NCBI RefSeq assembly: GCF_035083965.1
Contig: NC_089725.1
Coordinates: 27,847,925 to 27,911,924, forward strand
Origin: Branchiostoma lanceolatum
Taxonomy: Eukaryota > Chordata > Leptocardii > Amphioxiformes > Branchiostomatidae
Length of the DNA stretch: 64,000 bases
Direction: 5' to 3'
The notes under the pieces were generated by a model. The model made no database searches, was not told the origin of the DNA, and saw only the letters and a program-made list of their open reading frames with translations. Shown here one piece after another: positions 1-64,000 of this stretch (position 1 is its first letter; every line of letters begins with the position of its first letter). The position numbers and the translations under genes were made by a program.

Positions 1-1310
1 TCTAGCTACCTGCTTTGCCCCTTCCTTGACTGCTGTCTTTGCTGTTTCTTTCACGGCAGCTTTAGTCCCCTCCTTTGCTACTTGCTTTGCCCCCTCTCTA
101 GCTACCTGCTTTGCCCCTTCCTTGACTGCTGTCTTTGCTGTTTCTTTCACGGCAGCTTTAGTCCCCTCCTTCGCTACTTGCTTTGCCCCCTCTCTAGCTA
201 CCTGCTTTGCCCCTTCCTTGACTGCTGTCTTTGCTGTTTCTTTCACGGCAGCTTTAGTCCCCTCCTTTGCTACCTGCTTTGCCCCCTCTCTAGCTACCTG
301 CTTTGCCCCTTCCTTGACTGCTGTCTTTGCTGTTTCTTTCACGGCAGCTTTAGTCCCCTCCTTTGCTACTTGCTTTGCCCCCTCTCTAGCTACCTGCTTT
401 GCCCCTTCCTTGACTGCTGTCTTTGCTGTTTCTTTCACGGCAGCTTTAGTCCCCTCCTTTGCTACCTGCTTTGCCCCCTCTCTAGCTACCTGCTTTGCCC
501 CTTCCTTGACTGCTGTCTTTGCTGTTTCTTTCACGACAGCTTTAGTCCCCTCCTTTGCTACCTGCTTTGCCCCTTCTCTAGCTGCAGTCTTAGCGCCTTC
601 CTTGACTGTTGTCTTTGTAACTTCTTTCACGGCAGCTTTAGTCCCCTCCTTCGCTACTTGCTTAGCCCCCTCTCTAGCTACCTGCTTTGCCCCTTCCTTG
701 ACTGCTGCCTTTGCAGCTTCTTTCATTGCAGCTTTGCTCCCCTCCTTTGCTACTTGCTTTGCCCCCTCTCTAGCTACCTGCTTAGCTCCTTCATTGACTG
801 CTGTCTTTGCTGTTTCTTTCACGACAGCTTTAGTCCCCTCCTTTGCTACCTGCTTTGCCCCCTCTCTAGCTGCAGTCTTGGCACCTTCGTTCATTGCAGT
901 CTTTGCAGCTTCTTTCATTGCAGCTTCGCTCCCCTCCTTTGCTACCTGCTTTGCTCCTTCTCTAGCTGCATACTTGGCCCCTTCGTTCATTGCTGTCTTT
1001 GCTGTTTCTTTCACGACAGCTTTGGTCCCCTCATTTGCCACCTGCTTAGCCCCTTCGTTCAATGCTATATTTGTAACTTCTTTCATGGCAGCTTTAGTCC
1101 CCGCCTTTGCTGCTTGTTTTCCCCCTTCTCTAGCTGCAGTCTTAGCCCCTTTCTTGACTGCTGTCTTTGCTGTTTCTTTCACGGCAGCTTTAGCCCCCTC
1201 CCTTGCTGCCCGCTTTGCCCCCTCTCTAGTTACAGTCTTGGCCCCTCCTTTCACTGCTGTCTTTGCACCTTCTAAAGTTGTAGCTTTAGTCCCCTCTGTT
1301 GCTAATTGTT
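1..1310 (-). repeat. Coding tandem array: 24-bp octads in a 96-bp higher-order unit
   Basis: Minus-strand codons give repeating octads of the form GAKQVARE, GAKQVAKE, GTKAAVKE, TAKTAVKE. Four octads make a 96-bp higher-order unit, with unit starts at about 1, 97, 193, 289, 385 and 481 that are almost identical. From 577 to about 1310 the octads persist but have diverged (for example Ile and Thr replacements). Every change keeps the frame. The array continues beyond the left edge, so its length is unknown. The plus-strand reading frames over it are shadows of this array. Confidence 0.9.
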
Positions 1311-2007
1311 TCGAGCTGTTAGTAGCTACGCCTTTTGTAAGATGGCTTAAAGCCCATTCAAATGATTCATCGAATTTGTCACCAAGGGTATGTGCACATT
1401 TTTTGAACGTGCTGGCCAGTTGCGTTTTTACGACAGCCGTAGCCCCCTCCCATGCTTCCTTCATTGGCCCTTCTCTAGCTATCAACTTGGCACCTTCGTA
1501 CATTCCTGCGCCAGTTTCTTTAATAAATACCCAGCCCCCTCGCTTTCTCACCTGCTTAGCCTCTTCCTTCGCTACGGATTTTACATGTACGCTCTCGGGA
1601 ATATCCGTTTTACACCAGGTGGCAAAATGCTCACAGTTGTTGGTAGAAGGAGAATATTTCCCTTCACCAAGTTTGCTTTGAGCCCTCCGCACGCTCACAC
1701 CTGGTGGGAGGCATGTGTCATGATCTATGCGGTATACTCTGCGCTTGCGGACGTCTGAAGAAATGTCCTCCACGTTCGCACGAACCTTTGCAATAAGTAC
1801 GCCTGACTTGCCACAGCCGCATATGAACCCAATTGCACCAGGCAAAACATCGTTGGTGTACTGAATCACAGACACGTTTTCAAGGTTTCTAGGGTCTTCA
1901 GTCACAATCATATGGTGCTTCTTTCCGAATCTTCTACCAACCGCAATCTGGTCTCCCCTGTGTAGATCTCCTACGTCACGCACCTCAATTGCCTTGGATG
2001 ACAGCAT
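1..2007 (-). CDS. LRAT-domain (H-REV107-like) protein with long octad-repeat tail, partial at window edge
   Basis: The frame is open from the ATG at 2007-2005 to the window edge, about 669 codons without a stop; an in-frame TGA lies eight codons upstream, so this is the first Met and there is no sign of an intron. Residues 1-135 are an LRAT/NlpC-P60-type domain: LHRGDQIAVGRRFGKKHHMI (res. 15-34) carries the N-terminal active-site His (31/32), and the segment at res. 113-132 contains the hallmark NCEHF..WC with nucleophile Cys125. Known members are thiol acyltransferases or phospholipases that act on membrane lipids (LRAT, PLAAT), using Cys and His. The usual second His near res. 49 appears to be Gln (VIQYT). 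After a linker of about 100 residues the protein becomes lysine/alanine-rich 8-residue repeats. The substrate is unknown. The domain call is strong; the whole-protein role is not. Confidence 0.85.
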   Translation of the reverse strand, partial: MLSSKAIEVRDVGDLHRGDQIAVGRRFGKKHHMIVTEDPRNLENVSVIQYTNDVLPGAIGFICGCGKSGVLIAKVRANVEDISSDVRKRRVYRIDHDTCLPPGVSVRRAQSKLGEGKYSPSTNNCEHFATWCKTDIPESVHVKSVAKEEAKQVRKRGGWVFIKETGAGMYEGAKLIAREGPMKEAWEGATAVVKTQLASTFKKCAHTLGDKFDESFEWALSHLTKGVATNSSKQLATEGTKATTLEGAKTAVKGGAKTVTREGAKRAAREGAKAAVKETAKTAVKKGAKTAAREGGKQAAKAGTKAAMKEVTNIALNEGAKQVANEGTKAVVKETAKTAMNEGAKYAAREGAKQVAKEGSEAAMKEAAKTAMNEGAKTAAREGAKQVAKEGTKAVVKETAKTAVNEGAKQVAREGAKQVAKEGSKAAMKEAAKAAVKEGAKQVAREGAKQVAKEGTKAAVKEVTKTTVKEGAKTAAREGAKQVAKEGTKAVVKETAKTAVKEGAKQVAREGAKQVAKEGTKAAVKETAKTAVKEGAKQVAREGAKQVAKEGTKAAVKETAKTAVKEGAKQVAREGAKQVAKEGTKAAVKETAKTAVKEGAKQVAREGAKQVAKEGTKAAVKETAKTAVKEGAKQVAREGAKQVAKEGTKAAVKETAKTAVKEGAKQVAR

Positions 2008-2874
2008 GGCTTTCTTTTGTACTGAAGATAGTCAACTGTTAGGGAGAGAAGTGATATATGTCATTTTGTAAAGTGTCGAGGCAAGAAGTGTGGATTTGCG
2101 TAGATCAATAATCAGATATTGAAAATATTGAACATGTAGCATGTACAAACAATAACCATTGTATATTATCTAACGCAAAAGTTAGGAAACTTGATTTTTC
2201 TTCATTACATTTGTTTTCGATTACATTGTGTTCCTTGTCATCGGAAAGTTTTCTATTGCCCTTTAGAGGGATGGTACCCTGTTCATACATGCATTGAACA
2301 CGAGGGCTGTTAAATACCGCCAAAGCGCGCACCACTAGTATATAGAAAGAGAGGTAGAAACACAGAAAGGTAAAACAACACAACACAAGCAAAAGCGGCT
2401 TAAAGAAGATTAATATTTTATCGGTGAAATGAAGACTGCTGGGAAACATGCAAACAGATGTGACGATGAAAAATGTCTTTACTCAATAACAGCCAATGTC
2501 TTTCACAGAATGAATGAGCACAAATAGAGTCGGAAAATGAAAGAAAACCCCTTTAAGTTGGCAGAGTCGTCTGGGTCTGAACGTCTCTAGAATGATACGA
2601 TGAACAGTTTTCTTGTTTTACTTACCCGTCAGACCCACTGCCTCTGGGTTAAGCAAATACGTGTAACAGGTGCGCCTCGCTGCAGGTAACTGGGTAAAAA
2701 AAAAGGAATAAACGTACAACATGATATTTGGAAACCAATGCCAGACGGTATGGAGGATCAAAGACTTATCTTAAAACTTAAGCTTGATGAGTTGTCAAGT
2801 CCACAGAAGCAAAATGGCGGACGGGGGTTCGAGCATTTCCTTCTTTCACGTTAGCAGGGGTACAAAGTCGAGTC
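2008..2874. other. Upstream region of the LRAT-type gene, no gene seen
   Basis: This stretch holds the 5' flank of the minus-strand LRAT-type gene. Short frames exist on the minus strand (about 2105-2449), but they lack codon structure or splice context that would support a gene. No RNA gene was recognised. Confidence 0.4.
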
Positions 2875-3429
2875 TTAAAGGTGCCCTAAGCGATTTCAGG
2901 GGGTAAAACTTGAAATATTCTGGAGAAGGCAATTCTGTTTGGTGAGGTTGCAATTTACATTTACTTCCCTATATTAGCACATCTGCATCATTATTTCATA
3001 CTTTGGGCGTTTAAAATTAGTACAGAAGCAAGCCACAAAAGGAGTATTTTATTTATTGGGTCCCCTCAAAAATCAGGCCAGAATCCAGCTGTAACCGTTT
3101 TCTGTCGACAATTTTCGGTAACTTCCGGCCACGTGACGTCACAATGCCCAAGCACATTGAGCCATGACCACGTGATTATTTCGTTGGAAGCGTTCGGGAC
3201 TTGTCGGTCAGAATCGTGCATGTTCGGAAGATTTGAAAATGATGTCTGGCCTCCAAGTGCTCAGATTTTCAATGAGTTCCCACCACACAACGACATCACA
3301 TTTTTGCTCCATGATGGTCGATATGCGATGGGATAGTGTTATCTAAACTTACTATGGATAGAAGTCAGAAAAAAATTGATTTTGAATATATGACTTTCAG
3401 CGCCCTAATATTGCTTAGGTTGCCTTTAA
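2875..3429 (+). mobile_element. 555-bp MITE flanked by TTAA (piggyBac-like target), copy 1
   Basis: The element begins TTAAAGGTGCCCTAAGCGAT and ends in a partly complementary ...GCTTAGGTTGCCTTTAA, so imperfect terminal inverted repeats abut TTAA on each side (2875-2878 and 3426-3429). A second copy of nearly the same length lies inverted at 41359-41915. TTAA targets are characteristic of piggyBac-type transposons; no transposase is present, so this is a non-autonomous element. It carries CACGTG next to TGACGTCA near 3130-3142 and a second CACGTG near 3169. Confidence 0.75.
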
Positions 3430-4587
3430 AGTAAATAGTGAAATGTTTGAGTTAACTGCCAACAGCATAATTTTGATTAACCGCCCAGCCTAAAGGCACA
3501 GTCTTTTTATGTGATTGTCATATGCGGTAGAAATGCCCAGAATCATGCATGGAACGTTTGCTAGGTTAAGTGTTAATATCAAAGTGAAACGGACAGACAA
3601 TTTCTGACAAATGATTCATGTGTGTTGTCCTTTGTCGTTACGTACCTGTGTTGATCAAGCGACGAACGTCTAAGCCTTTGATCATGCCCGGGCCCTCTTC
3701 TTTGGCGAATAACAAGAATGTCACTACGCAGAAAAAAGCAAAACTTTTTTTAGACTAAAGGATCACAAAACTTTCCCAATCGCACAGTCACCTCTCAAAG
3801 GATTCGTTAATCAGTTCAACACTTCTTGACCTGTGCTACGCTTACGCAGACAGTTCTATGGTCGGTGTTTACACCTCACATACGGAACTAAAATGGCTCT
3901 CGCGGCTGGAACATGATGTGTTTGTTGTAAGGGTCGGTGTCAAAAAGGAGGCAGCCTCACGATCGCGATGGTTAAACATTAACAGCCACCCTCACAGCAC
4001 AAGAGGGGGGATGAGGGTGTTCCGGACATGCGTGTAGGCTGCACGGTGTGAGGAGTTGAAATTATAAAAACTTTGAAAACCCTTTTTGGTGGGAATTTTG
4101 GTGAAGTTTGGCATTTTGATGGTGGGTGGTATAGAAATTAGCGATACGGCCTATGGGTACATTTTAAGAACCAGACTACAACATGAAGGGGATTTTTTGT
4201 GACCAGAAATATCAAAAGGTGAGATATGATGCCCTATCTATGCCCTATAGGCTGCAATACAGATAGGGAAAGGGTTTGACCCCCCAAGAGCTTTTGATAA
4301 AAGCGCATCGGATGTAACGTTTATTTGCTTATAACCTTGCTTGGATCGATATTGTATCGCCAACATTCAGTTGTGATACCAGTTCAGTGTCGCTAGGGAC
4401 AAGCATCGATGTCAGACAGAACCCGAAAACTCGGCGACATGGACACAATAAGGAACCATTATGGAGTTATAGTATTTTGTCATTGATTATGCAAATTATG
4501 TATTAATTTGCATAATTGTCATCTGTCGATATTCCTCACTATCTTATTTACATATGTGACGTGTTTAAGAGTCCTATAAGGGAATGA
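3430..4587. other. Non-genic stretch, nothing recognised
   Basis: Both strands contain frequent stops and no exon with family similarity. An AT-rich portion around 4470-4520 (TTTGCATAAT-type motifs) belongs to the dispersed repeat described at 4692-5130 and 23475-24290. Confidence 0.4.
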
Positions 4588-4691
4588 AGCGGATTTATAG
4601 CCTGGAATCCAAACCTATTATAGCTCCCGAGTCTTGCGGAGAGAGACTCGGGAGCTATAATAGGTTTGGATTCCAGGCTAGCGGATTTATA
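4588..4691. mobile_element. 80-bp near-perfect hairpin element inside a 12-bp direct repeat
   Basis: Arms of about 35 bp (4600-4634 and 4644-4678) starting GCCTGGAATCCAAACCTATT are exact reverse complements around a short loop. The hairpin is bracketed by AGCGGATTTATA at 4588-4599 and again at 4680-4691, which looks like a target-site duplication. A degenerate relative with the same TCCAAACCT...AGGTTTGGA arms lies at 56535-56622. It is probably a MITE; the class is unknown. Confidence 0.7.
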
Positions 4692-5160
4692 AACTTTCCT
4701 CAATAATTATGCAAATTAGCCACTGACTTGAAAAATTAGCATTTGCTCTTGTTAATCATCACTCAAGCTATCTACATACCAAATATCATGACGATCCGTC
4801 AACCTCTTCATGAGTTATTCTCTTTCAAAGTTTGACACAAAATCGGCTCCTGAAGTTAAAAAAAGCCGCTAGGTGGCCCTACACAACATACTCTCCCTCC
4901 CAAGAGCTATGTACCACTCAAAAATCATGGCCATAGCATGTCCAGAACGCATGTTCCGCTGCAGTACCATAGAAAGCCGCTAGAGAGACCAAAATCTAAA
5001 CATTTTGAGGTCTTAAGAAGACCTACTCACATACAAAGTATGAAGACAATCCATTCAGGCATTCTCGAGTTATACTGTTCACAGATGGACGGACGTCACA
5101 CACACACACACACGCGGACGCTGTGCAAAACATAACCTCGGCGAAGGTAATAACCCCGTG
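4692..5160 (+). repeat. Dispersed repeat with internal subunits (same family as 23475-24290)
   Basis: Phrases such as CTATCTACATACCAAATATC, CTCAAAAATCATGGCCATAG, GCTGCAGTACCATAGAAAG and CGAGTTAT recur at 23475-24290 in the same order, and both copies end near CTCGGCGAAG. The body seems built from related subunits of about 130-160 bp. A short CA tract sits at 5097-5113. It has no coding potential; the origin is unknown, possibly the tail of a retroelement. Confidence 0.5.
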
Positions 5161-6842
5161 CAGACCCTGCCCATGTATTTCCTGTACGTATATACACCTT
5201 CAACGTGAATATAAGCACACAGAGAAGGCCAATTGTTGATAAAATATCAAAGAACAGAAAACACGATGAGTTCTTCTTATCGCCCCAGAAATCAAAGTTT
5301 GTAACACATCTTTTTTTTCAGGAGTGCCAGTATGGGGGTAGTGATTACGACTTTCGCATAATTTTCACCGCTGATTTCAAATTACGCTTAATTCTCAGAG
5401 TTGATTACAAATTAGGAATGAGGCTTCCCAACCGACTTCAATAAAGATTCAACAATATGGTTCTGCGTCAAAACTATTGATTTTATGTTGAATACCGACT
5501 GTCGCGGCGTACACCTACTTAAGAGGGACCTGCATGGCCATGGGGGCGCTCCCGACAACGCTCGACGGAGTACTGCTAACACATGACGTTAAATTCAATC
5601 AGTCTAGCTCTACCGGCTCTACTCTAAATTCTGAACTAAATCTCACACACCTGCCGGCTGAACTCTTGCGTCAAAGCTGATGATTTCTAACTGCTTAGAC
5701 CTGACAAAAGCATCCTAATTTATTATTTGCATTAAACGTATGAGTGATAATGACCAAGTCTAGACTAACGTGAGGTCACACACAATGATTTCTGTATCAA
5801 ATGGAGTCTAACCTGTTTGTTAACTTATAATAAAGAGACACTATTGAACTATGAACTTTCACATCTGACATAAGAGGCCACAATTGAGCCCGGTAAACAC
5901 CACAGCTTGCTTATGAATAAAGACCTTTGCTGGTGGAAAGGTCCATTTTCGTGTATTAAGAAATGATAATAATGTGACGTTGTAGAAGGACATGCTCTAA
6001 ACTTGCATCAAAACTGTCACTAAGAGATATTGAACTGTAAGTCTTACACTACGTGTACTCCTGTTCTAATGTATATAACGTCACACATGTACATTCTCGT
6101 CTTTGCTCGAAGAAAATATTTTTAGTTTGACTTCTTTCTTTGCATGTAATTCACAAATATTCACTCATAGTGACCATTTCATGAATATATACCTAGAACG
6201 CAGAGGATCCTTCTCCCTTCCCGATGCAAATGTGCTATTAAATGGCACCAGTTGGCTAATTCATGAGCTTTTGAAAGAACAGCTTAACACATAACCACTT
6301 CATTTATCATTATTCAACAATTAGTAGCCCGCCACGGCTCAAACTAGAGAAACGACGACGCCACCCTTCCCTTGACTTTTGCACTAAACGCGCCGCCAAA
6401 TTTCCTCATTCTTGACACTATGAAACACTTTCTTATTCTATCAAGCATTCTAGCACAAGCAAGTTTGCAAGATGCGAGAGGGAAACAGCTCCTAAGTCGA
6501 ACGCTGCTAGACAGCATATACGAAACATGCAACCAAGGACACTCTATATCAATGTCCTTGACATACAACTTACCAGAGTAAATAAATTCTAGTATACAAT
6601 TTGTCAAATTGAATAAGGACAACAACAACAACATTCTAGTTACAATTTTTACGTTCCGAGTCGTCTAGGTCTCGAAAACCTTTGGAGACGGAAGATAACG
6701 GGAGAATTTTTATTTGAAACAACACAAACCTGGAGACTGAAGTAGTACGGCTTCGTGGGTGAAGACCGCCGATCACAAATATGTAAATGAGCCGTGAAGG
6801 AAAAATCCAGAGCATGGAGGAGACCCCCTCCCACCAAAGTCT
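5161..6842. other. Non-genic stretch with decayed repeat pieces
   Basis: No supported exon was found. Around 5330-5445 and 5524-5600 there are fragments resembling the subterminal sequence of the GAGGGCCTGCATG element at 20891-22434 (GTAGTGATTACGA..., AGGGACCTGCATGG). The remainder is AT-rich with scattered stops on both strands. Confidence 0.4.
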
Positions 6843-7244
6843 GTGAGTAACTCAATTAACGCTCTGGAGCAGTACTCTCGCAGAAACAGTCTGCGTATTC
6901 GTGGCATCCCAGAAGTGGACAAGGAAACTGGGGAAATGTGTGTTTATGAGTTTGTGAACTTGATTTACAAGTCCGCAACGTATCGATCGAGCACACCGAG
7001 TCGGCGCAGGAAGGAGAACGCTTTGCGGCTGATGCTTGTCAAGGTTGTATCCTGGCAGGACCGGAATCGTGTGTTTCGTGTAAGCTGGAAGGCAAACGCG
7101 ATGACCAAGACAAGCCAGTCTCCTGGTCCTGGCAGACCTAACCAGAGAGAACATGCGAATCTTCTCAGCGGCGCTTTCGGCGAAGAACAGAGGTCGGATC
7201 AAGGGAGTAAGGACACGTTGCCTGGGTGGATGCTAACTGTATAA
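6843..7244 (+). pseudogene. LINE ORF1-like fragment
   Basis: The translation begins with a stretch reading NALEQYSRRNSLRIRGIPE, the signature at the end of the coiled coil and start of the RNA-binding region of L1/Tx1-type ORF1 proteins. The rest is short and drifts from the family pattern, so this is a 3'-truncated or frameshifted copy. The endonuclease fragment starting about 1 kb downstream at 8219 is probably the same insertion. Known ORF1 proteins bind element RNA; this copy is unlikely to function. Confidence 0.6.
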
Positions 7245-8218
7245 TCATAATAACTCTGGCGGATAAAACAAGAAAGAATATCGACTGTGTCGACGATCTG
7301 CCTTAATTTTACAATTTAGTTAAGGACTGTCTCAAGAAAAAACAAACTGTTATTGATCTCTCTGGAATTCGTTATGTACGCATCTCCATGTTTATGTTTT
7401 TGCTGCTGAAAGAATTCTCACCTGTTTTTCAAAAGACGAGATTCCGTGCGCTGTTGTGCGTGTTCGTGTTCGTCCCATATGGACATTGTTATGATTTAGT
7501 TTATAAGTGATATTTTTCCATCTTTCTAGTGCATACTAGTATATTCATATGTGTGGATTGAAAGAATTATCTGAAACATGGATCTTCATTTAGTATTGAT
7601 TGAGGTGATTTGTTAATTGTAAGCTTAGGGTAGAGCTCCTCATTATATGGTAAATGGGTCAGCCAAGCAAACTCGTTAATCTATTTTCATTTCGGTGTTA
7701 CTTTCGTTGTTGCATAGCCCTCCCCAATCGATACAAGGATTTAGCCATAGGAATTACTCTTAATATAAGATATGGCCAACGGCTGAACTCAGGCGTCGAT
7801 CTAAGTATTACTATGAAAAATATGATTTATTTGATCAGCTTATTTATCTTCTGTTAACAATCAGTTTAGATTTTGTAAAGGAATACTATTATGTTGCATA
7901 TCATTTTGTCAACTTGTTTATTTACTTTATAGACCTATCATTTGTTACAAATCGAAGCATAAGTTATGTTTACGTATATATGATTTTGTATCTGGTTTCA
8001 CTTCAATTACCATACGAGCTATTTCGTTATTTTGTTACTTTTATCTTTATGCTAATCTCCTTTTATTGCAATTGCTTTACCATTTTGTATTTATGGTTGA
8101 CGGTTCCCCGAGTTTATTTTACTTATAGTTATATACCAACAGCATTACCAGAGAGAATCCAGTACCCTGATGACCTGACCTAGCTCTCCGCTCCGAGACG
8201 TTTAAACTCCCAGAAGAT
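7245..8218. other. AT-rich gap between LINE fragments
   Basis: This stretch contains no recognised domain. It may be decayed ORF1 3' sequence and the inter-ORF spacer of the LINE, since it lies between an ORF1-like and an endonuclease-like segment in the same orientation. Confidence 0.35.
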
Positions 8219-8610
8219 ATGTCCAAGATAGAGTGTCAAACGTCTAGTTACAATTGCAACGGGCTTGGGGATTTTCACAAGCGAATGGGACTTTTTACTT
8301 GGTTAAAAGACAAACCTTACTACATATACTGCATACAAGAGACCCATACAACTGTAATAGATGAAAAAAGATGGCAGAACGAATGGGGTGGACAAATATA
8401 TTTCTCCCCTGGTACTTCAAATCAAAGAGGTGTAGCTATTTTGATTTTTAAAAAACGCCAGCGTTCAGGTTTATCAGGTCAAGACTGATAAAAGTGGGCG
8501 GTGGATTACTCTAGACATCGAGGTAGATGATTTCTAATTTTGTCTTGTTAATTTATATGCTCCGAATGATGACTCCCCATCCTTTTTCAAGGAGATGGAG
8601 GAAGTTATAA
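8219..8610 (+). pseudogene. LINE ORF2 endonuclease N-terminus, broken
   Basis: Frame one (8219-8488) gives SYNCNGLGDFHKR, then CIQETHT and an EWGGQIYFSPGTSNQRGVAI segment. These match the first motifs of the apurinic-type endonuclease of L1/Tx1 retrotransposons, including the catalytic Glu in QETH. The frame ends at 8488. From about 8470 a shifted frame continues with TDKSGRWITLDIE, a stop, then VNLYAPNDD, the next conserved block. The copy therefore has at least one frameshift and one stop and is followed directly by an AT-rich array. No reverse transcriptase follows on this strand. Confidence 0.75.
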
Positions 8611-8639
8611 GTACAGTCTAGATTAGTAATGAACACCTA

Positions 8640-9620
8640 GTTGTTGTTCTTTTTTTCTCCTTTTTTTCTTTATTGGTTTTCCAAAAGTAAATTACTAATT
8701 CAAATACTAACAGAATATGGACATACATGGGTCACAACAAAAACCAAATAAAAACCGGAACAATGTGTATAAGTGCAGTACACATACACTTACAGATAAT
8801 CATAACCCCCTTAATTTCAACTGTAATTTGCCTCAAACAATATTGTTTAAGTATATGATTACATATCATTATTTCCCTACATCTATATCATTATATATAA
8901 TAGTTTTAAATAGTAGTGTATAATAGTATCAATGATATAATGTAATCACAAGGAATTTCATGTTAATTACATATAATGTAATTCACATTTTCAAAAGAAG
9001 ATACTAATTTTCTAAAGGACTAGAAATTTATGATTTTTAAACTTCTACACCGTAAGATGAAAATACACTCATAGCCCCCCTTAAATATTAATTGTAATAT
9101 GCCTCCAAACAATATTGTCTAAGTATATGATTACATATCATTATTTCCTTACATCTATATCATTATATATAATAGTTTTAAATAGTAGTATATAATAGTA
9201 TCAATGGTATAAATAATGTAATCACAAGGAATTTCATGTTAATTACACATAATGTAATTCACATTTTCAAAAGAAGATACTAATTTTCTAAAGGACTAGA
9301 AATTTATGATTTTTAAACTTCTACACCGTAAGGTGAAAATACACTTATAGATAATCATAGCTCCCCCTAAATATTAATTGTAATTTGTCTCCAAACAATA
9401 TTGTTTAAGTATATGATTACTTATCATTATTTCCTTACATCTATATTATCATATATAATAGTTTTAGATAGTAGTATATAATAGTATCAATGGTATAATG
9501 TCATGTTAATTACATATAATGTAATTCATATTTTCAAAAGAAGATACACATTTTTTAAAGGACTAGAAATTTATGATTTTTAAACTTCTACACCGTAAGA
9601 TGAAAATTTTACTTAACAAA
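8640..9620. repeat. AT-rich tandem array, three copies of about 270-285 bp
   Basis: Copies start near 8801, 9071 and 9355 (CATA(A/G)C(C/T)CCC...TTAA) and each contains AACAATATTGT(T/C)TAAGTATA, TATATAATAGTTTTA and a terminal TTCTACACCGTAAG(A/G)TGAAAA. The third copy is shortened by a small internal deletion. The array sits between oppositely oriented LINE fragments. Confidence 0.75.
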
Positions 9621-9739
9621 ATTATCATATTTTTTAGGGAAGATGAATTTGCAGATATATCGCCAAACATAACCACAAAGGAATCTATAAGTCATAATTT
9701 ATAGAAATTATTTCTTTTAACCGAAAAAAATCTTATATA

Positions 9740-10420
9740 CTTTTATCGGTATGCTATCAAGCCCCGGTGATTTCCCAGACTGAAATGAAGAATTTGCATT
9801 TTTTTAATTCTCCTTCATTAATAAGACCTTCACAAAGTTGTTGCTGCTCATCGGATGAATGTTTACTGTAGTCCTGGGGGAAAATCCATCACAATTTGCA
9901 TCAGAGATGAACATTGGTATTTCCACAAATGAGTAAAGTTCAGGAAAGAAATCAACCTGGTCCGAAAGAATGTCTTGTACAATTGTGGGTTTGGCGTAAC
10001 CTCGCCGGAGGGCCTTTTGGGTCTGTGGATATTTTTTCTTGAATAATTACGATGAATTAAGCTTATGAAGTATTTCGTGCACCTTTTCCCCAACTGCATC
10101 CATTGTGATCTAGATCTTATCAAAATACCATTAAGATGTTCGTTATAAATAAAGATTCTAATAATTTTTGTTTACATATCAATTCATCCAGCTGGGCGGG
10201 TTGGGGTGAGGTGGTGTTGTCAATCTGACTTTGCAAAGTATTAATTTCGGCAATAAATTTTTCTTTCTTTCATCAGGTATTTTCTTTCTCCAACTACTAG
10301 ATTTAATACAATGACCACGAAAAAAGGATTTTGCCGTATCCCAAACAATTTGAGGATTTGCGGTGTTAACGTTATTTTCAACTTTGTGGAACTACAGACC
10401 GCCCCTTCAGTACGAACTTT
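9740..10420 (-). pseudogene. LINE ORF2 reverse-transcriptase N-terminal fragment, minus strand
   Basis: Minus-strand translation shows the region before the RT core of an L1/Tx1-type element: SRSQWMQLGKRCTKYFISL (compare the family pattern RAKWxxxGEKSTKYFxxL) in 9863-10123, followed nearer 9750-9780 by QSGKSPGLDSIP, the RT block-1 motif (KSPGxDGxP). Stops and frame changes separate the pieces. The orientation is opposite to the endonuclease fragment at 8219-8610, so either two insertions or one rearranged insertion is present. Confidence 0.65.
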
Positions 10421-10870
10421 TAGAGCCGGAATCTGTCAGCTTTTCTTGTAATTTTAATGATCTGCAATTACCTGTATTCTAATGATCTCTGATAACTGTA
10501 ATTAATGTAACATACGTCATATTGTCATGCTGTTCGTTATGTTGCCATTGTCATTGTATGTACTGTTATGTCCACTGTATCTATTGTTATGTCAAGTCGT
10601 TTAAAAGACAATCGCCACATTTGATCTGTACCATAATCTTCTCCGCGGGACCCACAGAGTAGCTGCAACTTTTCAAACCATGGTGTTTGGGAGGAGGAAA
10701 TCAGGACCGTTGATCTCGTTCCCAGTTTCGCTGCAGATCTGGGAAAGATGTTCTCGTTCCCATTCCCCTGTCCAAGGAGATGAGGTGTAGGGCGTCCATT
10801 TCTCGCCAGGTGCGCTAGTTCTGTAAAAGAGAAAAAACGAACTTAACATGGGGGTAGCCTGGAGAAATCT

Positions 10871-11024
10871 ACTCTCCAAGTCCAAGCAGAGGTTGGTGGG
10901 GAAGATTGTGACCTTTTTATCATATGCCCCGTGTTTTGTCCGCTCTACCCACCCAAGGAGAGCGGACAATTGGGCATATGATAAAAAGGTCACAATCTTC
11001 CCCACCAACCTCTGCTTGGAGAGT
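10871..11024. mobile_element. Palindromic MITE, CTCCAAGCAGAGGTT family, copy A
   Basis: Left arm ACTCTCCAAG...GCAGAGGTTGG and right arm CCAACCTCTGCTTGGAGAGT are inverted. The arms extend inward through TGACCTTTTTATCATATGCC, leaving a short centre around CACCCAAGGAGAG. The left arm has a small internal duplication (CCAAGTCCAAG). It is the closest relative of the element at 25976-26171. It is non-coding. Confidence 0.75.
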
Positions 11025-11538
11025 AGCTAAATGTCGCTACTAACGGCCCTCCCGCCTGACTAACCGACCCCCAAGGGAAGGGGTCAATTAGCCCCTGGCA
11101 GCAAGAGATTGTGCAACACAAGCTATGCACAAAGGTTGTTAATGAAGAAAAATAGTTTTCGTTCTTTGTGAGATTGTCGACTAGCATTTTTTGCCATAAG
11201 ATCGCCATGCGGTCTTATGGCCTTCAGGGTTATCTGATGTTGGCCGGGCACCGGGCGCGTGCATGGTCTGCTATTAATACCTGCCAAACAGCACGGCCCG
11301 GCATGTACACTTTCTTCTGTGGGCCCAACATAGAAAATGCTGCACGGTTGCAAAATGTTACAATTGTGACAGTGCCCGAGTGTCAGCAATTTAGTTCTTT
11401 TTACAAACTATACTTCAACCGTTTCATCCCCACCACAATGAGGTCGTATGGCCAGCTTTTTCAGAAGCTTTCTTGTTTCTGTTCCATTAATATCTAGTGA
11501 CTCAAAGAAAGCAAGAGAGAATGCAACATATGTAGCTT
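11025..11538. other. 3' flank of the sulfotransferase gene
   Basis: This region lies directly downstream of the minus-strand sulfotransferase stop codon (11539-11541) and probably includes its 3' UTR. No clear polyadenylation signal in minus orientation was identified. No other coding evidence was found. Confidence 0.35.
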
Positions 11539-14469
11539 TCACCTAGGAGACACGGCGGTTCCGGATCCTGCCTGGCTGTGGTTCACAAATGCGTTATTGA
11601 TTCTCTTGCTTTCTTCTTCCCGGTCATCCTCTTCCAACCCTATCGCGAGTTCCTCCATTAGCTGCCGGATTGTCTCCTCCTTGTCTCTTGCCAGGGCTGT
11701 GTAGTAGACGACCGCGTGGAAAAAGTAGCCAGGGTTCTCTCTCTGTAACTCCGCGGCGTGCTGCATTTTGAGTATCCACCGCGTCACCACGTAGTGCAGA
11801 TACGAGCCGTGATGCCGGACTGTCGAGAACCTCGGGTCATCTCCGAAAACAGTGAACATGTCGGGAAGTCCGGGCGCCCACCTCCACAGGCCCAAGCGGA
11901 CGGCGAGCCTGAGAGCCTTGTATACAGTCTGGCGCTTAAATATAATTCGCACCAAGATTCATAGGTCTGCATGCCGTCTCTGTACAGGAAAACTGTTTTG
12001 GCGTCGGGAAATGCGCGATGCATGAGGTCAGCGACTAGGACTGCTCGGCCCTGCAACTTGTAGAAAATGACACTGCGATGTCGACGGTCTGACGTGACAA
12101 AGTAGTAGTTCAACAGCAAGACGACGTTTCTAATCAGCGTCACAGTAGAGTCGTCGTTCTGGAGGATTGCAAGAATGAGTCCAGTGCGATCTGGAGACCG
12201 AGGAGTCGCACTCCGACGCCTTGACATGATGAGCCTGTGGAAGATGGCGTCCAGTACCTGCGGTTCACTCACGGCTTGTGCAACAGATGTAGCTTCAACT
12301 GCTCGGGTGAGGAGGGTGGAGCCGCATCGGGCTGTTGGGAACAAAAATAGAACATATTCAGTCTTCGTCATTGACTTTACTGATTAAGTTCATACATTGA
12401 TAAGTTTATGATTACTTATTGTAAATAAATGTACATGCCCAACGGCTAATTGCAAGTACAGATAAATACGATGATATTACTAGTTCCTACAGTTTACTAC
12501 ACTAGTTCTACATTGAGCTAGTATTGTTATATTTCACTCCCCATACCGGAGGTATGGGTAGAGTGAAATGTATTGTTTTTGTTCATGTTCTTCCCTTCTG
12601 CCAAATCTTCGACTTCAATTCAACTGTGACATTTTTGGGCCAAATGATTTGAAATTTGGCATGGGAAGTAAAGAAGGCAAATACCCCCAGACATTTTTTC
12701 CATCTATTTTTTTTTTAAACAGGCCTTTTAGAAATATTTATGGAGGTTTTGGGGCCATTTTTAGACAAAATGTATATTCTGGGCTCCTGTTTCCTGATAT
12801 TTCAACTACATGACCCTGGTACTATATGACCTGAAATTTGGTCTATGGGTGCCTTGAACATGTGCCCACAGGACTGCATTCACTTCACAATTACTCATTT
12901 TGGGGACTTTTGGGCCTATTTTCATACCAAAAACGGATCAAAATTCCTATCCCCGTTCCATGTTCTATCTAAGGTTCGGTGCGTTCCATTTGTCATTGGC
13001 CAATGAACATGTGTTCCATTAGGGTTACCTGAGGTCATGTTGAAGGAAGACGCGTGCAATGAACGACACATTCAAATAAATATGTTGCTTAGATCATTAC
13101 AAAAGGTCCATTATTGCATGGGGAGGGAGTGAAATATGCTGTATTTGCTCAGGAGCAAATGACGGCCTTTCTAGTTACATTTGACTTCTTCTTTTGAGGC
13201 AGTGGAAGACGAATTTACTTTTCTACCTTGATATCGTGATACGCAATCATTCATGATTTAAAGCAGATGTGGACGTCTAGGCTAGTGCAGTATACAAGTC
13301 TCTCAGCTGTTACAATGATGAATGGCAGTAAGCTTAAACATCAAGGGACGTCGGCCTTACTTGTGTTGTAGACAAAGACCTCCTGTACATGCGCAACCTT
13401 GTCGGCGATTACGTCCACCACACTCTCTAGTTGCTCGAAGGGGATCAAAAGAACTTCTGCTGCATTTCGTCTCTGGGCCTGTATAGCAAAAGTAAGTAGG
13501 ATTGGAGATACAGTTTATATTGTATATATATACTATATATATTATATTGTATTGAACTCTCTAGTATTGTAATATTTCTTGTTTCCCTTAAAGATTGATT
13601 GCTTATGATCAATTTGTAATATATTGATCTGTATTCGATTTTTTTCTTATATATTTGTTCCTTATGTTCTTTTCAACTGTGAACTATCTCAGTTGTATAC
13701 ATTTTGAGTATGGTGTTATCATGCACATTCTCTTTTTTCTTTTAATTTTTGTCACCGCTAATGATTAATTGTTTATTCTTAATTCGCAATCTCCGGATCC
13801 GTGTTCGACTTTCTTTATATCTTTGTTCATTATTTCATCTTACATTTATCACACCTGTATTATGATTGATATTTGTTAAGTTAAATGGAGGTAGGCATCG
13901 TATAAGCCTTGTAGGCTTCTTTCCTCCTCCTGCACTTTTTAGATACTTTCCATTACTTTACTGCTATTGTTGCTATATGTGCGAATGAATAAAACAAAAC
14001 GAAAACAAGTATATGTAAACTGTACAGTCAAACCTGCCCAAGAAGACCACTTAGGGGACCGCGAAAATCTGGTCTATGAAGACCGGTGGTCACTATAGTC
14101 AGGATTTTTGTAAAAAAAAATTGTTTATGGGACTTAATGGTCACATTGTCCAGGTGGTGCTTATGTAGAGGTGGTCACTTGTACAGGTTTGACTGTAGTT
14201 ACGGAGTTCTTTTAACATACTTCGCGAAGAAAAGGGTGTTTGTTCAGGTCCGTGCCGCCCACAGGTCGGATGAGTACTACACATTCTTGTTCCCAGTCTA
14301 CACTGTACACAGAAAACTCGTTCCCACGACTTGTGAAGAAGGATGGTACATCATTCACTGGTTCCTTATCTCCCACAGGAGCGAAATCGTCGAGCGAGCT
14401 GAGCTTGAGCAGTGGATATCTATTCCTTCTTGGTGTCACATTTTGTTTGTAGGCCCAATGCTGTTTTAC
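11539..14469 (-). CDS. PAPS-dependent sulfotransferase, 3' exons, with an apparent frameshift
   Basis: Three joined exons are supported by AG/GT sites and matching phases: 14469-14221 (phase 0 out), 13478-13361 (phase 1 out) and 12331-11539 (stop at 11541-11539). The second junction creates TTRCGSTLLTRAVEAT, the 5'-phosphosulfate-binding P-loop of sulfotransferases; FPDAKTVFLYRDGMQTYESW is the 3'-phosphate-binding segment with its Arg and Ser. The enzyme family moves sulfate from PAPS to an acceptor; the acceptor here is unknown. Just after TYESW, near 11955, the family-like sequence continues in another frame (RIIFKRQTVYKALRLAVRLG to the stop), which needs one missing base or two extra ones. 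This is a pseudogene, an allele or a sequencing error. Upstream exons were not found, so the N-terminus is incomplete. Confidence 0.75.
12332..13360. other. Sulfotransferase intron with a dispersed repeat
   Basis: This is the intron between the P-loop exon and the preceding exon. From about 12530 to 13175 it holds a repeat whose ends show ATTTCACTCCC(C) and GGGAGTGAAAT in inverted orientation (12531-12541 and 13126-13136), suggesting a MITE-like insertion. A small palindrome ATACCGGAGGTAT sits at 12544-12556. Confidence 0.45.
13479..14220. other. Sulfotransferase intron
   Basis: This is an AT-rich intron between two coding exons on the minus strand, with splice dinucleotides at both ends. 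Apart from the TA-flanked element at 14025-14195, I see only low-complexity sequence, including a TATATA stretch near 13520-13550. Confidence 0.5.
14025..14195. mobile_element. TA-flanked MITE with CAGTCAAACCTG termini
   Basis: CAGTCAAACCTG at the left end and CAGGTTTGACTG at the right end are perfect inverted repeats. They are flanked by TA on both sides (14023-14024, 14196-14197), as for Tc1/mariner-type insertion. The subterminal GACCAC and GGTGGTCAC motifs are also inverted. The element is 171 bp, non-coding, and lies 20 bp from the splice donor of the exon ending at 14221. Confidence 0.75.
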
Positions 14470-14599
14470 CTACGAACAACAGACATCGATACAGACAAAG
14501 AACTTCAGAATCTACTATCAAAGTGAAATGGAAAAAAGATAAAATCTTTCAAGAGCTGTTGTCAATTTCGTCTTTGAAAAATCATCAAATGTGATTTAA

Positions 14600-15240
14600 A
14601 AAAACATTCCCAACTAGAGTTCCACGAAAACATTATCTTCGCCAAATAATCAAGGCTTATTATGGAGAGTGATTAATATTTACATGCTTATCACCCCCTG
14701 CAAATTTGGATGAAGGGATCGTCCATTTAACATGGGGGTAAAGGTCTGGGAAGGGAGGAACTATCAAGTTCATATGGGGTTAAGTGTCTTGAAAGGGAGG
14801 GTCGATCCATTTAACGTCAGGTTTATTTAACCTTGAAAGTATGCAAAATATACACTCTTCGGCCGAGGTGGTTTTCTAGAGCATGGGGTTGCGTGTCTTG
14901 AAAGGGAGGGACGATCCATTTCGCTAGGGGCTAACGATCTATAAAAAGGAGAAGGGAGGGAACATCCACTTTACAAGGGGCTGGGAAAAAGAGGCACTAC
15001 CAAAGCGGGGTTGAGTTTCTGGGAAAGTAAAGAGACCATCCATTTCACATGGGTTAAGGGTTTAAAAAGGAAGAGAGGGAACATCCATTTTACATGGACT
15101 TAAGAGAATGGGAGAGGGATCATGCAAATTTTAGGTCAGGGGACTCTATTTCAGGTCAGTGAGGATGTGGGAAGAAGAAACATCCATTTGATGCAAATTT
15201 GTGGGTGGGAGGGGGAAAACATCAATTTTCCTGACAATCT
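14600..15240. repeat. Degenerate tandem repeat, unit about 60-75 bp
   Basis: Variants of AAGGGAGGGA(A/C)(C/G)ATCCATTT and CATGGGG(T/C)TAAG(T/G)GT recur from about 14700 to 15220. The 100 bp before it (AACTAGAGTTCCA..., CATGCTTATCACCCCCTGCA) is repeated at 22518-22615, so the array is part of or next to a dispersed element. It is non-coding. Confidence 0.55.
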
Positions 15241-15477
15241 AATGTGAAATATAAACTACGCACCTGGTTTCAAACTGTTTATTTGATAGCAGTTCTTCAC
15301 AAAACGGAGGAATGCAAAGTGTACAATGTGTTACAAAAAGGTACAAATAGCACTAAACCTATTGATTACAAGGCTAAGTGTGAAGAACACCTTTTTGCAA
15401 AGAATGTATAACAACAAAGGACATGCTTATAAACACACTCCCTGTTGTAGACATTCATTGAGTATGGCAGCGGGTCA

Positions 15478-15599
15478 CTCCAAGCAAAAGTTCGGCTCCG
15501 GCTGTTCTATGACGCGGTTTTAGGCGTTGCTATTGGACTTTCTTTTTTGTCCCATTTACTTGTACTAATCATGTTGCCAAGCCGAACCTCTGCTTGGAG
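15478..15599. mobile_element. CTCCAAGC-family MITE, copy B
   Basis: Left end CTCCAAGCAAAAGTTCGGC and right end GCCGAACCTCTGCTTGGAG are inverted. The interior TGACGCGGTTTTAGGCGT and GGACTTTCTTTTTTGTCCC is shared with copies at 15790 and 16582, placing the three in one subfamily. Confidence 0.75.
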
Positions 15600-15789
15600 A
15601 AGAGTGGCTCGTGACTCAGCTAAAAATGCTGAGCATTGAAAAAAAAAGGGTAAAAATGGCAAATATTAACTAAGCTAGAAAAAGCTAAGCTAAAAATGCT
15701 GACAGATGCTAACTTAAGTTAGCATTTTTAGTTAACTAAAAATGAAAACTAAATTAACATCTGTCATTAAGAGTGTCAGTGGCTCATTA

Positions 15790-15902
15790 CTCTTCAGGCA
15801 AAAGTTCGACTCCGGCTGTTTTTGACGCGGTTTTAGGCGTCTCTATTGGACTTTTTTTGTGTCCCGTTTTCTTATGTTGCCAGGCTGAACCTCTGCTTGG
15901 AG
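15790..15902. mobile_element. CTCCAAGC-family MITE, copy C
   Basis: It has the same interior as copy B (TTTGACGCGGTTTTAGGCGT) and the right end CTGAACCTCTGCTTGGAG. The flanks GTGGCTCAT (left) and GTGGCTCCT (right) look like a 9-bp target duplication with one mismatch. Confidence 0.7.
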
Positions 15903-16350
15903 ACTAGTGGCTCCTGACAAAGCTAAAAAAAGCTAAGCTAAAGATACTAACTAAGTTAAAAATGCAGTAAATGCTGATAAGTCAATGCATGGTACAGAGG
16001 AAACTTTTTGGACTGTTTATGAAAGTAATTTTGCGGCTTAAGGCTAAGGCATCTGTCAGATAGTTTGGATTAGTGTGTTGAGTCTGTGTGTGGGCGCGTT
16101 AGTTTGTCAGTTTGTGTGTAGTGTGTGCGTGTGTGTGTTCCAACATCAGCCTTCGCCAAAATTCAATAGGACTTAGAAGGCTACAAACTACCTCTGTACC
16201 ATACACGGATATCATAAACATCCACTAAATTTTGAAAAATGCAGAAAGGAAAAAGTTACAAAAATTAGAAAATCAAAAATCAAACTTGACCCAACCTAAC
16301 ACATTATAAGCTTAACTTAAGGCCCCTTAACTACATATATCTCTAATGCT

Positions 16351-16530
16351 AGGGAGTAGGGTCACATTTCTAAGCCAACCAGGCTGTTTGAAAACAAAGA
16401 ATGAAAAATGCCGGCATTATTATGTATCTTCTTGATAGGCGCCTTATCAAGAATATACATAATTTAAAGGAGTACTTTAAAAAAGTTTGTGTTTTGCTTT
16501 GGAATTGTGACCCTAGCCTAGCATAACATA
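16351..16530. mobile_element. MITE with CTAGGG..GGGTCACA ends, copy 1
   Basis: Left GCTAGGGAGTAGGGTCACAT and right TTGTGACCCTAGCCTAGC are roughly inverted. A close copy lies at 16935-17112, with preceding sequence ATATCTCTAATG also shared. A small palindrome around TTGATAGGCGCCTTATCAA is at the centre of copy 1. Confidence 0.55.
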
Positions 16531-16581
16531 ATACATGGTATAGATGGTAAACACACTTAAGTATGACAGTGGCTCATTATT

Positions 16582-16694
16582 CTCCAAGCAAAAGATTGGC
16601 TCCAGCTGTTTTTTGACGCGGTTTTAGGCGTCTCTAGCGGACTTCCTTTTTTGTCCCATTTACTTTATGTTGCCAAGCCGAACCTCTGCTTGGG
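16582..16694. mobile_element. CTCCAAGC-family MITE, copy D
   Basis: The interior is nearly identical to copies B and C. The flanks GTGGCTCAT and GTGGTTCAT resemble a 9-bp target duplication and closely match the flanks of copy C, which suggests that the whole locus was duplicated rather than independently invaded. Confidence 0.7.
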
Positions 16695-16934
16695 GAATAG
16701 TGGTTCATGATTCAGCTAAAAATGCCGAGCGTTGAAAAAAAAAAGATAAAATTGCCACATATTAACTAACTAAACTAATTAAATGCTAAGCTAGAAATGC
16801 TCACCAAGATAAAAAAAAGCTAAGCATTTTTAGCTTAGCTATTTTTTAAATCTTAGTAAGCATTTTTAGCTAACTTAACTAAAATGGAAAACTATATTAG
16901 CTTAAAATGCTAACTAATGCTAACATATATCTCT

Positions 16935-17112
16935 AATGCTAGGGAGAAGGGTCACATTTCTAAGCCGGGGCCTGGCCAGGCAAAGAATGAAAAATGCCTA
17001 TCAAGAATATACACAATTAAAGGAGTACTTTTTTAAAAAGTTTTCTGTGTTTTGCTGTCTTTTATATCGTATTTCTTTTTCCCGCAAGCTTTGGAATTGT
17101 AACCCTAGCATA
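16935..17112. mobile_element. MITE with CTAGGG..GGGTCACA ends, copy 2
   Basis: Second copy of the element at 16351-16530. It has an altered centre that lacks the GGCGCC palindrome, and the shared right end TTGTAACCCTAGCATAACAT. Confidence 0.5.
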
Positions 17113-17528
17113 ACATAGTACATGGCACTTGTATACATGGTTGTTGTAAAAGTGTACACTTTGCATTCTTATAACAGGTCATTAACAAAGACCTCATATA
17201 CAGACTGCTGGGGCGTAGCAGGAAGTTAAGATTTATGATTGTCATTTCAGTTCTAGGTTCAACCTAGAAATGTACAAAATCCCCTGTCTACCTGAAACAT
17301 CATCAGCGGAGAAAATCATGATCTCTTGATGGATGGTAAGGTATTGAGCACATTTTGATTACACCCTGAGTAATTGCTAGTGGAGGGTTAGGACATTTAA
17401 AAGCAATAGCTACTTCTACACACAGGGCTTCAGCCTATCTCTGTGGTACACAAACCCGATGCCATGGCAGATTCAGTATCTGTAACAATGCCGATAGCCG
17501 GAATTGCTCTCGGAGTGACTGCAAAATT

Positions 17529-17790
17529 CAGTGTTTCAGAGAACAGGGATTTCCCTGGTTCTGTTAGCTCATAACTACTCAGGCTCTCCAACCACATGCC
17601 TTCCTTTCTGGCCCTGTGTCATTGTCTTGGGTCGGGACTCCAAGATATGACACAAGGCAAATTATGTCGTGGTCTAGGTTCCCGACGACCCACTTACCAC
17701 CACATAAACAGAAAGGACAACAGATGGTAGAAGATTCCAAGCAGTCATAAGCTAACAGAACCAGGAAAATCGCCGTTCTCTGAAACACTG
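17529..17790. mobile_element. MITE with CAGTGTTTCAGAGAAC termini
   Basis: CAGTGTTTCAGAGAACAGGG at the left is matched by an inverted CGTTCTCTGAAACACTG at the right. Just inside, CCTGGTTCTGTTAGCT is matched by AGCTAACAGAACCAGG. The element is 262 bp with no coding capacity seen. Confidence 0.65.
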
Positions 17791-18089
17791 AACTTCACAA
17801 CCACTCCGTTAACAATCACAGCCATCGACACAGCCACAGAAACTAAACCAACCACACACCGAGATTGTACACCACAGAAACAGTCTGAAGTCCTGCATGC
17901 AAAAGTAGTCACCACTCACAAAATGCCCCAACCCCCTACCAACAACATCACTCAGGATGTCAACAAAACACGTCAAGTACTCTACAACCAACCAAGAGAT
18001 TGTGACTTGCCCTGCCAACAACGCCTCGGGTATACAGAGGGAATCGTACGTTCAGTTAAAGCTATGAATGCAACATCACAAATGATTGA

Positions 18090-18329
18090 CTTCCCATCAC
18101 GCCAATGATAAGACAGTCCCAGCCCAATTCTGTGGAAACATTTTGCACTTCGAACTGTTTCCCTTGATGACGATGCAAACACTTAACAATTAATTCCAGG
18201 TCCTCTGGCAGAGCGTACACATGAGCACCGGTCTTTCTGGATGTCACTGTGGAGATGGCGTACTTGGCATTGGATGACGACCTCTCGGCAAAGTACTTAG
18301 AGATGTCTGCTTCCAAGCTTCTTTTAGCT
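18090..18329 (-). other. Candidate coding exon of unknown gene
   Basis: On the minus strand a good acceptor (CTTTCTTGTTACAG) ends at 18330, followed by an open segment beginning AKRSLEADISKYFAERSSSN and then TVTSRKTGAHVYALPEDLEL. The composition is protein-like and unlike neighbouring repeats. A possible weak donor (GTTAAG) lies about 50 codons in. I do not recognise the family. It may belong with the exon-like pieces at 19455-19530 and the start at 20427-20439. Confidence 0.35.
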
Positions 18330-18905
18330 GTAACAAGAAAGTCAAACACACAAAGGAATTAGAACAAAACAGCCACCAAACATCTCGCTTTGTTCAACTC
18401 CAAACGCTACGAAGGCACTAGGATGCTTTCTGTTCTGCCAGGAGTGGAAATGGGGACCGAAGTCATGCAGAAGTTGAAAGATATCTAAAACTCAGGTCAA
18501 ACTGTTGGCAATCAGGACTTGACCAGTCAAAATTGGTGGAACTGGCTTGGGTAAACTCAGTTCAAAAATGGTGTCACTGGCCTGAACAAAAAGTTATAGC
18601 CTCCACCAAGCCCTCTTACGGGCGTTTGAATCGTAGAATTCGGCAGAAAAAGGAATACTGGTAATTAGCCAGTAGAGTCAGTCCACAGTGAAGATCACAT
18701 TTCGCCCGTTTAGGGTCTGTGACATGTCAGGTAGGTTCTTTGATGTCCAGTAATTACTATCTAATAGGTGCCAAGTAGCTGAATGATCCTTTTGTTGCTC
18801 TGCGAGCAGACCGTGACAGAACAGACAAGCCCAATAAGGACATGTAACAGGAAGTGCCTTGTCAATCACTAAACTTGTTTTGTTCATCAAAAGAACACTA
18901 TCAAC

Positions 18906-18937
18906 CAAGGAGGTTTAACCTTGATTAAACCTCCTTG
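18906..18937. mobile_element. 32-bp palindromic micro-element with 7-bp target duplication
   Basis: CAAGGAGGTTTAA at the left and TTAAACCTCCTTG at the right form a palindrome with a 6-bp centre. The element is flanked by perfect TATCAAC repeats at 18899-18905 and 18938-18944. It shares its CAAGGAGGT ends with 26121-26145, 34611-34631 and 20151-20167. Confidence 0.7.
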
Positions 18938-19454
18938 TATCAACACAGAAAAATACAAACCTCATTGGGATATGTACAATAGTCATACCTTGAAGAACTT
19001 GTTACAAGGTTTGCTATCCTTCGCTTTACATTGACAAGATCTGACAAGGCAGAATTCGGGCTGTAACTTATCAAAATGGCACCCAAACCACATGGCGAGA
19101 CCGTGATCAGCGATAGACAATGTTTCTACTATTAACTGTAGTTTAACAAGATTTTTTATACGTTTTTGGTTTTTTACGAGTTTTAAAGGGCCAGAAAATC
19201 ACTTATAATCTGCTCAGAGTAACTGAAAAAGCTGCAGTCTGCTGGTCGCACCCTAATTGATTTATGGCCTCAACGCCAAAGCTACTGCCTTTGTTCAGAA
19301 AATGACCAGATTAATTTTACTGCCTTTCTTCCTACCAACATATGACAGACTGCAGCCTGCAAGTGAAACCCTGGCATAGTTAGTCTGGTAGAGACTAAAA
19401 AAGTCATGGTCATCGACTCAAGTTGGAGTAAGTTGTACAGATTTTACTCACAGT

Positions 19455-19540
19455 ACCGTGTTAATCCAGTCAACAGTCTCCTCATCTTCTTCAATCCGTT
19501 CAACTTCTGCAGCAGGGCCCCTCACTCAGTCAGGTGTACA
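19455..19540 (-). other. Candidate small exon of unknown gene
   Basis: The minus strand reads AEVERIEEDEETVDWINTVL followed by a consensus donor (CT/GTGAGTAAA, near 19450). It is acidic and protein-like. No upstream acceptor was fixed and the product is not recognised. Confidence 0.25.
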
Positions 19541-20150
19541 CATAGACATCAGCTGCAACAGGTGTACACATAGACATCAGCTGCAACAAACACAAAAGGC
19601 TCAATGGCTGTCCAATGGTATTGGGAATGTCACATATAATAAAGACTTGACACCTCTGACAAAATTTGTTCATGACCAAAAATTTAAATACAAGATGTAA
19701 CTGTGGACCATGCCAGTGCCAATGCACAAACCATGTGTATGCCCAATTACAGATCCATTTTCATAATGAATCCTATCACCATTAACTAATGCTAAGCAGA
19801 GCCTGCTGTCAAACAATTATACAGCACAGATAATGCTCACCTTGTCAAATGTGGTACACCCATTCTCTTGAATACTCCTGGGCTAAGTGATGCCCTGAAT
19901 GTTGTCGCAAAGAACCTTTAGTGTTGCTGCCCAGGTTCTTGCACGGTCCAGACATATAAATCAATGGATGCCTCCTCACCATTGCTGCAACAAAACACAA
20001 AAGACAATGGCGAGTGAGAATGTGACAGTTATTAAATACTGGACACTTCTAATAAAAAAGTAAAAGTGCATGTAATCACCACATGTACCAGCCAACAAAG
20101 TTCCAACGGTGCGATACTCATTTTTTCTTTCTGCAAAGCATTGGTGAAAC

Positions 20151-20167
20151 CATATAAAACCTCCTTG
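20151..20167. mobile_element. 17-bp half micro-element with 7-bp target duplication
   Basis: CATATAAAACCTCCTTG is flanked by GTGAAAC on both sides (20144-20150 and 20168-20174). Its right end matches the CCTCCTTG terminus of the palindromic micro-elements, so it looks like a deletion derivative. Confidence 0.5.
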
Positions 20168-20201
20168 GTGAAACAAATGGATAATTTCCTACGAAAAAAA
20201 G

Positions 20202-20270
20202 ACAGTTGAACAAAGACGGTTGAACAAAGACGGTTGAACAAAGACAGTTGAACAGACATCTTTACAGTTG
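20202..20270. repeat. 14-bp tandem repeat
   Basis: About four copies of AAAGAC(A/G)GTTGAAC run in tandem, with a decayed extra copy to the right. Confidence 0.8.
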
Positions 20271-20426
20271 AAAATTTGAATTTTGTTGGCAATCACAGAA
20301 CCTTTTAAAATATTTTTTTATGAATTTTACCAACACGGCTTCAATGAGACGCTAACGAACACACCTTAGACACTTTAAAGCACTGCGCCTGCGGTCTCGA
20401 AAATATACAGTAAAGTTTAAACTTAC

Positions 20427-20439
20427 TGTCGGATGTCAT
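20427..20439 (-). other. Possible translation start and first coding exon of a minus-strand gene
   Basis: The minus strand shows a strong start context (GCGGCCATGA) encoding MTSD and, at once, a consensus donor A/GTAAGTTT. The sequence to the right (20440-20680) is GC-rich, unlike its surroundings, as a promoter would be. Downstream exons are uncertain (see 19455-19540 and 18090-18329). Confidence 0.3.
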
Positions 20440-21460
20440 GGCCGCGCTGGAAGACCCGCCATAAAGGCAATCTACAACTTGTAGATGTGGGACTGACCCC
20501 GTTCATCCATGGCCGAGTAGCCGCGGCTGGAAGGACCGCGCGCCATGGACGAACAGTTACGGGGAGGCGTGGGACCAGTCCCGAGGCGGACTGCGCTATC
20601 ATCGCCCGGTGGGCAGCACTTGACGGTCTCGAGAGGAAGAGACATTGCAGCCGTTTCCAAGCTTTGCTGGCCGCGAACTAAGCTCTACAGTTGGGAAACA
20701 TGCATTTGAAAAGTACCCAGGCTTGTGATTGGTGTGGCAAGTTGGCTTGTGATTGGTTGAATAAATGCACTTTTTGTATCTCCCTATTGGTTGTCTTTGG
20801 TGATGTCTTTCACCCGGATTGGTCACCTGTCTAATGAAATTAAAGCTCACTTAGATGAGTCTTTTACCCGATTGGTCATCTGCGCTACAAGAGGGCCTGC
20901 ATGGGGCCCTTGGGGGTAGTGATTACAAATTACGCAAAATTTTCGCCGCCGATTACGAATTACGTTAAATTCTCAGAGCTGATTACGAATTACGTTGAAT
21001 CACGAGGCTTTCCAACGGACTGTAACACTTTTTGACGCAGAATTCTGCACGCGTCAAAACTACTAATTGATGACGATGAATCTGTTTATAACCACACGAA
21101 ACGGTATAACTAATGATAAGTAGCCGTGGTGACGGCAGGAAATGTCGTATGGGAGGTTTCTGGGGAGGTTAGTACCAGGGGCAAAATATTGCTGACGGTA
21201 TGACCACGTTGAGCGCCGAAGACATTTCCCTGGGGAAAATGTTTAAATCTTGACCCTCTAAAACGCTATTTCCTTGATTTTGAGTGCCAAATTTTGCTGG
21301 TAGACTAAAGCTATGTTTGATGACATTTCTATATGTGAAAATAATACGCAAGGGTTTCATCCGAGGACGGTCCGAGGGCGTGCGCGCCGAGAAAAAAAGT
21401 GAAATCTTTACCCTCTGAAACGCTATTTCATGCATAAATTAGCCTACGCTTTACTACTAA

Positions 21461-22250
21461 GACCCCGTTCACACTCATTTTTTTCAATCGCGATTGAAGT
21501 ATAATCGCGATTGTTCGATCCGATCGCGATTGAACGCAAAGAAACTTTTGCGTTCACACTGCTTTTCACCAAGTGGATTAAAGTACGCCGTGATCCGATC
21601 GCGATTGAAGCACGATTGAAGCATGCTATCGGCGATCATCTGGTAAATATTGTTGTTGTCCTTGTTGTCCTTGTTTTGTGTCTATTTTTCCGCTAGACAT
21701 TGTCACTTGGTGCGGTAAATGTCCCTCTTTCGGTGACATTTCCCCAGTTTGGCCTGCACCTCCTCCCTCCCCCAGATTGCGATGAGGACCCTGGTCTCCT
21801 CATCGCGCCATCTGCCACCAGCTGAAGTTACTGACGGAGTTTTATTCTTCTTCTTGGGCATTGTTGACGATGAAAAGTTGTTGTTGTTGTAAAAGAGCGA
21901 TCTGACGTGCGGATTGGGTTTGTTTTCCCGCGCGATGCGAACTATGACCCCACGTACCCGCATGTATGACCTCCCACCCCCGGAACCAGCCGAAATCTCC
22001 GCCGATCGCGATGGAATGAATCGTAGTTGTGTTCACACTCAAAATTTGATAGGATTGGATTGGATCCGATCGCGATTAATCCAATCAAACTACCTCCGGA
22101 GGTAGTTACAATCCAATCGCGATTGGATCGTTTTGGATCGTTTCAATCGCGATTGGGAGCGTTCACACTGAAAAAATCAATCGCGATCGGATCGATTCAA
22201 TCGCGATTATACTTCAATCGCGATTGAAAAAAATGAGTGTGAACGGGGTC
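21461..22250. mobile_element. 790-bp PIF/Harbinger-type element with TAA target duplication
   Basis: Termini GACCCCGTTCACACTCATTT and its complement at 22231-22250 are perfectly inverted and flanked by TAA (21458-21460 and 22251-22253), the 3-bp target typical of PIF/Harbinger. TCGCGATTG-type motifs recur near both ends in both orientations. The interior contains a short Myb/SANT-like frame (21703-21861), the type of accessory protein these elements encode. No DDE transposase was seen. Confidence 0.8.
21703..21861 (-). pseudogene. Myb/SANT-like fragment of Harbinger accessory protein
   Basis: The ATG at 21861-21859 opens a 52-residue frame starting MPKKKNKTPS and continuing GGRWRDEETRVLIAIWGREE, the first helix of a Myb/SANT-like trihelix domain (W..EET..LI..W). 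The remaining helices are missing, so the domain is truncated. It lies inside a Harbinger-type element, where such DNA-binding proteins normally assist the transposase. Confidence 0.65.
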
Positions 22251-22699
22251 TAATTCATAAATTACGTTGCAGAAAGGTACGTAGAACGAAAGTGCACGTG
22301 ACCAATTACACGTTACGGCTGATGTACCGATTACGAATTACGTTGGTTTTGGGCGCGCGGCTACCTACGGATTACGGAGACTAAAAATGCCTGATTAATC
22401 GATTACGGCTTACGAAAAGGGCATGCAGGCCCTCCTACAACACACAAATATAACCTGAGATTGATAGCAATGGACCAGCTAAAACTGAAAAGTTTTTTCA
22501 CAAAAATCCAAGGACATTAATAACTAGAGTTCCATGAACACATTAGACATAATCAAGGCTTATTATGGATAGTGATTAGTATTTACATGCTTATCACCCC
22601 CTGCAAATTTGATCATGCACCATACCATTTGGAAGTTATGATGGGGCGAATGAGTCCAGTCTAGATAGGGTTAAGAATCATTTGATGGTACAGGGGTTT

Positions 22700-23108
22700 T
22701 TAACTCCTTAAAGACGAAGCTCCTTTCCATTAATAGATATCGAGAACCCTTTCTTCCACCGATATCCGATGAACTACAAGAAAGTGACTCCTTCAGACTT
22801 CTTGGTCTTATCTTTTCCAAGGCCCTGTCCTGGAGAAGCTACATAGAGTCCATCGCCAAATCCGCAGCGATGAAAGTTGGTTCGCTTCTCAGAGCCAGAC
22901 ACTATCTTACTCCCGAGAGCATACTTTACCTGTACAAATCCACCATTCGTCCCTGCATGGAGTACTGTTCACATCTCTGGGCTGGAGCTCCAAAGGATTG
23001 CTCGAACCTTTTAGACCGCATCCAACGGAGAATTAGTGTGGTCATTGGTCATCGTTTGGCTTCAAAACTCGACTCCCTTTCTCACAGACGAAACCTCCCT
23101 GTCTGTTG
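22700..23108 (+). pseudogene. Non-LTR retrotransposon reverse transcriptase, C-terminal fragment
   Basis: The open frame reads KTKLLSINRYREPFLPPI, then SFRLLGLIFSKALSWRSYIE, then STIRPCMEYCSHLWAGAP and a final stop after LSHRRNLPVC. This is the thumb and following region typical of Jockey/CR1-like LINE proteins. It is 5'-truncated, and no palm catalytic motif is present. It is a dead insertion. Confidence 0.75.
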
Positions 23109-23280
23109 ATATTATATGGGCCCCAATGGCTCGATATTGCAGTGTTGTAAGTTGAAAGTGATGATAAAATGGTACAGTCAATATATATGAATACATTCTT
23201 TATTCCATATCATACACATTTTGAAAAGCATAGTACATGTGACTTTTATGGCAAGCAGTGGTGCAGTTTTGGTGCAGTGT

Positions 23281-23376
23281 ACTCTCCAAGCAAAGGGGAG
23301 AGTCTGGCTGTTTTTTGATGTATTTTTTGGTAAACACTTTAAAAACCAGCTGGACCCACACGTCTGCTTGGAGAAT
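23281..23376. mobile_element. CTCCAAGC-family MITE, copy E
   Basis: Left ACTCTCCAAGCAAAGGGGAG and right CGTCTGCTTGGAGAAT share the family termini. The interior has lost most of the inverted sequence seen in copies A and G. Confidence 0.6.
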
Positions 23377-23474
23377 AGTGGGTGTCCCATTTCTTTATTT
23401 ATCTGACCTACATGTACGTTTATGCAAGGCCATCTGTTTACATGACCTGACACTGTCACATTATGAAATGCAGC

Positions 23475-24290
23475 GGGTTAACAAACTTTCCTGACTAATT
23501 ATGCAAATTAGCTCCTGGTTTGCATAATTAGTCATTGATTATGTAAAGTGCCATCTCAGCTCTCTACATACCAAACATCACAACGATCTGTCGACCCCTT
23601 CTCAAGTTATTCATGTCCGACTGTCCAAACAAAAACACCCACTGCAGTTCTAAACAAGACGCTAGGGGGCCCAAATTTACAGAACTTACTTTCTGTGGCA
23701 TGAAGTATCTACCACACAAAAATCATGACCATAGCACTTTCAGAAAATATGCCCCTAAATTTTGAAGCTCCGCTGCAGTACCTTAGGTACCCGCTAGAAG
23801 GCCCATTATCGAACTTGACCTTCCTTTCTGTAAACCCTACCCATCCACTAAATATCATACAGATCCATCGACAGCTTCTCGAGTTATGCTGGCGACATAC
23901 AAATACACATCCACACAAAGCCTGCTGCAGTACCGACGGAAAATGCCAGGGGAACCATTTTTGAACTTGACCTTCGTTTCCACAACATCTATACACCTAC
24001 CAAAAATCATGAAGATCCATCAACGTTTCCGTCACTTTTTTTGCCCACATACAAACACAAAAAAGTTAAAAGTCCGCTGCAGTACTGTTAAATAACACAA
24101 GGTAAACCATTTTCCAACTTGACCTTCCTTTGCATAACCAATACACACCTACCAAAAATCATAAAGATTCATTGAAGCTTTCTTGAGTTATGCTCCTGAC
24201 ATACATACAGACCCACCCAACAGAATTTTCAACCGAAAACATAATCTTATCCGAGTACAAGTACTCGGCGAAGATAACTATGACCAAAGA
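23475..24290 (+). repeat. Dispersed repeat with internal subunits, longer copy
   Basis: Several related subunits carry a pattern of TACCA(A/C)A(A/C)ATCAT.A.GATC, CTCGAGTTATGCT or similar, and GCTGCAGTAC, each followed by ACTTGACCTTCC. The repeat ends GTACTCGGCGAAGATAAC. It matches 4692-5160. A related piece may lie at 62105-62240 (GTGACCTTGACCTTCTTCTC). Confidence 0.55.
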
Positions 24291-24355
24291 GTTACGACAG
24301 TGCCGCAAATCGTAAGATTAACGTAAAACTCGTCACGCGAAAGCCTAAGGCTATT

Positions 24356-24412
24356 GGCAGGACGATCCTGTCAGCAGTACAAAAATTTGCACTGCTGACA
24401 GGACGATCCTGC
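24356..24412. repeat. Hairpin of GGCAGGACGATCCTGTCAGC type
   Basis: GGCAGGACGATCCTGTCAGC and the inverted GCTGACAGGACGATCCTGCC surround a short AAAATTTGC centre. The arms differ only at the central CGAT. No target duplication was seen. It lies about 2.4 kb upstream of the USF start codon. Confidence 0.6.
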
Positions 24413-24419
24413 CAGGAGT

Positions 24420-25640
24420 GCAAAAATTTGCATCCCAATCAGAACTAGCACGTCTCCCTCGCTCGAATTGGTGCCGCTGGAGAAGACGGATGCCCAAAGT
24501 GTGTGGGTCTCAGATTCGCAACCTGTTATCCACCTTAAACAAATCCACGCGAAGGCTACTGTGCTGCAATACCCCTTCTCACTCCGATGTAGGAATTGAC
24601 ACGGTCACCATACTCGATTTGAATATCTGTAGTGTACTAACGTTATATATCTGTACTATGTATCTGTACTATGTATCTGAATACGAATAAAAATTATACG
24701 AGTGGTTGCCATAGAGAGACATGTACTTGGTACAGACACGGACCTTTCATTGGGGAACAATTAATTCGATATTCTGTGGAGTTGCAGATGGTAACTAACG
24801 GAGTCTGGTAGAGACTACAAAAGTGCTAGTAGTACCATACAAACATTTCCATAGAGAAGGCCTCAATACCGTATCATAATTCGACGGAAGGATTTCTTTT
24901 CGTCAATCAGTAGCGAATGATATATATTTGTGACCTTACTTGGCTGTGACCTTACTTGGCATACCTTCTAACCAACTAACGCCACCTCACTGACTGACCG
25001 ACAGGCGGATATGTTTCGTTGTTCACGTTGATCCCCAACTGAGGAAAAGTTCAAGACCAAGTCTGATGCCAGGAAAAGGACGCTTGTCTCAATGTCTGTA
25101 CTAGTATATTCAATAGGACTGGACAGCCTGATGTAAAACCGGTTTCGGACCAGAGGCGAGGACGTGCATGTAGCTCCACTACAGAACACTGTATTGCTTA
25201 CTACTTTGTTGATTTTTCTTGCGACGGCTGCTGACACAAAGTTCTGTATAACGTTAATCACTGAGCACGTAACGTTATATGATCAGAAACCCGTGTAATG
25301 TTTGGTGAGGTCTGTTATTATTAGTGGTATAGGCAAATGATGGTTGATTTTATTGACCAAATACTTTAACTTTTGCATTAGTCTATTAAATTCTGGAGCA
25401 AAATAAAGTTTAAGTCATACAAAATATAGTTTATATGGCAGGATAATCTCAAAGCAGATGCGTGGAAGTTCATGCAGTGAAGTGTGCATAGAACAAAAAC
25501 ATAGCAAAGGATTGCGGTGGCGAGCTCTAGTCATAGAATTTTGAGCAACGCTCTTTCCACTCGTTTTGAAGTGGTATAGCACTGCAGTAAGCGGTTTTCC
25601 AAGCAGATTAGTGTTTTATTCATATTCTTTGGGGCATTTC
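24420..25640. other. Non-genic stretch upstream of USF
   Basis: No supported coding exon was found. A short minus-strand frame at 24968-25261 has no recognised similarity or splice context. Part of this stretch could be distal promoter of the USF gene. Confidence 0.35.
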
Positions 25641-25641
25641 C

Positions 25642-25720
25642 CATGGAGGTTATACATTCTAAGGGTAAATAAATTAGCCTTCGGACAGGAATTTACAATA
25701 AACTTATTATAACCTCCTTG
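25642..25720. mobile_element. Older member of the CAAGGAGGT element family
   Basis: CATGGAGGTTATA at the left is matched by TATAACCTCCTTG at the right, giving a 79-bp element with one mismatch in the outer repeat. A clear target duplication is not preserved. Confidence 0.5.
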
Positions 25721-25975
25721 GCCATTCTCTACTGTTGTGAGCGCTTTTCCCTCCTCGACTTCCCACACTACATCTGCTTGGAGTTTAGATTTTTATAGTT
25801 AGGCACCTTATCAACTTCTTGGTAAAACCAAGGACATTATGGTAAAACACGGTGCAACGCGCCTACACCGCCCACCAGCTTAGAAAATGGGCACTGTGGT
25901 AAATGGGGATAAATTACAGACTACTGTACACCATTCCCACCCCCTCCCCCAATATTCTGTACCTTGTAAATAATT

Positions 25976-26171
25976 ACTCTCCAAGCAGAGGTTGAATGGG
26001 CTGATCGTCACCGTTTTATCATATGCCGTCATTTTTTGTCGCTAGCCCATTTTAACAGGCTAGAATGGGCTAGCGACAAAAAATGACGGCATATGATAAA
26101 ACGGTGACGATCTGCCCATTCAAGGAGGTTAAATATACCTCCTTGGCCCATTCAACCTCTGCTTGGAGAGT
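25976..26171. mobile_element. Palindromic MITE, CTCCAAGCAGAGGTT family, copy G
   Basis: ACTCTCCAAGCAGAGGTTGA and the inverted TCAACCTCTGCTTGGAGAGT bound long arms that include TTTTATCATATGCCGTCA and GGGCTAGCGACAAAAAATG. The right arm is interrupted by a 25-bp palindrome with its own 7-bp duplication (26114-26152). It lies 0.7 kb upstream of the USF start codon. Confidence 0.8.
26121..26145. mobile_element. 25-bp palindromic micro-element nested in a MITE
   Basis: CAAGGAGGTTAAATATACCT plus CCTTG is a near-perfect palindrome. It splits the right arm of the larger MITE and is flanked by perfect GCCCATT repeats at 26114-26120 and 26146-26152; the intact left arm of the host MITE has only one such GCCCATT-equivalent. 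This is strong evidence of insertion with a 7-bp target duplication. Confidence 0.75.
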
Positions 26172-26201
26172 GATAGATCATTCCGTGGGGAACTAACGCT
26201 A

Positions 26202-26209
26202 TCACGTGA
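26202..26209. promoter_or_regulatory. Palindromic E-box TCACGTGA upstream of USF
   Basis: TCACGTGA is a high-affinity site class for USF/MITF/TFE bHLH-zipper proteins. It lies about 640 bp upstream of the USF start codon, so autoregulation is possible. One 8-bp match carries little weight alone. Confidence 0.3.
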
Positions 26210-26849
26210 TGCCTGCGTGACGCCAAGTGTATTGCGGGCACCACAAGGAGTACACCGTTAACGCTATTGCCGGAAAAATAATCAATTCAAAACGTTACAT
26301 TGTTTCTTTCACCTGCTTCCTTGCAACCAACATAAAAACATTTGATTTCTCAAATTTTCCTCGGAATTTGACAACTGTAGATTGTAATACGGCATGAACA
26401 AGGCGAATAAATTATTAATACGGACATCGTACAACTCCTTCCTGAGCCTCCAGCGGCAGATGTCAGGTGACACAAGCGTCCCTGAAATAGCCGGCCGACT
26501 CACCGCTCTTCTCGTCGTTTTTACCTAATATCATTGCGCCGAAGAAAGTAAGTGCTGACAACAATCCCTTCTTTTCGTCATTTTTCTCTGACAATTATTG
26601 AAATATTTAGTATCAATAGTAGCATAGTATGTTAAGTCAAAAACCTGCAACGGCAATATCAATATTTTGGCTTGTTTTTGTGTTTCGCGTAGGATTCTAG
26701 AAAGAGAAGTGATGCACGCAGTCTGAGGCCTGAATTTTTGCAGCGGCTTTGTCACATGTTCATTTCCTTCTCTCACATGACCTCTTGTTTGGCCCCGTGA
26801 TCAGGCTTTCCTTCTACCTGGAAAATTTAAAATCCGAACTTCAGGACAC

Positions 26850-29800
26850 ATGGATATGCTAGATCAAGCCCTGGACTCCAGGTAGGTGGGGTTGGGTTCT
26901 GCTCGCGGGGGTTGGTGCGGGCCACAATGGCGTCTGGGTTGGCACAACAAATGTTGCGGAGCGGGAATCTGGAAAAGGCATATTTGCTGTCTACCGAGAA
27001 GGAAGGAGAGAGGGGGCTGGATCGGGGAGGTGTTCGGGGGTAGAATTCAGTACAGTTCCGCGGGGAATGTCCGTATGATGCGCCTTTGGGACTGGCGATC
27101 GCGGGGGAAATGCACGGCGGCTCGCGTCCGTGCCAGCCGTCGGGGCAGACATGCATATGAAACCGCCGCGCCATTGATAAGGCCCTGGCGCGTCATGGGG
27201 CTTCGATCCAGGGGCCAGGCGGTGGGGAGGGAGGGGATGAGGCTACGGCGATCGGCTTCTTCCCAGTGGTACTGATGTGTTATGTTATGCTACAGACCTC
27301 TAGATAAAGGATTAGCTTGCAGGACACCCTTGTAGTAAAGACTGAAATCGTGACGTAAACGATACAGTTTTACTTTTGCATACCACACCGTACCGGGATA
27401 TCCACTTTTGTTTTGTGTTTACACCAACCAAGAGGTGTTTTAAACGAACGGGGTATACTAGTAATATATTTTAGTATGAATTACAATTACAACCTAACCC
27501 AGTTTGTCAAACACAGAAATCCAGGCCAATCATTGAATCAAAATTGTCTGCAACATATGGACATGGTCATAACGTTAATCATATTGAAAAAAAAATGTCA
27601 CAAAATGACAAATCTACAACCACCGCCCTGCACAAGTATAAGTTGACATGGCTGGTGAACTTTGCATTATTTAAAGGTGTTAGGTTTGGAAGTGAGATTT
27701 CTTATGCCCAATATGTTATGTCTCTTTTACAGCCAGGAGAAGGGTCAAGAAGGAGAGGAACAGGTCACAATCCACGCAGTCTCAGAAGGTGGGTCAGTCT
27801 TTATAAGTTGGGCCACACGCCGCAAGTTTGCTAAAAAAGAACCCAACACGCTATTTGAGAAGAGTATGGATGGCTAGGGCTGCTTGCCTGAAAATGCTAG
27901 TTGTGCAGTGGTAAGGCTGTAACGCACTACACACTGTACATGTAGCTATCAAAAAACAGTAATTATATCTCTTCGCGTCAGTCTAAGGCTGACTGCTGGC
28001 TCCACTATTTTTAGTTGACCACTAGATATACTGGGTCACATACAGCTGGTCACATCTATCCACCACTTTGAGTTTGAAACAAAGACAATGTGTTTGAGAC
28101 ATCTGTAGTGCAGCACTCCCCAGGTATGCGGAGTTTAGTTATACAGGAGTACATTAAACTGGGGATTGTTGTATTGGACATCTCTTTAGATAATGACGAT
28201 GATGATGATGATTTTATTCGGTAAGGATCTCGCGGGCAACACAACCCAAATTTGATGCATTCTTAGCATGGCATGGCAAGATTTTGTTGGTGAACATAAG
28301 TGTTATATTGATTTTTGTAGCAATCAATAATTGATTAGTATGTTCAATGTTGTATCTTCCTAGCTTTATCATTAACCATCAAACTATCTGTCGTCTGTAG
28401 GTGGTGAAACAGCAACGGTTACGGTAAATGCCTCCGACGACCAGACAGCTGCGGTGATCGCGGCGCAGCAGGGAGGCAGTTTCACAGACGGCAACATCCA
28501 GTATCAGTTTCGCACGGAGAGTAATGGGCAGGGACAGGTAATCATCTCACAGTTCCGAGTGTGCATGTGCAGTCATGATGCCTTATGGTCTTGATCAAAG
28601 ATTAAGATCCACTTGCAGGGCTCAAAATACTTTTTTCAAGTTCAGGTTGACAAAATGGTTGCCCATCATAATTTTAGGTTGCCCCAGATTTGCATAGCAC
28701 AACTGGGCAACCGGGTATTTCGAACCCCGACTTGCCAGCCGTCTTTGCAACATGACGTGTAATGGCCATAGTAAGAGTCACTGAAAACAAGTGTAGCCAT
28801 ATGTAAAGCCCCTGTCACAGATAGCTGACCGAGGCCTCCCGACCGTCTCCAGACCATGGTTTGTGAGTGAGTCGTAACTAATGTCATCTGTGGATGGGAG
28901 TTGGTAGGTTAGGTTGTACCAGCCGACTATATGCTGTTTGGATGCAATCAGAGGAGCAAACTGGAGCTAGAATAGGACAAATTCCAGGTTACTTCCTGAA
29001 TCCAACAGCAGCTTTAGGCAGCTAAACGCTGCAAAATGTCTAGTGGCCAGTAGTGGGGATTTACTACTAATCCCGGAAAAATGCTGCACAATCACAGACA
29101 GTAAATAATGTTCATGTTGTTGCTGTGACTCTTCCAGGTGACATACAGGGTGGTGCAGGTGACAGATGCCGCAGCTGGAGACCCCCAGGCCGACACCTCC
29201 CAGGTGAATGTGGTAGTCACCTCAGGAAACTTTGTACCCGCTTCTCAAACTGTCACTCAGGTCAGGAACATGTAATGGTGTTCGCCGGCTTTTGCTTTTT
29301 TTTCACAGCTTAAGTTTTTTTTTATACATTGGCCTTCTTGTTATGGTCAACATGACAAAGGGAAGCCAAAATCCTTCTGATTTAAAAGATGATATCAAAG
29401 CATGTCATGTTGTCAAAAATGTTGTCATTATCAGAACACTGACATTTGTATTATATTGATGAAGGCATGCAGTCTTGTGCTATTTCTGCTTTCTTTTTGT
29501 ATAACATTACATGTACATGTGTACATTTACAAATTGGGTAGTCATCCAATTTTTTTCTGCACTTCAATAAATAAGTTGTGATTTGTCAGGGAACACCACC
29601 TTTTAGCAAACATATTTTGTAGCACTAATTTGGAAGCAAACTATCATCAGCCTTTTTATTTGACACGTTTTCAAACTTGTCGTTTCCAGCAGGCGGTTAT
29701 TCAGAGCCCATTTGCCAATGGCACGAGCCCTCCAAACGTCACAGAGCACAACGCCGGCGAGACCCGGTTCACCTACTTCCCCGCCACCAGTGTGGGGGAG

Positions 29801-32800
29801 GCGGGGTCCACCCAGACAGCCGAGGGCACCACACTTACACAGACTGCAACAGGAGGTCAGTGCTGCAGTTTCCATTGATGGGCTGACAAATATATGTGTC
29901 TATTATTGATGTCTCTAGTAGATTTTAACCTAGTATCAGCATACTGAAGTCTTTGCTGAACAGACACGCACACACATGAAAGAGTACAGGAATGCACATG
30001 TTTGACTGAAATAAGTGTTTTAATGAGAATGGTTCGATGTTACTATTATTGTTAGGCCACAAGCTGATTTCATTGAATGCTTCTCAGATTGAGATGATGC
30101 TAAACTGGAAGAACATCATAAACACAGAGCCTGAGTGCCAGGTTTATGCTTTGATGCACTACGAAGCAGAAACACTGTCACAAAAATCGTATATATGTTT
30201 TTAAAAAGGGACATGTTTTTTTATAAGGGGGCAAATTAAATCCACATATGTTTTGAAAATAGGGCCGTTTTTTTAAAGGGGGCAAATTAAATCCACATAT
30301 GTTTTGAAAATGGCACATGTTTTTAAAAAGGGGGCAAATTAAATCCACATATGTTTTGAAAATGGGACATGTTTTTAAAAATTAAATCCACATATGTTTT
30401 GAAAATAGGACATGGTTTTTCTTATGGGTCATATCTTTTAAAACAATATGCATCTTAAAAATAACCAAAATGAGAATATGAGACGAAAAAAAAACATACA
30501 CCATTTTCATTTTGTACCGTGTATAAGTTTATTCCCCAATCCAGGAAACCCACCGGTTTGCAAAGTGGTGCTTTCAAAATGGTCTATCGTTTCCGATTTA
30601 CCCCCCATTTTGATAGTGGTGCTTTCCAGTTACGCCGATTTCAAACCGGTCGATTTCAAACTGGTCGATTTGAAACTCCAAACGGAAATGACGTAAGTCG
30701 GAAATGACGTAAGTCGACGCTCATCGCCAGAGAAGCCACCAAGTATCGGTGATCGCTGTTTACGTCCTTGTTTTCACCGTCTTGTACGCGTTTTCTGATC
30801 AGCTACGTGTCCCCAGGATATACCAGGTTTGTGTTGACTTTTTCACGTTGTAATAATTTTAGAGTTGCATGTTTAATCGGTACTTTATAGAATGTAAATC
30901 GTAATGCAGCCGTATCGTTTGGAAGATTACAAAACTACGCAAATTGCGTGCCGAGCTAGCTATCGAGGAACTCTTCACTTTACGTTCTAACAACTTGAGA
31001 CGATCAATGATATGATATGTGGTTCAATTTTCGTTGATATGAATTGTTAAAATGTACAAACTTGCGATAGTTTTGCTCCGTAGTCAGTGAGGGGAATGGG
31101 GAGGGGGGCGAAGAGCCGGCGCAACCATGTGCAAGTTCGGACACGATTTTTGTAGTCTGATACGAACCCAGGAAGCCACAAAAATAAATTTGTGTTTCTT
31201 ATTCTGTTTGTTAAGAGACCTTAGCGAGTATAAATTTGTATGATCGTGCATTAGTTTGAAAGGAATATCTATCCAGATTCCAGATGAAGATTAAAATTAC
31301 TTGTCCTTGCTGGCTGGCATGTTTTTCTCAGGTTTGTAAAAATATGCATAGCGTGTAAATTTACCACGTATTATTCAAAGTTTTTTAGACATTTTGAATA
31401 ACTTACCTTGTTGCCACTGGGAATTGTTGTTATGTCCATTTGAACGCATTTTCATTGTTTCTTACTAATAGTATGCTCCAGAGGATCGGCACTGTAGGGA
31501 TTTTCCCAGCCCTTGCTGCATATACACAGCACCTATGAGTGCTATGACCATACAATTATGTAGCTGTTGATGCATCATGCTGTCTACACATATGCACATG
31601 CATGTGTCAAAGTCTTTCAACCAACGGTTGAACCAAGGATATGTATATAAATTATAATGTATTTGAAACAACACACATTGACAGTTTAGTGCTTTCTGAA
31701 GCAATGAAAACATGTTGATTTTCATCCCTGCTGGATACAAGTATCTGTAAGCACATCGAAGTATGTGTTCTTATTTAATATGCGTACCTGATATACCTGG
31801 TGCTTTATAATATTGTAGATAAGTTTGATGTGTACAATTTTTTTGTATTTGCAAATGATTGTAGAATATTTTGTAAGTGTTGGATTCCTCAGGGTAAATG
31901 AATTGAATGAATAGCTAGTACATGTAAATGAAAATTGATCCATTTCATGTAATGTTTCACAACACTCAGTCTCTTTATAAGAAGCTATGATTCTTCAATC
32001 TAGTTGTATCCATGCAGATGATGTCATTGTTTAGAAAATATGAGCATGATGGTGTAGCCTGGAATGTCCTTTGTTGCCTGTATCATACTTATTCCGACCA
32101 GTGATATTGAATGAATCATGAGTAAATGATAAAGGTGTGATCTCTGTGTGTGTTCTCTGAACTTGATCTAATTAGGCTACACCAAGTAATTTTTATGGAT
32201 GACGTCCGCGCGCGCATTGATTTTGGTCTGTTCCAAGAAAAAAAACAAGAAATTGCGCTTCCTGTAACTATGATCAAAGAGTTCCTTTTTGATTTGATAT
32301 ATTTTTGCAGGCCTGCAAAATCAATGGGATATGGAAAGAAACAGGACAGGACAACAACTGCTGTTCAACTTCAACCGATTTATTCAAATTATTGCTTTTT
32401 TCATGATGGATCAAAGAATTGTTAGTTGTTACACTGTGTTCTCTCATTCAATTTGCGTCCTAACATGTGTCGTCGACTATTATATTTCAAATCTAGGCAT
32501 CTTGTTTTTTTCGGCCCTTCTTGTTTTTTTTTCGCGCTCTCGCATTAGATTTAGGGTCTCCAAAGGACGTCATCCATAAAAATTACTTGGTGCAGCCTTA
32601 TGTACTAATACATGTAGTGGGATGTTGTGTAGAGGTTCTCATGTATTTTTACTGTACGGACAAGCATGGTCTGTATGTCATAATTGACGGAAAAAAAAAT
32701 CACATGCAGATTGTACATTTTGTAGATTGTTCAATATTCATCCTTTGTCAGATGGCAAGGGTTTCTCCTCAAGTTCCTTTCTTACCGATTCTTATTATAC

Positions 32801-35800
32801 TTATTCTTATTGAAAAATTCACCACTTTGTGTTTCAATATACATGTACGCTTTGGTCACTTTCAGTTTGTGACAGACTGTACATGTAGATCCATCATTGT
32901 AGTATATGAATAGACCTTGGAGTGTATTTTCCATTCCCATTGAAGATGAAGATTGTGCTTTGTGAAGAATGCTGCTGTACCTTCAATGTACTGTGCAATG
33001 CAATGTACTAGTAGAGTAAAAGTTATCATCAATATGTAAGAAGAACTTAGGGGATTTCCCATGTGTCTCATATCAGTCGGACTGAGGCATGAAGTTGCAG
33101 GAAATGGATTTTTAATAATAATTACACTATAATAGTTAACATATTCTACGCAAAAGGCTACAACACTAATAGTATTTTTCTTGTGCAATAAAAACCTTAC
33201 TTATATAAGAAAACCGTGGTTTCTTACATGCCTAAAGTTGAATCTTAGACAAGGCAATGATGTGAGGCTAAAATTGAAGGAAACATATTTGTGTTATCTT
33301 GTCAAAATACAGTAGTCAACACATCCTAGAAAGAACTACTGAAGTCAAACGCAGGGGTTGGAGGGGGAAGTTCCGAACACCAAACGTATGGTACATACCT
33401 TTATACTTATACTAGTTACAGTGTTCACTATCATGTATACACCTACTGAAATTGCATTGAAAAATTTGAATGTCTTCAGTTACACAAAAACAGTTAACAT
33501 GTCCATGGAAGGTTGAAGCTGCTCCACAGACTTGTAGAATTTCGCTCCGAGTCAACAGTTCTTAGTGGCATCTGACTCCAGTCCTTGACTCGCAGATATG
33601 GCCCAGCCACTTTATTGCTGGCGTCCATAAAACTAGCAAAGAACAAAAAAAATATACACATATATTGACGAGCAACAGTGAAAGCTGATGAATAAATAAA
33701 ATGTAACTAAATCGAAATGTTTTCATGTGCAAACTGGGATCAAATTATGTAGCATGTGTTCATGTTTGCCACGTTCATTACACAATTCCTTTCTCTCAAG
33801 AAATAGCCATACTGTTATCCTTAGATCATACACACAAATATTGTAACATAATAAATCACAGCAACAAGGCATACACATACGAGGCTCAACCTTTCTACCA
33901 TTCTTCTTTGTATATGTTTGAAGTTTCCCGTAAGAATGGCCAACTATCCTGGAAAGCAACACCATTTCACCCGAAGGTCTAGATGTGTCCATTATGTAAG
34001 CACATGCACACAGATAAAACATTATTACTAGTAACAAATGGTGGTGTATACGCGTGGTGAACATGTATTCGTACAAGTTCATGCCCCCCTCCCCCATCTG
34101 GCGTCATTACATAACACGCATTTCCAGTCGAATTTAATCATATTTATGAAACAAACAAGACTTTATATAGTCTGAATTTCGTCACAGTCGAGCCCAAGCA
34201 TCCCTTGTAATCACCGAATCGATCAATGATTAAGGAAAGTCCGAAACATTCACGCATGCAAAACATGGCACAGAGCTTCGTAAACAACGCCGCCATCTTG
34301 GATATTCTCAAAGGCGGCTAACCTTGTCGAGTTCAACCGCTTCTAGCGAGTTATCTGTGGGTGGTTCGCTGTGGTTCAATTTGAGTTTTGAGAAGTTAAA
34401 GACACTAACTTTGCGCTGAGACAAAAATTTTGTAACGGACCACGCTGGAAAAATCCAGATTTTCTTATGTTGAGAGACACGCTTCGACAAAGTTTGAGAT
34501 ATTGAGACTGTATCCGAGCATCCATTTGATCCATAGGCTCTAGTCTAACGAGAGAAAAAAGCAAGATTCATACCTTATACTAACAATAGCTTGTCCTCAC
34601 TGTGTCTTCACAAGGAGGTTTAAGAAAATAGGTCTTCACGCGATCACGCCGCACCGGACAAACTTGCCACGCCGAGCCAACGTCGACTTACGTCATTTCC
34701 GTTTGGAGTTTGAAATCGACCAGTTTGAAATCGACCAGTTTGAAATCGGCGTAACTGGAAAGCACCACTATCAAAATGGGGGGTAAATCGGAAACGATAG
34801 ACCATTTTGAAAGCACCACTTTGCAAACCGGTGGGTTTCCTGGATTGGGGAATAAACTTATACACAGTACAAAATGAAAATGGTGTATGTTTTTTTTCGT
34901 CTCATATTCTCATTTTGGTTATTTTTAAGATGCATATTGTTTTAAAAGATATGACCCATAAGAAAAACCATGTCCTATTTTCAAAACATATGTGGATTTA
35001 ATTTTTAAAAACATGTCCCATTTTCAAAACATATGTGGATTTAATTTGCCCCCTTTTTAAAAACATGTGCCATTTTCAAAACATATGTGGATTTAATTTG
35101 CCCCCTTTAAAAAAACGGCCCTATTTTCAAAACATATGTGGATTTAATTTGCCCCCTTAAAAAAAAACATGTCCCTTTTTAAAAACATATATACGATTTT
35201 TGTGACAGTGTTTCTGCTTCGTAATGCACTCAGTTTTAGGGAGTTAATACATCAGATTCAAGTCTTCCTCGCAGCTCTCTGTTATCATGATGCACTCTTG
35301 CTGCATTTTCAAATTGAAATGTCTGAAAACCAACGAAATAGATTGATGTAGCCTTAAGTTATTCCTAATTGGACATAGGGATTCTTTTGCTTTACAGTCT
35401 GTTTGTTTTTGTAAGCACCCAAAAGTTTTGTCAATACGATTGCATTCACCAACTGCCACCACCACCCACAGAGGTGAAAAGAGAAGAAAAACCTAATGAC
35501 ATGTACAAACATAAATTTCCAAAGGAAGAGCTTTTCATGAGCAAATGACACCTGTGCTTTCAACTACGTATTCTATAGATCTACTGCATAAGCTCAAATT
35601 TGACGTTGAAGTTGTTGGAATCTTCCAGAGTTCATCATCCAGACGAGTGGAGCGAGAGAAGCTGTGACCACCACTCAACCTGAAAATGTTACTCTGGCCC
35701 AGCCAGCACAAGGAGGTAGGTGTATTGGTTGTTTCAAAAGTGAAATTTAACTTAAACCTGATACGACTATGTGTAAAGGATGAAGAATTGAGCTTTTTAG

Positions 35801-38800
35801 AAAAATCAGGTATTGTGCAGGTACTACATAGCTGTCATTTTTGTTATTTGTTGCTGTGTATTTGATTTTGACATGATTGACCCAAAGGCAGTTGCTATAT
35901 ACGAAGTACACAAAGTTCTTCGCTACAGTATTGGCATTGTCCAATGGTTAGTGACCCTGCCTCTGGACCAAGAGGTTGGGGGTTTGAATCCCGGTTGTTG
36001 TCGCTAGAATTGGCTAGAATTGATTGCCCCACTTTTGCATTTGTAGTGATTGGCCAAGATGTTCACCAGACAGGAGCACCAGGTAAAAGATCCTCCCAGA
36101 TTCAAGTCAACACCTTTGAAATGCAAGCCTTGCATGTAACTTTGGGGTGGGATAGTGTGGCTGACTCAAGGATAAAACCTTTCCTAATTTTTAGATTTGG
36201 GTGGAAGGTTCTAAATTCTATGAAGGTTCTGTGATATCTGAATGCAACTTACACCTATCCTTTTGCATTGAGCAGTAGAGAGATCATTATATGCTGTTGT
36301 ACTGAAGTAAATAACCACTCAAGGACAATTATTCCAGTTCATAATACTGTAAAGGAATGGTTTTGAGTGAGAGTTTGTTCAAGCCCAAGTTATACATGTA
36401 ATCACATAATTATATCTTTGCTTGTAACCACCTCTTACATAAAGCATGTACATGTGGTTAGACAATGACCACTCTGAGGTAGGTGACTACATAACTGCTG
36501 AACTGAAACACAGAAATGCAGATGAAAAGAATATCTTTCAGCCACCGCGCTAGCCGTGCTTGGTTTAAAAACACTGAAAATACTGACGGCTACTTTACTT
36601 TCCTGTCCACCAGGCCAGTTCTATGTCATGATGTCTCCGCAAGATGTTTTGCAACAGGGAGCTCAGCGCACCATCGCTCCGAGAACACATCAGTTTAGTC
36701 CGTGAGTATTCTGGCGTCCATGTTTTGTGCAAAATAACATGCCCCATGCATGGGCTCAGTAGTTACCCCAAATTATCTAGCATTCTTCATAGTAGCATCC
36801 TTGAATACAGCGGATGACATAGAAATAAATACAAGTGCAATTGCACATTTGCACATTACTTTGATGGAGTGAAAGGCAAAGAAAATTGGGGGAATTATTC
36901 CTGGTTTTTTTAATGTTACCTGAACTAGTGCATGTATGCAGAAAAAAGTATTTTAAGCTCCATACTGGTATGTTTAGTTAATACCTGGCTAGTTGTAGCT
37001 TTGTTTACAGGGTTTGATGCTTCAAGGTGAGGTAATTTACACTGGAAGGCAATCCTGCTGGTATGGACTTTCACATTTTTGTTACTGATGGGCAAGGTAA
37101 AAAGAAATTCACCTGTAAACTGTAATGATTTCCTTTTTTGTTTATTTGTCAACAGAAAAATGGACAACACACGTCCAGTCAGGGATGAAAGGAGAAGAGT
37201 GTCCCACAATGAAGGCAAGTATTGGTCATTTTCTTCTCATCTGAATACCACCCTGACCAATCGAATCACGTGAATCGCATTGAAACTGACTCCTATCAGC
37301 CATTTCCCGACAAATCGCTTTCTAACTTGCGTTAACGACTACATCTGACCAAACAAACTCGCCAGTGAGATGGTGGAGGGTGTCAGCTTTCCAAAGATGT
37401 TTTCAGATTGACAATTTTGGCACTTTGGAAGTGATTGAAGGTGACTGTGATTTAACGTTTAGAGAAAAGTAGTAGAAACTAGACGTTAAATCGCGGTCAC
37501 TTTCAATCACTTCCAAAGTGCCAAAATTGTCAATCTGAAAACATCTTTGGAAAGCTGACACCCTCCACCATCTCACTGGCGAGTTTGTTTGGTCAGATGT
37601 AGTCGTTAACGCAAGTTAGAAAGCGATTTGTCAGGAAATGGCTGATACGAATCTGAGTTTCAATGCGATTCACGTGATTCGATTGGTCGGGGTGAATACT
37701 CAATGATTCAGTTTATTGTCTTTTGTTCCCCATTTTGGGAAGGTTAGACATGCTTGCACTTCAGATTTCAAGGTTTGATTTCAATTCACCAGAATAAGCT
37801 AGAATATGAAATGGCACCTATCGAGCAAGTCGGAAAAAGTATGATATGAATTGTGATAATATGGTATATCCTTAGTAACTTACGTAGTTGAAAAAAGGCC
37901 CACTAAAGGTTTGATAGAGCTTGCAATAAGTTGTCAACAATGCCTTAAAGTTTGATGTTTGAACTTTAAGCTTGCCTTTAAATGAAGTTTAATATTATGA
38001 TAAGATATTCTACCAGTAACTGTTGCCTGTGAAATAGACATTACAACACATTACAATGTAAGATCGACATAACATGAATACTTTTATATACCAGTTCAAA
38101 CCTGTAACTATCCAGTCCAAAGGCTTATACGTCAGGGTAGAACATGTCTTCTGTACAGTAAGCTTCAACAATGCCACAATGTGATAAATGATTGTTTTTC
38201 TTTCTACAGTTGAACGTCGTCGTAGAGACAAAATTAACAACTGGATCACGAAGCTGTCTAAGATTGTCCCAGACTGTGCCCAGGACCATACGAAGCAAGG
38301 ACAGGTGGGGGTAATGACATTTACTTGAACTCACAAGCTGATGCTTTGCTGTGGAGGGGGAGGGGGGCGTTTTTGCTTTGCAAAGCCTAATGATGACTGT
38401 GCAGTATATCTATAACACTAACATAAAACTGCATTAGTGATTAAGGGGAAACATTTGCATGAGAAGTTTGAAGGAGGGTAGTACACAGGCAGTAGTTACA
38501 GTCTAGTAGCTTTTGTAATGAAATCATTGAAGTCTTTTATTTAGTGAGAATTAGTTGCTTGATAGGTTTTGGTTATGATTAGTTACAAATGTTTAGAGTT
38601 GACTGCTTGTTATTTTAAATTCTGCTCTTTGTTGTTATGTGTTCATGTACAAAATGTATGTTTTATTTTCAATGTTACATCTTTGACGGTGCTCATCTTA
38701 TGAATTCTTTCCTCTTGTTAGTATACTGTTTGTGTTTCTGTGAATTCCTTCCTCTTGTTATTAGTTTGTGTTGTTATTGTTATGCCGTTACAGTTGTACA

Positions 38801-39139
38801 TTGAAGGTGCTCTTCCTGTGAATTGCTTCCTCTGGCTCGTAGTTTGTGTTCTCGTCCTTATGCCGTTACAGTTGTACTGTCAGTGTGACATGTTTGGTCT
38901 TGTTTGTCTTGCATCCTCTCACGCAGAGTAAAGGAGGAATCCTCGCCAAAACATGTGACTACATCCACGAGCTTCGCACGGCTAACGCCCGCATGGCAGA
39001 GAGTCTGAAGGACGCGGAGCGCATCTCTGTGGACGCTGAGTTGCTACGGCAACAGGTCGAGGAGCTGAAAAACGAGAATGCGCTCTTGAGGGCCCAACTT
39101 AACCAGCACGGTATCGAGGCCGTGAGCTCTAACCAATAG
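26850..39139 (+). CDS. USF: Upstream stimulatory factor (USF1/2-type bHLH-leucine zipper), complete, ten exons
   Basis: Coding exons: 26850-26881, 27733-27788, 28401-28537, 29138-29260, 29690-29855, 35629-35715, 36614-36701, 37156-37214, 38210-38304, 38927-39139; phases agree throughout (1056 nt, 351 aa). The N-terminus MDMLDQALDS matches the vertebrate USF2 start. NIQYQFRTES and VTYRVVQVTD are conserved activation-region blocks. GQFYVMMSPQDVLQ...IAPRTH (res. 201-230) is the USF-specific region. The basic region is HNEVERRRRDKIN (res. 247-259; His247, Glu251 and Arg255 are the expected E-box contacts), followed by helix-loop-helix and a leucine zipper ending LLRAQLNQHG. Family proteins dimerise, bind CACGTG and activate transcription. 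All introns are GT-AG except the one after 37214, which uses a GC donor. The 3' UTR runs to about 41.2 kb. Confidence 0.93.
28616..28729. mobile_element. hAT-like MITE in USF intron 3
   Basis: CAGGGCTCAAAATAC at the left and GTATTTCGAACCCCG at the right are imperfectly inverted; such CAGGGCTCGAAATA-type ends are usual for hAT elements. Inner GGTTGCCC and GGGCAACC also pair. ACTTG occurs on both sides, a partial target duplication. Confidence 0.5.
32175..32598. mobile_element. 424-bp element nested in the 5-kb element
   Basis: AGGCTACACCAAGTAATTTT at the left and the matching AAAATTACTTGGTGCAGCCT at the right bound it, with the inverted match running on through TATGGATGACGTCC (about 34 bp in all). 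Further inward, GCGCGC- and AACAAGAA-type motifs also pair loosely. No coding capacity was found. Confidence 0.65.
34611..34631. mobile_element. 21-bp half micro-element with 7-bp target duplication
   Basis: CAAGGAGGTTTAAGAAAATAG is flanked by GTCTTCA on both sides (34604-34610 and 34632-34638). The left end equals the terminus of the 32-bp palindrome at 18906; the right half is lost or degenerate. Confidence 0.55.
35932..36060 (+). mobile_element. tRNA-derived SINE fragment in USF intron 6
   Basis: It has an A-box-like TGTCCAATGGTTAGTGACC and a B-box-like GGTTTGAATCCCGG at pol III spacing. It is truncated soon after. Confidence 0.4.
37215..37220 (+). promoter_or_regulatory. Non-canonical GC splice donor of USF intron 8
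   Basis: Exon 8 must end at 37214 (AAT GAA G) because exon 9 begins TT GAA CGT, restoring HNEVERRR. The intron therefore starts GCAAGT, not GT. GC donors are tolerated when the rest of the site is near consensus, as here. The equivalent intron in the neighbouring USF3 gene begins GTAAGC. Confidence 0.8.
37245..37699. mobile_element. About 455-bp near-perfect palindrome in USF intron 8
   Basis: The left half from 37248 (CACCCTGACCAATCGAATCA) is the reverse complement of the right half ending at about 37698, with a centre near 37465 (AGAAAAGTAGTAGAAACT). Each arm carries CACGTG (37267-37272 and 37671-37676). It begins 30 bp after the GC donor. It is a MITE of unknown class. Confidence 0.8.
38740..38885. 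repeat. 78-bp tandem duplication next to USF exon 10
   Basis: GTGAATTCCTTCCTC...ATGCCGTTACAGTTGTAC is repeated as GTGAATTGCTTCCTC... at 38818. A shorter related piece precedes it at about 38700. The second copy ends about 40 bp before the exon 10 acceptor. Confidence 0.6.
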
Positions 39140-41200
39140 TGTGGCCAGCTGTGTGCGTTGTATCGTGCTGTACAGAGGAAAGAACATGTGGGACCTATCC
39201 CAGGGAGGACCTCATAGTTGACTACGAACTAAGGAGTTGTACCATACATTCCAATAGCAGTACTGTGCAGTCTCCCTCACTCCCCAGTTTCTTTAGTTTA
39301 AGTGAGTCCCATATCTGTGCTGTACCTAGTGTAAAGATGAGTAAAGAAGAACACATCGGGACCCAAATATTGTTGACTGGTGAAAGTGCTTAGCGTATTC
39401 TTGATATTATGCAGACTCTTTTTAGATTTAAGTTGATTAAAGCTCCTCCAATATTTGAAAGCGGCAACATACATGCTTACCTTCTCCTGTACCTTGAATA
39501 TTCAACTGTAAGAATTGTGTGTTGTTGTAGCGGACTGGTAGAATGTGCTTGTGTGAGTGAGTAAGTGTATGTGTGATAGAATTGTGGTTCCTGCCACAGG
39601 TACTAGAGAAATGTCCCCTCAGAGGATTACTGAGAATTCTCCTTTTCTCATGACTAGAACAACTAGTTATGCCAGGTCAGGTTTGGTTGCCCTGATGATG
39701 AAGTCCCTTACTATTCAAGTGTTACATGTGAGAATGCTGCCAATAGTTTGATTTCAGTATTCTTGATTGTATCTATTCTAGTCATCGGACATCTCATTTT
39801 CTCATAGTAGTAGTCAGACACAGAACATGTCTATAGTGGGCAATGTGAAAAGTGGTCTGTCTAGCAATGGACAATATAATGTATTCACCTGAAATGTAAT
39901 GTGTAATTAGAACTCAGAATTTGTTTAGTTTTGTACATGTGCAACATCACAGGATGCTGAATTCATTTGACTTGGACATTTGTTTTGAAACAGGAAGTGC
40001 ATTCTTGTGTTAAGGTTTGATATCCTTATGTACATAGACAGAAATCTGGAATGACTTTGCATGTGGTTTTGTTTCTAGCTAGCATGTAACTTTTGATTGT
40101 TTCGGTGAATATATGGGAAATCAAATATGCTCTTGTTTTTAGTGGTAAAGATAGCCAAGTATGCCGAGATAGACTAAAAGAAAATACAAGTGATTTGTAC
40201 AATTGTTAGCCTCTACATTGTGTACATACAGGTATTGTAGCCAATCACTTGAATACAATTGTACCAAGAAGGTAGAGGGTTTTTTGTATATGTTGCCCCC
40301 ATGATGTGTTTGGTCCACTCTGCATGCCATTTTGTACCTCATGCCCCAGCAAAGTTAATTTTTCATACATTGATGAGTTAAGCTTTGATATATTTTATAC
40401 CTGTATTATTTGTTTGGGGGCTGATCAGGAAGGATGACGAAAAATGGCATAGGGCAAACATGTTGTTGCTATTCCAAATTAAGAATAGAAACTGGCACTA
40501 AGCACTAGTAGTTGAAATATGACGCCCCTTCTTCAGTTTGTATGTCTGTTGAAAAATAGAAGCCTCTGTAAATGTCCCATGTTCACCAGAATGTCCCCAA
40601 TAATCAACTGTGAAGAAAGAATGCCTTCCTGATCTAGTGTTGAATCCACGGAAACTTCAATGGGTGCCCTAATCTCCAAGCAGATCTATAGGTTGCATAA
40701 AGACCGTATCAAACTGGCAGAGGAAGTACGTTTAGCGGTCTTTGCAATCTATTGGGTCTGGTTGGAGACTATGGGTGCCCCACAAGGATGTTGTTCCTAA
40801 AGCCCATCATAGATACCTAATATGGAAGAAAATTCTCATGTCTTTTGTATTTTTAAGGGTAAGGTTTGGTGAGAAGATGTGTGAAGTAAAGCCACATTCG
40901 TATGTGCAAAAATCAGGTATAGAGGAACGAAAATCAGGACTAGAGGTACAGCCTGAAGTAGCGACAACACTGGACTAGATGAGCAGAAATTTAGACATGC
41001 CATGCGACTAGCGAGTTGGCATGTAGTTCTCATGATGATGTTGAAGTCTCTACATCAGAAATTCCTCTACTCTGTATGGATAGATTAATGTGATGGATGT
41101 GTGGCAGGATGTATAATCTGTAATCCAGTGGTACATGTTTCTTTTTGTGACTCTTCATCAAAGTGTACATATTTTTGACAATAAAGAAAAAAAATTGATG
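39140..41200 (+). other. USF 3' UTR with polyadenylation signal
   Basis: AATAAA at 41180-41185 is the first convincing signal in context, implying a 3' UTR of about 2 kb. It contains the MITE at 40670-40771. No other coding evidence was found. Confidence 0.55.
40670..40771. mobile_element. CTCCAAGC-family MITE, copy H, with 9-bp target duplication
   Basis: Left TAATCTCCAAGCAGA and right GGTTGGAGACTA are inverted, as are TTGCATAAAGACCG and CGGTCTTTGCAA inside. TGGGTGCCC flanks both sides exactly (40661-40669 and 40772-40780). It lies within the USF 3' UTR. The 9-bp duplication points to a Mutator-like mechanism. Confidence 0.75.
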
Positions 41201-41358
41201 AGAAGCTGACCCTTGAAACGAGTTTTGGTTTTGCCACTGAAGTTAGAAGAGATGACAAGGAGTGTCATACCTAGGCTATACTAGTGCTGTAAATGTGGCA
41301 AGGTTTATGCAAAAGTCTTATTTTGTGAATACAGTGTAGTTTCATCAGGTTGGCCATG

Positions 41359-41915
41359 TTAAAGGCAACCTAAGCAATATTAGGGCGCTGAAAGTCATAT
41401 ATTCAAAATCAATTTTTTTCTGATTTCTATCCATAGTAAGTTTAGATAACACTATCCCATCGCATATCGACCATCATGGAGCAAAAATGTGATGTCGTTG
41501 TGTGGTGGGAACTCATTGAAAATCTGAGCACTTGGAGGTCAGCCATCATTTCAAATCTTCCGAACATGCACGATTCTGACCGATAAGTCCCGAACGCTTC
41601 CGAAGAAATAATCACGTGGTCTTGGCTCAATGTGCTTGGGTATTGTGACGTCACGCGGCCGAAAGTTACCGAAAATTGTCGACAGAAACGGTTACGGATG
41701 GATTCTGGGCTGATTTTTGGGGGGACCCAATAAATAAAATACTCCTTTTGTGGCTTGCTTCTGTGCTATTTCTAAACGTCCAAAGTATGAAATAATGATG
41801 CAGATGTGCTATTAAATATAGGGAAGTAAATGTAAATTTCAACCTCACCAAACAGAATTGCTTTCCCCAGAATATTTCAAGTTTTGCCCCCTGAAATCGC
41901 TTAGGGCACCTTTAA
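41359..41915 (-). mobile_element. 557-bp TTAA-flanked MITE, copy 2 (inverted)
   Basis: It matches 2875-3429 over its whole length in reverse orientation, with TTAA at 41359-41362 and 41912-41915. It retains TGACGTCA, but one CACGTG has become CGCGTG. It lies between the USF and USF3 genes. Confidence 0.75.
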
Positions 41916-42482
41916 GTTTCATGGACCCAAACCGGAAAGTAAGGCTTTTGTAGCTATAATATAGCCCAACGAATATGATTTAACTGCCAATGGTTCGGTC
42001 GTCCTTCTGCTACCTTCCTCATGGCAATACGGACTGGATCTAGTTCCAACGGCTCCAAAATTACAGTTTGGACTCATGACACATAAAAAGTTTCATAATC
42101 ATCCAATGAGAAGGATGAGTAGAAGGCTCAACTATTGTTTGAAAGCAGCAGGTGACAATGGATTTTAACATGCAAAAAACTGGGCCACTTGGAGTTATGT
42201 TTTGATGTGTAACGTTAGAGTTATCTACTAGTATCATATATTTCCTTCTGACCAAGTGGAAATTCCCTTTGTTGTGCAGTACTAACTTTTTCCGCAAGGT
42301 GGTGTTGATAAGTTGCAAGAATCCCAGCGGGCTGATAACCATGTGGTATGCGCACACCCCCGCAATAACAACAAAGTGGACTGATCCGGTTATGGTAATT
42401 TGTCAAAATGGCGGCATCCAAGTTCGTCTTCGAGCCCACAACCTACAAAAATCCTGCTAATTTTGCCTTATAAGTTTTAACC
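41916..42482. other. USF3 5' flank and probable 5' UTR
   Basis: This stretch lies directly upstream of the USF3 start codon. No TATA element was recognised. An inverted AAATTCC/CACAACC-type reading frame on the minus strand has no support. Confidence 0.35.
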
Positions 42483-45400
42483 ATGTCCTCGATGACGATG
42501 ATGAGGGGAAGTGTAGGATCCGAGGGATCGGGAAACGCCGGAACGGAGCTGGCTCGCGATCTCCCCGGCGAACAGGAGGACCAGCCCGCCGGCCAAGCCC
42601 AGGTGATGGCATCCCAACCTGAACAAAAGTCAGACTCGGGGGTGAACAACAGTCCCGGTGGTCCAGACTCCGCTCTGGTGCAACAGCAAGCCGACATCGT
42701 TCTGGACCCTTCAGGTACGGTACAAGGTTTAACACAGAAGGGAGCGTCTGGGATTGGGAAGGGACTTGTGCTTGTTTACCGTCTACTTTACGAGTGTAAG
42801 GAGGGAGGGGGGTGGACATAGTAGAACGAGATCACTACGGACACTTGCTTTGTGGGTGGCAAACACTGGTGACTCATAAATGATGTTTACTGTAGATGTT
42901 AGAACGGAAGGGAGCACCATGCCAAAAGTGGCGAGAATAACAACGTAACGCACTCTAAAGACTAAAACTACACAGCATACACTGATAATAATATTATACA
43001 ACATAATTCATAGATGTAAACATAAATAACATGATTAGTTCACGTGGAAGATAATTAAGTTTTCAAAGTAAACTTGTTATATACAAGTTCTTTGTAGAGG
43101 TTTTTATATCCTACCTTGATCCATATGTGAATGTGAGGAATGATTGCTGAAAACAGCACTGTGCAGCTGTGCCACTCTTGTTGATAAATGAATGAGAGGA
43201 AATAAAACTATCTACGGGTTAGTCAGGACATAAGCATAAGTTTTCTGTAACTTTGATCTACATGTAGTACTGAATTTTAATGGGTTAACGTTAAATGCTC
43301 TCGTCATGTACTTCATGACACTTTTTACAGCTCAATGACAGTTTTGAAACTACATGTACAGTATATCCACGTCATGGTTAGTGCTGCATACCTAAATAGG
43401 ACTGGACCTGACGTTTAGGTTCAAGTCAAAGAAAACCTAACGTTAAATGTCTGGATATAAGTCCTCATAAGCTCATATACCAACCTTTAAACCTTCTGTA
43501 GATTGTGAAATCTGCACTGAAAAAATAGGAAAACATTGCTAGTATACCCAAATTGTCATGGCCGTGCACACAAAATTTGACAAATTGCAAAAGGTTAAAA
43601 AACAGGTTTTGTGGCTCTGGAAGCTTGGGAGACCATCAGTTTTCTGGATCAAGAGTCACTGAAATAAGAGTTTTGTAGTTGTCCATGTCTACATACTACT
43701 AGTATATGTGGTGTCGATAGTTGAGCTAAAACTTGGAAGTAGAAGACACAGGGTCGAGAGGTCACAGGTTTGATTCTTGGCATTCCTGGGGATCGAACCC
43801 GGCCCGCCAGCACACAGACTGCATGCCATAAATACTAGGCTAAAAGGTCTGGACCAGTTAGACTGGTCAGTTTGGACCCCACTGTTACAATGCTGTGTCC
43901 TTGATTCGAGAAATACACTATACATGACCTTCCTTAGTATCGTTACTCCACCCATGTGTAGATGGGTTACTATGGGTACCTGAGGTAACAAAGGTACACA
44001 GGAGAGGGATGGGCCCTGCTTTCCAATACCATGCCCAAGACTCAGTGGATTACAGTAAGTTAGTAACAATCAATTGCCCCTAATTTCCAGTTCAAGGATT
44101 GGTCCCATTTGGACGTTGGAAAAATATGGGAATTTATGCGAATATGCAGTAGACATGCAACAGCTCTAACAATTTTTATCTTTTATATTCATAACAATAT
44201 GCAAGAACTTTTTTGCTACTTAATCATACCCAATGCCTATATATATATGTCTCCAAAACCGTTAGGCCTGATGAAGAATGCTTATACGATAAAGGTTTAG
44301 ATTGGCATTCACATTTTGTTTACATGCTATCTGAACATTTGTACATTCATTGCAGATATGTGACTCTTATTAGGAACAAGAAATGGCCAATAAAAAATCA
44401 TAAGATAAACGCCTTTAAGGTGTCCGTATCCTGATGCCTCAAAATGCAACTAGCTACTTGTTAAATACTGTTATCTTTTGTCAGACATGACAAAAAAATT
44501 TGCATTGACACAGGTCACATTTTATTATCATGAATTTTATAAGAGGTCCGTTGAAGCTAGTCTCTACTAGACTCCGTGGGTTGCTGGAAAAATTGACCAA
44601 ATAGACAGAATAATTTGCTGGCTATGAAGTTACCATTTTCAACCCGCCTTGGTTGAGTGAGCTCAATCCCCCTAACAACTATCCCTACATATTTTGCCCT
44701 ATTTTTCCTACAGCTTTTTTTATTTGCGGGGAGGTCTGTTAGGGACTACATTGGAACAGCAGAAAACAGGAGACTGGATTTCATAGTTTTTTCCTCCTGC
44801 AGAAGCAGACTCCAGCCTGCAGTCAGCGGTGAACGTATCGTCTGTGCCAGCTGCTGGACTCCAGCAGGGCGTGGTTCCAGTCCACCTGAGTCCAGGTGTC
44901 ACCATCCTACCTGGTGTCGCCAACAGCGCCGGGCTCATCACCAACTCTGTGGAACAGTAAGTCCACGGATAGCATAGTTCTTTGTACACAACCAAGTGTT
45001 TTATTCAAGACCAACTCAGGCAACCTCAGCTGCCTCTTCATTCTACGTGTAGTTCAAAGATTTGTTGGTCGTTTGAAATATGCCCAGTATTAAAAGCATA
45101 CCCGCCATCTGCTTGTATTTATTATATTATTATTAAATCAAATGCACATGAGGAATCTACTAACTCTATGTAGTATGTTGTTTAGACGTGATCAAAATAT
45201 AATACAAAAATGATCAATATCTATGAAAAGGTCAACATTTTTTGTTCCAACTACTGTTACATGTATCTAAAAAAACATTCAAACACAATTTGAGGAAATC
45301 TTTGACAAATATCGTTGCTGGGGCACTTGCATGTTGTTATTCAAGCTATGCAGCAATCAGTACAATAAGATGACCTGAAATGTTTCATTCCAGTGAGCAG

Positions 45401-48400
45401 AGGAGGTACAGGAAGAGGGCAGTGCATAATGAGGGTAAGCAGTGGTCTCTGTGTACAGATACATCAATCATTAATTCTGGGGGGATGTTGTGGATGTGGA
45501 TGGCATGTTTGATGGGACAAGTTCATGTTCATGAGGTGCAGGGATTGCTGTGTAATATTCTAGACACATTTGCAAATAGGAAAATGCTGGATGTACTGAA
45601 GATTTAGTTTTAAGTTTGCTGCACAGGAGGGCTCTAGCCACCGCCCCTCATTTGACAGAATTTTCTTGCAAATGACGAAAAAATTTTAAAGGCCGTTCCA
45701 TCAACCTTGACAGACAAGGATCAGTTGATAAATATCCAAATTTAAATAATTGATGGATGGAAACTCATCAATGACAGAAATTTGTACACGGTGACAAAAA
45801 ACATCAATATCTTCATCAATTGAAATGGGATGATAGAAAGAATTTCAAGCTGACTAGAGCCCTGCAGCGCAGTGAAAATCAAGAGCCCACATTGTCTTTG
45901 ACTTAGCTGTTAAAACTGTAGTAGGAACACAATGGAAGAACATATGTTTGTGGTGTGATGAGTTTCCTGGGAAAGGCACTAGGGCAAAAAGAATTAAAAC
46001 TTTAGGATGCTGCAAAAATTTACAATACCAATTTGATGAAAATTAAATAGGTTTGTTGCCAAATACTGGTATATCGATTCCTTCTAAACAATATTGCAGC
46101 CAACTATTATACAACTGTAAGACTGACTGAATTGTACGTAATATTAGGCAATACAAATACAGAACAACATCCTTGCCTATTTAATAGTAAAACCAATAAC
46201 CACTTCTCAAATCAGCTTGTGAATCCCAGTTCTTTCTCTGTTTCCACACTCCATGTTAGTTGAAAGAAGGCGGAAAGACAAGATAAACGCAGGAATCCTA
46301 AGGATCGGAGAACTTCTCCCCTGCACACAGCAGGAGAAACAAGCTGTGGTAAGTTCCTGCCTTTTATTATCTCCTTGAAAAAAGGAAGTATTGTTTTTGG
46401 TGTGTGTGTTTGTGTTTCCAGATATTTTTGGTCAGCATAACTGTTATGTGTGAAGGTCTTTTTTTTCTGTGTTCATTGACTTTAAGGCCCTAAACAATTT
46501 ATCAATAAATTAGCCTTGCATTGTTTTCTGATGTTGTTATGTCATTTTGCTCGGTAAGTTAATTGCGACTACTGTTTGGTTTAAGTGCCTGTGACTTTGC
46601 ATTGATAGTTTGCCAGCGTAGTTGATTGTGTTAGTCCATACCAGTTTATTTCGCTGGTTCTTGGATATTTTAAAATGAAGATTTAGCAAGACATCAACAT
46701 AAAAACTGGGTTTGGAAGAGTGCTTGAATCTGACTTGAATTCACTCTTAACTAGGTATACCTATGTACTGTCTTTCTCCTCAAATTCTGTTTTCATATTG
46801 ATCTTCCAGTTCAGCTTTATTTTTTCTATGCCGGGAACCAGCAGATAAAATTGGTTTGGCCTAGCTTTGTTACAAGAGAAGTGCTAGCTACTGAAACAGC
46901 AAGGAAACGTGCTGCCCTATGTGCCACTAAGCACTACAAGGTGAACTATTGGTGTTGCATGTCTGATGAGTGGGGTTTTGTTATACCGTGTCCACAGAGT
47001 AAGCGAGGCATCCTTGACAAGGCCTACGACCACATTGTGAAGCTCAGTAAGGAACATGAACACATGCTGATGAACGGGGGATCACCTGTACAAGGTAAGA
47101 AGGACGTCTTTCTTATCTTGTGAAAGTGTTTAAGTGAAACTTTCACTTTGTCTTCCTTGTTAACTTTTCTATTTTATATGAATAACAGACATCTTACAGA
47201 ATTTGTAGAGCAAAGGACAAGAACATAGCCTGAGTGTCATCCTGTTTCAATTCCTGGCTCGGCCTTGTTTGGTGAAGGCAGAGCCTGGAACTGAAACAGG
47301 ATGACACTCAGGCTAACAAGGACAATGTTCAAACATTAAAAAACAGATACATAATATAATAGTTGATTATTTAAGCTTAAGCTTACTATGTGGAAAGAAA
47401 TCATTATACTGAAGTCCTTGTTGCAAACTGTTACCTCATCATCATTTGCATGAGTAACTGTTACATTACGACAGGCATTTACCAGCCTGATGAAATTATT
47501 GACGGAATGTCATCCTGTTGTTTCAGCCATGGAGATCAGGAGACTGCGGGAGCAGATCAACGAGCTGACCGTGGAGAAGGAGAGGTACGAGAAGGTGCTG
47601 AATATGCACGGGATCTCCGTCAGCCAAGACCCCACCCTCATGTGGAAGGTGAGTGTTAGACTCACTCTTTAATATCAAGTTGCTTATTAAGACTGCTTAT
47701 TTGTTGAGTGCTTATTTGTTAACTCAGGTCAGACTACTTTATACTAAGTTGTAAATACTGTTAATTTGTTGCTCGTGATGAGTCAGCTTTTAGCTCATGT
47801 TAATTAGTCTGCAATTCTGCTGACAGGCTGTGAAACGCTCCATTAGCAAGTTAATGAACCATTTATTTATTCATTCATTCATTCAAGGGGAAGACCAAGG
47901 CCATCAGTCCCGTGGGGCCCTACAAGTCTGTCACGCCGCTGGTGATCCGTCACGTCAAGACAGAGAGCCAACAGGTCGCAGTAGGCAGTGGAGTCGGCCC
48001 GATAACTAGTGGGCTGAACATGCAGGCGAACTGTAAGGGAGGGGAGATCTCGCTTGTACAGGCACCTAACGGACTACAACAGGCAGTCCACTCTGGGATG
48101 TCCGGACTTCTGATGACGAAGCCAGCGGCCAGTTCGTCAGTGGTCAGCCAGCAGGTTCCTGTTGGACAGACGGTGGTCAACCAGGCCGGAGGGCTGGTCA
48201 ACCTGGTCCAAGTCCCCTCGCCGGCGGTCAAAGTCTTCCCGTCCGTTGTGGGGAGCTCGTCGGGGCCCGGAGCCCTGCAGGTCAACCCTACAGTCAACAC
48301 AGCAAACATGGCGCTGGTCTCGCCCCTGATGACTGCCGGGAGTGGAGCAGTGCTCGGCTCGCAACCCTGCGCCTCCACCGCACAGAACTCCATGGCGAAA

Positions 48401-51400
48401 GTGCCGCAAAACGCAGTTCAGGGCGGCATGGCACCCGCCGTCATCCCGATCCTCGGTAGCGTGCCGAGTGCCACTGTCGGCGCGTCCCAGGCAATAAACA
48501 CCCCGTCGTCAGTTTCTCCCTATCTCATACAGCCACAGAACTCTCTACTGGGTCAGAACGTGCTGGGTACAAACTCTGTTCTGGTGAACACGGTCTCCCA
48601 AGTAGGGGGCGTGCAGAACCCAGGCTACGTGACCGTCACCGTCATGCCAAACAACATGCCCAGCACGCAGGAGGTACCTGTAGCCAACGGGCAGCCAGTC
48701 CTCATGCCGGCTGGTCAGGTGGGGAACTCGGGTCTACCTGCCAATCAGATTCAGTACCTTCCCGCGGGGGTTCCCCAGAACGTGCAAGGCTCGGTGAACC
48801 AGCTCAGCACGACAGAAACGATACACCAAAACCCGCAGTTCTCCAACATGCTCGCCCCTCAGAACATGAACCCCGTCGGCATGCTCCCCGTAAGTGCCTG
48901 TACCAACCTCACCAACGTGTCCCAAAGCACGGCCGTGCCAAGACTCTCCACAGGGATGACGAATAGCCTGACGTCTCCTGTTCTGAATAACGGCACGAAG
49001 CCGGTTACGAGCATGGTTTGGTCCACCACGAGCGTGCCCAGACCCGGAGGGTTCAACAGCATACAGATCCCGGGAGCGAACGGCATGCAGGTGGTCGCTG
49101 GTCCAACCATCAACTCCAGCGGCACCCTGAAGCTCCCCCTGCCCAGCAACCCCAACGTGGTGCCCAACATGACGGGCCCCATGTTCACCATCCTGCAGGG
49201 TCCCGGCAACCAGATCATTCTCATGCCCGTGGTCACCAGTGCCGGGACGGGGGCCAGTCTTCCCAACGCCACGTCGTCTTCCAGCAGTGACAGCAAGAAA
49301 AAGTCCAAGAAGTCCAGCAGCAAGAAGAAGGCCCCGAAAAGCGGTGACAAGGGGGCGAAGGCAACAGACTCTGCCACAAAGAGCAAAACCAAGGATAAAG
49401 AGATTGGTTCCACGCAAAATGGGAAACAGACAACACATGCGGGGCTAATAAAGTCCCCTACAACTGTAGATAGTCAAGCAATAATGCAGTCTGGAGCGAC
49501 AACTGTAGTGAACCAATCTCCGAGTCAGGCCACTCCAATCATGTCGCTGCCAACTTCGTCAGGAACCACTCCTAAGGATGTAAGCACATCAGCTACAGTC
49601 GGGACATCAAAAGTTACATCTACCCCATATCTCTTACCTCACCCGAGCATGCAGGCGCAAGTGCCTCACACTTCTCTGCCAGTAAACGTTATCAATCCCA
49701 CATCTTCCATGGTGTCGACTCCGGCCAGTAACAGCTCGGGTGGCCAGACTGTAGTGAGTAATCCGTCTGCAGCCAGCTTGCAGGTGTCGGCCGGACAGGC
49801 CCCTCTGATGTTCCCCGTCTCGCCCCTGCAGCTGCCGTGCCCTGTGAACCACACCTCCGTCGTGCCAACCCCCACGGCTTTCCTCACCAACCAAAGCTCG
49901 CAGTTCAACCCAAACCTCAACAAACTGGCCGGTGGGGGAGCCATGCAGGTGCCTGTTGGTGGGGGAGTGCAGCTACTTTCTCTCCCATCTCTCTCGGGGA
50001 ACCCAATGGTGCCATTCAATAACCCCCTACAGGTGAACACGACCCAAGTTGCAACAGCTGGCAACGGCCAGAACACCCAGGATATTCTAGCGAAAGCTGC
50101 GGAGTCCATATTTTCAGCGCAGTCTCCTGATCTGTCGTCGCCGTCCGAGCAGCCCCTGTTCAGCAGCCTTCAGGTGTCGCAAGCCAGCTTAGCTTCAGTT
50201 TCTGCACATCCAGGCCAGCAAACCTGCGATGTCGCCATGATTACGACGAATTCTCAGAATGCAGCTGCCACTACGTCATCCAACAATAAAACACAGTATC
50301 ATGTGCTGACTCAGGCCGCTGGGAACGCTGAACATGATAAGAGAAGTGAGTTGTTTGTACAGCATTCTACAAGTCATCCGGCCAACAGGCAGGGTAGTCA
50401 AACTGCACCTCAGACTTCAGGAACGCCAATGCCGTTTATCGGTCACAAACAACATCACGACGGCCTGCAAGGTCCTACCTTGAGTTTTAGCAGTGCTCAA
50501 AATAGTGGCGTCTTAGGAGGAAACAGTGTGAACAGTCAGGGGACTGATTCAACTATACTACAGCAACATAGACACCACAGTGGTCATCATGTTGGACTGC
50601 CTAAGCAGGTGTCCACTCCTCACGCTTCAGTTTGTCCTGTGCCTGCGCCGTCGGGAAAGTCCAGAGCAAAGGCCAAAGCAAAGCCAAGTGAAACAGGAAA
50701 AGCAAAGACAAAGGAAAGGAAAAGCAAAAACGCTGGTCCTAACAAGTCTCAGACAAAGAGTAATCCTGCAAGCTCTACACATACAGGAGGCAATGCACCA
50801 CCAGTGTCTGGAGCTTCTGAAGGCACTGTCACAGTCACTAAGGACTCAAGAAGTGTTGGTATACAAGGACTTTCACAAGCAAATGTATCAGCCATAGGTA
50901 GCAACAATAACAGCTCACTTAGAGAGCAGACCTCCGCTGTGTTCAGTGCAAATGCCCCAGTTGGGCTGATTCCATCCCCGGTCCCTTTACCTGCACAGCT
51001 GTCCAAGACTGCCGCCCCCACCAGCAGTGTTGTCACACAGCCTCAGGGCACTGCAGCAGCTCCAGCTCAGGGTAGAACTGTGGTGCAAAGAACACCGACC
51101 AAGAACAGTAGGTTGAGTTATTCAGCGGAGGCTCTGATAGGAAATACCACTTCCAGACCTTCCTCTGGTCAAGAGACACCCCAACCTAACGCAGATAAAA
51201 CAGTGCCTAGTCCACATGGGACCCCAAAAAGGCCGCCCAACTCGCAGTACAACAATCTCAGACCTGAAACGACTGTCTCCAGATCTGTGATTTATTCCCC
51301 AGAAGTGCAATCAGGAAAAACACCGGGACAGGCCCGTGCACAGAATGTGCCGAACTCTTTTGAAGGGCAGGGGAGGGACCCTGTGCCTTCTTCACAGGCT

Positions 51401-53974
51401 GGTGGTTTTCTGTATGTTCCCTGGTTGAATAGACCCACCACAACAAACAATGGGAATCAAGCCTCAACAAGACCATCATCATCCTCCACCACAACTTTAG
51501 TTCCGACATCAAATGTGAGTGCGAAATCTTCCATAGGCACCAGGGCATCACCTGTTCCTCCCCCTGTAACATCTACAGTGCAGAAATCACCCACCTTCTC
51601 ATTCTTCCCTCTTCAGCCTGATCTTTTCAACCAGAGTCCTCAGGCTGCTGCAAACTTCACAGCAGCCGCGTCCTCAAAAACTTCCAAGACATCCATGCCA
51701 CCGCCCAACATTACTCCAACGTCGCACCTCATCCAGAACAAGGACACCGGCAGCATCAGGTTGGCTGACTCTGTCGGGTCCCAGACAGCTGCGGGAAGAT
51801 GGGACGGAAGGAACATCTCCTCCTTGCTGAGCCCAAGGCTCCACCCTCATTCCCACCATCACCCCCCTCGCTCCGAGCAGAGCGCCTCTCCGGCAGGTTC
51901 CGAAGCGTCCAGGTTGCTGGCAGCATCAAAAGCACACGGCAGCGCTCCTGCAACCGGAGCGAGCACTGTAGCCTGGGGAAACCAGGGGCTCTGCCAGAGG
52001 ATGCAGAGTCAGACCAACAGCAGCGTAGACAGCCAGAAGTCACAGCAGCCCGTGGGGCGGGAGGGGGCTCCGCTGCCACGACTGAACAGTGTTGCCTGCA
52101 GAACGTCATCAGACCCTGGCACCCAGCTGATGACAAATGTCCAACAGAGAACAGTGGAGACCAGTGACCAAAGGGTGCCTCCAGTCCAGCGCCGGGGAGT
52201 GGAACCCAGAGTCAACGCACACGGCGGCCGATCAGAACAGATTGAGCCTCAGCAAAGACAAGACAGACCAAGACCATCGCCTCAGGGTACCGTAGGAAGA
52301 CAGCAACCTGCAAAGAACAGGAACAACCCTTGGCAAGGTGATCAACAGAGCCCTGCCCAGGCAAATGGTCACGATGTGGCAACATCTCCAACAAGTCCTC
52401 GCTTGCCGGTCCAGAGCCCCCAAAGAAGCCACGCTGATGTGCTGTCAGGCGGGAGAGTCGTGCAGCAGGCTGGTAGACCTGATACTGCACAGAACATGGC
52501 AGGAAGGCAAATCCAAATCACCGAACAGCAAGCAGCCAGTCCACGAACAGCCTCTGCAAATGTGACCAGAAACCCTCAGAGCTTTGTAGCAACTCTTGGA
52601 CATCCTACGACCAACAACATTGATCGTTCCCCCAGGCATCACAACGGGCCTATGTCAGTGGAGCCCGAGTCCCCCTCCTTCTCCAACCAAAGGCCCAGCT
52701 CGGGAGAGAGCCCGGCTGCCAGAAAGAACAAGAGGCAGCGGGAAGCGGAGGATCAGCAGCCCAAGAGACTCAAGCCAACTGAGAATAACCAGACCATGAG
52801 AGGCAGTCAGCAACCAGCGACTGAAGGGAACAATAGCAGACAAAAGAATACTGAGAGGCCGATGACCTGGACGATAGTTCACAGAGAGGGTCCAGGAGCG
52901 CAGACAGGAGCTCACCATATGATACCGCAGCCCATGCAAGACTTTAACGGGGTGAGAACGTCTGCTTCCGATGTTAACCATGGACAGGTGGTGAACGGTC
53001 ACGGCAGGGAGCATCTCCCACCTCCGCACGCGCCCAGGCTGGCAACCTCTCATGACTTCTTCAACCCGGCCTTCAACATCCACCCCCGGGGCCAGGACAT
53101 GCACAGGCACAACATCCAGCCCAGGGCCCCGTTCCCCGGCCCTGAGTTTCAGAGAGACGGCCGGCCGCATGGCACTGCGCCTTCCACGCAACACAACCCT
53201 CAGCCAAACCTCAACACCTCTGCCTCCTTCCTGCCAGGTATGCCGGCGCCCGTTTCGGAGGCCGGTCGCCCGCACAGTAGAGCCCACGAGGTGGGTCAGT
53301 TCTACACCAACTTCAACCCACCCAAGCAAGTCCACGGAGACGTTCCCCTGCCTACCTACCTCCCGAACCAGGTGCTTACCTCGCAGCCCCCTCGACTTCC
53401 GGAGGGCCGTGCTGAAATTGCGACCCCATTTAACCCCTTCTCACCGCCCAGACCTGCTGGTTTACCCTTGAACTTCTCCCAGAACTTCCCTGTTGTCCCA
53501 GATGGGAACATCCCGCCTCGTACCACCTTCAATCTTCCCCCCGCGGTCACCACCGGCCCCCCGGCCAACACCCTGGTCAACTCTCTGCCTCCCCCTCCCC
53601 CGCCCATCACTCCCCACGTGCCGAACTTCGGCATGTTTCCCGACGTCCCCCACAACGTGGCGGGGCCGCAGAACGACAACGCGGCGGCGCTGGGCGTGCC
53701 CCAGCTGCCCTTCCACACCAGCCCCATGCTGAGCCAGGCGCACGGAGACCCCCACCACCCGGGGCTGAGGACGGGGCCGCTCATCGGGCCCCGGGGGAAG
53801 GAGAGCTTCATGCACAGCGCCATGAGCATCCAGAACATCCTGGGGAAGGGCCAGCACCCGCCGCTGGAGGACCCCACCGCAATGAACCACGGGATCGGCG
53901 CGCCGATGGGACCAAGTTATCACACGTCTGCCTTCAGCAATGCCGTCCACGCTTTCAACTTTCCCCCTCCTTGA
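42483..53974 (+). CDS. USF3: USF3-type bHLH-leucine zipper regulator, complete, seven exons
   Basis: Coding exons: 42483-42714, 44803-44956, 45394-45434, 46260-46348, 46998-47094, 47527-47648, 47888-53974; phases agree (6822 nt, 2273 aa; human USF3 is about 2245). The basic region is RRYRKRAVHNEVERRRKDKIN (res. 132-152), then INAGILRIGELLPC and SKRGILDKAYDHIVKLS, then a zipper and GISVSQDPTLMWK, all matching the USF3 pattern. The huge last exon is Ser/Thr/Pro/Gln/Asn-rich, presumably disordered, with lysine-rich patches near res. 706-740 and 1170-1200 that could be nuclear localisation signals. Conserved USF3 islands are YSAEALIG (about res. 1320), GRQQPA, FNPFSPPRPAGLP (about res. 2093) and the C-terminal IQNILGKG. 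It is a nuclear DNA-binding factor by family; vertebrate USF3 is linked to epithelial-mesenchymal control. Confidence 0.92.
43740..44066 (+). mobile_element. SINE-like repeat in USF3 intron 1
   Basis: GGTCACAGGTTTGATTCTTGG resembles a B-box region; further on, ACTCCACCCATGTGTAGATG and CAATACCATGCCCAAGAC match the repeat at 57262-57475. A foreign stretch with GATCGAACCCGGCCC sits between, perhaps a second tRNA-like insertion. Confidence 0.45.
45628..45863. mobile_element. MITE with AGGGCTCTAG termini in USF3 intron 3
   Basis: AGGGCTCTAG at the left and CTAGAGCCCT at the right are inverted. Internal motifs such as TTGATAAATAT and ATCAATTGA are loosely symmetrical. The termini resemble hAT elements; no clear target duplication was found. 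Confidence 0.5.
47227..47314. mobile_element. 88-bp hairpin in USF3 intron 5
   Basis: AGCCTGAGTGTCATCCTGTT at the left and AACAGGATGACACTCAGGCT (with minor differences) at the right form arms of about 34 bp around a GGCCTTGTTTGGTG centre. The AGCCTG ends are like those of the hairpin at 4600-4679. Confidence 0.6.
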
Positions 53975-55510
53975 AATAGTTCCCACGGACATTTTCACGG
54001 ATTCCACTGCATGCTGGGAGGTACAGGGCACTATGGGTAGCTCAAGTACAAACTGTCATTACCATGACAACATAGCTGGACATACTTGAACATATATTGC
54101 ATATGATTTGCCATGGTGATGATGTTGTTTGCCTCCTGAGCTTGCCTATAGCTTAGTGCCCTGCATCTCCCAGCATGCAATGGGATCTGTGAAAAGGTGT
54201 TTGAGCTGGCCTAATGAAATCTCTCACAAGTGTGTCACACTGTACGCTGCTTAAACTGTGATTGGGAGTAAAATGTCAGATTCAGAAAATTTTTTAACTT
54301 TTAGTACTTTGATTTGTGCTTTCAAGGAGCAAAAACATTGTTGCTGAGAAGAGAAAGTGCACACAGGTCGAAGTTTTGAAATTTGATATAAATGAATGCA
54401 GGAGTTGACAGAATTTGAGGCTGGCATGCAAATTTGACCACTTTTAGAAGCCACCTTTCTATTGTGTTGACAAAAAGATTCATTTCTAGCATTTACACTT
54501 TACAGCTGTTTTAGAAGTCCAAGCAGACTTGTGTTATTAGCCATGATCTACAAGTATGTGGCCTCTTGATAATATATGCTTGAAAAGAAAGAACAGCATG
54601 TTCATGGTGGTAAAAGGTCCATTGTTGAAGATAAGAAAAACAGACATATGAAATATGAAATAGGATGATGTAATAATTCTCAGCTATAACTACCTTCCAA
54701 GTTATATGGAGGAACAAAGCAATATGAAAAAAAAGATATGTAGGAATGAAAGTTTGTGGCAAGATAGTTTTATCACAGTATCAGATAAAGGTTTGATCAT
54801 ATTATCTGAATGTATATTTTTATACCACAAGTAGCTTTATATCTGCATTTTTATGATATGGCATGTATGTATTTCTGAAGTAATGTACAGCTTATCCTCA
54901 TATCATTAAAGAAGTTTTTTGAAAGATGAGTCAGTGATGTATCTACTTGCAGTGCTGATTTTACTAGACTAGACTGGTTTCCAGACTTATGCGATTGCTG
55001 GAAAGATAGTAAAAATTTATCAGAGGAGTTAGAGAGAGAGAAATGATTGTGGGAGAGAAATGGTTTATTTATCAAAAACAAATTCTGCACAAATGGCTGA
55101 ATTGTAGTTTGTACAGTATCTAGCTGACTATAAGAGGAACTGCACATTGTTGCCTAGGTGTAACATTTTGGTCGGCCAACTCTGGCAAACTATTTGGCTA
55201 ATTTCTATGATTATTCCAGCAACTCAGGAGTCTGGCAGAGACAAGTTGGTATTTTATAGTTTTGAAGTAAAAAAAAACTCTAAAATCTACTGGTAATAGG
55301 TGAACATGCAATCTTAAATCTTGTTAGTTTATTTTTACTTCTCTTATAACAACCAGATACATTACCAAGTCCACCTTCCTACATAAAACTTCAAAAGCCC
55401 TGTTAGACTTTGCATATTCATGGTACAGTTTATTGGTTTTATGAGAAAAATCCTGGACTCCAGGTTTTGTAACTTATGAAGGAGCCAACATATGGAGACA
55501 CAATAAATTA
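53975..55510 (+). other. USF3 3' UTR
   Basis: This is AT-rich sequence following the stop codon, with a candidate AATAAA at 55502-55507. It includes an inverted-repeat element at 54008-54179. No other gene was seen. Confidence 0.45.
54008..54179. mobile_element. 172-bp element with TGCATGCTGGGAG termini in USF3 3' UTR
   Basis: TGCATGCTGGGAGGTACAGG at the left is matched by CCCTGCATCTCCCAGCATGC at the right; the inverted match runs on through GGGCACTA and TAGTGCCC. It is probably a MITE. Confidence 0.55.
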
Positions 55511-55874
55511 GCATGATTCAGGATAGCGATTATTGAAAAAGCTATGAAAAACAAACCCAGTAATCAGAGTGCATGCTGTACCAGTCTTTATGTCATGCCT
55601 GGGCCTGATACGGGTGTTCCGGACCGTGTGATAACTATCCGGATCACATAGGGTTCGGAAGTGTTATCACACAGGCTTCCATAGAATATTTCGAACGCAT
55701 TTCGAGCGCGCCGGTTGCACCGCCGTCGGAAATTCGAATACCGGATTCGGAGATTGGAATCAATGTTGCTACAGTTTCTTGTTCGAGGACACAAAACTCC
55801 CTCAACTTCTGGCGCATTCCGCATTGAAATGTATGTTTTCTCGGGTGGGTATGACCAAGGTATGACATAAATAA

Positions 55875-56009
55875 AATACAACACGTTGTATTCCGCATCA
55901 CCCTCGGTCCCAGCCCTCCCGCGGGTCGGATCGCCCTACGGCCGTCGGGCGATCCGACCCGCGGTCGGGCTGGTACCTCGGGTGATACGGAATACCCCGT
56001 GTTGTATTC
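55875..56009. mobile_element. 135-bp GC-rich palindrome
   Basis: AATACAACACGTTGTATTCC at the left pairs with GGAATACCCCGTGTTGTATT at the right. The core GGGTCGGATCGCCC and GGGCGATCCGACCC is perfectly inverted. The GC-rich core contrasts with its AT-rich surroundings. Confidence 0.65.
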
Positions 56010-56534
56010 TATATACACGAGAGCAGTGGAAATAGCTTTTAACAAATTTAGCCCATGCATAGCAATAACTTAGCATAGAACTTCTATGAAGACTTGGAAT
56101 GTGTAGATACACTGTAAATTGCATTGAAGGAAACAAACTCTAGTATATCTTATAATACATGTATCAGCAACCATACATCTCAGGGTTTGTGGAGACATGC
56201 TATGACTATTGTGCATATCTATTAACAGCAACACCTGCAAGTCACTGGCATGGCTACAATCTTAAATCCGAATAGCGTTCCTTCAATTCATGGAATGCAA
56301 GCTTTGTATAGTATTTTCTTGGGCGTCCTGAATTCAGCAACCATTTTCTGATCAATACATATTGATGAAGAGTATCCATTAACAAAATCCAGATCACTTG
56401 AGATTTTCAACGTCGTCTCAAAAATTGGACTACACCATTCTTGTTAGTACGGTTGGATTTCAGCCATATTCATCGAAACTCTTTCGTTTTAGGACACCCC
56501 CACGTTTGAACCAAAGTAAAGTGTCGCTAACCCG

Positions 56535-56622
56535 GTATCCAAACCTTTATAGTACCGACTCTTTCATCATCTCTGCAAATATTTGCGGAGAGGACAGAAG
56601 AGACTCGAAATAGGTTTGGATA
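56535..56622. mobile_element. Degenerate relative of the 4600-4679 hairpin
   Basis: TATCCAAACCTTTATAG at the left and AATAGGTTTGGATA at the right share the arms of the hairpin at 4600. The interior still shows GACTCT...AGAGACTCG and TCTGCAAATATTTGCGGAGA. Confidence 0.5.
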
Positions 56623-56678
56623 ACGCTGCAGCTGGCTGAAGTGTCACAACTTCTCGATCTGAGATGCGGGGACGTTCT

Positions 56679-62615
<5,937 letters not shown>

Positions 62616-63563
62616 CTGGAATGAATTAAGGGGTTCATTGTTTGATGTCAATGTTCTAATGGTAATCGTGACGACCTTTGGGGGTTGCAGTCTCGTCACG
62701 TGTTGACTGAAGTATAACATAAGACTGCAAGCAAAAAAGCCTGCCTTCTAACAATCGCCACAGTACCGGCAGCAACCAGGCATATCGTCACTACCAGGCT
62801 ATAGGGAGCCACCATAGGGTAACATTTGATAAAAATGAAAATTTTACCCTTCACGTGGATTGACTCTCCTAGCCAATTAATCCTGAACTGATTTGAGTAA
62901 CTTTTGGAGGACATAATGAGTTTATACAAATGCCTCGGAGTTAACGGAGGATGATGCAACTTCGGACGTAAATCTATGAGTTCGACATCGTATTGCACCA
63001 GTGTCGGTTGTCTGAAAAGTGTTGCGTTTTGACGAATGATAAATTAGAGTGGTGGTGTTTGAGGATTTGCCGTTGTGGAGTTGATTTTTCATCGTCCGTG
63101 CACGATTTACGCCATCGATCTCAGTGGGTAAATCCAGAAATATGTTGTTATGATTAAAACGTTCCATATTGTTCCATTCTGATTAGGGTACCGTAACTTC
63201 GGCATAAAAATATCTTTGTATCTCATTGATTCGTCGGTACTATTTTAAGTAAACAGAAGGAAGAATTTCATGTCAACTAACTTCAACTTCCCTCTGGTAA
63301 ATAATTTTTGATCGTGAGTAAGTCTTCACCGATGCGGGGCGCGCTGTGGCTAAGCGACTGTTTACGCCGCTTGTTGCGTTCCAAGCCATGACAACGTTGA
63401 CGATCCGTTCTTTCGGTTGATTTCGTTATTTCAGACAAGCTAAATTGCGACATAAACTAACCAAGACCCATGTTTTTTGGGTGTTTTGTTTTGCTTTATG
63501 CCTCATGTGTACAACAAGTAAGTTGGCATGACGACGGTTGAATATGTTTTTAGTTTTATGTAA
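62616..63563 (-). other. MTARC upstream region with candidate first exons
   Basis: Candidate A is an ATG at about 62815 with MVAPYSLVVTICLVAAGTVA then IVRRQ, a membrane anchor plus Arg-rich stretch like that of vertebrate MTARC; no convincing GT donor follows in phase 0 (only a weak GTTAGA). Candidate B is an ATG at about 63391, MAWNATSGVNSRLATARPAS, followed by an in-phase GTGAAG donor. I cannot decide between them. Confidence 0.35.
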
Positions 63564-63680
63564 GAGGGCCTGAATGGGGGGGGGGGGGGGGTCCCGACAA
63601 CGCTCTACGCTAAATTCGGACGGCCAACTACGTATTACGCTAAATTCAGGACGCCTCTCTACGCTCTACGCTTAATTCTG
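63564..63680. mobile_element. Fragment of the GAGGGCCTGCATG element family
   Basis: GAGGGCCTGAATGGGG followed by a G tract, then repeats of the CTACGCTAAATTC type. It resembles the left end of the 20891-22434 element. The rest of the window (63681-64000) has no recognised feature. Confidence 0.45.
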
Positions 63681-64000
63681 AAGCTTCCCAATGCATTATG
63701 CAGGGCTGAAATACGGCCTAACTGTACTACGTCGTGGTGACACAAAGGTACGATGTAGTTCTCTTCAACTACGACGTGCTTTTGGACGGAGTATGACATG
63801 TCTGAAATACGGCGTGGCAAAATCCGCAGGCCTGGTGAGGGGACACCTGGGGACCTGCTTAAGAGCAAGAGATTTTTGGAAATTGGTTGGTCAAGAGCAA
63901 CCTTTATAGAAAGTAGCTAAAGATAAAATCGTTTCAGTAGTTTCTTTCAAGATCCTTTGTTCTTTAAAAAGCGTAAATATATGGCCTACTATGAGGGCCG

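Follow-up and report, generated by a model that had tools for sequence, protein, structure and literature searches.

The human transcription factor USF3 has been little studied and its origin is unclear; human USF1 and USF2 lie on chromosomes other than that of USF3. USF1 and USF2 carry a USF-specific region upstream of the bHLH, and KIAA2018/USF3 is described in one paper as a bHLH leucine-zipper (bHLH-zip) member of the USF family. Human KIAA2018/USF3 lies on chromosome 3 (PMC5379515), and in a Xenopus survey each of USF1, USF2 and USF3 has a scaffold of its own (PMC3842043); a tunicate survey gives USF1, USF2 and USF3 a single Ciona counterpart, Usf (PMC7693978). Here we analysed a 64,000-nt stretch of the Branchiostoma lanceolatum genome (the window) in which a USF gene and a USF3-like gene are direct neighbours, whereas human USF3 on chromosome 3 is apart from USF1 and USF2. 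Both genes are themselves of known kinds. Their linkage was not found in titles and the beginnings of abstracts of the open-licence PMC literature, and it may already be visible in annotated genomes. Where a tree of the short bHLH fails, gene structure, in the form of a linked pair whose introns match, would connect USF3 with USF1/2, and the loop intron site together with the linkage provides markers to look up in other genomes.

Exon-by-exon rebuilding of both genes bore out the first-pass annotation, which had claimed a complete USF1/2-type gene and a complete USF3-type gene in the same orientation about 3.3 kb apart. Both are on the + strand, the start at 26850 and the end at 53974 agree, and 3,343 bp (39140..42482) separate the coding regions. 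The upstream, USF1/2-type gene comprises nine exons (26850-39139, +) with 321 codons, no internal stops and intron phases, in order, of 2,1,0,0,1,2,1,0:

26850..26881, + strand, USF exon 1, MDMLDQALDS; very short, with a codon score within background
27733..27788, + strand, USF exon 2
28401..28537, + strand, USF exon 3
29138..29260, + strand, USF exon 4
29693..29855, + strand, USF exon 5
36614..36701, + strand, USF exon 6, the probable USF-specific region
37156..37214, + strand, USF exon 7, basic region as far as HNE, then a GC donor
38210..38304, + strand, USF exon 8, 95 bp: remaining basic region, helix 1 and loop; length equal to the middle piece of panda USF1
38927..39139, + strand, USF exon 9, SKGGIL, helix 2, leucine zipper and stop

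The short first exon presumably resembles the start of human USF2, and exon 6 probably encodes the USF-specific region. When compared with PDB chains, the bHLH-zip of the upstream gene matched USF2 (8ia3) at E 2.7e-47 and USF1 (1an4) at 8.3e-26, with MITF next at 1e-05. The basic region (HNEVERRRR) holds His5, Arg13 and Glu9, the last likewise a class-B basic-region residue. The gene departs from USF1 and USF2 in adjoining a USF3-like gene and in the donor of its basic-region intron, which is GC (AAG|gcaagt, 37215-37216) and makes this a GC-AG intron, a point missed in the first-pass annotation; a GT four bases beyond, if used, would lead to an immediate stop, as read by eye. Most likely this protein acts like USF1/2, dimerising through its bHLH-zip on CACGTG and activating through an N-terminal region. 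A toxin-subunit Pfam model that aligned with the zipper scored 18.5 bits against a curated cut-off of 25 and was set aside as a chance coiled-coil match.

Intron 5 of USF (6,758 bp) contains an element of about 5.1 kb at 30152-35232, about three quarters of the intron, with 549-bp inverted arms that are 98.7% alike and hold 52-bp tandem repeats. A palindrome about 460 bp long (37237-37706, 92% self-complementary) begins in intron 7, 22 bp past the GC donor.

The downstream, USF3-like gene comprises seven exons (42483-53974, +) with 2,273 codons, no internal stops and intron phases, in order, of 1,2,1,0,1,0:

42483..42714, + strand, USF3 exon 1 (provisional), no homology
44803..44956, + strand, USF3 exon 2 (provisional), no homology
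45394..45434, + strand, USF3 exon 3, basic region as far as HNE
46260..46348, + strand, USF3 exon 4, remaining basic region with Lys at position 13, helix 1 and loop
46998..47094, + strand, USF3 exon 5, SKRGIL, helix 2 and an NGG stretch
47527..47648, + strand, USF3 exon 6, zipper and DPTLMWK
47888..53974, + strand, USF3 exon 7, the giant last exon, 6,087 bp including the stop; rich in S, P, T, A, G and Q

The giant exon lies within a stop-to-stop frame of 2,038 aa, for which the chance expectation, from base composition alone, is log10 P of about -53; no Pfam domain was found in it at E 0.01. Coding potential was evaluated with a codon score trained on the giant exon and compared with background stretches for USF exons 1-8 and USF3 exons 1-6. 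Not one of 500 or 1000 background stretches reached the score of USF exons 3-5 or of USF3 exons 1, 2 and 6; USF exons 2 and 6 were intermediate (33/1000 and 39/1000 background stretches reaching theirs), and USF exons 1, 7 and 8 and USF3 exons 3, 4 and 5 were unremarkable, equalled by 105 to 197 of 1000. The bHLH exons of both genes are supported by homology instead. For USF3 exons 1 and 2, which have no homology, the support comes from an uninterrupted frame, from the splice sites and from codon use like that of coding sequence. That missing homology, and a giant exon with no Pfam domain, would fit a USF3 model that is partly wrong, in which exons 1 and 2 form part of a separate transcript or the giant exon joins some other gene. 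We regard such an error as very improbable: frame and splice sites are consistent throughout the model, codon use is coding-like in exons 1, 2 and 6 (by the score trained on the giant exon), and the human protein appears to have counterparts of exon 6 and of a short part of the giant exon.

The comparison with pieces of human USF3, with 200 shuffles each, is to be read as a lead, not a test. The segment from the bHLH-zip to WKG scored 270 between window USF3 and the human protein, against a shuffle maximum of 53 and against 112 with the window USF; a SYSAEALIG piece scored slightly above its shuffles (54 versus a maximum of 49), and a C-terminal piece scored 89, equal to the shuffle maximum of 89. 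By this lead the bHLH-zip to DPT..WKG and SYSAEALIG would be alike in the two proteins, whereas window USF3 has HNE where human USF3 has HNA, and 139 residues before HNE (exons 1 and 2 being provisional) against ~22. Beyond the bHLH, the USF3-type label may be taken as a lead that draws on these human pieces.

The bHLH-zip points to kinship of USF3 with USF. USF3 matched the PDB chains of USF2 at 5.3e-13 and USF1 at 1.5e-10, followed by MAX at 1.6e-4 and MITF at 2.4e-4, so that among bHLH proteins of solved structure its nearest relative is USF. The two window proteins are identical at 42 of 106 positions (E 2e-17) in an alignment that ends at LNQHGI in USF and LNMHGI in USF3; past this point USF stops 7 residues on, whereas USF3 continues for 2,039. 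Upstream of the basic region the N-termini displayed no similarity, with 763 of 1000 shuffles scoring as high, and thus only the bHLH-zip ties the two by sequence. Retention of the USF-specific region in USF3, considered for an LQQG resemblance between USF exon 6 and USF3 exon 2, was rejected at 211 of 1000 shuffles as good. Relatives were sought by tblastn in viral contigs (USF3 and USF queries) and prokaryote contigs (USF query only), and none were found.

Phylogenetic analysis was less informative. The first-pass annotation had proposed a bHLH tree as a check on the kinship, and the alignments of 66 to 68 columns proved insufficient to settle it. With 13 rows (11 solved chains, MXD1 among them, and the two window proteins) USF3 was left unplaced. 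MXD1 was omitted from later trees for its very long branch (5.33), and the best 12-row tree, with ten solved chains, did join USF3 with USF, at a support of 45/32 that tells nothing either way. When a human USF3 row was added, the two USF3 rows joined at 97/99 and the USF clade stood at 35/25; in topology tests that included this row, USF3 with MAX was rejected (p-AU 0.028) and USF3 with MITF/TFEB was not (p-AU 0.309).

Intron positions were read from the rebuilt models. The first-pass annotation had pointed to two introns common to both genes, one in phase 1 after HNE and one in phase 0 before SKxGIL, and both were recovered: the phase-1 intron falls after the first base of the Val codon in HNE(V)ERRR, with a GC donor in USF and GT in USF3, and the phase-0 intron directly before SKGGIL in USF and SKRGIL in USF3. 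Under a crude uniform model, the probability that three randomly placed USF3 introns match both USF introns is ~6e-5. Phases in fact match over four consecutive introns (1,2,1,0), including two upstream ones that had been missed; because the proteins are unalignable there, the upstream two count as weak evidence for kinship. Two USF3 introns, one in the zipper and one before the giant exon, have no USF counterpart. Within the bHLH motif the introns delimit pieces of 22/95/51 bp in USF and 22/89/51 bp in USF3, the outer values (22, 51) deriving from the motif alignment and the middle values (95, 89) being measured exon lengths.

A survey of 107 panda bHLH motifs, which has no USF3 entry, puts these values in context. 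Panda USF1 has the same 22/95/51 pieces as the window USF, and USF2 is printed as 21/96/51; the 51-bp last piece occurs in USF1 and USF2 only, whereas the 22-bp basic-region site is found in USF1 and also in MITF, TFEB, TFEC and TFE3. The claim that both common introns prove USF–USF3 kinship was accordingly abandoned: the basic-region intron is not diagnostic because the MITF/TFE genes have it too. On the survey's data, what links USF3 with USF is the loop intron. The basic-region intron is of greater age, or at least of broader occurrence, and may predate the USF/USF3 duplication. In an ant bHLH study (PMC3527142), Mitf coordinates imply the 22-bp site as well, and the two USF genes both have the 51-bp loop site and neither has the basic-region site.

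This distribution bears on whether USF3 could instead be another class-B lineage near MITF/TFE, with the common introns left over from a forebear that it shared with USF and MITF. The phase-1 basic-region intron that USF3 has in common with panda USF1, MITF, TFEB, TFEC and TFE3 and with ant Mitf is what such an ancestry would leave, and the p-AU of 0.309 accommodates it. The MITF/TFE loop intron, however, lies 63-64 bp before the motif end in panda, against 51 bp in USF and USF3, and similarity is lower, at 2.4e-4 for MITF versus 5.3e-13 for USF2. We consider this ancestry quite unlikely.

One residue and one region, Lys13 and the giant exon, set USF3 apart from USF. Basic position 13 is Arg in USF and Lys in USF3 (HNEVERRRK), and human USF3 presumably also has Lys at this position. 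Class-B bHLH proteins follow a His5 rule and have an invariant Arg at position 13 that reads the central base, according to a review (PMC8431614). USF3 thus lacks the class-B Arg, and for this reason we file it with USF by descent and not as a typical class-B binder. With Lys in place of this Arg, we hypothesize from the sequence that its choice of the central E-box dinucleotide would be softer.

Given common descent and the same-strand, side-by-side position, tandem duplication is the simplest origin of the pair, and we think it likely that a single ancestral USF gene gave rise to both USF and USF3 long ago by duplicating in tandem, with linkage kept in this lineage. The first-pass annotation had suggested such a duplication, before vertebrates and with the linkage lost later, and part of its case holds: the USF3 bHLH-zip is nearest USF among solved bHLH proteins, the pair of intron sites is confined to USF among the 107 panda motifs, and the genes adjoin on one strand. 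Its appeal to the basic-region intron weakened on finding that site more widely, and the tree, at 45/32, does not place USF3. Intron agreement proves common ancestry and not the mode of duplication, so USF3 might have arisen elsewhere, by dispersed or large-scale duplication, and been rearranged beside USF in this lineage; in the ant study the two USF genes lie on different, short contigs with no sign of linkage, neither of them known to be USF3-like (PMC3527142). Such secondary adjacency is unlikely in our estimation, as the chance that a gene would come to adjoin, in the same orientation, the only relative it has is ~4e-5, assuming 25,000 genes in random order. A recent duplication was rejected, since the two loci share no long matching stretches (best E 0.004); the lack of recognisable long intron or spacer copies is as expected of an old event.

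The tandem duplication could have proceeded as follows. One ancestral USF gene would have duplicated in tandem and the copies stayed neighbours. In the copy that turned into USF3, the bHLH-zip exons would have persisted along with the phase-1 basic-region intron and the phase-0 intron ahead of helix 2. Its USF N-terminal region would have been altered or lost, and its reading frame extended beyond the former stop to take in a very long last exon of low complexity. Gain of the giant exon after the duplication is plausible given how soon USF, and how late USF3, terminates after LNxHGI; we infer the direction of this change. USF3 most likely would bind E-box-like sites by the same fold, with half-site choice altered by Lys13 in place of Arg, and its long C-terminal part, probably disordered, would recruit partners.

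If the window and vertebrate USF3 genes are orthologous, the duplication would predate their split, with linkage kept here. We suggest, tentatively, that vertebrate USF1, USF2 and USF3 all go back to a single ancestral USF–USF3 pair, linked and still intact in this locus, their chromosomal split having come about through whole-genome duplications and loss of one neighbour per copy and not through breakage of the pair, and that USF3 would be a copy of USF in which Lys13 had shifted the E-box preference and ~2,000 new residues had been added at the C-terminus. Two whole-genome duplications with alternate neighbour loss would suffice for the vertebrate separation, with no need for pair breakage.

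The spacer between the two genes (39140..42482) is overlapped by 18 stop-to-stop frames of at least 60 aa, the eighteenth being the frame of USF3 exon 1; the other 17 were scanned and gave no Pfam match at E 0.1. A repeat copy inside the spacer (41359-41916) is 95% alike to a second, at 2874-3429, in the opposite orientation. Neither a tRNA nor an Rfam match reaching the gathering score was found in the 64,000-nt window. Frames that by eye resemble retrotransposon remnants lie at 8174-8485 (+), with an endonuclease/exonuclease match slightly under the cut-off, and at 22675-23106 (+), with no Pfam match, and an open frame at 11787-12383 (-) has a weak sulfotransferase match slightly under the Pfam cut-off. 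At 1-2031 (-), an open frame that runs off the window edge contains an LRAT domain (2.7e-10) followed by a long Ala/Lys/Glu-rich tandem-repeat array with DNA periods mostly of 24 to 96 bp. Convergent with USF3, frames at 59221-62747 (-) match MOSC_N (1.7e-8; a second piece at 0.0021, below the cut-off) and MOSC (3.4e-7), and probably constitute one MTARC-like gene.
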